From Winogradskyella algicola (lineage in GTDB: Bacteria; Bacteroidota; Bacteroidia; Flavobacteriales; Flavobacteriaceae): a stretch of DNA of 64,000 nucleotides. The notes beneath the pieces are model-generated. The model was not told the DNA's origin. It saw nothing but the letters and a program-made list of their open reading frames with translations, and did no database searches. Below, piece after piece: positions 1 through 64,000 of the stretch. The stretch lies in NCBI RefSeq assembly GCF_005869935.1, contig NZ_SZQF01000001.1:806001-870000 (forward strand), written 5' to 3'. The position numbers and the translations under genes were made by a program. Position 1 is the first letter of the stretch, and the number at the start of each line of letters is the position of its first letter.

Positions 1-282
1 TACTTTGAAGAAGATGCTATTAAGTTTTTGGTAAAAAAGGGAATTAAACATTTATTAATTGATTTGCCAAGCGTCGATAGAGAGGAAGATGGTGGCGAGC
101 TAAAAGCACACAACGCATTTTGGAACACAAAAGGCGTTATAAGAAAAGATGCAACTATTACAGAGTTTATCTATGTATCCAATAAGATTGAAGATGGAGC
201 TTATATGCTAAATCTTCAGATTGCACCTTTTGAAAATGATGCTACGCCAAGTAAACCTGTGCTGTATAAAATATTAGATTAG
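1..282 (+). CDS. Cyclase family protein, C-terminal part (5' end outside window)
   Basis: The frame is open from the first base and ends at TAG 280-282, so about 93 C-terminal residues of a longer protein are visible. The segment LLIDLPSVDREEDGG followed by KAHNAFW is the typical C-terminal signature of the cyclase/kynurenine-formamidase-like family (PF04199), metal-dependent hydrolases that open amide or lactone-type bonds. The substrate cannot be told from this part. An apparent TTG start at 28 is only an internal codon: family homology continues upstream of it. It is separated by about 100 bases from the next gene and shows no link to the signalling block downstream. Confidence 0.7.
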   Translation, partial: YFEEDAIKFLVKKGIKHLLIDLPSVDREEDGGELKAHNAFWNTKGVIRKDATITEFIYVSNKIEDGAYMLNLQIAPFENDATPSKPVLYKILD

Positions 283-289
283 ATAAGTT

Positions 290-352
290 ACATCTTGTCA
301 TGCTGAATTTATTTTAGTATCAGTGACTTGATAGGAAGCATAGCAATGTGAC
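290..352. repeat. Possible dispersed intergenic repeat (flavobacterial GTCATGCTGAA type)
   Basis: The intergenic stretch begins with cttgtcatgctgaattta and continues with a cagtgactt and gtgacgagg part. It resembles dispersed GTCATGCTGAA-type palindromic elements that I recall from flavobacterial genomes. Only one copy of this type is in the window, so the call rests on memory of the motif. No gene is visible here. Confidence 0.3.
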
Positions 353-384
353 GAGGGCACGATAAAAGTGTCTCAATAATACAT

Positions 385-993
385 ATGGAAACATTTTTTA
401 TAATAATCATTAGCGTCCTGGTAACACTGGGTTTGGTTACCATTTTTAGACAATGGAAAATTAAAAAGAAAACCAGTGAACAATCTATCGTTTTGTTAGA
501 TAAAATAAAACGTGTTTGTAAATTTATTACTGTAGAAGGGGATTTTGCAGAGATTTATCACTATGAAGATGTAAAAGAAAAATTCTTAAAGCTTATATCT
601 AGTAGAAAGAAAGCTTTGGTAGTCATTAATGCTAAGGCACATGTTGGTTTCGATTTAAGTAAAGTGCAGATGCGTTCAGATTTAAAATCCAAAACAGTAG
701 TGCTTTCACATTTTCCACAACCAGAAGTTTTGTCTATAGAAAGTGATATCAACTACTACGATAAGCAAGATGGTATGTTTAATAAATTTGAAGCATCAGA
801 TCTTACTGAACTTCATACCAAAGCCAAAGAACATATTATGGATAAAATTCCAGAAAGTGGCTTGTATAATGTTGCGAAATTAGAAGCCTTGGAAGCTATA
901 CAGCTCATAGAAAATCTTGTGCAAACCATAGGCTGGACTTTAGATTATTCAGGTTTAAAAGTTGAAGGAGAAGACAAAAAGCTCTTAAAATAG
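385..993 (+). CDS. DUF4230 domain membrane-anchored protein
   Basis: 202 residues. Residues 1-22 form a hydrophobic N-terminal membrane anchor, followed by a basic stretch (KIKKK) and a soluble domain. The pattern of that domain (TVEGDFAEIYHYED, then KKALVVINAKAHVGFDLSKV, then a C-terminal EALEAIQLIENLV helix) fits the DUF4230 family, which is widespread in Bacteroidota and has no established biochemical role. The domain probably lies outside the cytoplasmic membrane. The start at 385 gives a clean anchor and is accepted. It sits alone, between two intergenic repeats. Confidence 0.7.
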   Translation: METFFIIIISVLVTLGLVTIFRQWKIKKKTSEQSIVLLDKIKRVCKFITVEGDFAEIYHYEDVKEKFLKLISSRKKALVVINAKAHVGFDLSKVQMRSDLKSKTVVLSHFPQPEVLSIESDINYYDKQDGMFNKFEASDLTELHTKAKEHIMDKIPESGLYNVAKLEALEAIQLIENLVQTIGWTLDYSGLKVEGEDKKLLK

Positions 994-999
994 TATTTG

Positions 1000-1080
1000 T
1001 CATTGCCAGGACGATGGGACGTGGCAATCTATAGCTAAAAGGTATTAATTTAATAAGATCCCTGCCATCGCAGGAAGTTG
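1000..1080. repeat. Possible dispersed intergenic repeat (GTCATTGCCAGGA type)
   Basis: The 88-base gap between the DUF4230 and YjbR genes is nearly filled by a sequence with the shape tgtcattgccaggacgatgg ... gtggcaatct ... gatccctgccatcgcagga. Internal complementarity (TTGCCA with TGGCAA, and TGCCATCGCAGG with its surroundings) suggests a mobile palindromic element of the kind scattered in Flavobacteriaceae intergenic regions. No second copy lies in this window. Confidence 0.35.
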
Positions 1081-1081
1081 T

Positions 1082-1441
1082 ATGAACATAGAAGACTACA
1101 GAAATTACTGCATGCAGAAGAAGGAAGTTACAGAACACTTTCCTTTTGATGATGATGTTTTGGTTTTTAAAGTTTGCCACAAAATGTTTGCGTTAGCGTC
1201 TTTATCTAAGTGGGAAAAAGGAGAAGGTTTTATAAACCTTAAGTGCAACCCAGATTATGCCGAAGAACTACGTGCAGAGTATGATAGTGTTACACCTGGT
1301 TACCATATGCACAAAAAACTATGGAACAGTATTAAAATTCACGACACAGATCTATCTACACAACTCATTCTACAACTCATAGACCATTCTTATGATGAGG
1401 TAGTAAAAGGGCTTCCTAAAAAAGTAAGAGATAGTTTATAG
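1082..1441 (+). CDS. MmcQ/YjbR family protein
   Basis: 119 residues, full length for the family. The order of motifs is characteristic: an N-terminal EDYRNYCMQKKEVTEHFPFD helix, then a beta segment with VFKVCHKMFAL, FINLKCNP, a PGYHMHKKLWNSI stretch and a C-terminal HSYDEVVKGLPKK. The family has a double-wing CyaY-like fold and is thought to bind DNA, but its function is not known. It stands alone, transcribed in the same direction as the DUF4230 gene. Confidence 0.85.
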   Translation: MNIEDYRNYCMQKKEVTEHFPFDDDVLVFKVCHKMFALASLSKWEKGEGFINLKCNPDYAEELRAEYDSVTPGYHMHKKLWNSIKIHDTDLSTQLILQLIDHSYDEVVKGLPKKVRDSL

Positions 1442-1477
1442 CTGTTACACTGTATGTTAGATTAAAGACAATGATCT

Positions 1478-1548
1478 TCCACTCGTCGCTTACAAATGTT
1501 TACTCGTCTAAAAACAATCTTTTATGAGAAGTTGGGATTTTAAATTTG
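1478..1548 (+). promoter_or_regulatory. LytTR-type direct-repeat operator and promoter S1 (upstream of 1581 gene)
   Basis: Box 1 TCCACTCGT (1478-1486) and box 2 TTTACTCGT (1499-1507), each followed by C, are 21 bp apart. A perfect Bacteroidota -10 element TAAATTTG lies at 1541-1548, 63 bp after the start of box 1. Transcription would begin near 1555, which excludes the longer start at 1524 for the next gene. Confidence 0.65.
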
Positions 1549-1580
1549 TCATATCAAACAATCAAAGTCCCTCAAAAGCC

Positions 1581-1979
1581 ATGAGTAATATATTGACATT
1601 TTTTTCATTAACACTAACACAAATAGGAGTCTACTTGTATTTAAAGAATAGTTTAAAAGACTTTATAGAAAACTTTATACAAAATTATTCAATAGATAAA
1701 AAATCAACTGAAGTTAAGATACAGAAGATAGAAGCTCAAAAGAAGATTAAACCTAAAACGATTACTTATGAAGTTGAAGATAATAATCACGTTATTTTAA
1801 ATAAAACCTTAAGGCATTTAGAGTTTATATCTCAGTTTGAAATGTATTTAGAAGAAAAGCATTACAAAAACTTCTCAATAGAGTTTCTACAAGAGTTTGA
1901 AAAAATAAAGCACGAAGCACAGATAACAACAATAAAAACTACTAATAAGCTTAATTGCCAAGGATCTATAGCTGCTTAG
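1581..1979 (+). CDS. Small membrane-anchored coiled-coil protein, unknown function
   Basis: 132 residues from ATG 1581. A longer reading from TTG 1524 is possible in frame but would overlap the -10 element at 1541-1548, so the internal ATG is preferred. Residues 1-21 are hydrophobic (FFSLTLTQIGVYLYL), followed by a charged, lysine- and glutamate-rich region likely to be helical, and a C-terminal KTTNKLNCQGSIAA tail. I recognise no family. Its own LytTR-type promoter and its position before the receiver gene suggest that it belongs to the signalling regulon. Confidence 0.6.
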   Translation: MSNILTFFSLTLTQIGVYLYLKNSLKDFIENFIQNYSIDKKSTEVKIQKIEAQKKIKPKTITYEVEDNNHVILNKTLRHLEFISQFEMYLEEKHYKNFSIEFLQEFEKIKHEAQITTIKTTNKLNCQGSIAA

Positions 1980-1985
1980 CTAAAA

Positions 1986-2077
1986 ACCATTCGTCGACAC
2001 TTATCTACCATCCAGCGAAAGTAAACCTCTATCAACCGAATAAAGGTGGTCGTATTCTTCATTTCAATGTAACTTGC
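1986..2077 (+). promoter_or_regulatory. LytTR-type operator and promoter S2 (upstream of receiver gene)
   Basis: Boxes ACCATTCGT (1986-1994) and ACCATCCAG (2007-2015) are 21 bp apart, with a weaker third element TCTATCAAC at 2028-2036. A -10-like TAACTTGC lies at 2070-2077, 84 and 63 bp from the first two box starts. The -10 match is imperfect, but the helical phase agrees with the other sites. Confidence 0.6.
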
Positions 2078-2098
2078 GATGTTACAATTTAGCTAAAT

Positions 2099-2509
2099 AT
2101 GAAAAATCTTAAGGTTTTACTAATAGAAGATGATATGATAGAGGTAATGAAGCTCGGCAGAGCAACTTCATCTTTAAATCTTAATCATAAGATTATAGAA
2201 GCTAATAATGGTGAAGAAGCACTTAAACTCTTAGAAGAAAAAGATAAGCTTCCAGATATTATTCTTTTAGATCTAAACATGCCAAAAATCAATGGAATAG
2301 AATTTCTTAAGATTCTAAAAGCAGATGATAGATTAAAATATATACCAACTATAATTCTTACAACATCAAATAACCAACGTGATCTTTTAGAATGTTACAA
2401 GATAGGAGTGGCAGGTTATGTACTAAAACCTCTAAAATACGAAGATTATGTTTCTAAAATTGAAAAATTATTAGGATATTGGAGTATTAACGAATTAATC
2501 ACAGTTTAG
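2099..2509 (+). CDS. Single-domain response regulator (receiver only, Rcp1-like)
   Basis: 136 residues, entirely one receiver domain. The acidic pair is in LLIEDD near the N-terminus, the phospho-acceptor is Asp58 in LLDLNMP, the conserved Thr is in ILTTS and the Lys is in VLKPL. There is no output domain. The extended C-terminus and the RDLLECYKIGVAGYVLKPL region resemble Rcp1-type receivers that pair with kinases and relay phosphate. It probably exchanges phosphate with the kinases or Hpt protein encoded just downstream. It has its own LytTR-type promoter, so the system may regulate itself. The H-NOX gene starts about 100 bases later. Confidence 0.9.
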   Translation: MKNLKVLLIEDDMIEVMKLGRATSSLNLNHKIIEANNGEEALKLLEEKDKLPDIILLDLNMPKINGIEFLKILKADDRLKYIPTIILTTSNNQRDLLECYKIGVAGYVLKPLKYEDYVSKIEKLLGYWSINELITV

Positions 2510-2606
2510 TTAATATATTTTTCACAATCTTCTTTAAACATTTGTAAAAAGTGATTTGATTTTCTGTGGTTAAAAATGCCCTTTTTTGAACATAAAAAAC
2601 AAACCT

Positions 2607-3146
2607 ATGAAAGGTATAATCTTTACCGAATTTTTAGAACTAGTTGAGGAAAAATTTGGCCTAGCAATGGTAGATAAAATCATCAATCAGTCTAATTTAG
2701 AGTCTGACGGAGTCTATACATCTGTTGGGACTTATGAATTTTCAGAAATGCTACAACTCATTTCACACTTAAGCGAAAATACAGATATAGCAATAGATGA
2801 TTTGCTAATGGTGTACGCCGAGCATCTCTTTAAGGCGCTAATAAAGTCGCATCCTAACTTAGTATCGCACTATAAAGATCCAATGAGTTTATTAGCTTCA
2901 ATAGAAAATCATATTCATGTTGAGGTAAAGAAGATATATCCAGATGCTCAATTACCAACTTTTGAGTTAGAAGAGAAAACTGAAGACAAAATGGTAATGG
3001 TATATAAGTCTGATAAGGCATTGTATATGTTAGGAAAAGGCTTAATGTTAGAGACATTTAAGCTTTTTAATGTACCAGCAAATATTGACATGGAAAAACT
3101 TAATGATCAAGGAACAGAAGTTAGGTTTTTTATCAATAAAGCTTAA
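2607..3146 (+). CDS. H-NOX (haem NO/O2-binding) sensor protein
   Basis: 179 residues from ATG 2607; a TTG at 2586 would add seven residues with no support. Family features are the N-terminal MKGIIFTEFLELVE helix, the proximal-ligand region HVEVKKIYP with His104 as the expected haem ligand, and YKSDK (Tyr133, Ser135, Lys137) at the place of the YxSxR haem-propionate motif. Arg is replaced by Lys. H-NOX proteins bind NO through haem and commonly control a partner histidine kinase encoded beside them. Here the kinase starts two bases after this stop codon. The protein has no signal peptide and is cytoplasmic. Ligand specificity (NO alone or O2 too) cannot be decided. Confidence 0.88.
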   Translation: MKGIIFTEFLELVEEKFGLAMVDKIINQSNLESDGVYTSVGTYEFSEMLQLISHLSENTDIAIDDLLMVYAEHLFKALIKSHPNLVSHYKDPMSLLASIENHIHVEVKKIYPDAQLPTFELEEKTEDKMVMVYKSDKALYMLGKGLMLETFKLFNVPANIDMEKLNDQGTEVRFFINKA

Positions 3147-3148
3147 AT

Positions 3149-4738
3149 ATGAGCCAAGAAGAAGTAGATATTCTCAAAAGAACACTTGCAAGAGAAAGAG
3201 CTTCTAGAAAAGCAGCAGAAGAGATTTTGGAAGCAAAATCTGCAGAATTATATGAGCTAAACCAAAAACTAGAAGCCTCTCACAAAGAACTTACCACTTT
3301 ATATTCTAAAACCAACTCTCAATTACAAGGTGTTTTTGAAAACATAGCAGACGCCTATGTGATTATGGACCTTTGGGGAAATGTTCTAAAAATGAACCAG
3401 GCAGCTACAGATTTATTAGGATTCAATGCTAAGAAAGAAGACATTAATTTAATGAATCTTGTGCGTGAAGATGAAGTAAGCCGTGTTGCCCCTTCATTTA
3501 AGAGGTTATTGGAAAAAGGATCTATAACAGATTTTAAAGTTAATATCAAAACTAAAAACAGCGAGCAAAAACTAGTTCATATTAATGCAAGTACAATTTA
3601 CGAAGACGGAAGGGCAGTTGCGGCTCAAGGTATTGTTAGAGACATCACTTTAGAGAATAAATACCAGCAAGCACTTGTTGCAGAGAAGCAAAAATACGGC
3701 AACATTATCGCTAACATGAATCTTGGACTCGTTGAGGTAAATAATAATGATGAAATTTTGATGGTTAATCAAAGTTTTGAAGAGATGTCAGGTTACACTG
3801 AAGAAGAATTATTAGGTAAAAAAGGCGGAGACGTTTTTCAAGCAGATAAGGATAATGATGTTATAAAAAGAGAAAATGAAAAGCGAATTAAAGGTGAGTC
3901 TAATTCCTATGAATTAAAGGTTAAAAATAAATCAGGAGATATTAGATATTGGTTAATCAGTGGTGCACCCAATTATGATTTAAAAGGTAATACAATAGGT
4001 TCAATAGGTATACACTTAGATATAACAGAGCTTAAAAATTTAGAATTTCAAAAAGAAAAATTACTTCAAAAACTAGAAAAAAGTAATGAAGAATTACAAG
4101 AGTATGCGCATATAGTCTCTCACGATTTAAAATCACCTCTAAGAAGTATAGATGCATTAATAAGCTGGTTAAAAGAAGATAATAAAGATACACTTGATGA
4201 TGTAAGCCTTCGAAACATTGGCCTTATTGAAACAACGTTAGAAAAAATGGAGCAGTTGATCTCAGACATCTTAAATTATTCTAGTGTTGCCTCAGATAAC
4301 ACCGAGTCTGAACCAGTAAATACACATTTGTTGGTAGAAGACTTGCTCAAAATCTTATACATACCAGAGCAAATTAATATAAAATTGATTAATCCTTTAC
4401 CTGTTGTAAATGGTGATAAAACTAAACTTCAACAAGTGTTTCAAAATTTAATTAGTAATGCTGTTAAGTTTAATGATAAAGAAAAAGGATATGTAGAAAT
4501 TGGCGCAAAAGAAGATGGTAAATATTATAGATTTTCTATTAAAGACAACGGTATTGGTATAGAGCCCCAATTTCATGAAAAAGTTTTTAAAATTTTCCAT
4601 TCACTAAATAAAAGTAAAGATTCAACAGGTATAGGTCTTTCCTTAGTTAAGAAAATTATTAATCTCCATGACGGTAAAATATGGTTAGAGAGTAAGCCAG
4701 GTGAGGGCACCACATTTTACTTTACCCTAAAAAAATAA
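3149..4738 (+). CDS. PAS-PAS sensor histidine kinase, probable H-NOX partner
   Basis: 529 residues. Residues 1-55 are a strongly charged coiled coil, followed by two PAS domains (about 58-170 and 180-300). A linker helix leads to HisKA with the phospho-acceptor His325 in SHDLKSPLRS. The ATPase domain shows the N box NLISNAVKFND, the G1 box DNGIGIEP and the G2 box STGIGLSLVKKI. There are no membrane segments, so the kinase is cytoplasmic like its neighbour. The start follows the H-NOX stop by two bases and the FIST gene follows by one, a tightly coupled operon. In characterised systems H-NOX binds and inhibits the adjacent kinase when NO is bound; that role is inferred here from gene order. 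Confidence 0.9.
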   Translation: MSQEEVDILKRTLARERASRKAAEEILEAKSAELYELNQKLEASHKELTTLYSKTNSQLQGVFENIADAYVIMDLWGNVLKMNQAATDLLGFNAKKEDINLMNLVREDEVSRVAPSFKRLLEKGSITDFKVNIKTKNSEQKLVHINASTIYEDGRAVAAQGIVRDITLENKYQQALVAEKQKYGNIIANMNLGLVEVNNNDEILMVNQSFEEMSGYTEEELLGKKGGDVFQADKDNDVIKRENEKRIKGESNSYELKVKNKSGDIRYWLISGAPNYDLKGNTIGSIGIHLDITELKNLEFQKEKLLQKLEKSNEELQEYAHIVSHDLKSPLRSIDALISWLKEDNKDTLDDVSLRNIGLIETTLEKMEQLISDILNYSSVASDNTESEPVNTHLLVEDLLKILYIPEQINIKLINPLPVVNGDKTKLQQVFQNLISNAVKFNDKEKGYVEIGAKEDGKYYRFSIKDNGIGIEPQFHEKVFKIFHSLNKSKDSTGIGLSLVKKIINLHDGKIWLESKPGEGTTFYFTLKK

Positions 4739-4739
4739 T

Positions 4740-5837
4740 ATGTTAATAACTACTAAAAATACAGCAGAAATTGCAGAAGCAATTTCAAATCATGTTGGTA
4801 AAAATGCTGCATTGATAACAATCGGTGAGCACACAGAAATAGATATAAATGCACTTATTAGTCAGCTTAATAATTCTGATGTTAAGTTTATGGGTGGGCT
4901 TTTCCCAAAAGTCATTCATGGCAACTCTATTTTAGATAAAGGTATCGTTGTTAATACACTCAACAATTTAGATTCTATGTTTTTAGTTAAAAACATAAGT
5001 ACAAAGGATTATACAATCCCTAATGTTGTTTTTAATAAAAATCAAGATTACAGTCTATTTACTTATGTCGATGGTTTAACGTCCAATATTTCTCATTATT
5101 TAAGCGAGCTCTATGAAAACTATGGGATGCAGACTAACTATTTTGGTGGTGGTGCAGGTAGTTTATCATTAGAGCAACAGCCCTGTGTTTTTAATAACGA
5201 TGGTATTTTTCAGGATGCTGCTGTATTTGCAATTATGAAAATGTCTTCAAGAATTGGTGTGAGACATGGATGGAGTAAAATAGAAGGGCCATTTATTGTT
5301 ACAAGTGCAGAGGGTAACGTTATAAAAGAAATTAATTGGCAAAACCCTTTTGAAGTCTATAAGGAAGTTGTGGAAGCACATTCTGGCAAAACCTTTACCG
5401 ATGATAATTTCTTTGATATAGCAAAAGGATATCCTTTTGGTATTTTAAAAGATGATGCAGAATGTATCGTTAGAGATCCACTAATGGTAAACGAAAAAGG
5501 CGAATTAATTTGTGTCGGTGAGTTAGAAGATAATGCGGTTGTTGATATCTTAAACGGTGATAAAGATTCCTTGATAGATGCGGCCAAATCAGCAGCTGAG
5601 GATAGTGTAAAAAAGGCATCTGTGCCAAGAAAAGCAATTCTAATAGACTGTATATCCAGGATTTTATTCTTAGAAGATAATTTTGATAAAGAACTAAAGG
5701 CCATAACAAGTACCTTAGAAAATAGTTTTGATAACATATCAATTGGTGGTGCATTAACCTTAGGCGAAATTTCTTCTTATGGAGAAGGCTTCTTAGAGTT
5801 TTATAATAAGACTATAGTTGTGGGCTTGTTTGAATAA
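4740..5837 (+). CDS. FIST domain sensor protein (FIST_N + FIST_C)
   Basis: 365 residues. The N-terminal FIST part includes a characteristic FMGGLFPKVIHGN and a glycine-rich FGGGAGSLSLEQQPCVF segment. The C-terminal FIST_C part contains EGNVIKEINWQNPFEVYKEVV and ends with GGALTLGEISSYGEGFLEFYNKT. FIST proteins are proposed to bind small ligands such as amino acids and to be linked to kinases or chemotaxis proteins. Its start codon is one base from the previous stop and its stop overlaps the next start (TAATG at 5835-5839), so all three are probably translated together. The ligand is unknown. Confidence 0.85.
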   Translation: MLITTKNTAEIAEAISNHVGKNAALITIGEHTEIDINALISQLNNSDVKFMGGLFPKVIHGNSILDKGIVVNTLNNLDSMFLVKNISTKDYTIPNVVFNKNQDYSLFTYVDGLTSNISHYLSELYENYGMQTNYFGGGAGSLSLEQQPCVFNNDGIFQDAAVFAIMKMSSRIGVRHGWSKIEGPFIVTSAEGNVIKEINWQNPFEVYKEVVEAHSGKTFTDDNFFDIAKGYPFGILKDDAECIVRDPLMVNEKGELICVGELEDNAVVDILNGDKDSLIDAAKSAAEDSVKKASVPRKAILIDCISRILFLEDNFDKELKAITSTLENSFDNISIGGALTLGEISSYGEGFLEFYNKTIVVGLFE

Positions 5838-7003
5838 TGAGAATTGAAAACCACATATTAGATATTCTTCAGCTTTACGAGTATGCTATGGCGATAGGCA
5901 AATCGTTAGATTACAAGGAGAGTTGCGATTTGTTTTTAAAGCTTTTACTCAAAAGAAAAAACCTCAATGCTGCATGGATTATAGAGCCCAAAGATAACAT
6001 GTTGCAATCTACCTATGCCATTCCTTTTGGTGAAGAAATTAATATAAAAAAAGATGATGAAGCCTCTGGGTTTTTAGATACTATTGATTTTGGTAAAATA
6101 ATAACAGTTAATAAAGCTATTTCCAGAATAGCACCAATACCGATAGAAGAAGGAAAGATGGCAATTTTCAACTTAGATGCACAAGGTTATCTGTTCTTGT
6201 ATTCTAAAAAAAATAATATTAGTAATAAGGATTTATCGCAGTTAGAACCAGTGATCAAAAAGTTTACTATTAATTTAAAGGCATGTAAGGCTTTTAAAGA
6301 ACAAGAACAGTTACTTCACAACCTAGAGATGCAAAACCAAGAGCTTAGTGATTATGCACACATGGTGTCTCACGATCTAAAATCACCACTTCGTAGTGTA
6401 GATACACTTGCATCTTGGCTAATTGAAGACAATAAAGGTAAGCTAGATGATCATTGTAGTGCACAACTTGGTTTAATTCGTTCTAATGTAGAGAAAATGG
6501 ACGCCTTAATTAATGGTATCTTAGACTATTCTACTATTGGTAAAAACCAAATAGAAACTTATAAAGTAGATCTTAATGTATTGCTTAAAGACGTACTTAA
6601 TTTGATGGAGATACCTAGCCATATTTCTATCGACATAGCAGAACTGCCAACTATATTAGGTGATAAGTATAGGTTACAGCAATTGTTTCAGAATTTAATT
6701 AGCAACGCTGTAAAATATAACGACAAGCCTAAAGGTTTAATTGAGATTGGTGTAGAAGACAAAAAGCAATTTTGGGAATTCTACATAAAAGACAACGGAA
6801 AAGGAATAGACGAAGCTTACTTTAAAAAGATATTTAAGGTCTTTGAGAAGCTAGAAAACACACAAGATTCAACAGGAGTTGGTCTTTCTATAGTAAAGAA
6901 AATAGTAGATTTATATGGTGGAAAAATCTGGTTAACATCAGAGCTAGGTGTAGGAACCACATTTTATTTCACTTTAAAAAAACATAATGATGGAACAGCC
7001 TAA
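5837..7003 (+). CDS. GAF-like sensor histidine kinase
   Basis: 388 residues. The N-terminal 150 residues have a GAF-like pattern (start ILDILQLYEYAMAIGKSLD, core AAWIIEPKDN). A short coiled linker leads to HisKA with His179 in SHDLKSPLRS, then the ATPase domain with NLISNAVKYND, DNGKGIDEAYFKKIF and STGVGLSIVKKI. From the linker onwards it is closely similar to the kinase at 3149, so the pair probably arose by duplication with different sensor halves. With FIST directly upstream, I infer that FIST serves this kinase as H-NOX serves the first. It overlaps the Hpt gene by 17 bases. Confidence 0.88.
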   Translation: MRIENHILDILQLYEYAMAIGKSLDYKESCDLFLKLLLKRKNLNAAWIIEPKDNMLQSTYAIPFGEEINIKKDDEASGFLDTIDFGKIITVNKAISRIAPIPIEEGKMAIFNLDAQGYLFLYSKKNNISNKDLSQLEPVIKKFTINLKACKAFKEQEQLLHNLEMQNQELSDYAHMVSHDLKSPLRSVDTLASWLIEDNKGKLDDHCSAQLGLIRSNVEKMDALINGILDYSTIGKNQIETYKVDLNVLLKDVLNLMEIPSHISIDIAELPTILGDKYRLQQLFQNLISNAVKYNDKPKGLIEIGVEDKKQFWEFYIKDNGKGIDEAYFKKIFKVFEKLENTQDSTGVGLSIVKKIVDLYGGKIWLTSELGVGTTFYFTLKKHNDGTA

Positions 7004-7307
7004 TTTATCCTACATAGAAAGTATGTCTGGAGGAGATAAAGCATTTGAGCAAAAACTTATAGATATAATTCAAAATGAGTTTCCCGGAGAGAAGCAGGTG
7101 TACTTCGATAATCTTAGTGCTGGTAATTTTAAAGCTGCCGCAGAAAACGTTCATAAACTTAAGCATAAAATTAGTATTTTAGGCCTCACAAAGAGTTATG
7201 AAGTTGCTGTAGACTATGAGCACAATCTCCTAGAAAATAGCGCAGAAGGCAAAATAGAATTTGAAGCTATTTTGCAAAACATGACCATTTTTTTAGAGAC
7301 CCTTTAA
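6987..7307 (+). CDS. Hpt domain phosphotransfer protein
   Basis: 106 residues, or 105 if the ATG at 6990 is used. It is a helical bundle with the phosphotransfer motif VHKLKHKISILGL; His56 is the predicted phospho-acceptor. Free Hpt proteins shuttle phosphate between a receiver and a final response regulator. It lies between a kinase and the LytTR regulator, with a free receiver in the same cluster, so a full His-Asp-His-Asp relay is available: either kinase, receiver Asp58, this His56, then LytTR Asp53. The start lies inside the previous coding sequence, which suggests translational coupling. Confidence 0.85.
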   Translation: MMEQPNLSYIESMSGGDKAFEQKLIDIIQNEFPGEKQVYFDNLSAGNFKAAAENVHKLKHKISILGLTKSYEVAVDYEHNLLENSAEGKIEFEAILQNMTIFLETL

Positions 7308-7316
7308 TCTTGTTTT

Positions 7317-8030
7317 ATGAATTGTATTATTATTGATGATGAAGCAACTGCAAGAGCTATAATTAATCAATTATGCAGTAATGTAGATGGCTTAAATGTT
7401 TTAGAAGAGTTTCCTAATGCAATTCAGGCCATAAAGTATCTAAATCAAAACGATGTAGATCTTATTTTCTTAGATATACACATGCCAGACTTTACGGGTT
7501 TTGACTTTATAGAAACTATAAAAAACCCTCCAAAAATTGTATTGACCACCTCAGATTCTAATTTTGCAATACAAGCATTTGAGTACGATTGTATTGTAGA
7601 TTATTTAGTAAAACCCATCACGCCAGAGCGGTTTAAAAAAGCTATACAAAAGGCAGAAGCAATAGCGAACACTCCTAAAAAGACCAAAAAACCTGCAGAT
7701 GATGTAGAGACATCATCTGGCAATGATTTGTATGTAAATATTGATAGAAGACTCATAAAAATTGATATTCCGAGTATCTATTTGGTTGAAGCTAAGGGCG
7801 ATTATATTCAAATTAAAACTGAAACAAAAAACTATACAGTCCATTCAACCTTAAAGAAAATTGAAGAAAAGCTTCCCGATAACTTGTTCTTAAAAATACA
7901 TCGTTCTTACGTTATCAACGTAGATAAGATCATAGATATAGAAGATAATAGTGTTTTAATTAAAAAAGATGTCATTCCTGTGAGTCGTTCTAATCGGCCA
8001 GAATTAATGAAGCGTTTAAATCTACTTTAA
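7317..8030 (+). CDS. LytTR-family response regulator (predicted master regulator of the box regulon)
   Basis: 237 residues. The receiver has acidic IIDDE, phospho-acceptor Asp53 in FLDIHMP, and the TTSD and LVKPIT motifs. A linker rich in Lys and Pro follows (about 118-135). The C-terminal LytTR DNA-binding domain (about 138-237) shows LYVNIDRRLIKIDIPSI, VEAKGDYIQI, FLKIHRSYVIN and the terminal VPVSRSNRPELMKRL. It is the last gene of the H-NOX operon, nine bases after the Hpt gene. LytTR proteins bind direct repeats about two helical turns apart, and eight such repeats occur at promoters in this window, including the free receiver's, so it is the obvious candidate to bind them. Confidence 0.92.
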   Translation: MNCIIIDDEATARAIINQLCSNVDGLNVLEEFPNAIQAIKYLNQNDVDLIFLDIHMPDFTGFDFIETIKNPPKIVLTTSDSNFAIQAFEYDCIVDYLVKPITPERFKKAIQKAEAIANTPKKTKKPADDVETSSGNDLYVNIDRRLIKIDIPSIYLVEAKGDYIQIKTETKNYTVHSTLKKIEEKLPDNLFLKIHRSYVINVDKIIDIEDNSVLIKKDVIPVSRSNRPELMKRLNLL

Positions 8031-8102
8031 ACAGTGCGTCGAGCTCAAATTGTCGTTTAACGTTTCACTAGGTATAGTCATCGAATTATAAAATTTGTAA
8101 GG

Positions 8103-8199
8103 TGTTATTTCTTTTATCTTTAACCAAGATTCAAGAAGTAGGTTAAATATTGAATTAATAGCAGTTGAAGACAGAAGTTTTTACTTCTGTCTTTTTTTT
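8103..8199 (+). ncRNA. Possible short transcript ending at terminator 8170-8199
   Basis: A weak -10 (AAAATTTG, 8090-8097) stands about 73 bases before a strong intrinsic terminator, and no open reading frame of note lies between. It may simply be the 3' end of the LytTR operon transcript. Upstream, acagtgcgtc at 8031-8040 resembles half a LytTR box, but no partner is at the right spacing. I give this low weight as a separate RNA. Confidence 0.25.
8170..8199 (+). terminator. Intrinsic terminator after the LytTR operon
   Basis: Perfect 9-bp stem GACAGAAGT (8170-8178) and ACTTCTGTC (8183-8191), a four-T loop, then eight T residues (8192-8199). It ends the operon that begins upstream of the receiver. 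Confidence 0.9.
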
Positions 8200-8221
8200 A
8201 GCTAAAAATTTCCGCTCAGTT

Positions 8222-8313
8222 ACCATTCGTCGACACTTATTTGCATTCTAAAGTTATATTCGTTGCATTCAACAAAAAATAGGTATTTAAAACACGCCTT
8301 AGTATTACTTTTG
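8222..8313 (+). promoter_or_regulatory. LytTR-type operator and promoter S3 (non-coding transcript)
   Basis: A strong box ACCATTCGT (8222-8230) is followed by weaker boxes around 8242-8251 (TGCATTC core) and 8264-8272 (TGCATTCAA), so three elements in 21-22 bp steps. A perfect -10 element TACTTTTG is at 8306-8313, 84 bp after the first box, in the same phase as at S2. The next thing downstream is a terminator, not a gene. Confidence 0.65.
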
Positions 8314-8319
8314 ACAAAA

Positions 8320-8390
8320 GAGTCATTAAGTTTAATGGTTTTTTGGATTGATGGTAAGAATGAGGCAAAGGCGAAAGCCTTTGTCTTTTT
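8320..8390 (+). ncRNA. Candidate LytTR-controlled small RNA (about 70 nt)
   Basis: Transcription from the -10 at 8306-8313 should start near 8320, and a clear terminator with a GAAA loop ends at 8390. The product would be about 70 nt: a single-stranded 5' part of about 40 nt and the terminator hairpin. A 23-codon ATG frame (8335-8406) crosses the terminator and is probably accidental. If the terminator is leaky, the RNA would extend to 8526 or become the leader of the T9SS gene at 8674. No known RNA family is recognised. Confidence 0.45.
8363..8390 (+). terminator. Intrinsic terminator with GAAA loop
   Basis: The stem CAAAGGC, GAAA loop, GCCTTTG occupies about 8366-8383 with flanking extension, followed by TCTTTTT. 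It is near-identical in plan to those at 8491 and 11316. Confidence 0.85.
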
Positions 8391-8419
8391 CAAGTTTAGA
8401 AAATGATTAATAGCAATAT

Positions 8420-8490
8420 AGCATAATAGTTAGTGATATATAACCCCTTAAGAACTGATTATTATTTAACCCTAATTACTAACTAGGTAG
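8420..8490 (+). pseudogene. Possible remnant of the 3' end of a T9SS-domain gene
   Basis: The stretch CCCTTAAGAACTGATTATTA at 8446-8465 is almost the same as CCCTTAAAACTGATTATTAA, which encodes the C-terminal NPLKLIIN of the gene ending at 11277. Both are followed at a similar distance by a ggcaaaa-gcgaaagc type terminator. A one-base insertion breaks the frame in this copy. I read it as a decayed duplicate of the gene end plus terminator, but short AT-rich similarity could mislead. Confidence 0.35.
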
Positions 8491-8526
8491 AAAGGCAAAA
8501 ACGAAAGTTTTTTGCCTTTTTTTTTT
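8491..8526 (+). terminator. Intrinsic terminator with GAAA loop, third in tandem
   Basis: The stem AAAGGCAAAAAC, loop GAAA and GTTTTTTGCCTTT spans 8491-8517 (with one extra T bulged) and is followed by a run of T to 8526. It isolates the next promoter (S4) from upstream transcription. Confidence 0.85.
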
Positions 8527-8554
8527 AGATGGGTTATGCAAAAGAATTAGAAAA

Positions 8555-8624
8555 ACCATTCGTCGAAAGTAAACTGTAAACTAACGCAATAGTTGTAGTA
8601 GTAATCGAAAACCATAAAAGTCTG
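8555..8624 (+). promoter_or_regulatory. LytTR-type operator and promoter S4 (upstream of T9SS protein gene)
   Basis: Box ACCATTCGT (8555-8563) continues as CGAAAGTAAAC. A second element 21 bp later (8576) is weak. A -10-like AAAGTCTG at 8617-8624 lies 62 bp after the first box and 50 bp before the preferred ATG at 8674. Confidence 0.55.
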
Positions 8625-8673
8625 GTGAATAACTGAGGTAAATTTGCTTCAGGAAACAAAAACTTCCAGATTC

Positions 8674-11277
8674 ATGATACAATTTTACACATTTAGAAAC
8701 CAACTTTTATCTTTTACTTTCTTTGCTCTGAGCTTTAGCAGTTTTGCACAAGAAGACATACCTTTTAATTGCGACTTCAATGCTTACTTATTTCAGTATA
8801 ATGATGTGTATGCTGTAGATTTGGCCTCTGGTAGTTCTTATCAGGTTGCAACAGATGTTACTCCAGGTAATATAAATGGAGCAGCATACAATCCGGCAGA
8901 TGGTTTTATTTGGGGCTCATTAGGATCGCCAGCAAAATCAATAGTTAGGATTGGTAAAAATTTTACAACTACAACCTATTACATAGACGAGCTGCCAAAT
9001 AGCAACCGTTATATTGGTGGTATTAGTGCAGAAGGTATGTATTATCTCAAAGGAGGAGGTACAACATATTATAAAATAGATTTAGATCCTGAATCTCCAA
9101 ATTACACACAGCATAATGCCACGGAAACACTGTCTCAGAGTATTAATATTCATGATTGGGCCTTTAATGCTGTAGATGGACAACTATATACAGTAGAAAA
9201 AGGGTCTAATAAATTATACAGGATTAACCCAGACAATGGTGTAGTAACTTCATTAGGTGTAGTTCCAATTTTAGATGGAAATAACTATACATATGGTGCT
9301 GTATATTTTGATGCTGATGGTCGTTTTTATGTGTCAGCAAACCAAACAGGAACCATTTATGTGATTCAAAACGTACAGACTGTCAATGCAGCTGCAGATA
9401 TGGATTCTAACTTGTTTGCCTTTGGTCCATCGAGTTCTAGTAATGATGGAGCGCGTTGTCCTACAGCACCTGTTTTACAAGAAATTTGTGATAATGGTAT
9501 AGATGATGATGGTGATGGTCTTATAGATTGCCAAGATCCATCATGTTCAGGATTTGGGATGTGCGATATTATTGAGCCACCAACTTCGGGTGGAAACGAA
9601 GGTGGATTAGAAAGTAACAACAGACTTTCTGAGCAAATTAATGCACGTAACTTCAACAGAGCAAAAACAGGTTACACGTTTGATAGAAGCACTGCCCCAA
9701 GAGTATCGAGAAGCTTTATGTATGCACAACGTACTTCGGACAATAGCTTCACGTTACAAGATTTTGTGCCTTTAGAAGTTATAGGAGAAACAGAAGCTAT
9801 AGAATCTACACCTTCTGATCTTGTAAATATTACAAACGCTACAGAAATTTATGCTGTAGATTACATGAATAACGATACACCAATTGCTACAGTTTTAGCT
9901 CTAAAAACCGAAAACGGAGTTTACGAACACACAAAATACATTTGTGATCGTCTATTAGGAGCAGAGTTGATTTCTGTAAATACAATAACAATTAATGATC
10001 AGCCTTTTATTAAATCTATCATTAAGAATATAGATGGAACGTATGAGTTTGTTTTAAGTCTTTCGGCAAAGGTTGTAAATGAGGATTTAAATTTTGCTGT
10101 AGAAAGCCACTGGAATTTAGATCAGTACGAAAGCGATGTTACATTTTATAATTTCCAGATTTGGGCCAATACAGTAGATGATTTATATCTTTTAGGAGAA
10201 GAGGTTTTGAACTTATTAAATATTGAAAAGGAAATTTCGGAGTACAACATTTCAACTCCACCAACAGTATTTGTTAGAAAAGGACAGTATAGAAACGGAG
10301 CACTAGATCTGCAGATTATTAACACCAACGCTACAGAAACTGTAAACTTAGATGCAGGTTTTAGAACTACAGAAACCAGCGAATTTCAAAATATGAGTAA
10401 TACCCTAACCTTGGGTGAGCAATACATCACTAATCTAACGGTTGAGACTGGACGTTTGTTTGATATTGGGTTTAGAATTGGTGATGGTATTGCTACGCCA
10501 GATGATTTATTTATGTCAGATGGTCCTTGGGGAGTAGACGACTCGCAGAGTGGTACAATCGTAGGGTTATACAACGTTACGGAAAACAATTACAACTTTA
10601 CAGCAAACGAATTTCCAATAGAACGTAATGTAGCATTAAGAGCAACTACAAACACATATGTAGCAGCCTATAGAGCTTTAACACCGCGTTTTAAAGCAGT
10701 GGATTTGTCTGATTACAGCAGCTTAAAACTAAATGCATCTGGTACTGGTAATTTAGAAATAACATTTGTAAAAGAAAGTATTAGCAATTGGGAAGAGCAA
10801 TATAAAACAACAATAGCCTTAACCAATGACGATCAGGAATTTGTGTTGCCTATATCTGATTTTATGAATAACACCGCAGATGTGCCAGTTTTAGATGATG
10901 TTGTAACCATAGTGTTTACAATGGTGTCAGAAGATGGTACAACAAGCTCTAAGATGATGAACTTAAGCAATCTAAGGTTGTCACAAGAGACAAGCTTATC
11001 TGTAGAAGAGTTTAATGCAGATGAGAATGTGCTAAGTGCATACCCAAACCCAATGACATCTAAAACCACTATAGCATTTACAATAGCGCAAAACGAAACC
11101 GTACAGTTTGTAGTATACGATCAATTAGGTAAGCAAGTTTATAATACAACGTACAATGCAATAGCAGGACACAACAGTATCACCTTTAACAGAAACAATT
11201 TAAGCACAGGCTTATACTTCTGTAAAATTATTAGTAATCAGTACAATATTAATCCCTTAAAACTGATTATTAATTAG
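8674..11277 (+). CDS. Secreted T9SS-sorted surface protein with DUF6923-like domain
   Basis: 867 residues from ATG 8674; a TTG at 8644 would spoil the signal peptide. Residues 1-26 form a signal peptide ending FSSFAQ. A beta-propeller-like domain of the DUF6923 type follows (NAYLFQYNDVYAVDLASGS, GFIWGSLGSP), then a calcium-loop-like stretch NGIDDDGDGLIDCQDPSC near residue 277. The middle of about 450 residues is mostly beta strand and unassigned. The C-terminal 75 residues (AYPNPMTSKT to NPLKLIIN) are a type A T9SS sorting domain, so the protein is exported and attached to or released from the cell surface. It has a LytTR-type promoter and a terminator on either side, so it is a single-gene unit. 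It could be a matrix protein or adhesin. Confidence 0.8.
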   Translation: MIQFYTFRNQLLSFTFFALSFSSFAQEDIPFNCDFNAYLFQYNDVYAVDLASGSSYQVATDVTPGNINGAAYNPADGFIWGSLGSPAKSIVRIGKNFTTTTYYIDELPNSNRYIGGISAEGMYYLKGGGTTYYKIDLDPESPNYTQHNATETLSQSINIHDWAFNAVDGQLYTVEKGSNKLYRINPDNGVVTSLGVVPILDGNNYTYGAVYFDADGRFYVSANQTGTIYVIQNVQTVNAAADMDSNLFAFGPSSSSNDGARCPTAPVLQEICDNGIDDDGDGLIDCQDPSCSGFGMCDIIEPPTSGGNEGGLESNNRLSEQINARNFNRAKTGYTFDRSTAPRVSRSFMYAQRTSDNSFTLQDFVPLEVIGETEAIESTPSDLVNITNATEIYAVDYMNNDTPIATVLALKTENGVYEHTKYICDRLLGAELISVNTITINDQPFIKSIIKNIDGTYEFVLSLSAKVVNEDLNFAVESHWNLDQYESDVTFYNFQIWANTVDDLYLLGEEVLNLLNIEKEISEYNISTPPTVFVRKGQYRNGALDLQIINTNATETVNLDAGFRTTETSEFQNMSNTLTLGEQYITNLTVETGRLFDIGFRIGDGIATPDDLFMSDGPWGVDDSQSGTIVGLYNVTENNYNFTANEFPIERNVALRATTNTYVAAYRALTPRFKAVDLSDYSSLKLNASGTGNLEITFVKESISNWEEQYKTTIALTNDDQEFVLPISDFMNNTADVPVLDDVVTIVFTMVSEDGTTSSKMMNLSNLRLSQETSLSVEEFNADENVLSAYPNPMTSKTTIAFTIAQNETVQFVVYDQLGKQVYNTTYNAIAGHNSITFNRNNLSTGLYFCKIISNQYNINPLKLIIN

Positions 11278-11315
11278 CCCTTTTTTGATTACATAACTTA
11301 ACCTACATGGTAAAA

Positions 11316-11348
11316 GGCAAAAGCGAAAGCTTTTGTCTTTTTGTTTTT
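11316..11348 (+). terminator. Intrinsic terminator after T9SS gene
   Basis: Stem GGCAAAAGC (11316-11324), loop GAAA, GCTTTTGTC (11329-11337), then TTTTTGTTTTT. It has the same design as the two terminators upstream of this gene. Confidence 0.9.
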
Positions 11349-11395
11349 AGTTTAATGATTATATTTAATGTGAATTAATTAAGCTATTCAAAAAC

Positions 11396-12385
11396 ATGAA
11401 TAAATATCAATTAAACATTTTAGCATTAATATTTTTAGTTCCGATTTTTGCTTCAGGTCAAATACCCAAAGATCATTTTATAGATGCAGACGATTCTGTA
11501 GAACGAGGTTATAAAGTAAAACCGTTTAAGCAAGAAAAGGAAGGAATTTATCACTACGCTGTTTTATCAGAATTACCATTTGAAAATAATTGTGATTCCA
11601 ACCTTTCAGAAAAAGAGCAAATCGCTTGTTCTGAAGAAACTTTAAGGGACTTTATTTATCCTAAAATCTCTTCGGAAATTAATTTTAAAGGTAATGTGTA
11701 TGTTTATCTATCTGTTACTGAAACGTCAGAGGTCACAGATGTCACTGTGAGTTCATCACCCAATTCAGAGACTATTAACACACTTGTAAAAGAAGCACTT
11801 AATACTATAGACTTTAAACCTGGAAAGTTTGAAGATAATGTTGTCAAATCAAGACTTTGGACATCACTTACATTTCCTTCGTCATCAAATGAAATTTTTT
11901 CAGTGTCATTAGAAAAAATGAAAGCAGATAAAAATCCTAAGTACGAAGATTATGAGAACTTGCTTTTTGATGCTACTCAATATATTTTTTCAAATCCAGT
12001 ATACCCAAAAGGAAAACAGTTTAGTTCGGCTGCACAGATTGTGGCATTTTGGATGAATAAAGATACAGGAATGGGAATCCCAATATTTGGTGAATTTTAT
12101 GAAGCTTTAACCAATAAGGATAAACAACAGTTTCTTTATGTTGTAGCCATGATAAATTACGGTTTAGATCAAAAGATTAACCACAACCGCATTTTAGAAT
12201 GTATCCCTCAAAAAGGCGAAAAGTATAATGAAAGAGAAGATGTAAAAGAAGTACAACTAGAAGCTGCAAAAATCTTATTAGAGTTTATTGGTAATGAGAA
12301 GAATAATGTACCAATGACTTCAAAAACAAAAAAGTATTATAAAGCTTATAAAAAAGGTAATCTTGAAGAAAAGTTATTTGAATGA
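11396..12385 (+). CDS. Exported protein with TonB C-terminal-like domain
   Basis: 329 residues. The signal peptide covers residues 1-22 (LIFLVPIFASGQ). Residues 90-170 have the TonB C-terminal pattern: EINFKGNVYVYLSVTETSEV, repeated VSSSPN, then LVKEALNTIDFKPGK. There is no N-terminal membrane helix with a proline-rich linker as in true TonB, so it is a periplasmic or surface protein using the fold for another purpose. The C-terminal 150 residues (KQFSSAAQIVAFWMNKDTGMG, VAMINYGLDQKINHNRILE) are helical and unassigned. The next gene overlaps it by four bases (ATGA), a translationally coupled pair. Confidence 0.65.
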   Translation: MNKYQLNILALIFLVPIFASGQIPKDHFIDADDSVERGYKVKPFKQEKEGIYHYAVLSELPFENNCDSNLSEKEQIACSEETLRDFIYPKISSEINFKGNVYVYLSVTETSEVTDVTVSSSPNSETINTLVKEALNTIDFKPGKFEDNVVKSRLWTSLTFPSSSNEIFSVSLEKMKADKNPKYEDYENLLFDATQYIFSNPVYPKGKQFSSAAQIVAFWMNKDTGMGIPIFGEFYEALTNKDKQQFLYVVAMINYGLDQKINHNRILECIPQKGEKYNEREDVKEVQLEAAKILLEFIGNEKNNVPMTSKTKKYYKAYKKGNLEEKLFE

Positions 12386-12813
12386 ATAAAACCGAATTCA
12401 AAAAACATATCCAAAAGACACTTTCGGAATTGAAGCTTTATGCTGAATTGCATGCTGGTATAGAGCTACCAGACGATTTTGAATTTGAATGGCAATTTGC
12501 TAATAAACCAAAAGCAGTTGGAAAGGAAAATGTAACTGAATTAATTGCAGAAAAAGTTTACTTGAGTGAATCTAAAATTTATCCTTGTGTAGACTTGATT
12601 GTAGAAAATATTACTGACGATAATCGGATTTTCATAAGTGGAAGAATTGCAGGCTTTGAACCAAGAGCCTTTGGAAGAGGTTGGAGTAATAGACCTGGAC
12701 CCTTTATTTATGGTGTTAGCAGTAAAATATTAACTGGAAAAATAAACTGTGATTCAAGAGAATTTAAAGATATGCTTTTCGATAAAGGATTATTACATTA
12801 TAAAACTGAATAA
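12382..12813 (+). CDS. Hypothetical protein coupled to TonB-like gene
   Basis: 143 residues with no signal peptide or membrane segment. It starts inside the stop codon of the previous gene (ATGA, 12382-12385). The sequence is acidic at the N-terminus with a DDFEFEWQF segment and an aromatic, arginine-rich FEPRAFGRGWSNRPGPF segment near the middle. I do not recognise the family. Convergent with the TPR gene at 12858; no clear terminator is seen in the 44-base gap. Confidence 0.65.
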   Translation: MNKTEFKKHIQKTLSELKLYAELHAGIELPDDFEFEWQFANKPKAVGKENVTELIAEKVYLSESKIYPCVDLIVENITDDNRIFISGRIAGFEPRAFGRGWSNRPGPFIYGVSSKILTGKINCDSREFKDMLFDKGLLHYKTE

Positions 12814-12857
12814 AAAGTAGTCAATTTTCTATACCTAATACTTTCTCTTCTAAAAGT

Positions 12858-14906
12858 TTAATTCTTCAAAAACACCCACTTAAAACGCAAGCCAACCTCA
12901 GTAAAGGTAAAACCAGCAGCAGTGGCAGAGGCAATATTACTGTGTGTGCCATATACATTAAGTAAGCTACGTTCAGAAAATTTATAACCAAAAGCACCTT
13001 GTATTCTGTATGCTGTTTGCTTTGGGTCGTCCTCTATAAACTGGTAACCAAAAGCACCTGTAAGATTGTAAAACCACTCTTTTGGTTTGGCAACAGCCTC
13101 ATCTTTAATAAGGTTTACAAAAACCTCATAAGCATTAAATTTTTCTGGACTAAAGTATATTGTTGGCACTTGGTCTTTAAAGGTAATGTGTTGGTAATTT
13201 ACACCAGCTTTTAATCCAGGTTTTGGTAAAATGTTATAGTATAAAGAGGTAAATAATAGATTTCTGGTGTTACTATCATTTTGTGAGGTGTGGATTAACT
13301 GCGTGTACCAACCTAAGTTAAAATTTGTACTAAGGTTGTAGTTAGCGTAGTAGTTGTTTTGCACTAGCTCTCGGTCTAAAAGGTCTGCATTAAAACTTTC
13401 TACCTGGCGCTTATAACCCAGTTCTAAGGTTTGTAGTTTAAACGTTTTTATGTTTAATGATACGTCTGCTAATAGTTGGTTGTAATCATTGTTTTCGGCT
13501 TCGGCAGAATTAAGTCCGGCAATACCTTTCAACGTTAAATTAGGGATTAACTGATATGATAATCCAAAGGACAAGTTATTTGCGCTTGCCGAAACATCAG
13601 TAACACTATTGTTGGTCGTTCGGTAGCTGTAATTTCCTAAAAGCTCTAATTTAGTTGATAATGGATATGTAACATTTGCTGAGAAGGTGTAAGCCTCGTT
13701 GTCTCCGTTATCAAAGGTGTGCGATGCTTTGGTCTCTACTGTTGGACTAAAACTAAGATCTAATTGATTAATAAAATTAGTGGCATCCTTCTGTTTGTCG
13801 TAAAACTTTAAAGTGTTTTCTGCTGAGGTATACGCTTCATCAGTTCTACCTAATGCTTTTAATACATTGGCTTTTCCTAAGTTACCATCAAAAGATGTAC
13901 TGTCGTTTACAAGGATTTGATTGTAATCTTCAAGACTCTTTTTAAAGTTACTTTTATAAATGTTTAAAGTAGCACGCAAAGCTAAAACCCAATTTTCGTT
14001 AGGATATTCACCCATAAGTTGATCTATTAATTCTGAAGCTGCTTTAAATTTTTTATTCCAGATTAAAGCTTGTGCGTAGCGCTCTGTTGTTTGTTGTTTT
14101 ATTGTCGCATCTGTTGAATCACTAATGCTGTTGTAAGCTTCGATACTTAATGCTAAGGCTTGTTTTTCTTTGCCTTTTAGATGAGAGACTAATGCCAAGC
14201 CTTTTAAGGCAATAATCTTTTGTCCTGGTTGTTGAGCTAAACGATTGTATATGTTTTGCGCTTCATCGTACTTTTCCCATATTAAGTATAAATTACCAAG
14301 GTTGAGCAAAGTGTCTTTGTCGTCATTAAACAGCTCTAGATTTTTATTTAAGAGTTCTTCAGCTTTTTCATAGTTCTGCCCTTGCTGATTTTGGTAAGCA
14401 TAACCTAAATAGATATATTTTTTAGAAGTTAGGGCATTTGGGTTTCCTGGAGACACTTCTAAAGCTTTATTGACGTAGGTTAGAGCATCTTCGTATTCTT
14501 TTAGGTTAGAAAGCGTATTGGCAAAACCTAATAACGCGGCAAAGCTCTTAGGATCTTCGGTTACTAAACCTTTATAGTAAGACTTGGCATCTGCAAAGTT
14601 GCTGTTCCAAAGTAGAGATTCTCCGTAATTCAGTTTTACTTCAAAATCATTTGGGTAATCGTTTAGTAAATCTGAAAACAGAGCATTAGCAGCTTCAGCT
14701 TTTCCGTTTAGTCCAATAGCACGACCATAACACAAACGCGCTGTTTTGTTATTTGGGTAATCCTTTAATATGTCATTAAAGAATAGTTCGGCCTTAGCGT
14801 ATTGCCCAGTTTCTAAATAGGTAAAACCTTCCTGCATATTCTGGGCAGAGAAGCTCAAAGTAAACGCTAAAAAACTAATAGTAAATAATGATTTTAAAGT
14901 TTTCAT
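12858..14906 (-). CDS. TPR protein with C-terminal outer-membrane beta-barrel (YaiO/PelB-like)
   Basis: 682 residues. The signal peptide is 1-21 (TISFLAFTLSFSAQ). Residues 22-370 are tandem tetratricopeptide repeats (for example TARLCYGRAIGLNGKAEAANA and DTLLNLGNLYLIWEKYDEAQ). From about residue 385 the sequence alternates as amphipathic strands (LELLGNYSYRTTNN, LSFGLSYQLIPNLTLKGIAG) and ends in VGLRFKWVFLKN, typical of an outer-membrane barrel of the YaiO group. A periplasmic TPR scaffold joined to a barrel is the usual exporter for synthase-dependent polysaccharides (BcsC, PgaA, PelB). The flippase and glycosyltransferases start just across the divergent intergenic region, so export of a polysaccharide is the most likely role, by inference. 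Confidence 0.8.
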   Translation of the reverse strand: MKTLKSLFTISFLAFTLSFSAQNMQEGFTYLETGQYAKAELFFNDILKDYPNNKTARLCYGRAIGLNGKAEAANALFSDLLNDYPNDFEVKLNYGESLLWNSNFADAKSYYKGLVTEDPKSFAALLGFANTLSNLKEYEDALTYVNKALEVSPGNPNALTSKKYIYLGYAYQNQQGQNYEKAEELLNKNLELFNDDKDTLLNLGNLYLIWEKYDEAQNIYNRLAQQPGQKIIALKGLALVSHLKGKEKQALALSIEAYNSISDSTDATIKQQTTERYAQALIWNKKFKAASELIDQLMGEYPNENWVLALRATLNIYKSNFKKSLEDYNQILVNDSTSFDGNLGKANVLKALGRTDEAYTSAENTLKFYDKQKDATNFINQLDLSFSPTVETKASHTFDNGDNEAYTFSANVTYPLSTKLELLGNYSYRTTNNSVTDVSASANNLSFGLSYQLIPNLTLKGIAGLNSAEAENNDYNQLLADVSLNIKTFKLQTLELGYKRQVESFNADLLDRELVQNNYYANYNLSTNFNLGWYTQLIHTSQNDSNTRNLLFTSLYYNILPKPGLKAGVNYQHITFKDQVPTIYFSPEKFNAYEVFVNLIKDEAVAKPKEWFYNLTGAFGYQFIEDDPKQTAYRIQGAFGYKFSERSLLNVYGTHSNIASATAAGFTFTEVGLRFKWVFLKN

Positions 14907-14950
14907 GTCTGTTGCATTTTAACTAATTGCAAGTTACGGTAAGGTAGTGC

Positions 14951-15021
14951 TTCATTCATCTACAGCAAATTGCCATCCGTCGAAATAGAATGCTCATACA
15001 TGGAAATACGAAAGATATTTG
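14951..15021 (+). promoter_or_regulatory. LytTR-type operator and promoter S5 (upstream of STAS gene)
   Basis: Boxes TTCATTCAT (14951-14959) and GCCATCCGT (14972-14980) are 21 bp apart. A -10-like GATATTTG is at 15014-15021, 63 bp after the first box. The boxes lie in the divergent region between the TPR-barrel gene and the STAS gene, so binding could affect both. The position rules out the longer reading of the STAS gene that starts at 14970. Confidence 0.6.
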
Positions 15022-15062
15022 TGTCAGAATTGAACGAACAACAATTAAAAATTTTAAAGAAT

Positions 15063-15344
15063 ATGGCACTTACAATCACAGAAAAAGACGGAGTATTTGT
15101 AGTAGAAGGTTCTATTAATGCATCAACAGCAAAACATTTTCAAAACCATTGTGAAGCTATTTTAAATGCTAATGGAGAATTAACTATTCATATAGAGAAT
15201 GTAATAGAAATTGATGCTAATGGCATTAGAGCGATTGAAACATTGTATAAAGGAGCTTTAAGTCAGAATAGAGGTTTTATGGTTATAGGAAATATCAATA
15301 GAGACCTTTTTGAAGAACTGAGAGCAATTAAAACAGCAGCTTAA
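15063..15344 (+). CDS. STAS domain protein with non-phosphorylatable site
   Basis: 93 residues from ATG 15063. Longer in-frame starts at 14970 and 15000 lie in or before the promoter, and this start aligns residue by residue with the second STAS protein at 27892 (MALTITEKDGVFVVEG against MDLQITNYNNRFQIKG). The domain is that of SpoIIAA/RsbV anti-sigma-factor antagonists. The place of the regulatory Ser in the DSSG-type motif is taken by Asn (IDANGIRA), so control by a Ser kinase is unlikely. It precedes the flippase by 22 bases and is probably in the same operon. A partner protein is not visible nearby. Confidence 0.8.
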   Translation: MALTITEKDGVFVVEGSINASTAKHFQNHCEAILNANGELTIHIENVIEIDANGIRAIETLYKGALSQNRGFMVIGNINRDLFEELRAIKTAA

Positions 15345-15366
15345 TTTCAACCTAAAAAAACACACT

Positions 15367-16626
15367 ATGCAAGCCTTAGCTATCCTAAAATCTAAAAAAA
15401 TCACACCCGAACAACTCTTTATGCTAAGTGTTTTGGCGGTTAATGGAGGTAACTATTTGTACAACCTTATTTTGGGTCGTGTATTAGGACCTGCTCAGTT
15501 TGCAGATGCTGCCGTACTCATCACATTTTTATTGGTGTTGTCTTTTGTAGCGATGACGTTTCAATTGGTCACAGCAAAATTTTCTGTGTTGTTTGAAGGA
15601 GATACGTTTAGGAGTTTTGTTGCTAAAGTCTACAAGCAATCCTTTATTGTAGGTGTAGTTTTTGGTCTTTTAATTGTGGTTTTTGCACCACAACTACAAA
15701 CGGTTTTTAATACATCATCATCAAATATGTTTGTAATATTTGGATGTGGTGTGCCGCTTTACTTTCTAATGAGTGTTAACAGAGGAACCTACCAAGGTAA
15801 AAAAGCGTTTAAAGCTTTATCTATTACTTATCAAGGTGAAATGTTAAGCCGATTGCTCATTACATTAGCTATCATTTTAATCTTCGATATTAAAGCATCT
15901 TGGGTAATTGCGTTAGGTATTTTAATATCCTTTGCGTTTGGATTGTTTCCATTTAAAACAAGTCAGATTAGATTTAGTAAGACTTTAAAATTAGAAGCAG
16001 AGCATAGCAAGCAAATAAAATGCTTCTTTTTGCTAACAGCGTTTTACGAGTTAACACAAATCATCATTAATAATAGTGACATCCTATTAGTGAAACACTA
16101 TTTTGAATCTTATGAAGCTGGTTTGTATGCTTCCTTAGCTTTAATTGGTCGCATCGTATATTTTATTGCCTGGATGTTTGTAATGTTGCTATTACCAGCT
16201 GTTGTAGAACTAAAAAAGGAAGACAAAGAAACAGCATCAGTATTGTTTAAATATGTAGGCTATATTGCCATTATATCTGCAATTATAGTTATTGGTTGTG
16301 TACTTTTTCCTGAGTTAATAATAAATATACTTTTTGGTGAAGCTTACATAGATATGGCACCATTACTGTGGCAATATGCTATAGCCACATCCATGTTTGC
16401 CTTATCTAACATCTTTGCTTATTACTACTTGTCTTTAGATAAATATGTGCCTGTTGTTATCTCTGGAGTATTTGGAATGTTACAAGTTGTATTGGTTGTG
16501 TTTTACCACGATAGTTTAGATCAAGTTGTGCATATGCAAATTGTTGCAATGGCATTGCTGTTAATCATTCAGTTAGCGTTTTTTAGACTCGAAGTCGTAA
16601 GACAAAAAAGGCTTAATCTAAACTAA
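15367..16626 (+). CDS. Polysaccharide flippase-like membrane protein (MATE/Wzx superfamily)
   Basis: 419 residues with about 12 hydrophobic helices. The N-terminal ILGRVLGPAQFADAAVLITFL is the typical first-helix signature of Wzx/PelG-like exporters of the MOP superfamily, and the middle has YFESYEAGLYASLALIGRIVYF. The second half has TMs near 230-400. It is somewhat shorter than many Wzx proteins (450-500). The role would be to move a lipid-linked or growing glycan across the inner membrane. It sits between a STAS gene and a GT4 gene; the downstream GT4 has its own promoter (S6). Confidence 0.82.
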   Translation: MQALAILKSKKITPEQLFMLSVLAVNGGNYLYNLILGRVLGPAQFADAAVLITFLLVLSFVAMTFQLVTAKFSVLFEGDTFRSFVAKVYKQSFIVGVVFGLLIVVFAPQLQTVFNTSSSNMFVIFGCGVPLYFLMSVNRGTYQGKKAFKALSITYQGEMLSRLLITLAIILIFDIKASWVIALGILISFAFGLFPFKTSQIRFSKTLKLEAEHSKQIKCFFLLTAFYELTQIIINNSDILLVKHYFESYEAGLYASLALIGRIVYFIAWMFVMLLLPAVVELKKEDKETASVLFKYVGYIAIISAIIVIGCVLFPELIINILFGEAYIDMAPLLWQYAIATSMFALSNIFAYYYLSLDKYVPVVISGVFGMLQVVLVVFYHDSLDQVVHMQIVAMALLLIIQLAFFRLEVVRQKRLNLN

Positions 16627-16629
16627 TTT

Positions 16630-16700
16630 ACCATTCGTCTACAGTAAATCGCAAACGGTCTAAAATCAAGCAATTTTATCCTTATAAACCTTCAAATTTG
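16630..16700 (+). promoter_or_regulatory. LytTR-type operator and promoter S6 (upstream of GT4)
   Basis: Box ACCATTCGT (16630-16638) continues CTACAGTAAAT, and a weaker GCAAACGGT follows 21 bp later (16651-16659). The -10-like CAAATTTG is at 16693-16700, exactly 63 bp from the first box. The ATG is at 16728. Confidence 0.65.
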
Positions 16701-16727
16701 TAGTGTAATAAACAAAAACCTAGTATT

Positions 16728-17951
16728 ATGAAATTAGCAATCGTAACAGCATATCCACCAAGTAAAGTCACTTTAAATGAGTACGCTTATCATTTGGTAA
16801 AGCAGTTCAGAAAGCATCAAGATGTTACAGAATTAATCTTGTTAACCGATAAGACAGAAGGTGCTAAAGATTTACAGTTTGAAGAAGATGGATGCAAGAT
16901 TACGGTAAAAGAATGTTGGTCGTTTAACAGTTATAAAACAATTTTTTCGGTAACAAAAGCAATCAACCAAACAAAGCCAGATTCAGTATTGTTTAATCTT
17001 CAATTTATGAAGTTTGGCGATAAAAAAGTAGCAGCTGCACTAGGATTAATGTTACCGTTGGTTTGTCAGCTAAAAGGAATTCCAAATATAGTATTGCTTC
17101 ATAATATTCTAGAAGAAGTAGATCTTGGAAGTGCTGGTTTTACATCAAACAAAATGATGCAAAAAATATATGGCTTTATAGGTTCTACTTTGACACGATT
17201 AATTCTAAAAGCAGATACAGTTGCTGTAACTATGCAGAAGTATGTAGATATTTTAGAAGAGAAGTATAATGCTAAAAACGTAAAATTAATACCTCACGGT
17301 ACTTTTGAAATACCAGCAGAACCTGATTATTCTTTACCAGAAGGACCATTACAAATAATGACCTTCGGAAAGTTTGGAACTTATAAAAAAGTAGAAGGAA
17401 TGATTGAAGCTGTAGAGAAAGTAAGACAATCTACAGGCTTAGATATGGAAGTAGTAATTGCCGGAACCGATAATCCAAATGTACCAGGATACTTAGCCAA
17501 AGTACAAGACGATTATAAACACGTGCCGCAAATAAGGTTTACAGGATACGTAGAGGAAGAAGATGTACCTGTAATTTTTAACGAAAGTGCTGTAGTTGTA
17601 TTTCCTTACACATCAACGACAGGAAGTTCTGGTGTGCTGCATCAAGCAGGAAGTTATGGTAAGGCTGTGGTAATGCCAGACTTAGGAGATTTAGCATTAT
17701 TAGTACAAGATGAAGGCTATGAAGGCGAATTTTTTAACCCAACAAGTGTCGATAGTTTAGCGCAAGCTATTGAGGCTATTGTAACCAATGATGCTTACAG
17801 GTTAGAGCTGGCCAAAACAAATTACAAAGCAGCAACTGCGCACCCAATGTCTCAAATTGCAGATATGTATGTGCAAACGTTTCAAACAATTATAGAGGAT
17901 AAAAACCTAGATAATCCTAAATTAAATAACGCTAACGAAGTTATTCTTTAG
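16728..17951 (+). CDS. GT4-type glycosyltransferase
   Basis: 407 residues, no membrane helix. The N-terminal Rossmann half begins KLAIVTAYPPSKVTLNEYA. The C-terminal half shows the GT-B donor-binding pattern: LQIMTFGKFGTYKKVEGMIE, VVIAGTDNPN, VRFTGYV-like IRFTGYVEEEDVPVIF, then FPYTSTTGSSGVLHQAGSYGK (the family's E replaced by a small Ser/Gly stretch) and NPTSVDSLAQAI. It would add a nucleotide-sugar-derived unit to the glycan moved by the flippase upstream. It ends 11 bases inside the convergent glycosidase gene. Its LytTR-type promoter is one of the clearest. Confidence 0.85.
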   Translation: MKLAIVTAYPPSKVTLNEYAYHLVKQFRKHQDVTELILLTDKTEGAKDLQFEEDGCKITVKECWSFNSYKTIFSVTKAINQTKPDSVLFNLQFMKFGDKKVAAALGLMLPLVCQLKGIPNIVLLHNILEEVDLGSAGFTSNKMMQKIYGFIGSTLTRLILKADTVAVTMQKYVDILEEKYNAKNVKLIPHGTFEIPAEPDYSLPEGPLQIMTFGKFGTYKKVEGMIEAVEKVRQSTGLDMEVVIAGTDNPNVPGYLAKVQDDYKHVPQIRFTGYVEEEDVPVIFNESAVVVFPYTSTTGSSGVLHQAGSYGKAVVMPDLGDLALLVQDEGYEGEFFNPTSVDSLAQAIEAIVTNDAYRLELAKTNYKAATAHPMSQIADMYVQTFQTIIEDKNLDNPKLNNANEVIL

Positions 17952-19458
17952 AAGAGATATATTTAAAGGATGCTTTTTTTGCCCCATTTTTATCAATAAA
18001 ACCAAAATGTTTTTGAACATTTTTTCGCCAAGGAAGTCTACCCACGACTTCCTTTGGTATTCTAGAAAAGTCATATAAAGTCCAAGACATAAATGGAATG
18101 TCTTTTTCTGCAAAAGTCGTTTGAATTTTTTTGTGGTATTCTGCTTGGTTATCTTCAGATGGTCCAAAAGGTTTCCAAAAGCCACTGTAAGACGACATGC
18201 CATACTCAGTAATAACAATAGGCTTATCTTTAATTTTAGATTTTAAACTGGTGTAGGCTTCAGATAAATCCTCAAGATTATTGTAATAGTGAAACGAAAT
18301 AAAATCGAGTTTGTTTTTAAGAATTTCGCCACTTTCTACATTAGACCAACCTATAGTTACAGGATGATTACCATCTACAGATTTTACCAAATCTATCATT
18401 TTGTCAAGCCAGGCTGTAACCAAGGATTCACCTCTGGATTCAAAATCTAAATTAGGTTCGTTTTTAATGTCCCAACCTAATAACGCATCGTGATCTTTTA
18501 AGGCAGTAACTACTTTTTTTGCATGCTGCTGGGTTAAGGTCCAGTCTAAAACGGAGTAGTCTCCATAAAAATCAAACAAGGTTATGAGTACTTTAAGATC
18601 TTCTGCCTTTGCCAAATCTAAAAGCTGCTTTACTTGGTCTAACTTTGTGATATCTACATTGGCTTTGCCAAAACTTTCATAAGGGATAAAAACGCGTATA
18701 CTATTGAGGTTGGCATCCTTTATAATTTTAAAATCTTTAGCAACCGTATCCGTATTAAAATTGTCTCCATACATATCCCAAGCGGTTGCTTGTGGATAAT
18801 AGTTAATACCTTTTATGTCTAGTTTTAAAGTATCTTGAACGGTTTCATTTTCAAAGGGATGACTTTCTAGTTTTATCATATGCCTAATACGCCAAAACCC
18901 ATCTTCTAGTAAAAAAGTAACACGATAATCAGAGATTTCGGCAACCTCAGAAATAAGATTATTGTCCTTAAAAATGCGTTTGTATTCAACAACATCATAA
19001 TCTGTTAACACGGCAAGTTGACCATCTTCACTAAAAAAATCGAGCTTAGGATTGTGAGATAAGGTGGTGGCATCTATTATAGTGTTACTTTCAGTATTAA
19101 GCTGAATGATGTTATAAAGATTCTCTCTGGAGCTTTCGGTGTAATAATCAGTAATACCTTTAGTAGTGTTAGTTTTATAAGCAACGTGCTTTACATACCA
19201 AGCATCTAAATAATCGGTTTCAATCGCCTTTAAGGTTTGCTGATCCATTGGTCTGCCTTCGTTCGTCAATGGTTGCCATTGCAGTTGTGGTAGGTATTGT
19301 TCTACTTTTTTAACTTCGGTGTGTAGCATTTTGCTTCGGTCTGCACCAGTGTTGAGGTAACTATAAATGGAAGCAATGCCATAAACCACCAGACCAATGA
19401 TGATAACATAAGATAGCATTAAAGCTGTACGTAATATACTCTTGTTAATATTACTCAT
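17941..19458 (-). CDS. Membrane-anchored TIM-barrel glycosidase (GH5/GH2-like)
   Basis: 505 residues from the ATG at 19458; a start at 19506 lies within the upstream gene and would precede the membrane helix. Residues 9-33 are one hydrophobic anchor. About 65-205 resembles an NTF2-like fold, and 215-500 is a (beta/alpha)8 glycosidase. The general acid is Glu334 in the KNEPN motif and the nucleophile is Glu418 in TEYGMSS. The catalytic domain lies in the periplasm. Polysaccharide export systems often contain a glycosidase that trims the polymer (PelA, PslG, BcsZ); that role fits the context. Its ATG overlaps the stop of the preceding gene by eight bases (ATGAGTAA), so it is translationally coupled. 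Confidence 0.78.
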   Translation of the reverse strand: MSNINKSILRTALMLSYVIIIGLVVYGIASIYSYLNTGADRSKMLHTEVKKVEQYLPQLQWQPLTNEGRPMDQQTLKAIETDYLDAWYVKHVAYKTNTTKGITDYYTESSRENLYNIIQLNTESNTIIDATTLSHNPKLDFFSEDGQLAVLTDYDVVEYKRIFKDNNLISEVAEISDYRVTFLLEDGFWRIRHMIKLESHPFENETVQDTLKLDIKGINYYPQATAWDMYGDNFNTDTVAKDFKIIKDANLNSIRVFIPYESFGKANVDITKLDQVKQLLDLAKAEDLKVLITLFDFYGDYSVLDWTLTQQHAKKVVTALKDHDALLGWDIKNEPNLDFESRGESLVTAWLDKMIDLVKSVDGNHPVTIGWSNVESGEILKNKLDFISFHYYNNLEDLSEAYTSLKSKIKDKPIVITEYGMSSYSGFWKPFGPSEDNQAEYHKKIQTTFAEKDIPFMSWTLYDFSRIPKEVVGRLPWRKNVQKHFGFIDKNGAKKASFKYISSKE

Positions 19459-20665
19459 AGGCAATGGCAGTAAAGGATTTTGTTGTTCCAGCAGCATAAA
19501 ATTCAAAATTATATTGTCCTTTTGGGAAACGGTCTTTGTTTAGTTTAAAGGTTGCAAAACCTTCACGCGTTTCTTTAATTATTTTGTGGTCTAAAACATC
19601 ATTTTTAAAGATTTTTAAAGTTACGTTGAGACCATCTGGCACACGTTGATTCATAAAACTTTCAATTGGTCCTACAGTTATGGTTCGCTTATCTTCAGAA
19701 AAATGAATTTCAAAATCACCAATGGCTTTTTTGTACGAAATAGCAATGATATTACTCTCTGCCATACCTTCAACATAAGCTTTTACTTCGAAATTTTCTT
19801 CATGGTCTGGATGCAGAAATTTTGCCTTGGCAATTCCATTAATCGTCAGTCCAGATGTTGATGATTTATACCCTTTAGAGTTGGTTAAATAGAAATTTAC
19901 AAACGTGCCATCGCTAACTGTATTGCCGTAACGGTCTTTTAATTCTGAAGTGTTAAAAGTTGTAATCTGGTTGCCATCTGCGTATTCGTGAATTCTGCTG
20001 TAATCAATTTCAAAATTTGTTGGAATAGCAGGCACTACATTAACATCGTATTCTTTTGAATTAAGATCTAAACATGCTGTACTTATAATGATGCGACCAT
20101 CTTCTTTTTCGGAATAAATGTTTTTGTAAGCAATACCATTTTTCATGATGATATTGTCTTTAAAATTTCGATCTAAGAACTGATGTTTTACAGTAACCTC
20201 AGTGCTGTCTGCCAAAGGATTATCTAGATGGTCTGTTGGTATAGAAACTAACATTGTGTAATCTGTAGCACCAGCTTCAATACTTGGAGGGCCAATATAG
20301 GTTTCAATAGCTTTTATTTTAGGTTGTGGATTAATATAAAGTGTACCTGTTTTAAGAACAGAATCATTAATCAGTTGCCAGTTTATAGTACCTGATTTAT
20401 TGGCGAAATTTTGTGGTAACTGGAAACTAGTTGTTGAATTTTCTATGCTAGGTGAAACTACAATGGTTCCGTAACTATTAGCACATAATAAATAAATTGA
20501 AGCATTAGTGTTTCCCTTAAATTGCAATGAAATGTTCTCGCCAGCAACATAAGAAGTTTTTGTTGTGATTAACTCAATGTCATGGTTAGAGTCAGTTGAG
20601 TTTTGTTTGTTATTAGTGATAAAAAACAAAAGAAAAAGGACGATATAGAAATACTTAAACTGCAT
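19451..20665 (-). CDS. Exported Ig-like domain protein
   Basis: 404 residues. Residues 1-17 are hydrophobic (YIVLFLLFFI), forming a signal peptide or anchor with no lipobox cysteine. The rest is all beta, with repeated Ig/invasin-like segments (TKTSYVAGENISLQFKG, LKDRYGNTVSDGTFVNFYL, GIAKAKFLHPDHEENFEVKAY). DRYGN-type motifs are typical of bacterial Big_1-like domains. It starts on the base where the 1029-residue gene ends (TAATG) and overlaps the glycosidase, so all three form one operon. It may hold the other two at the polymer. No enzyme motif is seen. Confidence 0.65.
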   Translation of the reverse strand: MQFKYFYIVLFLLFFITNNKQNSTDSNHDIELITTKTSYVAGENISLQFKGNTNASIYLLCANSYGTIVVSPSIENSTTSFQLPQNFANKSGTINWQLINDSVLKTGTLYINPQPKIKAIETYIGPPSIEAGATDYTMLVSIPTDHLDNPLADSTEVTVKHQFLDRNFKDNIIMKNGIAYKNIYSEKEDGRIIISTACLDLNSKEYDVNVVPAIPTNFEIDYSRIHEYADGNQITTFNTSELKDRYGNTVSDGTFVNFYLTNSKGYKSSTSGLTINGIAKAKFLHPDHEENFEVKAYVEGMAESNIIAISYKKAIGDFEIHFSEDKRTITVGPIESFMNQRVPDGLNVTLKIFKNDVLDHKIIKETREGFATFKLNKDRFPKGQYNFEFYAAGTTKSFTAIAYE

Positions 20666-23600
20666 TAATTAGGATTCCCTATATAGGTGTTAACTTCTAG
20701 TTTTACAAATTTATAAAGTGGATGGTTTATAGGTTGTAACTCATTATCATTGTGCTTAATAATTCGGTTAGGTACAATCTTATCTGAAATATCTTCGTTT
20801 GGTAAACCGTTAACATAACAATTTTTCATATCATCATTAATTAATTTTGACACTTCTTTTTTCAAAAGAGCATATTCAAATGGACGTTGACGTTGCTGTC
20901 TTATACCATCCTTTATAAAGATATGATCTACCCAAATCAACTCTTTATTTTCGTTATAATAAGATACCAATAATTGCGGAATGGTAACTTCTTCTGTGCC
21001 ACCATTAAATAGTATTCCAGATATTTTAAAATCCTCAATATTCTGAATAGAAATAGACGTGCGCTTGTACAAATCTGAACTCGATACATTACCTGCCACC
21101 TGAAGATTGAATTTTGTAGGTTGTTCTTCAAATTCTATAGGTGTAAATTCATCAGGATTAAAAGTTTTTGGAATAGAATCTTGTGTTTTAGACCATGCAA
21201 TGCCTTCAAAATTTATTCTAAACGAACTTACTTCTTTTGGCATCAATTTATGCTTTACGTGGTATTTGGCGTTGTAGGTTGCTAAAAACTTGTTGTCATC
21301 GTTATATAGCGTGCCTTTAAGCACTACATCTGCCGGAACGTTATCAATGTTCTGAACTTCACCAATTAAAGCATAATGATTTTCAAACTTTACCAATTTA
21401 GCATCTAAGATTTCTAAAACAGGCTGTTTTAAAATGTCTTCGTGATGGGTTTCTTCGGTTGTAATACGTCGTCTACCTTGATTAAAATAATCAGTCGTAT
21501 TCATAGAATACAATTGGTCTGGTGGTAAATCCAAATCAATATCTTCGGGTTGTAAATACCATTTACCATTAACTTTTTCGAGATATTTAAAATCGGTTTT
21601 CTTTATTTTTTCGAGAGGTGTAATCCATTCAGTATTCACTTTTATGCTTGCTAAACTGTCGTTTTCGCTTATAGTTTCGGTGGTAATGGCTTCGAGTTTA
21701 GCGTAAGAACTCAATAAACCGTCAGTAACAGAAACCTCTAACATGTATTGGTCTAATGCCATATTGCTCTTTGGGTTTATGAGGCTGTGCGCTTCTTTAA
21801 AGCGTTTAAAATCTATAGCATCATAGTATGCGATAACGGCATTCTTTGCAGAATGGTGAGAGTCATTCTTAATGTAGAATAAATAAATGCCATAAAACAC
21901 AATAATTGCTACAATAACAGACCAAATATGAGTGACTCTTAGTACAAGACGTGAGAATTTATGGTAGTTGTTCTTAAAATTTAAATATACAGGTGGTGGC
22001 GAATATTTTGTTTTTAAAGCATGCACCAATAAAAATTGAACGTTGAGCACAAAAGCGACTAAAACAGTAAGAAAAGGCATAGTGCCCCAAAGAATTTTTA
22101 ACCAAGTAGCTACATCCTCTTTAGGTAGTATAGATGATAATGGAGGTACATTGAGTTTTTCCCAAACCATAATACCGTTTTCTAGTTGTCTAAGACGTTG
22201 CCAACCACAGAAATAAAGGATTGGGTCGTAAAATTTATCGTTAGAGAAAATGTATTTTAGATTGTATTTCTCAGGTGTTGTTAAAAATTGTTGCAGTGAA
22301 CCAATACCTTCTACACCTTTGAATTTTGAATTTTCGAGACGTTCAATAGGTCGTGTTGTAAGTTCAGGCAGTCGTCTTGCTGAATGGTAATTACCATCTA
22401 CAGATAGCGCATTAGTTTGGGCAGATAACCAAGCCATTTGGTCGCCAAAACCAAGAGTCATATAACGCCATTGGTCGTGGTGATCCTGACTCAAAAAATT
22501 TACAATAGGTAGCATTTTAATTTTTTGAGGTTGTGAGGGTTTAAAATAACCAAGACTCATCGTAAAAATGGTCATAAACAAGAATAAACTAGCAAAGAGT
22601 CCGCCAGCAACTCTGTGGTACACATCTCCAAGTCGTTCTTGTATGAGTGTTTTTAAATCGCCTTCAACTAATCTGTATGCGAACTCTCCAAAAAGCGGCA
22701 AAGACATAATGGAAGCCCATAACGTAAAACGGTCTAGTGTTAAGATATTAAATGCTGTTTCACCAAGTGCAATTCTAGGAATAGGTGTTGTACCACCTGT
22801 ACCTAAAATCGTTAAAATGGTTATAGACAAACCAAAAAACAAATAGCGCTTACTGTAATAGCGATAGAAAATATATGGTAATAAGATGAGTAAAACTCCC
22901 CAAGGAATTAAGAAAAAAACGAGTCCAGAAGATGTTATTTCTAAGAAATTGTCTCGAGAGCCATGCGGAATTGGAACCTGGGTAATAGGGTTGTTTTTAG
23001 AGTTTATCCAATAAGGTAAAATACAACCTACAATGATTACTAAGGATAACATTCCAAAGCTAATAATGCGTTTAAAGAGTTTAAAGAAGCTATTAAGAAA
23101 TAATCTAATGGTAACTTGTTTGTAAGAGGCCACACCCTCTCGCGCATCATCCATTATTACTGTACCTATTAATGGGAAAATAAAAAAGACCATTCCAAAA
23201 ATAGGTGTAACGTGGTGTGATGTTACCGTAACTGATATTAGGGATAATGAGGTGGCTAAATATCGTAGTTTACCAGTTTTTAACCAAAGATAAATTTCTG
23301 GTAGCGCATGCATTAAAACAGAAACACCAACAATACTTGGTAGCTGTCCAAAAATATGAAGCGTTTCTACGAATGATGAGGAAAATACAGCCAATATCGC
23401 AGCATAACCAGCTGCTTTTTTACTTGCAGTTATAAGGTAGGCATATCTATAGACACCAGTAATAAAAAGTGTAATAGCTATAAATGCAACGGTAAACATT
23501 CCAAACTTTAAGCCACCAATAAAAGACAAAGCTCCAATAGACTGATGTACTAAAGGAGGATAACTCATTACCGTAAAACCAGTGTACCATTTGTAGTTCC

Positions 23601-23754
23601 ATGGTTCAAACCAGCTAGTGGCATAATGGTCTGCAAAAAATAGATGAATAAGAGCATCGTAAGTAGTCTCTAGAGTGAAAAATATAGATGTACCATGAAA
23701 CACAATACCCATTAATAGGGCCGCGATTAGGTATTTATTAGAGTTTTCTTTCAT
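20665..23754 (-). CDS. Large polytopic membrane protein (GT-C/YfhO-like) with periplasmic C-terminal domains
   Basis: 1029 residues. The first half has about 12 hydrophobic helices (YLIAALLMGIVFHGTSIFF at the start) with acidic residues in the first loop (FADHYATSW) as in GT-C glycosyltransferases. It resembles proteins annotated 6-pyruvoyl-tetrahydropterin synthase-related. A last helix is near 625. The soluble C-terminal part contains an NTF2-like segment (AKNAVIAYYDAIDFKRFKEAH) and then beta-rich domains. It is first in a three-gene minus operon with a -10-like TATCTTTA at 23791-23784. A role in assembling the exported glycan is inferred from context. Confidence 0.65.
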   Translation of the reverse strand: MKENSNKYLIAALLMGIVFHGTSIFFTLETTYDALIHLFFADHYATSWFEPWNYKWYTGFTVMSYPPLVHQSIGALSFIGGLKFGMFTVAFIAITLFITGVYRYAYLITASKKAAGYAAILAVFSSSFVETLHIFGQLPSIVGVSVLMHALPEIYLWLKTGKLRYLATSLSLISVTVTSHHVTPIFGMVFFIFPLIGTVIMDDAREGVASYKQVTIRLFLNSFFKLFKRIISFGMLSLVIIVGCILPYWINSKNNPITQVPIPHGSRDNFLEITSSGLVFFLIPWGVLLILLPYIFYRYYSKRYLFFGLSITILTILGTGGTTPIPRIALGETAFNILTLDRFTLWASIMSLPLFGEFAYRLVEGDLKTLIQERLGDVYHRVAGGLFASLFLFMTIFTMSLGYFKPSQPQKIKMLPIVNFLSQDHHDQWRYMTLGFGDQMAWLSAQTNALSVDGNYHSARRLPELTTRPIERLENSKFKGVEGIGSLQQFLTTPEKYNLKYIFSNDKFYDPILYFCGWQRLRQLENGIMVWEKLNVPPLSSILPKEDVATWLKILWGTMPFLTVLVAFVLNVQFLLVHALKTKYSPPPVYLNFKNNYHKFSRLVLRVTHIWSVIVAIIVFYGIYLFYIKNDSHHSAKNAVIAYYDAIDFKRFKEAHSLINPKSNMALDQYMLEVSVTDGLLSSYAKLEAITTETISENDSLASIKVNTEWITPLEKIKKTDFKYLEKVNGKWYLQPEDIDLDLPPDQLYSMNTTDYFNQGRRRITTEETHHEDILKQPVLEILDAKLVKFENHYALIGEVQNIDNVPADVVLKGTLYNDDNKFLATYNAKYHVKHKLMPKEVSSFRINFEGIAWSKTQDSIPKTFNPDEFTPIEFEEQPTKFNLQVAGNVSSSDLYKRTSISIQNIEDFKISGILFNGGTEEVTIPQLLVSYYNENKELIWVDHIFIKDGIRQQRQRPFEYALLKKEVSKLINDDMKNCYVNGLPNEDISDKIVPNRIIKHNDNELQPINHPLYKFVKLEVNTYIGNPN

Positions 23755-23836
23755 CTATAATGCTGATGCTTAAATCATTTTGGTAAAGATATATAATTTC
23801 AAAGGTGGTTCTAATTTTATTCATCTTAAGTAATCT

Positions 23837-23907
23837 GCCATTCGTCTACACTAAATGTCTTATTAATCTAAATTAAAATTTTCAGGAGGCTTTATCCAAT
23901 ACTTTTG
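23837..23907 (+). promoter_or_regulatory. LytTR-type operator and promoter S7 (upstream of receiver-GT2)
   Basis: Box GCCATTCGT (23837-23845) continues CTACACTAAAT. A weak second element lies at 23858-23867. A perfect -10 TACTTTTG at 23900-23907 starts exactly 63 bp after the first box, and the ATG is at 23938. It lies in the divergent region shared with the minus operon. Confidence 0.68.
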
Positions 23908-23937
23908 AACCGAAATTAATACCCAAAATCACAAATT

Positions 23938-25122
23938 ATGAAAATTTTAGCCATCGACGACCAACAGTTAGTATTGCTTCCTTTAGAAAAGAGATTGAAG
24001 GAGTTAGGATACGATGTTAAAATAGAAACAGATGCTAATAAAGGATTGGCTATATACGATGATTTTAATCCAGATTTGGTTATCGTAGATTTTAACATGC
24101 CAAAAATTTCTGGATTTGATGTGGTAAACCATATTAGAATATCAAAAAATCCTGAAACACCAATTATGATTTTATCTGGTAATACACAAGATACAATTAT
24201 TACAGAGGCATTTGATTTGGGTGTTACAGATTACATGAAAAAGCCATTAAGTTTAAATGAGATTTGTGCCAGAGTTAAGCGACTAATAGGTGTGCCAGAG
24301 GCAACAATAAATAAGCCTTCTGAAAATATAATGATTCAGCAACGTTGTGTTGGTGTTGTAATTCCATGTTACAATGAAGAAGAACGATTGCTAAGTGATG
24401 AGTTTTTAAAGTACATAGATCAACATACAGGCTATCATTTATGTTTTGTAAATGATGGTAGCAAAGACAGAACTTTAGAGGTTTTGCATAATCTTCAAAA
24501 GGGCAGAGAAGACTTTATTACAGTTTATGATTGTGAAAAAAATGGTGGTAAGGCAGAAGCTGTAAGGTTAGGAATGTTACACATGGCGCAAAAAAAAGAT
24601 CTTGATTACATAGGGTTTTTAGACGCAGATTTATCTACCGATCTAAGAGATTTTGACGATTTGGTGAAGACAATTGAAAACTCAGATTTTAAAATTGTAA
24701 GTGGATCTCGAATTTCTAGAATGGGTGCAGACATCACCAAAGAGTCAGCACGTAAAATCATTAGCTTAACCATAAACTTTATTATAAGAAAGATTTTAAA
24801 AATGGATTTTAAAGACACGCAGTGTGGTGCTAAAATCTTTCATAAAGATGTCATTGATATTGCTTTTGGTAAAAAGTTTGTGACTCAGTGGATTTTTGAT
24901 GTAGAAATCTTTAAAAGAATGTCTATTCATTTTGGTCTTAAGAAAGCAAAGGCAATGCTTTGTGAGCAACCTTTAAAGCGTTGGATCCATGCAGATGGTT
25001 CTAAGTTGTCTATGAAAGACTCGGTAAAAATTGTAATGCAATTAGCACAGATTGCATGGATTTATAGAGCTAAAAAATCAACTGGAACAATTAGTGCTTC
25101 TAAAGCTTTGGAAGCAGCATAA
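23938..25122 (+). CDS. Receiver-GT2 glycosyltransferase fusion
   Basis: 394 residues. Residues 1-120 are a receiver domain with acidic AIDDQ, phospho-acceptor Asp51 in IVDFNMP, the Ser in ILSGN and the Lys in YMKKPL. Residues 137-380 are a GT2 transferase of the dolichol-phosphate-sugar synthase type: VVIPCYNEEE, FVNDGSKDRT, the metal-binding DADLST and TQCGAKIF. There are no membrane helices after the GT domain and no QxxRW motif, so it is not a processive synthase. Phosphorylation of Asp51 could switch sugar transfer directly. The fusion is unusual. It has a strong LytTR-type promoter and leads an operon with the next two genes. Confidence 0.9.
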   Translation: MKILAIDDQQLVLLPLEKRLKELGYDVKIETDANKGLAIYDDFNPDLVIVDFNMPKISGFDVVNHIRISKNPETPIMILSGNTQDTIITEAFDLGVTDYMKKPLSLNEICARVKRLIGVPEATINKPSENIMIQQRCVGVVIPCYNEEERLLSDEFLKYIDQHTGYHLCFVNDGSKDRTLEVLHNLQKGREDFITVYDCEKNGGKAEAVRLGMLHMAQKKDLDYIGFLDADLSTDLRDFDDLVKTIENSDFKIVSGSRISRMGADITKESARKIISLTINFIIRKILKMDFKDTQCGAKIFHKDVIDIAFGKKFVTQWIFDVEIFKRMSIHFGLKKAKAMLCEQPLKRWIHADGSKLSMKDSVKIVMQLAQIAWIYRAKKSTGTISASKALEAA

Positions 25123-25132
25123 TAATATATAA

Positions 25133-25615
25133 ATGAAGATAGGAATCATAATTATATTCAGAAATAACGAATCTTCAATTAGGGTAGAAAATCTAGCTAA
25201 ACATATGCGGTCTACAGATATTGTAAAGTTTTGTTTGGTCGATAATTACAGTAGCGACAATACTCTGCAATTACTACATGAGATAAAAGAAGAATGTTTA
25301 GATAAGGTAGAAATAGTCGAGATAAAAAAGATAGTTTCAGAATCGATGGCTAAAAGAGCAGGTGCGCGTTATTTGTCAAGCAATTATAATCTAAAATATG
25401 TAGGTTTTATAAACTTAGGTTCGGTTCAAAATAAAGGTCACGATCTTGAGCGCATTTTAAAGCAGATTACCCAAAATGATAATTACATAACTGATTTAAA
25501 AACGCTAATAGATAAAAACAATACAAAGCAAAACTTTATAAAAGGTGTTTTTTCCATTGTAGATTCAATTAAGGAAATTAATAAAAAATATAAGTCTTTA
25601 AAACCAAGTATTTAA
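25133..25615 (+). CDS. Degenerate GT-A-like protein
   Basis: 160 residues. The N-terminal MKIGIIIIFRNNESS and the following LVDNYSSDNTLQLL echo the nucleotide-binding strands of GT2 enzymes (compare VNDGSKDRT in the upstream protein). The place where a DXD metal motif is expected reads FINLGSV, without acidic residues, and the rest of the domain is missing. It is probably a short non-catalytic relative. It begins 10 bases after the receiver-GT2 gene and ends one base before manA, so it is in the operon. The function is unknown; it may pair with the active GT2. Confidence 0.6.
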   Translation: MKIGIIIIFRNNESSIRVENLAKHMRSTDIVKFCLVDNYSSDNTLQLLHEIKEECLDKVEIVEIKKIVSESMAKRAGARYLSSNYNLKYVGFINLGSVQNKGHDLERILKQITQNDNYITDLKTLIDKNNTKQNFIKGVFSIVDSIKEINKKYKSLKPSI

Positions 25616-25616
25616 A

Positions 25617-26618
25617 ATGAAAGCATATCCTATAAAATTTAAACCAATTTTAAAAGAAAAAATTTGGGGAGGAAATAAACTCTCTAAAATCTTGAATAAG
25701 AAAACAGATCTAGAAAATGTAGGTGAGAGTTGGGAGATTTCTGGAGTAAAAGGAAATATTTCAGAAGTAGCTAACGGAGACTATAAAGGGCAAAACCTAA
25801 ATGATCTTTTAAAAACATATACGTCAGAATTTTTAGGTTTAGCAAATTATGAGCGTTTTGGCGCTGAGTTTCCTCTGTTAATTAAATTTTTAGATGCAAA
25901 AACAGATTTGTCTGTACAAGTACATCCAGACGATAAAATGGCCAAGGCACAACACAATTCTTTAGGTAAGACCGAAATGTGGTATATCATGGATAGTGAT
26001 GACGATGCAGATATTGTTCTTGGATTAAAAGATGAAAGTGTAGATAAAAATATATTAGAACAAATTAACGCAAATAATGTTGAAGATGTCTTTCATAGAG
26101 AAAAAGTAAAGCAAGGCGATAGTTACTTTATTCCAGCAGGAAAGATCCATGCCATTGGCGCAGGTGTTTTGGCTGCTGAGATACAGCAAACTAGCGATAT
26201 TACTTATAGAGTTTACGATTGGGATAGAACAGACGATTCCGGTAATAAACGAGATTTGCATACTAAACAAGCTATAGAAGCAACAAAATCTTTTGAATCT
26301 ACAGGTAAGTGTAATTATGATTTAAAAGCTAATGAAAACAACAACTTGGTGTCTTGCGATTTCTTTACCACCAATATTTTTGAGGTAAAAGGATTAAGAC
26401 AAGTAAACTATGAGAATTTGGATTCTTTTGTTATTTACGTGTGTGTAGAGGGCGAAACACAAGTTGCAGTTGATGGTTACACGGAAACTCTAAAAATGGG
26501 TGAAACGGTCTTAGTGCCTGCAACAATGAAGTCAGCCTTATTTAATGGTAAAAATGCAAAGTTGTTAGAAGTGTATATAAAACCACAACAATCTCAAAGC
26601 AAAAAATTAGCTATTTAG
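25617..26618 (+). CDS. manA: Class I mannose-6-phosphate isomerase
   Basis: 333 residues, normal for the short bacterial form. It converts fructose-6-phosphate and mannose-6-phosphate, the first step towards GDP-mannose. Signatures are KPILKEKIWGG near the start, the zinc ligands in VQVHPDD, EMWYIM, the AGKIHAIGAG segment and QQTSDITYRVYDWDR. It starts one base after the preceding gene in the receiver-GT2 operon. That position suggests that the exported glycan contains mannose or that GDP-mannose feeds the dolichol-phosphate-type GT2. Confidence 0.92.
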   Translation: MKAYPIKFKPILKEKIWGGNKLSKILNKKTDLENVGESWEISGVKGNISEVANGDYKGQNLNDLLKTYTSEFLGLANYERFGAEFPLLIKFLDAKTDLSVQVHPDDKMAKAQHNSLGKTEMWYIMDSDDDADIVLGLKDESVDKNILEQINANNVEDVFHREKVKQGDSYFIPAGKIHAIGAGVLAAEIQQTSDITYRVYDWDRTDDSGNKRDLHTKQAIEATKSFESTGKCNYDLKANENNNLVSCDFFTTNIFEVKGLRQVNYENLDSFVIYVCVEGETQVAVDGYTETLKMGETVLVPATMKSALFNGKNAKLLEVYIKPQQSQSKKLAI

Positions 26619-26663
26619 TAGCCTTATAATTCTATATTTGCTCATCTTTAAAATTAAATTTTG

Positions 26664-27227
26664 ATGAGTTTAGAAAGAGAACTTCAAAAGCGAAGCGGAA
26701 ATCGTTGTGAGCTAAGTGGTGATACAGAAAAATTAGCGGTTTATATTGTTCCTGATGCCAAAGATATGGCTTTGTATGCTTCAGAAACTTGTATAGAACA
26801 GATGAACGATGCTGATAAAATTGATGCTAACCACTGGAGATGTCTTAATGATAGTATGTGGAGCGAGCATGATGCTGTTAAAGTCATGGCTTGGAGAATG
26901 CTTCATAGAATTGATGCAGATTGGACACAAGACTTACTTAATATGTTTTACATTGAAGATGACTTGTTAGAAGTGGCTAAAGCATCAGGTGATGGAGATG
27001 ATGATGAAAATAAAATTACGCATCGCGATGTTAATGGTGTGGTTTTAGAGCATGGCGATTCAGTTGTGCTTATCAAAGACCTCAAAGTTAAAGGCTCTAG
27101 CATGGTAGCCAAACAAGGAACTGCTGTTAGGAATATTAGACTAGATCACGAAAATGCCGAGTATATAGAAGGCAAAGTAGATGGCCAGCAAATTGTCATT
27201 ATTACCCAATACGTTAAGAAGATTTAA
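26664..27227 (+). CDS. PhnA/YjdM-like protein
   Basis: 187 residues from ATG 26664 (a TTG precedes at 26661). The N-terminal part has RSGNRCELSGD, a degraded form of the zinc-ribbon of PhnA/YjdM proteins. The C-terminal PhnA domain reads VNGVVLEHGDSVVLIKDLKVKGSS ... KQGTAVRNIRL. Despite the old name, the family is not shown to act on phosphonates. The gene lies 45 bases after manA without a visible terminator, so it may be cotranscribed. Its last four bases overlap a small gene on the other strand. Confidence 0.82.
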   Translation: MSLERELQKRSGNRCELSGDTEKLAVYIVPDAKDMALYASETCIEQMNDADKIDANHWRCLNDSMWSEHDAVKVMAWRMLHRIDADWTQDLLNMFYIEDDLLEVAKASGDGDDDENKITHRDVNGVVLEHGDSVVLIKDLKVKGSSMVAKQGTAVRNIRLDHENAEYIEGKVDGQQIVIITQYVKKI

Positions 27228-27364
27228 TCTGAGTTCTTTTTGTTGAAGAAGTCAAAACTCAGTGGTATCATAAATACCAAAAACAAGTAACGACCAGTTA
27301 TTAATCCAAAGAGTGTTATTGCAGCAAGAATAACCATTAAAATTACCTTATATTTATATTTCAT
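27224..27364 (-). CDS. Small membrane protein, 46 residues
   Basis: ATG 27364 to TAA 27224. The translation starts MKYKYKVILMVILAAIT, has two short hydrophobic segments separated by GLITGRY, and ends in FFNKKNSD. The basic N-terminus, hydrophobic core and charged tail are typical of a real small membrane protein rather than chance, and it fills an otherwise empty gap. It overlaps the PhnA-like gene by four bases tail to tail. No function can be given. Confidence 0.6.
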   Translation of the reverse strand: MKYKYKVILMVILAAITLFGLITGRYLFLVFMIPLSFDFFNKKNSD

Positions 27365-27412
27365 GACGTAAAGGTAAATTCCTTATTTATTTTATTCAAA
27401 ACAAAAACCAAA

Positions 27413-27676
27413 ATGTTGCAAATAAGACCAACATGCGAGCATTGCAATAAAGCGCTTCCCTACGGTTCTGAAGAAGCTATGATTTGCACTTTTGAATGTA
27501 CCTTTTGCAAAGATTGTGTTGAGCTTTTACATCATATCTGCCCAAACTGTGGTGGTGGTTTTGAAAAACGACCAATTCGTCCTGAAATATTACTCCATAA
27601 ATATCCTGTTTCTACTAAAGTAATTCTTAAGCCAGTAGACCTTGAGGCACACTATATTAAATTCAAGATTAAGTAG
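27413..27676 (+). CDS. DUF1272 zinc-binding protein
   Basis: 87 residues. It has RPTCEHCNKALPYGS, then CTFECTFCKDC and HHICPNCGGGFEKRPIRP, a ring of paired cysteines expected to bind zinc, and matches the DUF1272 family. The usual length is 60-90 residues. The C-terminal 30 residues continue beyond the conserved domain. Role unknown. Confidence 0.85.
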   Translation: MLQIRPTCEHCNKALPYGSEEAMICTFECTFCKDCVELLHHICPNCGGGFEKRPIRPEILLHKYPVSTKVILKPVDLEAHYIKFKIK

Positions 27677-27740
27677 TTATTTTTCTTACAATCTAGATAT
27701 TTGTAAATGTGTTGTTTATCGAAAAAATAAACCGCCAATT

Positions 27741-27810
27741 TCAAATTATCTAGACAAAAATACCATTTGTCGAATTTCTGGGAAGTAGAGAATATTTAGT
27801 CAGATATTAG
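27741..27810 (+). promoter_or_regulatory. LytTR-type operator and promoter S8 (upstream of second STAS gene)
   Basis: A weak box TCAAATTAT (27741-27749) and a good box ACCATTTGT (27762-27770, followed by CGAAT) are 21 bp apart. A -10-like GATATTAG lies at 27803-27810, 62 bp after the first. The match is weaker than at S1, S6 or S7, but the layout is the same. Confidence 0.5.
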
Positions 27811-27891
27811 AGTCATCCCTCAAGAATTAATAGCACCAGATTTACAGATTAATAGCCCTAAATTATTATTAATGATTTAACATTATTTATT

Positions 27892-28206
27892 ATGGATTTA
27901 CAAATCACCAACTACAACAATCGTTTTCAGATTAAAGGGACACTGAACAAGCTGAGTCTTAAAGCATTCAATGCTCATTTTGCTAATATTTTTGATAGAC
28001 TAGATGATATTCTATTAGATATTGAAAGTGTAGAAAGTATTGATAGAGCTGGTGTAATGGCTTTAGCAAGATTACACAATGAATCCATTACAAAATCAAA
28101 AAAATTATCTATAGTTGGTTTAGGTTGCAAAGAACTTTATGACCACTTTAAAGCTGAAGAGCCAGAAGTTATTAAAGTACCTACTGGTTCAATTGTAGCT
28201 GCATAA
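27892..28206 (+). CDS. STAS domain protein, second copy, non-phosphorylatable
   Basis: 104 residues, one STAS domain. The conserved loop reads SIDRAGVMALARL: the residue that is Ser in phosphorylated antagonists is Ala. Otherwise it is close in plan to the STAS protein at 15063, with MDLQITNYNNRFQIKG at the start and a C-terminal tail ending in TGSIVAA. It is probably a single-gene unit under a LytTR-type promoter. Its partner (an anti-sigma factor or other STAS-binding protein) is not in the window. Confidence 0.82.
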   Translation: MDLQITNYNNRFQIKGTLNKLSLKAFNAHFANIFDRLDDILLDIESVESIDRAGVMALARLHNESITKSKKLSIVGLGCKELYDHFKAEEPEVIKVPTGSIVAA

Positions 28207-28287
28207 CAAGTAGATTAAGATACATATACAGAAGTGCTCTCTAGTGCGTTTATGGTGACAGATAAACAACTTGTGAGTACTTTTTAT

Positions 28288-28731
28288 TTAGCAAGACATG
28301 TCTACTATAATTTTCCATTCGCCATTTATCTTTTTAAAGATGATAATGAAAATGCCATTTACATTGCCAGCTTCTCGTTTTAGATGATATTCACCCATTA
28401 CCCAATAATTATCTCCTTCGATTTTTGAAATATCGTTGATAACGAAATTGAGTTTGCCACTTTCAGCCTTTGTAGGATAGCCTTTTTTGTAATTGTTTAA
28501 TGTGTTTTTCCAACCGTAAGTTAATCCTCTGCTACCATAGAATTTTAAAGAATCACTCTTCCAGTAGCCTTGCATAAACCCTTCTAAATCATGATTATTC
28601 CAAGCGATTTCTTGAGTGTTCAGGACTTTTAAGATTTCTGCTTTGTCCGTTTCAAAAGTGTCTTTCTGTTGGTCTTGATTATTATTGCAATTGAAAAGTA
28701 AAAGCATTAATACAAAATGGATAGATTTCAT
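28288..28731 (-). CDS. NTF2-like (DUF4440/SnoaL) lipoprotein
   Basis: 147 residues. The first residues KSIHFVLMLLLFNCNNN form a lipoprotein signal with the likely lipidated Cys15. The rest is a single NTF2-like domain (TQEIAWNNHDLEGFMQGYW, GWKNTLNNYKKGYP, GEWKIIVDMSC) of the DUF4440 type. Such domains bind small hydrophobic ligands or act as simple enzymes, but no active site can be assigned. It is monocistronic. Confidence 0.75.
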   Translation of the reverse strand: MKSIHFVLMLLLFNCNNNQDQQKDTFETDKAEILKVLNTQEIAWNNHDLEGFMQGYWKSDSLKFYGSRGLTYGWKNTLNNYKKGYPTKAESGKLNFVINDISKIEGDNYWVMGEYHLKREAGNVNGIFIIIFKKINGEWKIIVDMSC

Positions 28732-28797
28732 TACAAATAGGATTTTTGGTTTATGCTAAAAGTAATCATTTGTAGATAAATCTATACTAGTGCATTT

Positions 28798-29898
28798 TTA
28801 AAGCACTCCCTTTTGCTTCTTTAAAAATGCATCAGCTTGATGTTGCATCAACTCTCTTGCTTTTGTACGTTTGTAGTTCATCACGTCTTCTTTATCTGCA
28901 ATTTCTGTGTACACTTTGTTATTAATGTCATTATCTGTTTTAACAAGTAGTTGACGTTCTGCAACTTGTTGGCTAACCCAAGATTTAATAACAGTTTCCT
29001 GATCTTCTAGTTTATAGTCGTACTCCCCTTTTGGTGATAAAAGTTTTGCGATAATAGGAGAGGTTTCAATAGCCAAAAACAACAAGAAAATAAAGAAAGA
29101 AGGTAACCATGGCAATTTACCTAAGGCATTGACCCTAGCCATTAAGCCATCAAAATTATCAATAATTGGTTGTGATGCTGTAACGTTGGCTTTATAATCG
29201 CCTTGCAAGGCAATAATTTCATTTTCTAAAGTTGTAATTTTTGCTTTGTTGTCGGTTTTTAGTTGTTGTAATTCGGTTAAAGCTGTGTCGTGTTTCTCAC
29301 GTTTTTCTTTGTAAACAGGTCCTTTACCGAGTTTCATAGTACCAGATGTGCCTTCTGCCTCTGTGATATAGGTGTCGTAAAGTGCATTGACTTCAGTTTC
29401 TTTAGTATCTATTTCATTTTGTAAGCCTAAAATCTGACCTTCTAATTCTGCTATTTTAGGATTGAATTGTTGCGCAATTTGATTTTGATTTGCAAGCGTT
29501 AAATCATTTTTTTGTTCTAATAAAACCTGATTGATTTCTTTTTCAAAAATCTTCAGTTCTAAAGGTTTTGAAATCACTACAGCAATAATTACTGCTAGGA
29601 AAATCCTTGGAGTTGCCTGAAGGATTTCATCCAAAACATTATTGCGCTTTTTTATGGTAGAAACGATGTAACGGTCCAAATTAAATATAAGTAACCCCCA
29701 AATTATTCCGAAAAAAATAGATGTATATAAATTGTCAAAAACGGTGTAGAGTGCATAGCTCGCTGCAATAGTTGCCATTAATGCTGTGAAAAACACAGTA
29801 GCACCAATGCCAGCATATTTGTTTTGCTCGCCATTAGAGCAGTTTTCTAGAATATTGGTGTCTGCTCCCGAACATAGGATAAAGAATTGTTTTAACAT
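28798..29898 (-). CDS. DUF4407 membrane protein
   Basis: 366 residues from the ATG at 29898; a TTG-like start at 29934 would add twelve residues not found at this family's typical MLKQFFILCSGAD start. There are two N-terminal helices (near 30-75), one near 95-115 and one near 285-305, with a long coiled coil between (about 120-270, rich in Glu, Gln and Leu). The NLDRYIVSTIKK segment after the second helix is the family's hallmark. The function of DUF4407 is not established. A hairpin of ACACTGAA with TTCAGTGT lies just upstream at about 29933-29952. Confidence 0.8.
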   Translation of the reverse strand: MLKQFFILCSGADTNILENCSNGEQNKYAGIGATVFFTALMATIAASYALYTVFDNLYTSIFFGIIWGLLIFNLDRYIVSTIKKRNNVLDEILQATPRIFLAVIIAVVISKPLELKIFEKEINQVLLEQKNDLTLANQNQIAQQFNPKIAELEGQILGLQNEIDTKETEVNALYDTYITEAEGTSGTMKLGKGPVYKEKREKHDTALTELQQLKTDNKAKITTLENEIIALQGDYKANVTASQPIIDNFDGLMARVNALGKLPWLPSFFIFLLFLAIETSPIIAKLLSPKGEYDYKLEDQETVIKSWVSQQVAERQLLVKTDNDINNKVYTEIADKEDVMNYKRTKARELMQHQADAFLKKQKGVL

Positions 29899-29994
29899 AA
29901 CTGCTTGTTTTGATTGATTGATGATTTGTAACACTGAACTACTTTCAGTGTCTATTAGAACGCTAAAACTTTGATTTTGTTACATTTTTGAGAT

Positions 29995-30021
29995 AAAAAA
30001 GCCTCGAAGTTCGAGGCTTTT
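29995..30021 (-). terminator. Intrinsic terminator of the BlaI/M56 operon
   Basis: Stem GCCTCGAA (30001-30008) and TTCGAGGC (30010-30017), flanked by A and T runs on both sides. Reading on the minus strand it follows the M56 stop at 30027 within 10 bases and has a U tract from 30000 to 29995. Confidence 0.85.
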
Positions 30022-30026
30022 CATAT

Positions 30027-32582
30027 CTAGTTTTTTGATTTTTTCTTTTTATCAATCTCAATTGGTTCTTTTGAAATGTAGACTATTGGTTTGCCTTCTT
30101 TTGATTTTGGATAGGCATTAACGTTCAGTTGGTTGTTCTTTTTAAGAAGAGTTATGGCTTCATCTGATGTAATAGCTTTTCCTTCATAGTAGAAACTAGC
30201 GTTTGCTTTAGCCATCTTTATTATAAAGTCTAAGGTGGACTCAGGCTTTTTTGGTTCTGGCGGAGGTGGTGGAGTGTCTTCTGTATTCTTTTTTGCTTTT
30301 GGTGGCTCAGGTGCTGGAGGCGGAGGTGGAGGCGGTGGAATGTTTGGCCATGGTTCGGCATTTTCGCGTTGCGCTTCAGACATTAGGTTTCTGTAAATCT
30401 TATAGTATTTATCGTATTCCTTTTTCTTAATCATTGGATAAGAACGTTTATTTTTAGTGGATTCAGCTTTCTTTATGGCTGAATTCATTTTTTTAGCCCA
30501 AGTGTTGTATTCTGCAATTTGCTCTTTTGTGGCTTTTTGTTGGCTAGCTTTTACATCAAGCGCTGGAAAAGGAAATTCAACGGCTTTATTTTTCTGCCGT
30601 GATGACATTTTTTTGTAGATGTCTGTTAATTTATTGAGCTCTTTTTCATCAATGGGTGGATACCATGTTGTACCATTTGAGAGCTTTTTACTTTTTGCGT
30701 TTATATTTTTAGCCCAAGCATTGTATTCAGATATTTCTGAATCAGTTAGTTTTTTCTGGTCTAAGATATCTTCAACTTGTTGCCAGTCATTTTCTTTTGC
30801 CGCTATTGGTGTTGGAGGAATTAATTGATTATGCTTAATAATTTCTGGCGTAAACTTTTTGTAATTGTAGTATAGAAATTCGTAGGTTCTTACTAACTCT
30901 TTAGAATTTATTTTTCTTTTGTTTTCAGATAATGTTATTTCATTTTCATAATCTTCTAATGTTTGTTTATAATGACTTATCATTAATCTAACAAATAAAT
31001 TATAGGCATCTGGTGTTACTAAGTTTAGGACGGATTGCTCTTTCATTTCTGCCAATTCTGAAATTGGGGTGTAAGAAAATGTTATAAAGTCTGATGCTTT
31101 GTATTTTTTTAAGTCGTCTTTAGATATATAGTTTCCATCGACTTTTATGATATAGTTTTTCGAATTCTTAGCTTCTTCAAAATGTGCTTCTGTAACATCA
31201 ATTCTATGATAAGGAATCTCATTGGCATATACCCACTTAATTTTGTTATTATAATCTAATTCAAAAAATCGTTTACTTACTTTACGACCTTGCTTGTCTT
31301 TTACTACAAAAAATTGATTTTTATAGTAGTTTTTTTCTGCTCTCTTTTGTAAGTCGTCACTAATTTGTTCTAGATTAGGAACTGTTTCATTGGTCATCCC
31401 CAATTGATTAACAGCTTGTTTTTGGTTTTTTGGTAAAGAAAATGCCAAATCAACCCAAGCTGTGCCTTTCAATCCACTTAGGGTTACACCAGATTGATTA
31501 GGCTCAATAGAAAATGCAAACTTATCGGTATCTAAAGTGTTGCCTTCAGAGAAGCCAAAGTCATTAATGATGTAAGGTTTTGAGTTAGTCTCTAGTACTA
31601 AATGACTCCATCTACAACCGTTTTCGCATCTAAGCTCTAAAGTGTTACCGGTTTTTTCTACAAAAACTAAAAATGAGTTAGTTTCAGATATAGGGTTTTC
31701 TGTTTTGTCTTTTTCAACGTATTCGCGTTCAGCAAAGCTGTAAAAAAGAATGGCTAGGATTGGTAATACCAATAAGGTACTTAACCAAATTCGGGTTTTG
31801 GAGGTTTGTGTTTTCATAACTGTAAATCGTTTTTTGAATGATGAATAATTGATGGCACTCGCTAATTGATGATTGTGAGTGTTTGATGAAAATTGTAATA
31901 ATATATTCTGATAGCTTTTAGTAGTAACACCTTGCTGCAATACAGCATCATCTGCTAAAAACTCGTGATTGAGTTTTACATGATGTTTTAAAATGTACAC
32001 CAACGGATGAAACCAAAAGACAATTTGAAACAGTTCTAGTAACAAAATATCTAAGCTGTGCCATTGCTTGGCGTGCGTCTCTTCGTGTAGTCTGACTTCT
32101 TCGGGTATTTGGTTGTTTTCAAATTGTTGCTGGTTAACAAAAATGTATTTAAAGAAGGAATGTGGTATGCGATACGTTTTTAGCAATACGTAGATAAAAT
32201 TACGGTTACGTTGTTTATCGTTTGTTGCAATTTGTCCGTATAGTCTAAAAAGGTTAACCGCAAAACGAATTACAAATAGCGTTGCTCCAAGTATGTAGAT
32301 AGACCAAAGAATAGTTTCTAAAGTAAGTACAGGTGTGGTTTCAATGGGTTGAGGTATAACTTCCGCATCTATTGGAATAAATGCAGTTGTGATTTCAAAA
32401 TTTTGAACAATAGGTTCTATATATTCAATAATTGTAAGCTGTGGAATTATTAAAGCGATGGCAAATGAAACTAATAGATAAAATCTCTTAAAGTGGTGCA
32501 TTTGTTGCTTTTCTAAGAGTAGTACATAGGTTAGCCAAAACACCAATAGACAAGCCGAAAATTTTAATAAAAATAGTTCCAT
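30027..32582 (-). CDS. BlaR1-like M56 family metallopeptidase/sensor
   Basis: 851 residues. N-terminal hydrophobic helices (from LLKFSACLLVFWLTYVLLL) carry the M56 zinc motif HEETH in LHEETHAKQWHSLD, with a further helix near residue 265-285. The remaining 560 residues are extracytoplasmic: an ill-defined beta-rich part, two related WAKNINAK/WAKKMNSA helical repeats (around 620-730) and a proline-rich segment (about 745-790) with runs of Pro. M56 sensors of the BlaR1/MecR1 type release repression by their partner BlaI. The BlaI-type gene is two bases upstream, a standard pair. The signal is unknown; a penicillin-binding domain is not evident, so beta-lactam sensing should not be assumed. Confidence 0.85.
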   Translation of the reverse strand: MELFLLKFSACLLVFWLTYVLLLEKQQMHHFKRFYLLVSFAIALIIPQLTIIEYIEPIVQNFEITTAFIPIDAEVIPQPIETTPVLTLETILWSIYILGATLFVIRFAVNLFRLYGQIATNDKQRNRNFIYVLLKTYRIPHSFFKYIFVNQQQFENNQIPEEVRLHEETHAKQWHSLDILLLELFQIVFWFHPLVYILKHHVKLNHEFLADDAVLQQGVTTKSYQNILLQFSSNTHNHQLASAINYSSFKKRFTVMKTQTSKTRIWLSTLLVLPILAILFYSFAEREYVEKDKTENPISETNSFLVFVEKTGNTLELRCENGCRWSHLVLETNSKPYIINDFGFSEGNTLDTDKFAFSIEPNQSGVTLSGLKGTAWVDLAFSLPKNQKQAVNQLGMTNETVPNLEQISDDLQKRAEKNYYKNQFFVVKDKQGRKVSKRFFELDYNNKIKWVYANEIPYHRIDVTEAHFEEAKNSKNYIIKVDGNYISKDDLKKYKASDFITFSYTPISELAEMKEQSVLNLVTPDAYNLFVRLMISHYKQTLEDYENEITLSENKRKINSKELVRTYEFLYYNYKKFTPEIIKHNQLIPPTPIAAKENDWQQVEDILDQKKLTDSEISEYNAWAKNINAKSKKLSNGTTWYPPIDEKELNKLTDIYKKMSSRQKNKAVEFPFPALDVKASQQKATKEQIAEYNTWAKKMNSAIKKAESTKNKRSYPMIKKKEYDKYYKIYRNLMSEAQRENAEPWPNIPPPPPPPPAPEPPKAKKNTEDTPPPPPEPKKPESTLDFIIKMAKANASFYYEGKAITSDEAITLLKKNNQLNVNAYPKSKEGKPIVYISKEPIEIDKKKKSKN

Positions 32583-32584
32583 GA

Positions 32585-32950
32585 TTACTTACTTTTAATT
32601 TCCTTGTCTATGATAGCTTTTAACTCTTCTAACTCTGTTTTTGTTAAATCTGTTTTTCGGGTGAAGAATGATGCAAACTGGGACGCACTATCGTTAAAAA
32701 AGGTTTTAATCAAACCGTTAACATGTTTAGAGAAGTAGTCTTCTTTTTTAACCAATGGATAATACTCTCGTGACTTACCGTAGGTTTTATAGTCTACAAA
32801 ACCTTTTCCAATCATGCGCTTTAATAATGTGGCAACGGTCGTTGTTGCAGGTTTTGGCTCAGGATAGACCTCTAAGATATCTTTCATAAAAGCTTTTTCT
32901 AGCTTCCATAAGTATTGCATGAGTTGTTCTTCGGTTTTAGAGAGTTCCAT
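32585..32950 (-). CDS. BlaI/MecI/CopY family repressor
   Basis: 121 residues, normal length. The N-terminal winged helix has LSKTEEQLMQYLWKLEKAFM, then the recognition part PATTTVATLLKRMIGKGFVDY, then the C-terminal dimer helices. BlaI proteins repress until cleaved by the paired M56 protease. The operator is directly in front of the gene and overlaps its -10 element, so the pair is predicted to repress itself. Confidence 0.92.
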   Translation of the reverse strand: MELSKTEEQLMQYLWKLEKAFMKDILEVYPEPKPATTTVATLLKRMIGKGFVDYKTYGKSREYYPLVKKEDYFSKHVNGLIKTFFNDSASQFASFFTRKTDLTKTELEELKAIIDKEIKSK

Positions 32951-32953
32951 TGT

Positions 32954-33007
32954 TCTACAAGATTAGAATTAACTCTACAAATGTAGAATAAAAATTTTAA
33001 TTTCAAA
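32954..33007 (-). promoter_or_regulatory. BlaI-type operator overlapping the blaI promoter
   Basis: On the minus strand the promoter reads TTTG (33007-33004), 18 bases, TACATTTG (32985-32978), an exact Bacteroidota consensus. The -10 lies inside the dyad TCTACAAATGTAGA (32974-32987), which contains the TACAnATGTA core of BlaI/MecI operators. A second, weaker TCTACAAGATTAGA is at 32954-32967, 20 bp nearer the gene. Confidence 0.8.
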
Positions 33008-33037
33008 ATATTTGATTATCAATTTTTTACATTTCAC

Positions 33038-33045
33038 TATCTTTG
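33038..33045 (+). promoter_or_regulatory. -10 element of the M28 peptidase gene
   Basis: TATCTTTG at 33038-33045 is an exact TAnnTTTG match, placing the transcript start near 33052. This argues for the gene starting at 33073 and against the longer reading from 33043. Confidence 0.5.
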
Positions 33046-33072
33046 ACTATACTTTTTAATGCAGTTTTATTA

Positions 33073-34461
33073 ATGAAAAAGTCCTTATTACTATTAGGCT
33101 TAATAGCTTTAGTAACTTTTAACGCCAAAGCTCAATCTGTGGAAGATTTAATGAATGAAGTAAGTAATTCTAACTTACAAACTACAGTTGCAGAATTATC
33201 TGGAGAACAAACAGCGACCATAAACGGAAGTTTACAAACCATAACCACTAGAGTACAAAGTAATAATGATTTGGCAGCCGATTATATAAAAGAACGTTTA
33301 GAAGCACTGTCTAATCTTAATGTTGAATTTCAGGATTTTAATACGGTTGGGAAGAATGTTATTGCAACTCAAGTAGGGCAAACAAATCCTGACGATATTT
33401 ATATTATTTGTGCACATTATGATTCTGTAACCACATACTGTGCGGACGATAACGCAACTGGAGTTGCAGCAGTTTTAGAAATAGCAAGACTACTTTCTGG
33501 CCAATGTACAGCTAATACTATTGTCTATGCGCTATGGGATGAGGAAGAAATAGGATTAAGAGGCGCTAACTATTATGCGCAGCAGGCTGCAGATGAAAAC
33601 AATGGCAATACACGAGATAATATTCTGGGTGTGATAAATATGGATATGATTGGTTATGATGGTGATGCACCAGGAACACCTGGAGATAATGATTTTGATA
33701 TAGACGTAAGAGACATTGCAAATTCTTTGACCATCAAAGATGATTTATTAAATCTTTTGAGTACTTATACATTCGATTTAAACGAAATAGTTGTAAATCC
33801 AGGTACTACAGCTAGTGATCATTCTCGTTTTTGGAATCAAGGTTACTCAGCAGTTTTAGTTGGCGAGTCTTGGGAAACCAATGATCAAACACCAGATTAT
33901 CATACGTCTAACGATAGGGTTGAGGATATCGATTTTCAGTATATGACAGAGTTAACCAAGTTGGTACTCGCTTACACAGCAACAAAAGCTAGTTTAATTG
34001 ATATTGATAATACTATTACACAATCAACAACATCATTAATATCTAACCAAACCACAGGAACATACCAATGGTTTAATTGTGATACCAATACACCTATCTC
34101 TGGAGAAACCAATCAATCTTTTTCACCTTTAAATGATGGTAATTATGCTGTTGAAGTCACCAACGGAAGTTGTACTGAAATAAGTCTGTGTGTTAATTTT
34201 TCTGTTTTATCTACGGAAGAATTTCAGCCTAATGAAATAAAGGTGTACCCAAATCCGGTGGATTCAGTAATTAAGGTTGATAATTTTACGGAATCTAAAA
34301 TTGATATCACAGTTAATAATATATCAGGGAAAGTGATTAAAAAAACAAACTCCCAAAAAGCACATGTTGAAATTGAATTCGATAGTACTGTTTCAGGAGT
34401 TTATTTTGTAAATATTAAGTCTAAAACCAAAGCTTCGACTTTTAAAATTATTAAAGAGTAG
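33073..34461 (+). CDS. Secreted M28 family metallopeptidase with T9SS sorting domain
   Basis: 462 residues from ATG 33073. The signal peptide is LLLLGLIALVTFNAKAQ. The M28 zinc aminopeptidase domain (about 85-320) shows CAHYDSV, CADDNATGVAAVLEIAR, ALWDEEEIGLRGA (general base Glu), INMDMIGYDGD and SDHSRFWNQGY. It cleaves N-terminal residues from peptides outside the cell. A region of about 60 residues follows, then a T9SS type A sorting domain (KVYPNPVDSVIKV to SGVYFVNIKSK). It is monocistronic and convergent with the dipeptidase, whose stop is three bases away. Confidence 0.9.
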   Translation: MKKSLLLLGLIALVTFNAKAQSVEDLMNEVSNSNLQTTVAELSGEQTATINGSLQTITTRVQSNNDLAADYIKERLEALSNLNVEFQDFNTVGKNVIATQVGQTNPDDIYIICAHYDSVTTYCADDNATGVAAVLEIARLLSGQCTANTIVYALWDEEEIGLRGANYYAQQAADENNGNTRDNILGVINMDMIGYDGDAPGTPGDNDFDIDVRDIANSLTIKDDLLNLLSTYTFDLNEIVVNPGTTASDHSRFWNQGYSAVLVGESWETNDQTPDYHTSNDRVEDIDFQYMTELTKLVLAYTATKASLIDIDNTITQSTTSLISNQTTGTYQWFNCDTNTPISGETNQSFSPLNDGNYAVEVTNGSCTEISLCVNFSVLSTEEFQPNEIKVYPNPVDSVIKVDNFTESKIDITVNNISGKVIKKTNSQKAHVEIEFDSTVSGVYFVNIKSKTKASTFKIIKE

Positions 34462-34463
34462 AT

Positions 34464-35858
34464 TTATTCGGCCAATTTTAACTCTGTAAAGTACTTGTAA
34501 AACCAAGGGATAGTCTCAATACCTTTTAAATAATTCCAAACACCAAAATGCTCGTTTGGTGAATGTATAGCATCACTATCTAAACCAAAGCCCATAAGGA
34601 TTGTTTTACTTTTTAATTCTTGTTCAAAAAGCGAAACAATAGGAATACTTCCACCACTGCGTTGTGGAATAGGAGTTTTTCCAAAAGTCTCTTCATAGGC
34701 TTTTGACGCAGCTTGGTAACCTGTGCTATCTATTGGTGTTACATAGCCTTGGCCGCCATGATGAGGTGTTACCTTCACCTTTACGGCTTCTGGTGCAATG
34801 CTTTCAAAGTGGGTTTTAAATAGTTGTGTAATCTCTTCCCATTCTTGGTTAGGCACTAAACGCATCGAGATTTTAGCAAAGGCTTTACTAGCAATAACTG
34901 TTTTTGCGCCTTCACCAGTATAACCTCCCCAAATTCCATTAACATCTAATGTTGGTCTTATAGAGTTTCGTTCATTTGTGGTATAGCCTTCTTCACCATA
35001 AACCGCATCAATACCTAAGGCTTTTTTGTAGTTGTCTAACGAAAACGGAGCTTTTGCCATTTCTGCACGTTCTTCATCCGAAAGATTTTCAACCTTATCA
35101 TAAAACCCAGGAATGGTTATGTGGTTGTTTTCATCATGAAGCGATGCAATCATTTTAGTTAAAACATTTATCGGGTTTGCTACAGCGCCTCCATACAGAC
35201 CAGAGTGTAAATCGCGATTTGGTCCTGTAACTTCAACTTCAACATAACTAAGACCACGAAGTCCAGTTGTAATAGAAGGCACGTCTTTAGCAATCATGCC
35301 AGTATCAGAAATTAGAATAACATCGTTTTCTAACTTTTCACGATTTGCAGCGACAAATTTTCCGAGGTTAGCACTACCAACTTCTTCTTCACCTTCAATC
35401 ATAAATTTTACATTACATGGTAACTCATTATTGGTTGTCATGTATTCTAAAGCCTTTACGTGCATGTACATTTGGCCTTTGTCGTCACAAGCACCTCTGG
35501 CAAAAATAGCACCTTCGGGATGTTTTTCTGTTTTTTGTATTACAGGTTCAAAAGGAGGAGAATTCCATAAATCTAAAGGATCTGGTGGTTGTACGTCATA
35601 GTGGCCATAAACTAAAACTGTGGGTAAGCTTTTATCAATTATTTTTTCACCGTAAACGATAGGGTAGCCGTCTGTTTCACAAACTTCAACCATATCACAA
35701 CCAGCTTTTTCTAAGCTTATTTTAATAGCATCTGCTGTGTTGAGTACGTCTTTTTTGTAAGCTGAATCTGCACTTATAGAAGGGATTTTTAGTAAATCAA
35801 TTAGCTCGTCGATAAAGCGTTGTTTGTGCTCATCGATGTAAGAATTTATGTTTTGCAT
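34464..35858 (-). CDS. M20 family dipeptidase
   Basis: 464 residues from the ATG at 35858; a longer reading from 35897 is not supported. The order of motifs is that of the M20/PepV-CNDP dipeptidases: KIPSISAD, the zinc-binding VYGHYDVQPPDPLDLW, ARGACDDKGQ, MIEGEEEVGS, ISDTGM, RDLHSGLYGG and the C-terminal SGGSIPIV. There is no signal peptide, so it is a cytoplasmic peptidase that completes peptide breakdown. A -10-like TACTTTTG lies at 35886-35879 on the minus strand. Confidence 0.92.
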   Translation of the reverse strand: MQNINSYIDEHKQRFIDELIDLLKIPSISADSAYKKDVLNTADAIKISLEKAGCDMVEVCETDGYPIVYGEKIIDKSLPTVLVYGHYDVQPPDPLDLWNSPPFEPVIQKTEKHPEGAIFARGACDDKGQMYMHVKALEYMTTNNELPCNVKFMIEGEEEVGSANLGKFVAANREKLENDVILISDTGMIAKDVPSITTGLRGLSYVEVEVTGPNRDLHSGLYGGAVANPINVLTKMIASLHDENNHITIPGFYDKVENLSDEERAEMAKAPFSLDNYKKALGIDAVYGEEGYTTNERNSIRPTLDVNGIWGGYTGEGAKTVIASKAFAKISMRLVPNQEWEEITQLFKTHFESIAPEAVKVKVTPHHGGQGYVTPIDSTGYQAASKAYEETFGKTPIPQRSGGSIPIVSLFEQELKSKTILMGFGLDSDAIHSPNEHFGVWNYLKGIETIPWFYKYFTELKLAE

Positions 35859-35923
35859 AATAGTTATTTGATTTCTAACAAAAGTAACAATAATCAAAGG
35901 ATTATTTTCTTAAATAAAACCTA

Positions 35924-35953
35924 TTTGAATATTGAAACTATTGTTTATATTTG
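35924..35953 (+). promoter_or_regulatory. Promoter of tRNA-Leu
   Basis: TTTG (35924-35927), 18 bases, TATATTTG (35946-35953): an exact match to the Bacteroidota primary-sigma promoter, 10 bases before the mature tRNA. It is a useful internal reference for the -10 elements proposed elsewhere in the window. Confidence 0.8.
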
Positions 35954-35963
35954 CAGTCCTTTT

Positions 35964-36045
35964 GCAGGCGTGGTGGAATTGGTAGACACGCTAGACTTAG
36001 GATCTAGTGCCGCGAGGTGTGCGAGTTCGAGTCTCGCCGCCTGTA
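35964..36045 (+). tRNA. tRNA-Leu (anticodon UAG)
   Basis: The acceptor stem GCAGGCG pairs with CGCCTGT (one G-U), the D arm is TGGTGGAATTGGTAGACA, and the anticodon stem CTAGA/TCTAG holds loop CTTAGGA, giving anticodon UAG. There is a long variable arm of class II type and a T arm GCGAGTTCGAGTCTCGC. CCA is not encoded. About 82 nt, normal for leucine tRNA. Confidence 0.95.
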
Positions 36046-36051
36046 CAAAAG

Positions 36052-36082
36052 AAAAGCCGAAACTTAAGTTTCGGCTTTTTTT
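36052..36082 (+). terminator. Intrinsic terminator after tRNA-Leu
   Basis: A perfect palindrome AAGCCGAAACTT/AAGTTTCGGCTT is followed by a run of T. It ends the single-tRNA transcript. Confidence 0.9.
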
Positions 36083-36401
36083 ATTTCTCCAAATGAAATG
36101 ATAAATTAAAAGCGAATTTTTAAAATAAATAATGGTCAAATAGTTTGTTTTTTGCAATCTTAATGTCTCAATAATAGTCTTTTATAGTCGATAATGAACT
36201 TTTAAACGATAATTGGATAATTGCTTATTTGAAGAAATATTTTTTTACTATTTTCAAAATGTATAATAAGCGTATTGTCCTAAATTTTTCCCCTAAAGAG
36301 ATTAGGAAGTTTATTTAGTTTTACTCTCCATTTTCTACTTTTTGTTCAAAGCATTAGATAGGTTGTTATGGTTAAAATAATCAACCAAACATTGCTTTAT
36401 T
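36083..36401. other. Intergenic region, nothing clear
   Basis: About 320 bases of AT-rich sequence. I see no open reading frame, RNA or strong hairpin. A TACTTTTTG at about 36339-36347 may be a spaced-out -10 element for the next gene. Confidence 0.4.
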
Positions 36402-38654
36402 ATGAGGTTAAGTTTCATCTATTCGCATTTAACGATAGTTTTTATAATAATACTTAATAGTGTAGATCATTTTAATATTAAGCCAAAAAGTAAGAATAGT
36501 CTAGAATATAAAACAAGTCTCTCGAAGATTAATACAGAGTATATAAGTCAAGGACAATTACGTTTGTCTTTATATGAGGATACAGCATTGGCCAACAATG
36601 AGTCACCTGCAGATGGCTTGTTGATTTTCTTTGACACAGAGGGTAATAATGATGTTGATATAAATGATGCACTTGATATTACTAACTTGGATGAAAACTT
36701 TTCAACTAATAACGATGGTGTTTTACTAAGTATAGAAACCAGAGCTATTCCGGTTGATAATGAGGAAGTACAATTAGAGGTTAATACTTATAGAAATACC
36801 AATTATACTATAGTAGCAGAAGGTAGTTCTATGCAATGCGCAACAGCATTTTTATATGATAATTATACCGAAGTTTTAACCGAAATTCCTCAAGATAGTG
36901 TCGTTAATTATAGTTATTCTGTGGCTTCAGGTGTGCCAGCTTCGGTTGCAAATGACCGTTTTAAGATAATATTTGATGCCGAGTATTCTCAGCTTATTTG
37001 GAATGGTTCAGTTTCTAATGATTGGAACAACTCAGCTAATTGGACGCCAAATGGAGTGCCAAATTCTTGTTCAAATATAACTATACCCAGTACGGAAATA
37101 CCTCCACAAATTTCACAAGACTTAACTATTTTTAGTTTGAATATTAATAGCGGAATGAGTTTAACAGTGCCAAATGGAATAACTTTAAATGTAATTGGTG
37201 ATTTAAACATGTATTCTGAATCTACAACATATTCCGGTTTAGTTGTAAAAGGTGAAATTACAGTATCAGGTACAACTAAATACCATAGATATACTAATTC
37301 AGAATTAAATGGTCGGGATCTAATTGCACCGCCATTATCAGGTCAGAGTTGGGAGTCTTTCTTAACTGATGATAACAGTTATAATACAAATATTTTATAC
37401 AATAATGGTGTAGAATTACCAAACACCACTTATTTATTTGGTCATTTTGAAAAAGGCATCACAGATAATTATCTTGTATATAATCATAATACAATTGAAA
37501 ATTTATATTCTGGTCGAGGTTATAGAGTGTCAACTAATACACCCATTGGTGAAGGTAATGGAGAAGCCTTAACTTTTACAGGATCTATAGTGGCTAATTC
37601 TGTTAGTGTACTTGTTGAAAACGATTTCACAGGTAATTTTCCTGAGTGGAATCTTATAGGAAATCCATATGCTTCATATATAGATGTTAATGCTTTTTTA
37701 AATCATGTTGGGTCTGTATCAGGTATGTCTAACCTAAGTTTACTAGAAGATAGTTCTGCAGCTATCTATGGTTACGATGCAAATAACACTGACGGTTCTG
37801 GGAGTAATTGGACCATTGCAAATTTACTCGAAGGACCAGAACTCATTGCGCCTGGTCAAGGCTTTTTTGTGTCGTCAAAGTTATCATCTGCAAACTTGGA
37901 GTTTACCCCAGAGATGCAAGCAGAAGGAAACTTTGATGATTTTATTATTGGTAGAACATCAAGTGATGTTAACTATATTAAACTCAGACTAAGTTCTTCT
38001 TCGGGTAGCTGTATGACATCAATCTATTTTCATGATAATGCAGGTTTGGGTCTAGATGTAGGATATGATGCAGCAGTTTTTGGTGGTAATATATCAGAAT
38101 TTGCTTTGTATTCTTATTTGGTAGATAATAATGAAGATATACCATTTAGAATACAAGCTGTTAATTCTAGTGATGTTTTAGATGTCACTATACCATTAGG
38201 AGTCAATGTTAATGAAGAACAAGAGCTAACATTTAGTATTACTGAGAGTACATTGTCTACATCTACTAATGTATATCTCGAGGACACGTTTGCTGGTACA
38301 TTGACCTTGCTTACAAATACGCATTATTCTATATTTCCAACAACAGAATTATCTGGAACAGGTCGCTTTTTCTTAAGAATAACTGAAAGTGTGTTGTCAA
38401 CTTCACTAAATAATTCTGAAACGTTAAATATATTCTTCTTAAACAATTCAAAAGAATTGGTTGTTAAAGGTCATTTATATGAAAACACAGAGATGATGTT
38501 ATATGACGTACAAGGAAGAGCAGTATCTTCTCATGAACTTAATTCATCTGTTTCAGAAAATCGTATCAATCTTTCTAGATTAAAGGAAGGTGTTTATATT
38601 GTATATCTTCAAAACCAAATATGGAAAAAATCAAAAAAAGTTGTTATTAACTGA
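36402..38654 (+). CDS. Secreted T9SS-sorted protein, unknown function
   Basis: 750 residues. The N-terminal export signal is hydrophobic (LTIVFIIILNSV). The protein is Asn-, Ser- and Thr-rich and mostly beta. A segment at about 200-230 (WNGSVSNDWNNSANWTPNGV) is the common motif of autotransporter-like/adhesin beta-helix repeats in flavobacterial secreted proteins. The C-terminus (LFLNNSK-like FFLNNSKELVVKGHLYE to GVYIVYLQNQ and SKKVVIN) is a T9SS sorting domain. It lies before the laminarin regulator but has its own region and is not clearly part of the locus. An adhesin or structural surface role is most likely. Confidence 0.7.
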   Translation: MRLSFIYSHLTIVFIIILNSVDHFNIKPKSKNSLEYKTSLSKINTEYISQGQLRLSLYEDTALANNESPADGLLIFFDTEGNNDVDINDALDITNLDENFSTNNDGVLLSIETRAIPVDNEEVQLEVNTYRNTNYTIVAEGSSMQCATAFLYDNYTEVLTEIPQDSVVNYSYSVASGVPASVANDRFKIIFDAEYSQLIWNGSVSNDWNNSANWTPNGVPNSCSNITIPSTEIPPQISQDLTIFSLNINSGMSLTVPNGITLNVIGDLNMYSESTTYSGLVVKGEITVSGTTKYHRYTNSELNGRDLIAPPLSGQSWESFLTDDNSYNTNILYNNGVELPNTTYLFGHFEKGITDNYLVYNHNTIENLYSGRGYRVSTNTPIGEGNGEALTFTGSIVANSVSVLVENDFTGNFPEWNLIGNPYASYIDVNAFLNHVGSVSGMSNLSLLEDSSAAIYGYDANNTDGSGSNWTIANLLEGPELIAPGQGFFVSSKLSSANLEFTPEMQAEGNFDDFIIGRTSSDVNYIKLRLSSSSGSCMTSIYFHDNAGLGLDVGYDAAVFGGNISEFALYSYLVDNNEDIPFRIQAVNSSDVLDVTIPLGVNVNEEQELTFSITESTLSTSTNVYLEDTFAGTLTLLTNTHYSIFPTTELSGTGRFFLRITESVLSTSLNNSETLNIFFLNNSKELVVKGHLYENTEMMLYDVQGRAVSSHELNSSVSENRINLSRLKEGVYIVYLQNQIWKKSKKVVIN

Positions 38655-38809
38655 GGTTTTACATAAAAGCTTAGTTCATTTTTCTTTCTATATCTTACTG
38701 TATTACCTCTACATAAGATTAAAAAATCCTTATATTTACTTATCTTAACACCTTAACATCAATGTTGTGTTAAGTTTTAGACTATAATCATGATTATTGA
38801 TTAGCGATA

Positions 38810-41608
38810 ATGATAAGCAGAAAGGTCCTCTTACTTGTTTTTTTAGTCTCATCCATTATTTATGGCCAAGAGATTCCTCCTATTCAGATTTTTTCGACTC
38901 AAGATTATAATGCAGAAGATCAAAATTGGGATATCTCTCAAGATGATGAAGGGGTAATTTACTTTGCCAATAACAAAGGACTGCTTAGATATAATAGTGC
39001 CAGATGGGAATTGTTTCCTACACCTAATCAATCTATTTTAAGATCAGTTAATGTAATTGGTGATAGAATTTACACAGGCAGTTACATGGACTTTGGTTTT
39101 TGGGAAAAAAACAAAAGAGGTGGTTTGGAATACAAATCATTGATAGGTGATAGGGACTTTGAAATAAAGGAGGATGAGGAGTTTTGGCATATTTTAGAAA
39201 TTGAGAATTATATCTTATTTCAATCTTTAGACAGAATATATATTTATAACATTGATACCGACAACTTCAGGGTTATAGATTCAAATAATAGAATCAATAA
39301 AATTTTCAAGATAGATGAAACGATCTACTTTCAAAAAAACGAGTCGGGTGTTTTTGAGATTTTAAATGGTGAAGAAAATTTAGTCGTTTCTTCAGAAGAA
39401 TTTGACGATAACGAAATTATAAACATATCTAGAGTTGAAAATGAATTATTGTTTTTTACAAAAGAAAATGGAATTTACAGTTATTCAAATGGGTTAATGT
39501 CGAAATGGAATGCTGAGATAGACAATTTCGTTAAAGGCAAGAGTATATATAGTAGTATAAGATTAAAAGATGGCAGTTTTCTTTTAGGAACTATATCAGA
39601 GGGTATTTTACAGATATCTTCAAATGGTGAAAAAATCCTTAAAATAAATCAATCAGATGGATTGAGTAATAATACAGTGTTATCTGCCTTAGAGGATAAA
39701 CAAGGTAACCTGTGGTTGGGTTTAGATAATGGTATTAACTGTATTAATCTGGAGTCTCCTTATAAAGTTTATAAGGACAAACAAGGTGTTTTAGGGACAA
39801 TATACGCATCTATAAAAGTTGGTAACAAATTATATTTAGGCACCAATCAGGGACTTTTTTACAAGAATATAAATATAGATTCTAAATTTAATTTTATTGA
39901 AAAAACCAAAGGACAAGTTTGGAGTTTAAAGTACATAAAAGGTACGTTATTTTGCGGACATGATAAAGGTACTTTCATAATAAATGATGATAAAGCTGAG
40001 CTATTAAAAGGCGAGATAGGCTCTTGGATGTTTAGTGAAATTGATGGTAATCCAAATTTGGTTTTGCAAGGAGGATACGAAGGGTTAAGTGTTCTAGAAC
40101 TACAAAATGGGATTTGGTCTTTTAGAAATAAGATTGATGGTTTTGATATGTCTTCAAGATATTTTGAATTTGTAAATCCCAAAGAGTTGTTGATTAATCA
40201 TGAATATAAAGGAGTCTATAAAATAAAAGTGAATTCAGATTACAGTAAGGTTGTAGACTTAAAAAAATTAGATGTTGAAGAAGGTCCAAAATCAAGTATC
40301 ACAAAGTATAAAGAAACCATACTTTACTGTAATAAAGATGGCGTTTATAACTATGAAGATAAAGCATCTAAATTCATAAAGGACAACGAGCTGAGCAAGT
40401 TAATCGAAGGTGACAATTATCTTTCAGGTAAACTAGTGTATGAAGAAAACAATGAAAGATTATGGTTGTTTAATAAAAATAATATCCTTTTTGTAGAGCC
40501 TGGAACGCTCTCAGAAAAGCTAAAGGTTAATAATATCCCAATATCCTATGAGCTTAGAAATAGTAAGGTAGGTTATGAAAATATTCTCAATATAGACGAT
40601 GATGAATATTTAATTGGAGCCAACGATGGTTATTTAATTTTAAATTTAAATAAACTCAATCTAGAGCCAAAACAGGTTAAGATTGATAATATCTCTTTTA
40701 GTTCTTTGCACAACAAATCTATTCAGTTGGGAGTAAACGAACCTGCAGAACTAGAAAATAAGAATAATAGTATTCACTTTAAGTATAGTGTAACGGATTA
40801 TAACAAGTATTCAAACACTAAGTATAAATACAGATTGGATGGTATTTATGACAATTGGAGTGACTGGTCGGCTAAGTCAGAAGTTCACTTTGAAAATCTT
40901 CCTCATGGTGATTACAAATTTGAGGTTAAGGCGCATTTAGGTGGAATTGAGTCTAGCAATACCGCTTCATATAGCTTTACTATAGAAAAACCTTGGTACT
41001 TAAAACCTATGGCTATCGCAACTTATATCGTTTTTGGGTTATTGTTCCTGTTCTTAATACAGTATTTTAATAGTAGGTATTATAGAAAGCAAAAACAGAA
41101 ATTACTAGAAAAAAAACAACGAGAATTAGAACTAGAACAGTTAGAAAACCAAAGACAACTTATTCAGTTTAAAAATCAAAATCTTCAATTAGATATTGAA
41201 AATAAAAATAGAGAGCTTGGTGCAGCAACCATGAATTTGGTAAAACGAAATGAATTACTAAACAATATAAAAGAAGAGTTGTCTAAGAGTAAGTCTTTGG
41301 ATGATGTAAAGAGTGTTGTAAAACTTATAAACTCTAATTTAAATAACACAAGTGATTGGAAACTTTTTGAAGAAGCATTCAATAATGTAGATAAGGATTT
41401 TATGAAAAGAATAAAATCACTTCATCCTTCAATCACACCCAATGATTTAAGATTGTGTGCTTATTTAAGGTTAAATCTGTCTTCAAAAGAAATAGCACCA
41501 TTATTAAATATTTCGCATAAAAGTGTAGAGGTAAAGCGATATCGTTTGCGAAAAAAAATGGGATTAGACCACGAACAAAGTCTTACAGACTATATTTTAG
41601 ATTTGTAA
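38810..41608 (+). CDS. Triple-Tyr (YYY) propeller regulator with LuxR-type helix-turn-helix
   Basis: 932 residues. The signal peptide is residues 1-19 (LLLVFLVSSIIYG). Repeated propeller blades follow (DDEGVIYFANNKGLLRY, DKQGNLWLGLDNGINCI). The YYY domain is at about 640-725 with YKYRLDGIYDNWSDWS and GDYKFEVKAH. One membrane helix is at about 732-752, then a coiled coil, and the C-terminal 62 residues are a LuxR/GerE-like helix-turn-helix (RLNLSSKEIAPLLNISHKSV). It has the sensor of a SusR-like hybrid system but no kinase or receiver, so ligand binding outside must reach the DNA-binding domain directly. It stands just before the SusC gene and is the likely regulator of the laminarin locus. 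Confidence 0.85.
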   Translation: MISRKVLLLVFLVSSIIYGQEIPPIQIFSTQDYNAEDQNWDISQDDEGVIYFANNKGLLRYNSARWELFPTPNQSILRSVNVIGDRIYTGSYMDFGFWEKNKRGGLEYKSLIGDRDFEIKEDEEFWHILEIENYILFQSLDRIYIYNIDTDNFRVIDSNNRINKIFKIDETIYFQKNESGVFEILNGEENLVVSSEEFDDNEIINISRVENELLFFTKENGIYSYSNGLMSKWNAEIDNFVKGKSIYSSIRLKDGSFLLGTISEGILQISSNGEKILKINQSDGLSNNTVLSALEDKQGNLWLGLDNGINCINLESPYKVYKDKQGVLGTIYASIKVGNKLYLGTNQGLFYKNINIDSKFNFIEKTKGQVWSLKYIKGTLFCGHDKGTFIINDDKAELLKGEIGSWMFSEIDGNPNLVLQGGYEGLSVLELQNGIWSFRNKIDGFDMSSRYFEFVNPKELLINHEYKGVYKIKVNSDYSKVVDLKKLDVEEGPKSSITKYKETILYCNKDGVYNYEDKASKFIKDNELSKLIEGDNYLSGKLVYEENNERLWLFNKNNILFVEPGTLSEKLKVNNIPISYELRNSKVGYENILNIDDDEYLIGANDGYLILNLNKLNLEPKQVKIDNISFSSLHNKSIQLGVNEPAELENKNNSIHFKYSVTDYNKYSNTKYKYRLDGIYDNWSDWSAKSEVHFENLPHGDYKFEVKAHLGGIESSNTASYSFTIEKPWYLKPMAIATYIVFGLLFLFLIQYFNSRYYRKQKQKLLEKKQRELELEQLENQRQLIQFKNQNLQLDIENKNRELGAATMNLVKRNELLNNIKEELSKSKSLDDVKSVVKLINSNLNNTSDWKLFEEAFNNVDKDFMKRIKSLHPSITPNDLRLCAYLRLNLSSKEIAPLLNISHKSVEVKRYRLRKKMGLDHEQSLTDYILDL

Positions 41609-41632
41609 TCCACCTAAATCAGCAAAAACGGA

Positions 41633-41784
41633 CTATACATTGCCTATACATATAGACTATACACCAGTACAATAGGCTTTTTATAATTAAGGCAAAACTA
41701 CTCAAAACACTGTATTTAACAGCTTTTTAATATCATATTCGTAAATTTTATGGCGTTTTTTTGAATTGTATATTTTTTGTATAG
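41633..41784 (+). promoter_or_regulatory. Repeated CTATACA motif upstream of SusC
   Basis: CTATACA occurs at 41633-41639, 41644-41650 and 41657-41663, and its inverse TGTATAG at 41778-41784. The sequence is otherwise AT-rich. Three close direct copies plus a distal inverted one between a regulator gene and the locus it should control make this the best operator candidate. The protein that binds is inferred to be the YYY-LuxR regulator. Confidence 0.55.
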
Positions 41785-41844
41785 TCTTTTTTTAAGATTT
41801 CCATAATTTTTTGTTTTAAGTTGCTAGAACTAATCTAACTAACT

Positions 41845-44800
41845 ATGAAAATCAAAATTTTTGCATTCTTTGCTTTGTTTCTATGCACGGCAATTCATGG
41901 TCAGAATGTAGATGTTTCAGGTACAGTAACCGAAGCATCTTCAGGTCAACCACTTCCAGGTGTCAATGTGTTAGTTAAGGACACAACTAAAGGCGCATCA
42001 ACTGATTTTGATGGCAATTTTACATTAAATGATGTTCCCTTAAATTCTATCATTGTGGTTTCATACCTTGGTTTTATAACTCAGGAAATCATTATTAAAA
42101 ATGCTAATCCATTAAGCATTGTTCTTCAAGAAGACGCACAATCCTTAAATGAAGTAGTGGTTATTGGGTATGGTACTCAAACCAAAAAAGAGGTTACAGG
42201 TGCCGTAAGTGTTTTAGACTCAAAGTCTATTGAAAAACTTAATCCTGTTAGGGTTGAGCAAGCTATCCAAGGCCAAATAGCAGGTGTAAACATTACGTCT
42301 AACTCTGGCTCACCAGGTAGTGGTCTCAACATTAGAATCAGAGGTATTACTACTAATGGTGATAATGCACCGTTAATTTTGGTTGATGGAAATAGGATAT
42401 CAGATTTATCTGTATTGAATCCTAATGATATTGAGAGTATCAACGTATTAAAGGATGCCACTGCTGGTATTTATGGTGTACAAGCAGCTAATGGTGTAAT
42501 TTTAATTACGACAAAATCGGGTAGAAAAAATACTGGATTAAAGTTCCAGTTAGACACATACACCGGACAACAATTGACTAGTAAAAAAATTGACTTATTA
42601 AATGCTAGGGATTTTGCCATTTACGTAAATGATGCAGCAGATGCAACAGAGTTTTTTGTATATCCAAATTCTGGTACAGATTGGCAAGATGAAGTTTTTG
42701 AACGTGCTTGGATATCTAATGTAAATTTTAATGTTACAGGAGGTTTAGAAAAGTCAGCCTATTCTGCCGGGATTTCATACTTAAATCAAGATGGTATCGT
42801 TGGTGGAAGCAAAAATAATTTCGAGCGCTTAACTGCGCGCTTAAATTTTCAGCATGATATTTTACCAAACTTAAAGTTAACAGCAAACGGATTACATACC
42901 CTGTCAGAAAAGCAAAATCTAGCTGAAGGTGGTATTGGAGCTGTGTTGTATAATGCAGTAAATATTAATCCAACAATGCCTGTTTTTAATCCTAATGATG
43001 ATCCATCGTTAGATTTCGATAATTATGCCTTAGCAAATGATATTTCACAGATAGAAATTGTAAATCCTGTAGCTCAAATCAATGATACTTATAACACGAC
43101 AAGAGTAGCGAGGTGGAGTGGTGTATTGGGGCTAGAGTATAAATTCTGGGATCATTTTACGGCAACATCCCGCTTTCAAGGCAATCATGCCAATGTAAGA
43201 GATGATATTTTTAGACCAGAAGTATATTATGGTGGAGGTAAATCTTTGAACACAGTAAACTCTTTTGCTGCCTTAAGTGATGACATGATAGTTAATGAAG
43301 TTGTTGACTTTGGTGCAGATTACACGGATTTCACTTGGGATAACTTTATCACTTACACAAATACGTTTAATGATGCTCATGATTTAACATTATTGTTAGG
43401 CGCATCTTTATATAGAACTAAAGGGCGATTTTATGGTGATGTAGGAAGAACTGACATGGGTACTAATCAACCAAACCAATCTATCTATGATGAAGGTATG
43501 ATAAGACAACCACGCTTTACAGAAGCTGCATTAGATAATGGAGCTGATTGGTATGACTCAAGACTCTCTTCATTATTTACAAGAGTCCAGTATAACTATA
43601 AAGGTAAATACTTGCTGTCAGCTGTGTTAAGAAGAGATGTCTCCTCACAATTTTCTTCAGAAAATAATAACAACGTAGGATACTTCCCATCAGGTTCCAT
43701 TGGATGGAATGTTTCAGACGAAGATTTTATGCAAGAAGTAAACTGGATTAATAATCTAAAATTAAGAGCAAGTTATGGTATAATAGGAAACGACAGAATA
43801 CCTGCATTTGCATTTATAACAAGATTAGATGGACAGGCCACTATAGATGTTGGTTCAGATAACTTATTATTTGGGTTAGCACCTGGCAGACCTGGAAATC
43901 CAGATTTAAAATGGGAAGAACAAGAAACGGCCAACATAGGTCTAGACCTTCGCTTGTTTGATAATAAAGTAAATATCTCTGCAGATGCTTACAGAAAACA
44001 AACTAAAGATTTATTACTTACGCCACAAGCATCAGCTGTTACTGGTGTTGGTGCACCAGCAACAGGTCCTTCTGTGGTTAATGCTGGTACAGTTAGAAAT
44101 ACAGGATTAGAATTTGCAATTGGATATAATGATAATATAGGTGATGATTTTAAATTCAATATCAGTTTTAATGCAACAACAATTGATAATGAAGTAATTT
44201 CTTTGAATGGAAGAACCACACCTGTTGGGGGTGAGTATGGTGTTGGACTTGGAATTACAGACATAACACGTATGCAACCTGGTTTACCATTAGGTCATTA
44301 TTATGGTTATAAAACAGATGGTATTTATCAAACACAAGCAGAAATTGACGCTTTAAACGCTACTGCGCCATCAGGCACATACAGTACTATTGGAGATGTG
44401 GCACCAGGAGATTTAATATTTGTTGATACAAATGGAGATGGCGAAATCACAGCAGAAGACCGCACAAATTTAGGCGATCCAATACCAGATGCCACTTTCG
44501 GATTTAATATTGGTTTTACGTACAAAAACATAGATTTTAGTGCCAATGCTTTTGCATCTGTTGGTCATGAAATGGTTAGAAATTACGAGCGTAAAGATTT
44601 ATATGCCAATAGAGGAACTTATATGTTAGATAGATGGCAAGGGACGAGTACCAGTAATTCAGTACCAAGAGCAGTGGCAGGTGCAAACATTAATACCGAT
44701 CAGTTTTCCGATTTTTATGTAGAAGACGCTTCATTCTTACGTTTACAAAATGTACAGATAGGATATACATTCGGCGAAAAATTCAATTCAACTGTTGGAG

Positions 44801-44967
44801 TTGATAAATTTAGAATTTATCTTTCTGGTAATAATCTATTTACACTTACAGATTATTTCGGTTTTGACCCTTCTGCCAACTCAGGTGCTCCACTTGGTGG
44901 TGGAATTGATAACGGTTTTTATCCGGTTGCAGCGTCTTATTTATTAGGAATTAATTTAAACTTTTAA
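41845..44967 (+). CDS. SusC/RagA-family TonB-dependent transporter
   Basis: 1040 residues. The signal peptide ends in AIHGQ. Residues 22-105 are a carboxypeptidase-regulatory-like domain (VSGTVTEASSGQPLPGVNVL). The TonB box/plug starts with LNEVVVIGYGTQTKKEVTGAV, then the plug IRIRGITTNGDNAPLILVDG, then a 22-strand barrel ending in LLGINLNF. It imports oligosaccharides across the outer membrane with the SusD-like protein encoded five bases downstream. It leads the operon that runs to at least 48366. The substrate, laminarin oligosaccharides, is inferred from the GH16/GH17/GH30/GH149 neighbours. Confidence 0.97.
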   Translation: MKIKIFAFFALFLCTAIHGQNVDVSGTVTEASSGQPLPGVNVLVKDTTKGASTDFDGNFTLNDVPLNSIIVVSYLGFITQEIIIKNANPLSIVLQEDAQSLNEVVVIGYGTQTKKEVTGAVSVLDSKSIEKLNPVRVEQAIQGQIAGVNITSNSGSPGSGLNIRIRGITTNGDNAPLILVDGNRISDLSVLNPNDIESINVLKDATAGIYGVQAANGVILITTKSGRKNTGLKFQLDTYTGQQLTSKKIDLLNARDFAIYVNDAADATEFFVYPNSGTDWQDEVFERAWISNVNFNVTGGLEKSAYSAGISYLNQDGIVGGSKNNFERLTARLNFQHDILPNLKLTANGLHTLSEKQNLAEGGIGAVLYNAVNINPTMPVFNPNDDPSLDFDNYALANDISQIEIVNPVAQINDTYNTTRVARWSGVLGLEYKFWDHFTATSRFQGNHANVRDDIFRPEVYYGGGKSLNTVNSFAALSDDMIVNEVVDFGADYTDFTWDNFITYTNTFNDAHDLTLLLGASLYRTKGRFYGDVGRTDMGTNQPNQSIYDEGMIRQPRFTEAALDNGADWYDSRLSSLFTRVQYNYKGKYLLSAVLRRDVSSQFSSENNNNVGYFPSGSIGWNVSDEDFMQEVNWINNLKLRASYGIIGNDRIPAFAFITRLDGQATIDVGSDNLLFGLAPGRPGNPDLKWEEQETANIGLDLRLFDNKVNISADAYRKQTKDLLLTPQASAVTGVGAPATGPSVVNAGTVRNTGLEFAIGYNDNIGDDFKFNISFNATTIDNEVISLNGRTTPVGGEYGVGLGITDITRMQPGLPLGHYYGYKTDGIYQTQAEIDALNATAPSGTYSTIGDVAPGDLIFVDTNGDGEITAEDRTNLGDPIPDATFGFNIGFTYKNIDFSANAFASVGHEMVRNYERKDLYANRGTYMLDRWQGTSTSNSVPRAVAGANINTDQFSDFYVEDASFLRLQNVQIGYTFGEKFNSTVGVDKFRIYLSGNNLFTLTDYFGFDPSANSGAPLGGGIDNGFYPVAASYLLGINLNF

Positions 44968-44972
44968 TTGTT

Positions 44973-46484
44973 ATGAAAAGAAAGTTAATAATATTATTGA
45001 GCTTCATAGCGCTTTATACAATTGGTTGTACTGATGATTTTGTAGAGGTAGAACCAGATGGATTCAATGACTCAGATTTCTTCAATAATCAAGAAGAATA
45101 CGAAAGTGCCCTTATAGGTACTTACGATATGCTACAAGCAACATTTTGGAATGTGCTTACTGGTATTGTTGCCTCTCCAGATTATGCAGCTGGCGGTGAT
45201 GCTTTTAATTACGATCAGCCGACACTTCAAAATATTAATTTGATGATACACACTCCTGCTGATGAAAATCAATTGCGTAGTATTTGGGGATTAATGTATG
45301 CAGGTTTAAACAGAGCTAATTTCATTTTAGAATTTAAAAATAAAACCGATTTTGATGGTAAGGATGAAATCATTGCTCAAGCTTATTTTCTTAGAGCTTA
45401 TTACACATTTGAACTTGCTAAATTCTTTGGTAATGTACCATTAAAAACTGAAGACAGAAACGGAGTTTTAAGAATTACAGACCAACGTATTTTTCCTGAA
45501 GATGAATTTTCTATGGAGCGCGTTTCAGATATTGCTATGGTATATGCTTTAATCGAAGAAGACTTAAAGGAGGCTATTCCTAATCTTCCGGTAACACAAG
45601 ATTTGCCATATGAAGTAACTAAAGGTGCAGCCCAGGCTTTGTTGGGTAAAGTATACTTGTATCATGGAAAATTTGATCAGAGTAAGTATTCAGATGCAGC
45701 AACAGCTTTAAATCAAGTAATATCAAGTAATCAATTTGCTTTAACAACAGATAGCTCATACGAAATGCTTTTTGAAGGAGAAGGAGAAAATAGCTCTGAA
45801 GCAGTTTTCGAAATTCAATATACTGGCATAGAAGCTGCTGGTTGGGGCTGTATTGAGTGTAGTCAAGGTACTTATTTCCCACAGTTCTGTGGTCCTAGAT
45901 CACCGTTTAGTGATACAACCTATAATGCTGGCTGGGGCTTTTGTTTACCTTCCGTAGAGTTATATGACTTATTCGAAGATGGTGATATAAGAAGAAATGT
46001 TACATTTTTCGATTTAAGGGATGCGCAAGACTCTTACTCTCAAGGAAGGGACGATACAGGTTTGTTCAATAGAAAATATATGCCACGTAAAGCAGATGAT
46101 GGTGTTGGTTCAGACCCATTAAATTACTCTCAAAATTATCGTGCTATAAGATATGCAGATGTGTTACTAATGGCTGCTGAAGCTGAAGCTCAAAGTGGTG
46201 GTGGCAATGCAGAAAACTATCTTAATATGGTAAGAGCCAGAGCATATGGAGATAACAGTCATGACTATACATCTTCTGAAGGAGATTTATTACAAGCTAT
46301 TTATTTAGAAAGAAGAAAAGAAATGGCTGGTGAAGGTCATGGATTCTTTGATTTGGTAAGAACAAACAGAGCAGCCTCAACGATAGAAGGCTTTACTGCA
46401 AATAAAAATGAAGTTTTCCCAATACCGTTAATTGAGTTGCAATTAGCTCAAGCGGAGGATCGTTGGGGAAATCCTGGATATTAA
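44973..46484 (+). CDS. SusD/RagB-family outer-membrane lipoprotein
   Basis: 503 residues. The lipoprotein signal has its lipobox in LYTIGC (Cys19). The TPR-like SusD core shows SALIGTYDMLQATFWNVLTG, the helical LRAYYTFELAKFFGNVPL, the hallmark ALLGKVYLYHGK, then YAD-VLLMAAEAEAQ, GDLLQAIYLERRKEMAGEGH and the end FPIPLIELQLAQ. It forms the lid on the SusC channel and binds the glycan at the cell surface. Confidence 0.97.
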   Translation: MKRKLIILLSFIALYTIGCTDDFVEVEPDGFNDSDFFNNQEEYESALIGTYDMLQATFWNVLTGIVASPDYAAGGDAFNYDQPTLQNINLMIHTPADENQLRSIWGLMYAGLNRANFILEFKNKTDFDGKDEIIAQAYFLRAYYTFELAKFFGNVPLKTEDRNGVLRITDQRIFPEDEFSMERVSDIAMVYALIEEDLKEAIPNLPVTQDLPYEVTKGAAQALLGKVYLYHGKFDQSKYSDAATALNQVISSNQFALTTDSSYEMLFEGEGENSSEAVFEIQYTGIEAAGWGCIECSQGTYFPQFCGPRSPFSDTTYNAGWGFCLPSVELYDLFEDGDIRRNVTFFDLRDAQDSYSQGRDDTGLFNRKYMPRKADDGVGSDPLNYSQNYRAIRYADVLLMAAEAEAQSGGGNAENYLNMVRARAYGDNSHDYTSSEGDLLQAIYLERRKEMAGEGHGFFDLVRTNRAASTIEGFTANKNEVFPIPLIELQLAQAEDRWGNPGY

Positions 46485-46512
46485 AAAAGTGTTGAACAAA
46501 AATTAGATTAAA

Positions 46513-48366
46513 ATGAAAATATTTAAAAAAGGCGTTTATTACATTTTAGCATTATTGATGTTAAGTGTTTCATTTTCTTGTGAAGAAGATGACCAATTAA
46601 ACATAATTGAAGGTTTGGATTTCAATATTGCTGAATTGAATCCAGAAGGTAACAGAATAGGTGTTATAGCTACTACAATACCACCAGATGGACGTATAGT
46701 TTATACTGTAGATTTTGGTAACCCTAATGATGATGCTGATGTTTTTGAAACTAGTGGGCCAATGGTAACTTATGAATATCCTGAGGAAACAGCAACATAT
46801 ACTATTACAGTTACTGCGTCACTTCCTGGAAGAAATGATGTTTCCATATCTGAAGATTATACTGTTATTTTTCAGGAACCAGATCCAGACCCTGTAGACA
46901 ACCCATTTTTTGGGACTTGGCGTTTAGCTCCAGAAGCAGGTGCGTTAGGCGTTGGTCCAGGACAAGGAGATGTGTCGTGGTGGTCTAATTCAGCTGAAGA
47001 TGTTGCCACGAGAGATTGTTTGTTCGATGATGAGTATGTATTTAATGCAGATAATTCTTTTCAAAATATATTAGGTGCTGAAACATGGTTAGAGCCATGG
47101 CAAGGTACAGACCCAGAGGCCTGTGGTACACCAGTTTTTCCACATGATGGAACTGCGACGGCTTCATATGAGTTCACAGGAAGTGAACTTACAATTACTG
47201 GTACAGGTGCTTTTATGGGATTAGCAAAAGTGGTTAACGGTGCTGAGTTAGCTTCTGGAGATACTGTCCCAGAATCAAGAACGTATCAATATATATTGTC
47301 AGATGATGGTTTATCATTAACACTGCAAATTCAAGTAGCAGGTGATGGTTGGTGGTCGTTTAGATTTGTAAAAGACGCACCTCCAGCTCCTTCAGCTTTA
47401 GAGGGAGCTTGGAGATTAGCTCCAGAGGCTGGTGCGTTTGGTGTAGGTCCTGGACAAGGTAATGTTTCTTGGTTCTCTAGCTCATTAGAAGATGTAACCA
47501 CAAGAGACTGCTTGTTTGATGATGAATATGTATTTAACGCAGATGGAACGTTTCAAAATGTATTAGGTTCAGAAACATGGTTAGAAGCTTGGCAAGGACA
47601 AGATCCAGAAGGCTGTGGAACACCTGTTTTTCCTCACGATGGAACGGCATCAGCAACCTACGATTATGATGCGACAAACAACACATTAACTATAGAAGGT
47701 GCAGGTGCGTTTTTAGGTCTAGCTAAAGTATTCAATGGAGGGGAATTGGCTAATCCAGCCGATGCTGTTGATAGTATAGAATACATTATAGATTTAGTTG
47801 ATGAAAATACAATGATTTTAGATATACCAGTTGCTGGTGATGGCTGGTGGAGATTTAAGTTAGTCAGAGATGCTGCGCCAGCAAATCCATTAGTGGGTTC
47901 ATGGCGATTAGCTCCCGAAGCAGGTGCTTTCGGTGTTGGTCCGGGGCAAGGTAATGTGTCTTGGTTTTCTAGTTCTGATGACGATGTAACTACGAGAGAT
48001 TGCTTATTTGATGATGATTATGTTTTTAATGCAGATGGAACATTCGAAAATCTTCTGGGTTCTGAGACTTGGGTAGAAGCTTGGCAAGGTAACGATCCAG
48101 AAGGTTGTGCTGCTCCTGTGTTTCCTCATGATGGTTCTGCATCAGCAACCTATGACTATGATGCAGGTCTTGGTACAGTAACTTTAAATGGTGCTGGAGC
48201 ATTCTTAGGTTTGGCTAAAGCTATTAATGGAGCTGAATTGGCTAACCCTAGTGATGCACCCGATTCTGTAGAATATATTGTTGATTTTGAGGATGATAAT
48301 ACAATAATAGTGGATATCGCAATAGCTGGCGACGGCTGGTGGAGATTTAAACTTGTGAGACAATAA
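46513..48366 (+). CDS. Surface glycan-binding lipoprotein (SusE/F position) with triplicated domain
   Basis: 617 residues. The lipobox is SVSFSC (Cys23). A PKD-like domain (about 25-125) is followed by three consecutive domains of about 155 residues that start at FGTWRLAPEAG, EGAWRLAPEAG and VGSWRLAPEAG. Each repeat has VGPGQG, a TRDCLFDD motif, a WQGxDPEGCGTPVFPHDG loop and ends in GDGWWRFKLVR or a close form. Many Trp residues and conserved Asp suit sugar binding. There are no enzyme motifs. It is the third gene after SusC/D, where SGBPs usually lie. Confidence 0.8.
   Translation: MKIFKKGVYYILALLMLSVSFSCEEDDQLNIIEGLDFNIAELNPEGNRIGVIATTIPPDGRIVYTVDFGNPNDDADVFETSGPMVTYEYPEETATYTITVTASLPGRNDVSISEDYTVIFQEPDPDPVDNPFFGTWRLAPEAGALGVGPGQGDVSWWSNSAEDVATRDCLFDDEYVFNADNSFQNILGAETWLEPWQGTDPEACGTPVFPHDGTATASYEFTGSELTITGTGAFMGLAKVVNGAELASGDTVPESRTYQYILSDDGLSLTLQIQVAGDGWWSFRFVKDAPPAPSALEGAWRLAPEAGAFGVGPGQGNVSWFSSSLEDVTTRDCLFDDEYVFNADGTFQNVLGSETWLEAWQGQDPEGCGTPVFPHDGTASATYDYDATNNTLTIEGAGAFLGLAKVFNGGELANPADAVDSIEYIIDLVDENTMILDIPVAGDGWWRFKLVRDAAPANPLVGSWRLAPEAGAFGVGPGQGNVSWFSSSDDDVTTRDCLFDDDYVFNADGTFENLLGSETWVEAWQGNDPEGCAAPVFPHDGSASATYDYDAGLGTVTLNGAGAFLGLAKAINGAELANPSDAPDSVEYIVDFEDDNTIIVDIAIAGDGWWRFKLVRQ
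46909..48363 (+). repeat. Three tandem coding repeats within the SGBP gene
   Basis: The repeat units span about 46909-47382, 47401-47874 and 47890-48363. Repeats 2 and 3 are most alike; repeat 1 differs mainly in its second half. Nucleotide identity is high enough in places (for example around GGTGTTGGTCCAGGACAAGG) to suggest recent duplication or ongoing gene conversion. Confidence 0.8.
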
Positions 48367-48380
48367 TTGTTTAGTCAAAT

Positions 48381-48432
48381 GAACTGAGATTAGGTCAATA
48401 TTTACCATGTATTGACCTTTTCAACTCAGTTC
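48381..48432 (+). terminator. Nested hairpin terminator between SGBP and TIM/barrel genes
   Basis: Outer arms GAACTGAG (48381-48388) and CTCAGTTC (48425-48432) enclose a second stem AGGTCAATA (48392-48400) and TATTGACCT (48410-48418) followed by TTTT. The inner hairpin is a normal intrinsic terminator; the outer arms add an unusual second stage. It may attenuate transcription into the downstream genes. Confidence 0.7.
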
Positions 48433-48498
48433 TTCAGTTTTAAATTCTACTAACGAAAGGCTTATAACCTTAATCAAATAAAACATAAAACTAACTAT

Positions 48499-51400
48499 AT
48501 GAAAAATAATCTAATAATACTGTTCTTTATGTTTAGTGTATCATTTGCACTGGCACAATCAGACAAAGTATCTGTTGTAAAAAGTACTGACGGTTTCAGA
48601 CTTGTTGTTAACGGAGAAAATATGATGATTAATGGGATGAACTGGGATTATGTGCCTATTGGTTCTACCATTACCGATACAGGTATTTGGGGAAGATCAG
48701 ACGATATTATTAAGGCAGCCTTAGATGAAGAGATGTTACTCTTAAAAAATATGGGTGTTAATGTTATAAGAACTTATGGTCTTAAGCCTAAATGGATACA
48801 ATATATATATGAAAATTATGGTATCTACACAATGCTCAACATTACATTCGGAGCTTACGGTTTAACGATAGATGGGGCTTGGACTCCTCAAACTGATTAT
48901 GCAGATGAGGCTACCAGAGAAATTCTTATGCAAGAAGCCATCGATATGGCAAATACCTATAAGGACACTCCAGGTTTACTTCTGTATATGATAGGTAACG
49001 AAAATAATTACCATTTATCTTGGACTGGCGCTGAAACGGAAGCTATTCCTATAGAAGGTGCTGAAGACACCGGAAAAATAGCTGCAGCAAGAGCACTGTA
49101 TAAAGCATTTAATGATGCCGCAAAAGAAGTAAAAGCTATAGATCAATCACATCCTGTAGCAATTTGTAATGGCGACTTATTGTATTTAGATATTGTAAAA
49201 CAAGAATGTAAAGACATAGATATCTACGGAACTAATATGTATAGAGGTGTTTCATTTGGTGATGCTTTTCAACGTGTTAATGATGAATTGGATATGCCAA
49301 TACTTTTTGCAGAGTTTGGATCAGATGCATTTAATGCTAAAGACAACAAAGAAGATCAATACATGCAAGCTTATTTTGATGTAGAAAATTGGAAAGATAT
49401 TTATCAAAATGCAGCTGGTTTAGGAAAAGCAGGAAATTCTATTGGTGGATTCACATTTCAATTTAGTGACGGTTGGTGGAAATTTGGGCAGACCAAAAAC
49501 CTAGATGTTCATGATAACAATGCATCATGGCCAAATGGTGGTTATTACATGGATTTAGAACCTGGTCAAAATAACATGAATGAAGAATGGTTTGGTATCT
49601 GTGCAAAGGGACCGACTGATGCAAGAGGTTTATACACACTTTACCCAAGGGCAGCTTACTATGCACTTAAGGAAGTTCATCAATTAGATCCATATGGTGA
49701 AGGTGTAAATCAAGATTTTCTTTACAACTATTTCAATAATATAAATGTTATGGATGCGGTTCTTAGAGCTAGAGGTGATAAGGCTGCATTAGGAGGTGGC
49801 GACTCAGAAAAATTGAGTATAAGTAGATTGTCAGCTCAATTCACTACGTTCAATACAGGTGGTAGTTTAATTACTACACCAGATACTGAAGATCCAAATG
49901 CCAATGTATTTCCTAATCAACTAGGTTTTGACCATATGCAATCGTACTTTGTTGGTATACAGGGAAAACCGGCAGCAAATATGAGAGCTAATGTAGAGTT
50001 TAATATTTTAGGGAATGTAGCTCAAAATCCAATAGATGAAATTTTCTATGAAAATGTTGGTAGACCTATTCAATTAAATGCTTCAGTAGAAGGCCAAAAT
50101 GAAAATATTGTTATTAACGATAATCAAAGGCTTAGAGTTTATCAAGCAGAATTTGAGTGGAAAGCTAAAGAGTTTGACCTAAGAGGATTTTACAGAACAG
50201 GTCATTATCATTGGGCTTATGAAGGAGATTTCTTCAACCTTTATCCAGAAGCTAATTATGGTCCAAACCTAGATATCTACAATGGTGAGATTTTAGGTGT
50301 TGAAGTTGATGCAAAAGGGGAGTTAGAAGGTTTAAAAGCAGCCTTTGGACCCCAACTTTGGTGGGGCGCTAACCCAACAATGTTGTTAAAATATTCAAGA
50401 AATATCCTTAACTGGGACGTAACAGGCATCTATCATAGAGACCTTAATACAGACTTAGAGTTTGATGAAAATGGCAGACGTATATTGAATCCTAATCAGG
50501 TACGTTCAGGTATAATTCCACCTTGGCCAACAGAAAGAGCCACTCTAGCTATAGAAAGAGACTTTGGTAGTTTTGGTGTAACGTTAGGTGGTATTTGGGG
50601 TGGTAATCCATTAAATGGAAGTTCTTTTCAAATGTATGAGGAAGACAATGATGTAGTTGTTGTAGACAAAATCAATAGTAAGGATAATTGGGGTGCCAAA
50701 GCCAAAGTAACGTATCAAAAAGGACGATTTAATTGGTATGCTCAAGGATCTTACATGGGTCTTGTAGCCAATGGTGGTGCAGATCAAACACGAACTTTTA
50801 CAGGTTGGAGACTTAAGGATTCTGGTAGTGGTAATATGACAAATTTCTTATCAGGTTTCACATATTCTTTTGGAAATGTACAAGTAGCACCTAACTTTAT
50901 GTGGCAAAAACCATTAGTAGATCCAATGCCAAATGGTGTATTTGCACCTGGTAGATTAAGAAATGTTATTGACGATCCTTTTGCTGTAAGGGGAGGAAAC
51001 CGAGAAACTACAGCAGGAGAAATCTTATTCACCTTTGATCCTACACCAGGAACATGGATGTATGAGTGGAACAACGATAGAGAAGAAGATGCTAAGTTTG
51101 CTGTAAGTGCAGGATTTGTTTATAGACACTTACCAACAACACAAGATGCACACATTGGTTTCTTAGCTAATCGTACATTTTTTGCGTTTTCTGAATCAGC
51201 ACCAGCTGAAGATTTATGGGAAGCACACACACGTATTGTTTCTAAGTTGAATCCTGACTTAGGGATTATAGGAAATTTCTATTATGGTAATGGACAAGGT
51301 AATGGTGATTCTGATAGAACCATTACACGTTTTGGCGGTGATGTGAGAATGCTTTATAAGAACATTAAAGTAATGTCTCATGTAAAGGTTAATGATTGGG

Positions 51401-51687
51401 GACCGTTTGATTATCACAGAGATTTCAACTTAACATTCCCATTACAATTAATGCTAGATGTTTCAACGACACTTGGAAAGCCAGATTGGTTTATTTTACC
51501 TAGTACACAGGTGGGAATTAGAGGAACTTGGAGATCCTTAGACCAAAATTCACCAAGGTATTCACCTCTAGCGACTGATCCAAATTCAACCAATCCAAAT
51601 TCACCACCAGCTATAAGCCCAGTAGGGTTTCCTGATGGTTCGGAGTGGGAAATAAGAACTTACATCCATATTAATATTGGCAAATAA
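48499..51687 (+). CDS. TIM-barrel glycosidase fused to an outer-membrane beta-barrel
   Basis: 1062 residues. The signal peptide ends at residue 20 (FALAQ). Residues 25-400 are a (beta/alpha)8 glycosidase: NGMNWDYVP, VNVIRTYGLKPKW, the acid/base Glu168 in GNENNYH and the nucleophile Glu272 in FAEFGSDA. It resembles GH2/GH5 and GH158-type beta-glucanases, but the family cannot be fixed by eye. From about residue 480 to the end the sequence alternates as long amphipathic strands rich in Trp/Tyr and ends in EIRTYIHINIGK, as in a large outer-membrane barrel. Most glycosidases of such loci are lipoproteins; fusion to a barrel is unusual. Confidence 0.75.
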   Translation: MKNNLIILFFMFSVSFALAQSDKVSVVKSTDGFRLVVNGENMMINGMNWDYVPIGSTITDTGIWGRSDDIIKAALDEEMLLLKNMGVNVIRTYGLKPKWIQYIYENYGIYTMLNITFGAYGLTIDGAWTPQTDYADEATREILMQEAIDMANTYKDTPGLLLYMIGNENNYHLSWTGAETEAIPIEGAEDTGKIAAARALYKAFNDAAKEVKAIDQSHPVAICNGDLLYLDIVKQECKDIDIYGTNMYRGVSFGDAFQRVNDELDMPILFAEFGSDAFNAKDNKEDQYMQAYFDVENWKDIYQNAAGLGKAGNSIGGFTFQFSDGWWKFGQTKNLDVHDNNASWPNGGYYMDLEPGQNNMNEEWFGICAKGPTDARGLYTLYPRAAYYALKEVHQLDPYGEGVNQDFLYNYFNNINVMDAVLRARGDKAALGGGDSEKLSISRLSAQFTTFNTGGSLITTPDTEDPNANVFPNQLGFDHMQSYFVGIQGKPAANMRANVEFNILGNVAQNPIDEIFYENVGRPIQLNASVEGQNENIVINDNQRLRVYQAEFEWKAKEFDLRGFYRTGHYHWAYEGDFFNLYPEANYGPNLDIYNGEILGVEVDAKGELEGLKAAFGPQLWWGANPTMLLKYSRNILNWDVTGIYHRDLNTDLEFDENGRRILNPNQVRSGIIPPWPTERATLAIERDFGSFGVTLGGIWGGNPLNGSSFQMYEEDNDVVVVDKINSKDNWGAKAKVTYQKGRFNWYAQGSYMGLVANGGADQTRTFTGWRLKDSGSGNMTNFLSGFTYSFGNVQVAPNFMWQKPLVDPMPNGVFAPGRLRNVIDDPFAVRGGNRETTAGEILFTFDPTPGTWMYEWNNDREEDAKFAVSAGFVYRHLPTTQDAHIGFLANRTFFAFSESAPAEDLWEAHTRIVSKLNPDLGIIGNFYYGNGQGNGDSDRTITRFGGDVRMLYKNIKVMSHVKVNDWGPFDYHRDFNLTFPLQLMLDVSTTLGKPDWFILPSTQVGIRGTWRSLDQNSPRYSPLATDPNSTNPNSPPAISPVGFPDGSEWEIRTYIHINIGK

Positions 51688-51693
51688 AATTCT

Positions 51694-53115
51694 ATGATTA
51701 TGAAAAACATAAATTTAAAATATAACATCATCTTACCTTTAGTTGGGTTGATATCTGTCGTAATGATAAGTTGCGAAAGAGGTTTTTCAGATGATGTGGA
51801 ATTGGCAACATTTCCTTCCACCGCAGAAGTTTTTACGGACACTCCTGTAGGTTTAACGGACGAATTTTTTATATCATTTGATCCTGCATTTGGTGCAAAC
51901 ACTAATGGATTTGGTACAGATGATAATGAAGCTTATGAAGGGTCAACATCTATTAGAATTGATGTGCCGGCGCCTAATGATCCAGATGGTGGATTTATAG
52001 GTGGAATATTTAAAGATAGAGGAGAAGGAAGAGATTTAACAAGATATAATGCTTTAACATTTTGGGCTAAAGGATCGACAACAGCAACAGTAGGTCTATT
52101 TGGTTTTGGGACAGATTTTGAAGAAGATAAGTACGCTGTTACACTCGAAAATGTACAACTGTCAACAGATTGGAAAAAGTATATTATACCAATTCCAGAC
52201 CCTTCAAAACTAGTTCAAGAAAAAGGTATGTTTATTTTCTCAGCAGGTACTCAAAGCACCAATGGATTTGGTTTTACATTTTGGTTAGACGAGATTCGTT
52301 TTGAAAGCTTAGGAACTATTGGTCAACCTAGACCAAGGATTTTGGGTGGACAAGATCAGACAGCGCAAACTAACATTGGCACTTCAGTACCACTAATAGG
52401 TTTAAGTTATACGGCTAATCTTCCTAATGGACAAAATGTAACTGTTTCTGCAACACCTTCCTATTTTGATTTCGAAACCTCAAATCCATTTGTGGCTTCT
52501 GTAGATGAATTGGGCATTGTCACTGTAGATGGCCCAGGTCAAGGAGGAGATAATACAGCAGTTATTACTGCTAGCTTGGGAGGCGTTGAAGCAGAAGGCT
52601 CATTAACAGTTGAAGCTGTAGATATAGACGTAATTTCAATTTTTAGTGATGTTTTTGCTAATGTACCGGTTGATAATTACAATGGATTTTACGAGCCATT
52701 TCAAACAACTCTAGGTGGTGCTGTGAATGAAAATGGTAATAACATAATAGACTACACCATGCTCAACTTTGTTGCCATTGAATTTTATGGTAGAGACGGT
52801 AGTGGTGTAGAGCCAGTTGATGCTACCGATATGACCCACTTACACATAGAATTCAGAGTTAATGAAACCGTAGATGCATCAGACTATATAAATATGGAAT
52901 TACACAATAATTTCACATTGCCTAACGGTATTTTAGGATCATATCAAATAACAGGGTCTGAGTTGTTAAGTAATGAATGGGTGGAGTTTGATATACCATT
53001 ATCAAGCTTTGCTGGTCTTACATCTAGAGATGCATTAGGTATGATGTTATTTGTTACAGATAATAATATTGCTAACCTCTCTGTAGATAATATTTATTTC
53101 TACGCAGAAAACTAA
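51694..53115 (+). CDS. Glycan-binding lipoprotein with CBM-like and Ig-like domains
   Basis: 473 residues from 51694 (a second ATG at 51700 is equally possible). The lipobox is VVMISC. Three parts follow: a jelly-roll CBM-like domain (about 30-205: YEGSTSIRIDVPAPN, LTFWAKGSTTATVGLFGFGT, FWLDEIRFES), a bacterial Ig-like domain (205-310), and a second jelly-roll domain (about 315-473: HLHIEFRVNETVDAS, WVEFDIPLSSF, NIYFYAEN). No catalytic motifs are seen. It is six bases after the TIM/barrel gene and 12 before GH16, so it belongs to the same operon and probably binds laminarin at the cell surface. Confidence 0.75.
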   Translation: MIMKNINLKYNIILPLVGLISVVMISCERGFSDDVELATFPSTAEVFTDTPVGLTDEFFISFDPAFGANTNGFGTDDNEAYEGSTSIRIDVPAPNDPDGGFIGGIFKDRGEGRDLTRYNALTFWAKGSTTATVGLFGFGTDFEEDKYAVTLENVQLSTDWKKYIIPIPDPSKLVQEKGMFIFSAGTQSTNGFGFTFWLDEIRFESLGTIGQPRPRILGGQDQTAQTNIGTSVPLIGLSYTANLPNGQNVTVSATPSYFDFETSNPFVASVDELGIVTVDGPGQGGDNTAVITASLGGVEAEGSLTVEAVDIDVISIFSDVFANVPVDNYNGFYEPFQTTLGGAVNENGNNIIDYTMLNFVAIEFYGRDGSGVEPVDATDMTHLHIEFRVNETVDASDYINMELHNNFTLPNGILGSYQITGSELLSNEWVEFDIPLSSFAGLTSRDALGMMLFVTDNNIANLSVDNIYFYAEN

Positions 53116-53127
53116 AAATGCTAAAAA

Positions 53128-53970
53128 ATGAAAAATAGAATATTAAGTAATAAGTTAAAATCAATCTTCATATGTAGCTCGCTTTTTATGGGTACAATGG
53201 TTTTAATTACTAATTGCAATCCAGATGAAACACAAGATGTTACCAATTTTACAACCTTGTCCAAGTACGATGAATTTACTGAAGATGGTGCACCAAACCC
53301 AGAGCTTTGGACATACGATATAGGTACAGGTCAAAATGGATGGGGAAATAACGAGCTTCAATACTATACGGACAGACCTGAAAATGTCATTGTAGAAGAT
53401 GGTATGTTAAAAATAACTGCAATTCAAGAAGAGTTTGAAGGTTCTGGATATACGTCTGCAAGACTTTTAACCCAAGGACTTTTTGAACAAAAGTATGGAC
53501 GCTTTGAGGCTAGGATGAAATTGCCTTACGGTAAAGGGATGTGGCCAGCATTTTGGCTATTAGGTGCCAATATTGATGAAGTTAGCTGGCCATTTTGTGG
53601 TGAAATTGATGTTATGGAAAATGGTGGCTCAAAACCAACAATTGTTAGCGGTGCAGTTCACGGGCCAGGATATTCTGGAGGTAATGCTATCGTAAAAGAG
53701 TACGAATTTACGGATAGTCGTGTAGATTCCGAATTTCATATTTATGGCATAGAATGGGGACCGAATTATATCAATTACTATGTCGATGATGTTTTATATA
53801 ACCAAATTACTCCTGAAGATGTAACGGGAGACTGGGTTTTTAATGATGGTCCATTTTTTATCATAATAAATTTAGCCGTTGGTGGTGCTTTTGATGGTAA
53901 TCCAAATGAAAATACAATATTCCCACAAACAATGTATGTAGACTATGTAAGAGTCTATTCAGCTAATTAA
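53128..53970 (+). CDS. GH16 laminarinase lipoprotein
   Basis: 280 residues. The lipobox is VLITNC (Cys30). The GH16 fold shows YDEFTEDGAPNPELWTYDIG, WGNNELQYYT, GRFEARMKLPYGKGMWPAFW and the catalytic EIDVME (nucleophile Glu159, Asp161, acid/base Glu164). The C-terminus FPQTMYVDYVRVYS is typical of the laminarinase subgroup. It cleaves internal beta-1,3-glucan bonds, on the outer membrane surface or in the periplasm. It is followed by a terminator. Confidence 0.95.
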   Translation: MKNRILSNKLKSIFICSSLFMGTMVLITNCNPDETQDVTNFTTLSKYDEFTEDGAPNPELWTYDIGTGQNGWGNNELQYYTDRPENVIVEDGMLKITAIQEEFEGSGYTSARLLTQGLFEQKYGRFEARMKLPYGKGMWPAFWLLGANIDEVSWPFCGEIDVMENGGSKPTIVSGAVHGPGYSGGNAIVKEYEFTDSRVDSEFHIYGIEWGPNYINYYVDDVLYNQITPEDVTGDWVFNDGPFFIIINLAVGGAFDGNPNENTIFPQTMYVDYVRVYSAN

Positions 53971-53981
53971 TAAAAAAAACT

Positions 53982-54014
53982 AAAGGTCAGGAGTTTTACA
54001 ATCTTGACCTTTTT
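53982..54014 (+). terminator. Intrinsic terminator after GH16
   Basis: Stem AAAGGTCAGGA (53982-53992) and TCTTGACCTTT (54002-54012), then T residues. It ends the surface-protein operon before GH149. Confidence 0.82.
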
Positions 54015-54056
54015 GACCCTTATCTATAAAATTTATAACTACGAATTACTAAGACA

Positions 54057-57000
54057 TTGAAAGATATAGTTACACAAGATAGAGATGTGAGATTAGAGCC
54101 TGTTACAATTAATGATAAGGCTTATTTTAAAATATCTAATAGTGATAAGATGCGTCCATTCTTTATGAGTATCGTTAGCGACTCTAACCACTGGATGTTT
54201 ATATCAAGTAATGGAGGTTTAACTGCCGGAAGAAAGAATTCTGAATACGCATTATTCCCTTATTACTCAGATGATAAAATAACAGAGTCTTCTGAAATTA
54301 CTGGGCCTAAAATAATTCTTCAAGTCATTAAAAATGATGATAGATTTATATGGGAACCTTTTTCTATCAGATTCCAAGATAAGTACACTATACGAAGAAA
54401 CTTATACAAAAGTATTTATGGTAATGCCATAATTTTTGAAGAAGAAAATCTTGATTTAAATCTTACTTACAGGTACGAATGGTGTTCTAGTAATATCTAT
54501 GGTTTTGTAAAAAAATCAACTTTAACAAATAATGCTGAGCAATCTGTTGGTATAGCGTTTGTAGACGGAATTCAAAATGTAATGCCTTATGGTGTTAGTA
54601 GTGCTTTACAGAATGCAAGTAGTAACTTGGTAGATGCATATAAGAGAACTGAGTTAGTAGAAGAGTCTGGAGTTGGAATATTTGCATTAAGTGCTATTAT
54701 AGTTGATAAAGCAGAGCCAAGTGAAGCGCTTAAGGCTAATATTGCTTGGTCTTTAGGTATTGATAACCCTAAGTATTTACTCTCTTCTTTACAGTTAGAT
54801 GAATTTAGAAAATTCGGGAAGCTTAGACAAGAAACCGATGTTAAGGCTGAAAAAGGTGCTTACTTTGTTAACACAGCAATACAGCTAAACCCGAAAGCAT
54901 CTAACGATTGGGTTATTGTTGCTAATGTTAATCAAGATGCGTCAGATATTGTTGCAATTTCAAATCAAATAAAAACTGATAGCCAGCTTTTAAATAAGGT
55001 TGAAGCGGATATTCAACTAGGTACAAAACAATTAATAGAGCTTAATGCAACATCAGACGGTTTACAATTAACATCAGATAATTTTAGAGATACCAGACAT
55101 TTTTCTAATACACTTTTCAATATAATGCGTGGTGGTATTTTCGATGATGGTTACACTATCGAAAAATGGGATTTTAAAAACTATTTAAAGAATGCCAACA
55201 AAGATGTCTGTCGTAATTGTGAACAATTGCTACAGGATTTGCCTGAAACATTTGCTTTACAAACATTAAGAAAATTTGCAAACTGGAATGACGATAAGGA
55301 TTTTAAGAGGCTAGCTTTAGAATACTTACCACTAAAATTTAGTAGAAGACATGGTGATCCAAGTAGGCCTTGGAACAAGTTCTCTATAAATACACGAAGC
55401 GAAGTAGATGGTTCTAAAATCTTAGACTATGAAGGTAACTGGAGAGATATTTTTCAAAACTGGGAAGCCCTCGCTTTTTCTTATCCAGAGTTTATAGAGA
55501 ATATGATTTTTAAGTTCTTAAATGCCACCACGTTTGATGGGTATAACCCTTATCGAGTAACCAAGGGTGGCTTTGATTGGGAAACCATTGAGCCAGATGA
55601 CCCATGGTCTTACATAGGGTATTGGGGAGATCATCAAATCATATATTTATTGAAGTTTCTTGAGTTTATAGAAGACTATAATCCAGGGAAATTAGAGAGT
55701 TTCTTCTCTCAAGATATTTTTGTCTATGCTAATGTACCTTACAGGATTAAAGTGCATCAAGATATTTTAAATAATCCAAAGGATACTATAGAGTTTGATG
55801 AAGATTCTGATAAAGAAATACGATTAAAAAGAGACAAGATTGGTGCAGATGGAGCTTTGTTACAATACTCTAACGGAAAAGTTGTTAGAGCTAATTTTAT
55901 AGAAAAGATTTTAGCAACAACTTTAGCTAAACTTTCCAACTTTATACCAGAAGGAGGTATATGGATGAATACACAAAGACCAGAATGGAACGACGCCAAT
56001 AATGCATTAGTTGGCAATGGTGTTTCTATGGTTACACTTTATTATCTCAGACGATTTTTAAAGTTTTTTGAATGTGTTTTTCAAAATGCTTCTGTAGATG
56101 AAATTGAAGTTTCTTCAGAGATTTCTGATTTTTTCAACGCTGTAAAATCTACATTTAAACAAAACGAGTCCATTTTAAATAATGAGATTGACGATGCTAC
56201 AAGAAAACTATTATTAGACTCATTAGGTATAGCAGGTAGTAATTTCAGGGAACATATCTACAATAACGCTTTCTCTGGTGATAAACTAAAAGTAAGTTTA
56301 AGTGATATTTTAGATTTTACTAAGTCTGCGATTAAACACCTTGAACATTCCATAAGAGCTAACAAAAGAGAGGATAACCTATACAATGCATATAACTTAA
56401 TGACAGTTAAGGATGCTACTTCTGTATCCATATCTTATTTAGATGAAATGTTAGAAGGGCAGGTTGCTGTATTAAGTTCTGGATATTTGAGTTCTCAAGA
56501 GAATCTAGCCGTTTTAGATGGTCTTAAGCAGAGTAAGCTGTTTAGAGAAAATCAGTATAGCTATATACTATATCCTTATAAAAACCTCAAGGGTTTCATG
56601 GATAGAAATACGATTCCTTCTAATTCAGTGCATAGTTCTAAACTCTTACAAACATTAGTGTCTGAAGGTAATACGCAAATTCTTAAAAAAGATAGTAATG
56701 GTGATTACCATTTTAACGGGAATTTCAAAAATGCAAATGATCTAGAACAGGCTTTAGAAAATCTTAGTGAGCCTGCTCATCTAGAATTAGCTAAATCAGA
56801 AAAGCATAAGGTCCTTCAAATTTTTGAAGATGTTTTTAATCATAAAGCATTTACAGGTCGTTCAGGTACGTTTTATGGTTATGAAGGGCTAGGTTCTATT
56901 TATTGGCATATGGTTTCAAAATTGCAATTAGCAGTAATGGAAGTTTGTCAAAAAGCTATTGCAGAAAATGAATCACCAGAAGTGATAGGTCGACTACTAG

Positions 57001-57503
57001 AGCATTACTACGAAATTAATGAAGGTATTGGAGTACATAAATCACCAGAATTATATGGTGCTTTCCCAACCGATCCTTATTCGCATACACCAGCAGGTAA
57101 AGGTGCCCAACAACCAGGAATGACAGGACAAGTGAAAGAAGATATTCTCAGTCGATTTGGAGAACTAGGTGTTTTTATGAATGACGGATTACTTGTTTTT
57201 AATCCTTGTATGCTTAGGAAAGATGAATTTTTAAATGAAGCGCAAGTATTCAATTATATCAATGTAGATGGTGAAGAATCTACATTAAAAGTTGATGCCA
57301 ACCAGTTGGTATTTACCTATTGCCAAGTGCCAGTGGTTTACAGTATTTCAAAAGAATACAAAACCACTATATCATTTAAGGATGGTTCACAGCAAATCTT
57401 CGACCAAATGGAACTGGATAAGGAAACGAGTGAGAAAGTGTTCAACCGTTCAGGTGATATAGTGTCTATAACGGTTCAGATAAAAGAAGATCATCTAAAA
57501 TAA
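54057..57503 (+). CDS. GH149-like beta-1,3-oligoglucan phosphorylase
   Basis: 1148 residues, the size expected for GH149 and longer than GH94 (about 800). There is no signal peptide, so it is cytoplasmic. The N-terminal beta-sandwich contains HWMFISSNGGLTAGRKN. The (alpha/alpha)6 catalytic part has GNWRDIFQNWEALAF (about 456-470) and GYWGDHQIIYLL; Asp525 in the latter matches the general acid of GH94-type phosphorylases. The C-terminal part has GRSGTFYGYEGLGSIYWHM and HTPAGKGAQQPGMTGQVKE, phosphate-binding-like loops. It would convert beta-1,3-glucan oligosaccharides and phosphate to glucose-1-phosphate. The start must be TTG 54057: an in-frame stop lies at 54036 and the first ATG (54150) would remove conserved residues. 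Confidence 0.82.
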   Translation: MKDIVTQDRDVRLEPVTINDKAYFKISNSDKMRPFFMSIVSDSNHWMFISSNGGLTAGRKNSEYALFPYYSDDKITESSEITGPKIILQVIKNDDRFIWEPFSIRFQDKYTIRRNLYKSIYGNAIIFEEENLDLNLTYRYEWCSSNIYGFVKKSTLTNNAEQSVGIAFVDGIQNVMPYGVSSALQNASSNLVDAYKRTELVEESGVGIFALSAIIVDKAEPSEALKANIAWSLGIDNPKYLLSSLQLDEFRKFGKLRQETDVKAEKGAYFVNTAIQLNPKASNDWVIVANVNQDASDIVAISNQIKTDSQLLNKVEADIQLGTKQLIELNATSDGLQLTSDNFRDTRHFSNTLFNIMRGGIFDDGYTIEKWDFKNYLKNANKDVCRNCEQLLQDLPETFALQTLRKFANWNDDKDFKRLALEYLPLKFSRRHGDPSRPWNKFSINTRSEVDGSKILDYEGNWRDIFQNWEALAFSYPEFIENMIFKFLNATTFDGYNPYRVTKGGFDWETIEPDDPWSYIGYWGDHQIIYLLKFLEFIEDYNPGKLESFFSQDIFVYANVPYRIKVHQDILNNPKDTIEFDEDSDKEIRLKRDKIGADGALLQYSNGKVVRANFIEKILATTLAKLSNFIPEGGIWMNTQRPEWNDANNALVGNGVSMVTLYYLRRFLKFFECVFQNASVDEIEVSSEISDFFNAVKSTFKQNESILNNEIDDATRKLLLDSLGIAGSNFREHIYNNAFSGDKLKVSLSDILDFTKSAIKHLEHSIRANKREDNLYNAYNLMTVKDATSVSISYLDEMLEGQVAVLSSGYLSSQENLAVLDGLKQSKLFRENQYSYILYPYKNLKGFMDRNTIPSNSVHSSKLLQTLVSEGNTQILKKDSNGDYHFNGNFKNANDLEQALENLSEPAHLELAKSEKHKVLQIFEDVFNHKAFTGRSGTFYGYEGLGSIYWHMVSKLQLAVMEVCQKAIAENESPEVIGRLLEHYYEINEGIGVHKSPELYGAFPTDPYSHTPAGKGAQQPGMTGQVKEDILSRFGELGVFMNDGLLVFNPCMLRKDEFLNEAQVFNYINVDGEESTLKVDANQLVFTYCQVPVVYSISKEYKTTISFKDGSQQIFDQMELDKETSEKVFNRSGDIVSITVQIKEDHLK

Positions 57504-57515
57504 AAAGGAACAATC

Positions 57516-58805
57516 ATGAAAAAAAGAAAAATAATAGTATGTGTTTTATCTATAATATTCATGATGTCTTGTAAAAATGAAAAGAAAGAAGAGTCTTTAA
57601 CTCAAATTAAAAAAGAAGTGACAGCAAAAGATATATTAGGAAATCCAGAGTATTTGGCTATTTCTTATGGAGGCTACAGAGAAAAGACCAGAGATAGCCA
57701 ACCTACAATTGCAGAATTAAAAGAAGATTTAAAAATTCTATCTGCAATGGGTGTTAAGTTGCTCAGAACATATAATGTTCAGCCAAAATTACCTCATGCA
57801 TCAAATGTTTTAAAGGCTATTTCAGAATTAAAAACTGAAGATGAAAATTTTGAGATGTACGTTATGCTTGGTGCTTGGATCGACTGTTTAAACGCATGGA
57901 CAGGTAAAGAGCCAAATCATAATATAGAAAGTCCAAATAATGCTGGTGAAATTAAAAGAGCTGTGGCACTGGCAAATCAATATCCAGACATTGTGAAAAT
58001 AATAGCTGTTGGCAATGAGGCTATGGTAAAATGGGCAACATCTTATTACGTTCAGCCAGAAGTGATCTTAAAATGGGTAAAACATCTTCAGGATCTAAAA
58101 AAACAAGAAAAATTACCTAAAGACCTTTGGATAACAAGCTCAGATGATTTTGCATCTTGGGGAGGCGGTGAAGATAAATATCATGTAGAGGATTTAAATG
58201 AATTGATAAAGACAGTAGATTTTATCTCTATGCATACCTATCCTTATCACAATACCCACTATAACCCAGAGTTTTGGGGAGTACCAGAAGCACATACTAA
58301 TATGCCAGATACAACTAAAATAGAAATGGCTATGGAGCGTGCTTTAAAATTTGCTCAAAAGCAATACGACAGTGTTACCAACTACATGAAAAGCTTAGGT
58401 GTAAATAAACCAATTCATATAGGTGAGACAGGTTGGGCTACAACATCTACAGGACATTATGGTCCTAATGGTTCAAAAGCAACAGACGAATATAAACAAG
58501 GTTTGTATTATAAATTAATGCGAAGATGGACCAAAAGCGCTGGTATATCTTGTTTTTATTTTGAAGCTTTTAATGAGCAATGGAAAGATGCCCACAACCC
58601 AAATGGATCAGAAAATCATTTTGGATTATTTACAATAGACGGAAAAGCCAAATATCCAATTTGGGATTTAGTTGACAAGGGAATTTTTGATGGATTAACA
58701 AGGAATGGTAATACCATAACTAAGACTTACAATGGCGATAAGAAAGCACTTTTTAAAGATGTTTTAGTGCCGCCATCTGAAGAAGAAATAATGGCAAATA
58801 GGTAA
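57516..58805 (+). CDS. GH17 family beta-1,3-glucanase lipoprotein
   Basis: 429 residues. The lipobox is FMMSC (Cys19). The GH17 TIM barrel shows ISYGGYREKTRD, LLRTYNVQPKLP, the acid/base Glu168 in AVGNEAM and the nucleophile Glu304 in IGETGWATTSTG. GH17 enzymes cut or transfer beta-1,3-glucan chains. Being lipidated, it probably works in the periplasm on imported oligosaccharides. It starts 12 bases after GH149 and ends two before GH30. Confidence 0.9.
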   Translation: MKKRKIIVCVLSIIFMMSCKNEKKEESLTQIKKEVTAKDILGNPEYLAISYGGYREKTRDSQPTIAELKEDLKILSAMGVKLLRTYNVQPKLPHASNVLKAISELKTEDENFEMYVMLGAWIDCLNAWTGKEPNHNIESPNNAGEIKRAVALANQYPDIVKIIAVGNEAMVKWATSYYVQPEVILKWVKHLQDLKKQEKLPKDLWITSSDDFASWGGGEDKYHVEDLNELIKTVDFISMHTYPYHNTHYNPEFWGVPEAHTNMPDTTKIEMAMERALKFAQKQYDSVTNYMKSLGVNKPIHIGETGWATTSTGHYGPNGSKATDEYKQGLYYKLMRRWTKSAGISCFYFEAFNEQWKDAHNPNGSENHFGLFTIDGKAKYPIWDLVDKGIFDGLTRNGNTITKTYNGDKKALFKDVLVPPSEEEIMANR

Positions 58806-58807
58806 CA

Positions 58808-60295
58808 ATGAAAGCGTTAAGAATTAGTGTTTATTGTCTTTTAATAGTAGCTATGAGTTGTAATACCCAACCAGAAGAGTTAAAAGTTGAGATTTTCGAA
58901 ACTTCGGCAAGTGGAAACCAATTAACTAAAGTTGAGCCTTTGGCTGTAGATGAGGAAGTTGATGCCTTACCAGTAATAAGAATTCTGCCAAACCAAAAAT
59001 TTCAAACTATTACAGGTTTTGGTGGAGCGTTTACAGAATCGTCAGCCTATTTGCTCAATAAATTAAGTAAAAAAAATAGAGATCTTATTTTAAAAGCTTA
59101 TTTCAGTGAAGAAGGTGCAAACTATTCATTGTGTAGAACACATATGAACTCTTGTGATTTTTCGCTAGATCATTATTCTTACACACCAACAGAAGATAAA
59201 GAATTAAAAGACTTCTCTGTAAAAGAAGATATGGCTGACTTAATTCCAATGATTAAAGATGCTCAAGCGATTTCAAAAGATGGGTTTAAATTGTTTGCTT
59301 CACCATGGACAGCACCACCATGGATGAAAGACAATAAAGAATGGGTAGGTGGTAAGTTATTGCCAGAGTATTACCCAAGTTGGGCATTGTTCTTTTCAAA
59401 ATATATAGAAGCCTATAAAGACCAAGGTATAGAGCTTTGGGGTTTTACTGTAGAAAATGAGCCTCACGGCAACGGGAACAATTGGGAAAGTATGCACTTT
59501 ACACCAGAAGAAATGACTGATTTTGTTCAGCATCATTTGGGACCAAAATTGGAAGCTGATGGCTATGGTGATAAAATCATTTTAGGTTACGATCAGAATA
59601 GAGCAGGAATAAAAGAATGGGTAGATGTAATGTATGCAACCGAAGAGTCTTCAAAATATTACGATGGTACAGCAATACATTGGTATGAAAGCACTTATGA
59701 GGTATTTCCAGAAGATCTTCAATATGCCCACAATAAAGCACCAGATAAATATCTTATAGAAACCGAAGGTTGTATAGATGATGAAGTGCCTGTTTGGAAA
59801 GACGATGCTTGGTATTGGAAAAAAGAAGCGACAGATTGGGGCTGGAAATGGGCACCTGAAAAAGATAAGTATTTACACCCTAAATATGCACCAGCCAATC
59901 GCTATGCAAGAGATATTATAGGTTGCCTTAACAATTGGGTAGATGGTTGGGTAGATTGGAATATGGTTCTAAACAAGCAAGGTGGCCCAAATTGGTTTAA
60001 AAACTGGTGTATTGCTCCAGTAATTGTAGATGAGGTAAATGATGAGGTATACTTTACGCCATTGTACTACATAATGACTCATTTTAGTAAATACATAAGG
60101 CCAGAAGCTAAGGTTTTAGGTATAGATAAAACGGATAATGACATTATGGCCACAGCAGTAGAAAATCCTGATGGCTCTACAGTTCTTGTAGTATTTAATG
60201 AAGGGAAGGAAGCTAGGAAATTTCAATTATGGCTCAATGGCAAAAGAACTACCATAAGTATAAACGGACAGGCTATTCAAACTATAGTAATGTAG
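58808..60295 (+). CDS. GH30 beta-1,6-glucosidase/glucanase lipoprotein
   Basis: 495 residues. The lipobox is VAMSC (Cys18). The GH30 domain starts with QTITGFGGAFTESSAYLL and has the SPWTAPPWMKDN loop, the acid/base Glu218 in TVENEPHG and the nucleophile Glu320 in IETEGC. The C-terminal beta domain ends in ISINGQAIQTIVM. In laminarin loci GH30 removes the beta-1,6-linked glucose side branches that block GH17 and phosphorylase. That is the most likely role here. Confidence 0.92.
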   Translation: MKALRISVYCLLIVAMSCNTQPEELKVEIFETSASGNQLTKVEPLAVDEEVDALPVIRILPNQKFQTITGFGGAFTESSAYLLNKLSKKNRDLILKAYFSEEGANYSLCRTHMNSCDFSLDHYSYTPTEDKELKDFSVKEDMADLIPMIKDAQAISKDGFKLFASPWTAPPWMKDNKEWVGGKLLPEYYPSWALFFSKYIEAYKDQGIELWGFTVENEPHGNGNNWESMHFTPEEMTDFVQHHLGPKLEADGYGDKIILGYDQNRAGIKEWVDVMYATEESSKYYDGTAIHWYESTYEVFPEDLQYAHNKAPDKYLIETEGCIDDEVPVWKDDAWYWKKEATDWGWKWAPEKDKYLHPKYAPANRYARDIIGCLNNWVDGWVDWNMVLNKQGGPNWFKNWCIAPVIVDEVNDEVYFTPLYYIMTHFSKYIRPEAKVLGIDKTDNDIMATAVENPDGSTVLVVFNEGKEARKFQLWLNGKRTTISINGQAIQTIVM

Positions 60296-60319
60296 AATAA
60301 TTAACAAACGCATAAGATT

Positions 60320-61885
60320 ATGGCAGAAGTTAAAACAGCATCTAGAAATAAAGTACCATTAGGACAAAAAGCAGCTTTTGGTGCTGGTCATTTCATATTA
60401 AATATACTGCCAGGAACTTTAGGGGTTTTTATTCAATTCTTCTTACTCACAGCTTGGGGAGTTGACCCGTTATGGGCAGGGCTTTTGGGAGGTTTGCCAA
60501 GAATTTTCGATTCCATTACTGATCCAATAATGGGCTTTATATCAGACAATACAAAATCTAGATGGGGAAGACGAAGACCATACATTTTTATTGGAGCTAT
60601 CATCAGTGGAATTTTATTCTTTTTAATGTGGCAATTAGATGATAATGCATCACAGAGTTATATTATTTGGCATGTTATGGTATTGCAATTGTTATTTCTT
60701 ATAGGAAATACAATGTTTGCAACGCCACTTGTGGGTTTAGGTTATGAAATGACATCAGACTATAACGAGCGTACAAGGTTAATGGCATTTTCTAATACAA
60801 TGGGTCAAATTGCATGGATGATTGTTCCTTGGTTATACGTAATAATACCAGATACAGATACTTTTAATACCCAAACAGAAGGGGTCCGAACAATGGCTCT
60901 TATTGTAGGTATAATGTGTGCTGTATTTGGAATTTTACCAGCATTATTTTGTAAAGGAATAGATTCTTCTCACATGGAAAACCGAAAAGAAATCAATTTC
61001 AAAACTTTAGCAACTAATATGAAAGAGCTCATTGCTGGGATTGTGCAAGTTTCAAAAAACAAGCCATTTATGAAACTATGTGGTGCAACTTTTTTGGTGT
61101 TTAATGGGTTTCAATTAGTTGCTGCATTTGGTGTGTTCATTATAGTGTTTTACATATATAATGGAAGTTATGAATTGGCAGGTACTTGGCCAGCTTGGTT
61201 CAATACTATAAATGCTATGATAACAGCATTTATAGTTATTCCTATTATTTCAAGAATGGCTAATAAATGGGGAAAGAAAAATGCGTTTATTATTTCTACA
61301 GTACTCTCAATCATTGGTTACATCTTAAAATGGTGGGGATTTGACAAGGATTTGAATAGTCAGTTTGGGCAAACAAGTTTGGGTAAAAGTCTAAATTCTG
61401 GCATTGGATCAGTATTTGAATCATTAAATCCTGTATTAGAAAATATTGGTATGTCATGGTTTAGTATAGAACCAGGAAGTGAAATTCCTTGGTTAATTTT
61501 TGTCCCAATTCCATTATTTGCATTTGGTATGGGAGGTTTATTTACATTAATGATGAGTATGACGGCAGATGTTTGTGATCTCGATGAATTAGAAAACGGA
61601 ATGCCAAGAAAAGAAGGAACGTTTGGTGCTATATATTGGTTGATGGTTAAGATAGGACAATCCATTGCCCTAGTTTTGGGTGGAGTTATACTGAGCATCG
61701 TAGGTTTTGATCCTAATGCTACAGAACAGTCTATTGAGACTATGAATAACCTTAGGATAGCAGATATCATTGTGCCTTCAGTCACAGCTGCACTTGCAAT
61801 TGTTGTTATGTGGAAGTATAGTTTAACAGAAGAGCGAGCAAGAGAAATTAAAGCTGAGCTTGTTGAGCGTAGAGGCGAATTATAA
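60320..61885 (+). CDS. GPH-family sugar:cation symporter (MFS)
   Basis: 521 residues with about 12 membrane helices. The N-terminal GAGHFILNILPGTLGVFIQF and the loop FDSITDPIMGFISDNTKSRWGRRRPYI are the family's signature, and TADVCDLDELENGMPRKEGTFGA is typical of the second half. The family imports glycosides, pentosides and hexuronides with H+ or Na+. A central loop (about 325-390) is long. With cytoplasmic GH149 and GH17 either side, it should carry beta-1,3-glucan oligosaccharides or glucose into the cytoplasm. Confidence 0.92.
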   Translation: MAEVKTASRNKVPLGQKAAFGAGHFILNILPGTLGVFIQFFLLTAWGVDPLWAGLLGGLPRIFDSITDPIMGFISDNTKSRWGRRRPYIFIGAIISGILFFLMWQLDDNASQSYIIWHVMVLQLLFLIGNTMFATPLVGLGYEMTSDYNERTRLMAFSNTMGQIAWMIVPWLYVIIPDTDTFNTQTEGVRTMALIVGIMCAVFGILPALFCKGIDSSHMENRKEINFKTLATNMKELIAGIVQVSKNKPFMKLCGATFLVFNGFQLVAAFGVFIIVFYIYNGSYELAGTWPAWFNTINAMITAFIVIPIISRMANKWGKKNAFIISTVLSIIGYILKWWGFDKDLNSQFGQTSLGKSLNSGIGSVFESLNPVLENIGMSWFSIEPGSEIPWLIFVPIPLFAFGMGGLFTLMMSMTADVCDLDELENGMPRKEGTFGAIYWLMVKIGQSIALVLGGVILSIVGFDPNATEQSIETMNNLRIADIIVPSVTAALAIVVMWKYSLTEERAREIKAELVERRGEL

Positions 61886-61905
61886 AACTTATAAGAAAGA
61901 AGAAC

Positions 61906-62796
61906 ATGTCTTTAAGAAAAGAGAAATTTTTAGCGTTGGCATCTATTGATTATGAAGGAATGTCAATTGAAGACTTAAGAAAATTGTTTCGAAAAACCCT
62001 AAAATCTGGTATGCATGGTTTGTGTTCTAGTCCTTATGAAGAAGGTCAGGAGCCTGGAGATCAACTAACGGAAAGCCAAATACGTCGCCGCCTAGAAATA
62101 ATGAAACCATACACTAAGTGGATACGATCGTTCTCATGTACAGAAGGTAATGAGCTTATCCCTAAAATAGCAAAAGAAATGGGAATGAAGACTCTGGTTG
62201 GCGCATGGCTTAGTGATGATGCTGAGATAAACAAAAACGAAATAGAGAGATTAATAAAGTTATGCAGAGAAAGAGTTGTTGATATTGCAGCAGTTGGTAA
62301 CGAGGTAATGTATAGAGGAGATTTAACAGAAGAAGAATTGTTGAACAAAATTTACCATGTTAAGAATGCTTTAAAGGACACAGAAATTCCTATAGGTTAT
62401 GTAGATGCCTATTACGAGTTTCAAGAAAGACCAGCTATCACAGATGCATGTGATATTATTCTTGCAAATTGCTATCCGTTTTGGGAAGGGTGTGATTTAG
62501 ATTACTCTTTACTGTACATGAAAGATATGTACCAAAAAGCGCTGAGAGCAGGAAACGGTAAAAAAGTTATAATAACAGAGACAGGATGGCCTAGTGAAGG
62601 TACAAATCTACAAGGTGCATTTCCATCTGAAGAAAATGCAATTAAGTATTTCATCAACACACAAAAATGGTCTAAAGAAGAAGGAATTGAAATATTTTAT
62701 TTCTCATCCTTTGATGAATCTTGGAAAGTTGGAGGTGAAGGTGATGTTGGTGCTTTTTGGGGTATTTGGGACAAAAATGAAAAACTCAAGTACTAA
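61906..62796 (+). CDS. Cytoplasmic GH17 family protein
   Basis: 296 residues with no signal peptide. The catalytic pattern is Glu133 in AVGNEVMYRG and Glu225 in ITETGWPSEG, with SFSCTEGNELIPKIA in the second strand region. It is shorter than the lipidated GH17 at 57516 and only distantly related to it. As a cytoplasmic GH17 beside a GPH symporter it could hydrolyse oligosaccharides too short or unsuitable for GH149, or transfer glucosyl units. It ends the operon. Confidence 0.88.
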   Translation: MSLRKEKFLALASIDYEGMSIEDLRKLFRKTLKSGMHGLCSSPYEEGQEPGDQLTESQIRRRLEIMKPYTKWIRSFSCTEGNELIPKIAKEMGMKTLVGAWLSDDAEINKNEIERLIKLCRERVVDIAAVGNEVMYRGDLTEEELLNKIYHVKNALKDTEIPIGYVDAYYEFQERPAITDACDIILANCYPFWEGCDLDYSLLYMKDMYQKALRAGNGKKVIITETGWPSEGTNLQGAFPSEENAIKYFINTQKWSKEEGIEIFYFSSFDESWKVGGEGDVGAFWGIWDKNEKLKY

Positions 62797-63080
62797 ATTT
62801 TGTTTTGTAAACTTTGATTATTGGTAAAAGTATACACAACATTACCACTACAATTAGAAAAATATCATTGAGCAGAAATGGCTTGAGTAATATGTAAGCC
62901 CAATAATTACGGTGATTTCAGGCGTGTAAGTATTTGTTTACTAAATCGTTTTCGTTGTATGATTTTTGTAAAGGTAAGATTTACAAATATTCAATTTTAA
63001 AACAATAATTTTAAAGAATTGGCAATTTAAATTGTTGAAAATTACTATAAACCAATAAATAATTAAAATAAATAACGATT
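62797..63080. other. Intergenic region before last gene
   Basis: 284 bases. Two -10-like patterns (GTATGATTTTTG around 62957-62968 and TAAGATTT near 62974-62981) could serve the next gene. TTTG at 62936-62939 is a possible -33 for the first. I see no gene, LytTR box or CTATACA repeat here. Confidence 0.35.
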
Positions 63081-64000
63081 ATGAAAAAAATTACTTTACT
63101 AGTATTTCTATTGAGTAGTGCATTGACTTTTGGTCAATCGTTACCTGTAGATTTTGAAGATGGTACAACCGTACCACAATTCCAATTTGGTAATCTAGGA
63201 TTTGGTAATGTTGTAAATCCCGACCAATCCGGAATAAATACCTCTACACGAGTATTAGAAGTTAACAAACCAGACAGTGCAGATTGGTTTGCTGGTTTTG
63301 GTTTTGAGACACCAGGTTTGCCATTAATTAACTTAGCAAATGGTACTGCATTTACAATGAAAGTATGGGCACCAATTGCAGGTCAGAGTATTAGATTTCA
63401 AATACAAAACGGGTTAAATTCTGAGCCTACTTACAACAGAGATATCGTAATTAATACTGCTATGACATGGGTTGAAGTGACTTTTGACTTTTCTACACAA
63501 CCAGGTTTAACAGGTATGGAGCAGTATCCAGTGTTGGTAATCCAGCCAAATTATGATCCTTCATGTGAAGGAGCCGGATGTTCTACAGTTGGTACAGGTA
63601 ACGGTGGTATATGGTACATTGATGACATTGTCCAGGTTGGAGCACCAGCACCTACATGTACAGACGGTATTCAAAATGGTCAGGAGACTGGTGTTGATTG
63701 TGGTGGCCCTGATTGTCCTGCTTGCCCTCCGTCATGTACTGATGGCATCCAAAATGGAATGGAAACAGGTGTAGACTGTGGTGGTCCCGATTGTCCTGCT
63801 TGTCCAGCCCCAGATCCAACTGATGGCCCAAACAACAATGGTTCATCTGGAATAGATTTTTATATTTACAGTGAATTAAGCGGAAACCCAAATTCATCTG
63901 ATTTCACCAATTTTAATTTAGTAGACTTTGCTGGTAGTGTAACAATATCACAACCAGACTTAAATGGCGATACTGTAATTAGAGCTGATAATATTGATTT
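63081..64000 (+). CDS. Secreted protein with CBM-like domain and Cys-rich repeats (3' end outside window)
   Basis: Open from ATG 63081 to the window end (306 complete codons, no stop). The signal peptide is [19 protein letters not shown]. Residues 20-190 form a jelly-roll CBM-like domain ([45 protein letters not shown]). Two copies of a Cys-rich unit ([22 protein letters not shown]) follow at about 63655-63729 and 63736-63804. A further domain begins at [16 protein letters not shown]. Cys-rich units of this kind join domains in flavobacterial secreted glycosidases and adhesins. It is probably a secreted laminarin-binding or -degrading protein; the catalytic or sorting domain would be outside the window. 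Confidence 0.7.

Follow-up and report, generated by a model that had tools for sequence, protein, structure and literature searches.

The closest described systems include LytTR-family regulators such as AlgR and AgrA, which have direct-repeat operators, and the NosP biofilm phosphorelay of Pseudomonas, whose kinase is NahK. To our knowledge, little is known of how NO leads to behaviour in Bacteroidota or of the DNA targets of Bacteroidota LytTR regulators, and our search found no literature on NO response or LytTR binding sites in these bacteria.

As far as the available parts of the reports describe them, the LytTR regulators YpdB and HdrR/BrsR recognize repeats of 9-11 bp with spacers of 11-13 bp (PMC4847170), and the HdrR repeats lie near the promoter and are associated with positive autoregulation (PMC6193735). 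Here we describe a locus within a 64,000-nucleotide stretch of the Winogradskyella algicola genome (the window), whose boxes of 10 bp at a step of 21-22 bp resemble those described operators in repeat length, spacer and place near the promoter. In contrast to these systems, the Winogradskyella operator often has three copies rather than two and is joined to a flavobacterial -7 promoter, and its regulon is local, contains polysaccharide and type IX-secreted proteins and would receive kinase input through an Hpt-like protein. An earlier observation of phased LytTR-type boxes in the window (the original prediction) proved largely right.

The Vibrio harveyi circuit, in the available part of its source, comprises H-NOX, the HqsK kinase, the LuxU Hpt protein, LuxO and the Qrr small RNAs (PMC6769237), and the present locus likewise combines H-NOX, kinase, Hpt-like protein, response regulator and probable small RNAs. 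However, the output here is LytTR whereas LuxO is by its NCBIfam name a sigma-54-dependent regulator, the Winogradskyella small RNAs lack an Rfam match and lie beside the regulator gene, and two NO-type sensors are encoded in one operon. In Vibrio cholerae NosP/VpsS, according to the same part of that source, the NO-type sensor gene adjoins the kinase gene and the output is polysaccharide (PMC6769237), an arrangement similar to that proposed here. In contrast to NosP phosphorelays, the Winogradskyella FIST protein lies far below the cut-off of the NosP equivalog of NCBIfam (29.7 vs 450 bits) and is called only NosP-like, the output would be transcription controlled directly by LytTR, and no c-di-GMP enzyme was detected in the operon by Pfam. 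As to promoters, the part of the Flavobacterium psychrophilum study available to us gives the sigma A -7 element as TAnnTTTG at -12 to -5 and a TAnnTTGY class (SM5) that resembles the -7 element of our site S2; LytTR is named zero times in its main text, and the section on promoter classes describes no such operator (PMC9723704).

Results

Gene Content of the Predicted Phosphorelay Operon

The H-NOX gene stands beside a histidine kinase gene (Table 1), and H-NOX was present in 71 of the 74 loci having at least 5.5 kb upstream of lytTR. The stretch NHIHVEV.KIYPDA, which we take to hold the heme ligand, is common to the H-NOX protein and 6bdd and represents the conserved proximal histidine region. 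The phosphotransfer protein scores 18.4 bits against a Pfam gathering threshold of 24.6 and is called only Hpt-like; an HKLKH stretch was noticed in it by eye, and a homologue occurs in 80 of 80 loci. The regulator possesses both a receiver and a LytTR domain, the latter being the sole DNA-binding domain that Pfam detects in the operon, and among the best 60 of its 120 PDB matches the top ones span the receiver only.

Table 1. Operator sites, genes and probable small RNAs of the H-NOX locus (window coordinates).
Feature	Position	Strand	Details
Site S1	1478..1548	+	boxes 1478, 1499; -7 TAAATTTG at 1541, perfect
Site S2	1986..2077	+	boxes 1986, 2007, 2028; -7 TAACTTGC at 2070 (TAnnTTGY)
Single-domain response regulator, receiver only	2099..2509	+	Pfam Response_reg 8.5e-22
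H-NOX (heme NO-binding) protein	2607..3146 (ATG 2607)	+	Pfam HNOB 1.4e-35; PDB 6bdd_A 2.6e-74
PAS-PAS histidine kinase	3149..4738	+	domain search
FIST-domain protein, NosP-like	4740..5837	+	Pfam FIST, FIST_C
Second histidine kinase	5837..7003	+	HisKA, HATPase_c
Hpt-like phosphotransfer protein	6987..7307	+	Pfam Hpt E 0.0027, below gathering
LytTR response regulator, proposed box binder	7317..8030	+	Pfam LytTR 1.3e-20, Response_reg 5.9e-20
Site S0	8031..8122	+	decayed boxes 8031, 8052, 8073; -7 TATCTTTA at 8115
Probable small RNA 1 and intrinsic terminator	8123..8200	+	covariance model R1 2.6e-9; member of model
Site S3	8222..8313	+	boxes 8222, 8243, 8264 (later copies weak); -7 TACTTTTG at 8306, perfect
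Probable small RNA 2 and intrinsic terminator	8315..8391	+	R1 1.1e-10; member of model
Third related segment, ending in terminator	8396..8525	+	R1 8446-8522, E 0.0024; non-member
Site S4	8555..8646	+	boxes 8555, 8576, 8597; -7 TAAATTTG at 8639
Large secreted protein, C-terminal type IX secretion signal	8674..11277	+	DUF6923, Por_Secre_tail
3' end of secreted-protein gene, resembling small-RNA 3' module and terminator	11259..11343	+	R1 0.0036; non-member
Site S5	14951..15021	+	boxes 14951, 14972; -7 GATATTTG at 15014, one mismatch
STAS-domain protein	15063..15344	+	Pfam STAS
Polysaccharide flippase	15367..16626	+	Pfam Polysacc_synt_3
Site S6	16630..16700	+	boxes 16630, 16651; -7 CAAATTTG at 16693, one mismatch
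Group-1 glycosyltransferase (GT1)	16728..17951	+	Pfam Glyco_trans_1_4
Receiver-GT2 fusion (23938-25122), small GT2-like and phosphomannose-isomerase-like proteins	23938..26618	+	Pfam
Site S7	23837..23907	+	boxes 23837, 23859 (22-bp step); -7 TACTTTTG at 23900, perfect
Site S8	27741..27810	+	weak boxes 27741, 27762; -7 GATATTAG at 27803, poor

Boxes and -7 Elements in the Window

All eight first boxes of the original prediction are present: ACCATTCGTC is exact at 1986, 8222, 8555 and 16630, has one mismatch at 23837 and two at 1478, and is weaker at 14951 and 27741, the good copy of the last site being the second (27762). Second copies had been called weak at several sites, as is the case at S3, S4, S6 and S7, and the 21-bp step ascribed to the boxes holds in general but not at S7. 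The elements at 1541, 8306, 16693 and 23900 had been termed perfect or near-perfect, which stands, the one at 16693 having one mismatch. Among its other assignments, 15014 has one mismatch, 2070 is of TAnnTTGY rather than TAnnTTTG type, 27803 is poor, and 8617 (AAAGTCTG, S4) was mistaken. The likely S4 element lies at 8639, 84 bp past the first box, because sites 80-95 bp before the secreted-protein gene bear a perfect TAnnTTTG at 83 or 84 in 17 of 17 cases (our genome and all 16 relatives having such a site).

A genome scan for the motif had been set as a check, and its outcome depended on the motif. The single 10-mer with at most one mismatch occurs 135 times in the whole genome vs 208 times for the reversed pattern, that is, without enrichment, and single-box enrichment was therefore dropped as evidence. 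In contrast, the extended box NCCATTCGTCKANA occurs six times in the 3.36-Mb genome, five of them in the H-NOX locus and all on one strand, vs zero for its reversed-pattern control. In the window, the 10-mer with at most two mismatches gave 46 matches vs 32.5 +/- 5.7 in shuffles, one of 100 shuffles reaching 46.

Several sites have further features of their own. S1 precedes a small ORF (likely start ATG 1581), and its box/-7 spacing is 63 or 62 in G001, G003 and G033. S2 would be the promoter of the receiver/H-NOX/LytTR operon, implying autoregulation, and may use another sigma factor; in relatives its 21-bp copies are clearer, and TAnnTTGY lies at most 60 bp from the receiver gene in 12 of 21 loci. 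S0, absent from the original prediction, begins directly after the lytTR stop codon, was spotted by eye and scores below the profile threshold; a counterpart stands at the equal position in G017 and G028. The boxes and spacing of S5, upstream of the STAS gene and the flippase, were found again in relatives, and the S7 gene has a perfect -7 at 63 in 14 of 14 relatives listed. S8 precedes another STAS gene, the second of the locus (ATG 27892); its boxes are weak in relatives too, and it has no good -7.

Spacing and Conservation Across Relatives

A box profile built from 48 sites of 21 orthologous loci, with the -7 not included in training, gave 114 plus-strand vs 0 minus-strand matches in these loci, and 57 of their 58 pairs of box and perfect TAnnTTTG 30-120 bases apart are spaced at 62-63 or 83-84. 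Additionally, 80 loci were chosen by their LytTR protein, of which six were left out because, by their equal lengths, they were contigs of genomes already included (G-genomes). A box was present in 74 of the 74 remaining, with 242 plus vs 6 minus matches, and of their 97 pairs of box and perfect -7, 89 are in phase. Because the loci are related and the target genes lie mostly on one strand, the counts in both sets are not independent. The phasing of boxes across species is far beyond chance. In 70 three-box promoters a conserved C stands at -74, -53 and -32 relative to the -7 start; the position of the proximal box is fixed, and beyond it come one or two distal boxes at intervals of 21-22 bp. 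The operator consists of 10-bp direct repeats with an 11-12-bp spacer, which is the LytTR operator form.

Phased sites in the 74 loci lie upstream of the secreted protein (53), the receiver gene (40), GT1 (22) and STAS (20), and also of CAP-like lipoprotein (9), Ugd-like (5) and TolC-like (4) genes, the last three named by eye. None of the 22 GT1 units has a perfect -7, and it is likewise absent from 19 of the 20 units of STAS genes and from 31 of the 42 units of the receiver gene. The operator is retained where target genes vary, and genomes with different polysaccharide genes bear it on those genes. Relatives also have boxes away from the H-NOX locus; of 15 such regions, two were phased (L139, a secreted-protein gene; L151, a receiver-GT2 gene), L140 had a strong box and no -7, L144 and L147 scored below 12 and were unphased, and in the other ten no -7 matching at five or six positions stood at a distance of 62-64 or 83-85.

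Probable Small RNAs Downstream of lytTR

The promoters with -7 elements at 8115 (S0) and 8306 (S3) are each followed by a short stretch that ends in a terminator. These stretches probably belong to a recurrent small-RNA family downstream of lytTR. At S3 and in other loci, promoter and terminator stand 35-110 nt apart with no protein gene, judging from sequence only; for small RNA 2, no ATG ORF of at least 60 aa starts within 200 bp. At gathering score, Rfam finds only a tRNA in the window and has no match to these stretches. The covariance model R1 was built from 17 sequences, small RNAs 1 and 2 among them. The segment 8396-8525, with similar ones in G001 and G028, may be either its own transcript or read-through; the idea that it is what remains of a second copy of the secreted-protein gene was rejected, G028 having a similar segment and no such gene found in the 20 kb covered there.

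It is unlikely, although a real contender, that the S0/S3 stretches are instead a leader, decayed promoters or tiny-peptide genes. Consistent with such readings, the 5' hairpin exceeds shuffles only modestly (mean z of -1.2, n = 19), R1 matches also occur elsewhere in relatives, and small RNA 2 (srn2) contains a 23-codon frame from 8335. In the RNAalifold consensus only the terminator stem is retained. The 23-codon frame, however, is put out of register in the close relative G001 by a difference of one base, and all four R1 matches with E below 0.004 in our own genome fall in the H-NOX locus. Moreover, a phased promoter and terminator directly after lytTR recur in 23 rows retained of 32 among 101 loci, after removal of L178, L220, G016 and G036 as protein-coding starts (by eye) and of L153, L162, L164, L171 and L177 as repeats of G-genomes. 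The shared element RATTRATAGC, in favour of the non-regulatory readings, is common genome-wide (93 sites vs 18 for the reversed pattern), which ruled it out as locus-specific, and no function is therefore claimed for it; it has 77 plus vs 16 minus matches in the loci and four in the window, a number that 8 of 100 shuffles reach.

Proposed Mechanism and Direction of Control

The regulon of LytTR 7317-8030 is very probably one in which an NO-type phosphorelay acts through LytTR on the repeats of its own operon, surface-protein and exopolysaccharide genes and small RNAs. The two NO-type sensors, H-NOX and the FIST/NosP-like protein, whose genes adjoin those of two histidine kinases, would feed the Hpt-like protein, which would phosphorylate LytTR and probably also the receiver protein and the receiver-glycosyltransferase; we infer NO as the signal, and likewise its sign. 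LytTR is then predicted to bind the direct repeats (consensus CCATTCGTC(T/G)ACACT, 21-22 bp spacing) and to activate its own operon, the secreted surface protein, the exopolysaccharide genes and at least one small RNA downstream of lytTR.

LytTR at the proximal box is most likely an activator, because the conserved C of this box is 32 bp before the -7 start, which places it near -44 relative to the start of transcription and a little upstream of the -33 region. The chance is slight that the sites are repressor operators, at which LytTR would block RNA polymerase until the signal relieves the block; the proximal box does adjoin the -33 region, and sequence cannot give the direction of control. 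However, boxes at one fixed distance upstream of the -7, with one or two more upstream copies, are like the LytTR-activated operons of Streptococcus mutans, where the repeats lie 4-11 bp upstream of -35 in the part of the report available (PMC6193735).

The Proposed Binder of the Boxes

LytTR had been named as the natural binder of the boxes, and this predicted binding fits the comparative tests. In the genus Winogradskyella, a strict box occurs in 17 of 21 genomes with a LytTR orthologue vs 4 of 15 without one. Three of those four (G011, G018, G020) have no box with a -7 in phase. The remaining one, G027, has an H-NOX and one box with a near-perfect -7 (TAAATTTA) at 83; since this box is phased and the genome is 85% complete, the assembly may simply lack the LytTR gene. 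Conversely, four orthologue carriers, G029 among them, lack a strict box; the three checked by profile (G007, G017, G025) all have phased ones.

It is improbable that a different LytTR of the genome binds the boxes, with the local gene a mere neighbour or target. The genome has 12 LytTR domains, another of which could in principle bind, and contig 37 carries an extra pair of perfect boxes beside another LytTR gene; yet the step within this pair is 25 bp and neither 63 nor 84 holds a -7, and loci chosen for the local LytTR bear the operator in 74 of 74. Moreover, at 7 of the 11 other LytTR places (1.5 kb each side), six were without a profile match of at least 9, and the seventh, the L004 paralogue locus, had one match and no -7 in phase.

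The contig-37 double box, which forms a tandem repeat of 25 bp and precedes a very long ORF, was set aside as a regulon member because it lacks a -7 at 63 or 84; a perfect -7 lies at 107 from its first box and 82 from its second. The stretch before the ORF had been guessed to be an rRNA operon, and Rfam finds nothing there. By eye, the ORF product looks secreted.

Least probable is that the repeats, instead of being operators, are degenerate copies of a single promoter that was duplicated or of a mobile repeat. The small-RNA units do occur in tandem and resemble the 3' end of the secreted-protein gene, but conservation averaged over promoters of unlike genes falls mainly on the boxes and the -7 and is slight in the DNA separating them, and the spacing of sites is preserved in loci of many genera.

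Discussion

Beyond the original prediction, the analysis adds the probable small RNAs of the regulon, S0, the corrected S4 -7 and a possible other sigma factor at S2. The locus could, with somewhat less than even confidence, be a flavobacterial counterpart of the Qrr circuit built from different parts, in which the LytTR of an H-NOX/NosP-like phosphorelay uses a three-box operator to drive directly an undescribed family of tandem small RNAs beside lytTR as well as the genes for polysaccharide and surface protein. If this is true, the small RNAs may act on the same regulon, in which the second STAS mRNA leader bears RATTRATAGC and the mRNA of the secreted protein has a similar module at its 3' end. 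The DNA rule is precise enough for regulon prediction in many flavobacterial genera, mostly marine ones. The proposed regulon would connect sensors of the NO type with exopolysaccharide and with surface proteins exported by type IX secretion, and it offers a candidate small-RNA family.

Results

The original prediction placed eight sites (S1 to S8) in the window, each a LytTR-type direct-repeat 10-mer (box) at a fixed distance from a TAnnTTTG-like promoter element (-7 element). All eight boxes lay at the predicted positions, but a decayed site, S0, was missing from the list. The expectation that the motif is commoner than chance held only for an extended form. Taken alone the 10-mer says little: allowing two mismatches, the window had 46 matches where shuffles gave 32.5 ± 5.7, and with up to one mismatch it was rarer genome-wide than its reverse (135 versus 208). 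The longer box NCCATTCGTCKANA, however, occurred six times in 3,364,498 bases, against none for the reversed pattern, and five of the six copies were on the plus strand of the H-NOX locus. The sixth, on contig 37, lacks a -7 element at 63 or 84 and sits in a 25-bp tandem repeat. This repeat is perfect, holds two ACCATTCGTC boxes (L045:6298-6760) and has a different LytTR regulator gene on one side and a very long, secreted-looking ORF on the other.

Across relatives, a 16-column box profile, built without the -7 element from 48 sites that precede three genes and therefore trained on part of the sites counted, gave 114 plus-strand and 0 minus-strand matches at score 12 in 21 loci; Markov-1 random sequence gave 3 in three plus-strand passes of equal length. 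The predicted fixed distance was borne out, since 57 of 58 pairs of a box and a perfect TAnnTTTG 30-120 bases apart in these loci fell at 62-63 or 83-84 (29 at 63, 2 at 62, 21 at 83 and 5 at 84), with one at 32. A search with the LytTR protein retained 80 loci out of 488, which together held 270 plus-strand and 6 minus-strand matches. Every one of the 74 non-duplicate loci had a match (242 plus versus 6 minus), and 89 of their 97 box/-7 pairs lay at 62-64 or 83-85, although such pairs are not independent events, as loci are related and a single promoter can yield two.

Independence comes instead from the unlike target genes. The 172 ORFs behind phased sites (those with a -7 element at fixed spacing) in the 74 loci belonged to few families: the type IX-secreted protein (55 rows, 53 loci), the receiver gene (42 rows, 40 loci), the group-1 glycosyltransferase GT1 (22), STAS-domain proteins (20), orf151-like proteins (6), flippases (2), four single proteins and, named by eye, CAP-like lipoproteins (9), UDP-glucose-dehydrogenase-like (Ugd) proteins (5), TolC-like proteins (4), Wzc-like proteins (2) and a Wzy-like protein (1). 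In genomes G017 and G028 the operator precedes Ugd-like and Wzy-like genes, and in G017 also a TolC-like gene. Outside the cluster, a gene for a large secreted protein in G033 also has three boxes, with a perfect -7 element at 83 (L139:2993, minus strand).

Measured from the -7 start, three-box promoters (n = 70) had C in at least 70% at -74, -53 and -32, and two-box promoters (n = 86) had C peaks at -54 and, less strictly, -32. The proximal box is therefore fixed in position, with distal boxes at steps of 21 or 22 bp; in S7 the step is 22 bp rather than the predicted 21. With TAnnTTTG at -12 to -5, as in PMC9723704, the proximal C would lie near -44. For S4, the -10 proposed at 8617 gave way to an element further downstream (see table), and wherever a site stands 80-95 bp ahead of the secreted-protein gene (the own locus and those of 16 relatives), a perfect -7 was present at 83 or 84, in 17 of 17 cases. 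S8 is weak, yet weak boxes recur there in relatives. PMC9723704 assigns TAnnTTGY, the SM5 class, to what is probably an alternative sigma factor. Of 21 loci, 12 had TAnnTTGY no more than 60 bp from the receiver gene (a few maybe by chance), 3 had TAnnTTTG there and 6 had neither, which suggests that another sigma factor may serve the H-NOX operon promoter.

Features of the H-NOX locus (window positions)
Feature	Position	Remarks
S2, -7 element	2070	TAACTTGC; matches TAnnTTGY
Relay operon	from 2099	in order: receiver protein, H-NOX, PAS-PAS kinase, FIST protein, second kinase, Hpt-like protein, LytTR regulator
H-NOX	2607-3146
S0	from 8031	decayed; immediately 3' of lytTR stop codon; spotted by eye
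Covariance match	8123-8197	in model
Covariance match	8315-8391	in model
Short frame	8335	23 codons
Covariance match	8446-8522	outside model
S4, -7 element	8639	TAAATTTG; three boxes
Covariance match	11259-11343	outside model; 3' end of secreted-protein gene
S5, -7 element		GATATTTG; near-match, many relatives too
S6, -7 element		CAAATTTG; near-match, many relatives too
Receiver-GT2 fusion	23938-25122	receiver domain, family-2 glycosyltransferase
Second STAS leader	27820-27891	two RATTRATAGC copies, 22 bp apart

Downstream of the operon lie the large type IX-secreted protein, then a STAS protein with a flippase, and a glycosyltransferase; a GH5-like protein and two uncharacterised proteins are encoded on the opposite strand within this region, and the receiver-GT2 fusion, a phosphomannose-isomerase-like protein and a second STAS protein follow. 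Among the H-NOX loci of 20 relatives, those of G007, G017, G025 and G028 shared the relay, but the stretch compared did not contain the flippase and GT1 genes of the window. The Hpt-like protein was matched in all 80 LytTR-selected loci, as were both kinase queries (possibly to either kinase), the receiver in 78, H-NOX in 73 (71 of 74 where at least 5.5 kb upstream was present), the secreted protein in 61 and FIST in 49. The window H-NOX has YKSDK in place of the usual motif, YxSxR. A solved structure close to it, PDB 6bdd, carries an aldolase label in the match listing and is a Kordia algicida protein; the LytTR locus of that species (L231) had box matches, including one followed at 62 by a perfect -7. 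Within the genus, the strict box occurred in 17 of 21 genomes with a LytTR orthologue versus 4 of 15 without, three of the latter four having unphased boxes only. G027, which lacks the orthologue, is 85% complete and has an H-NOX gene, carried one box with TAAATTTA at 83.

Some promoters may drive small RNAs. No ATG ORF of at least 60 aa lies within 200 bp downstream of S3, where a hairpin and T run follow 54 bases after the -7 start, and no plus-strand ORF of at least 80 aa starts in 8031-8643. Promoter-terminator units recur directly 3' of lytTR (an automatic screen of 101 loci gave 32 rows, 23 of them retained after removal of four coding starts and five repeats), and a one-base difference in G001 shifts the short frame. 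With a covariance model of 17 such units, matches in the own genome at E < 0.004 were confined to the H-NOX locus, the next being on contig 41 (E 0.013); 27 of 60 genomes, own included, had a match at E 0.001 or better. Some matches lay outside the H-NOX locus, also in genomes without H-NOX, so the 3' module may extend beyond the regulon. Rfam gave no match for the candidates at gathering scores. The second STAS leader, which looks well conserved in the genus, is a possible RNA-level control element; RATTRATAGC occurred 93 times in the own genome versus 18 for the reversed pattern.

Discussion

The sites resemble the LytTR-activated promoters described in PMC6193735, with repeats upstream, on the same strand and at fixed distance. 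Among the open-licence papers listed, mostly as titles and abstract openings, we found no description of an H-NOX relay with a LytTR output, of a LytTR operator in Bacteroidota or of small RNAs of the candidate family; PMC5395568 and PMC10197871 deal with other subjects. According to PMC6769237, NO-bound H-NOX and NosP of Vibrio inhibit their kinases, and by analogy NO is the likely signal of the relay. If the sign is as in Vibrio, NO might inhibit the kinases and thus lower LytTR phosphorylation and polysaccharide production. The receiver-GT2 fusion may offer the phosphorelay a further, direct control over polysaccharide synthesis, acting on the enzyme itself.
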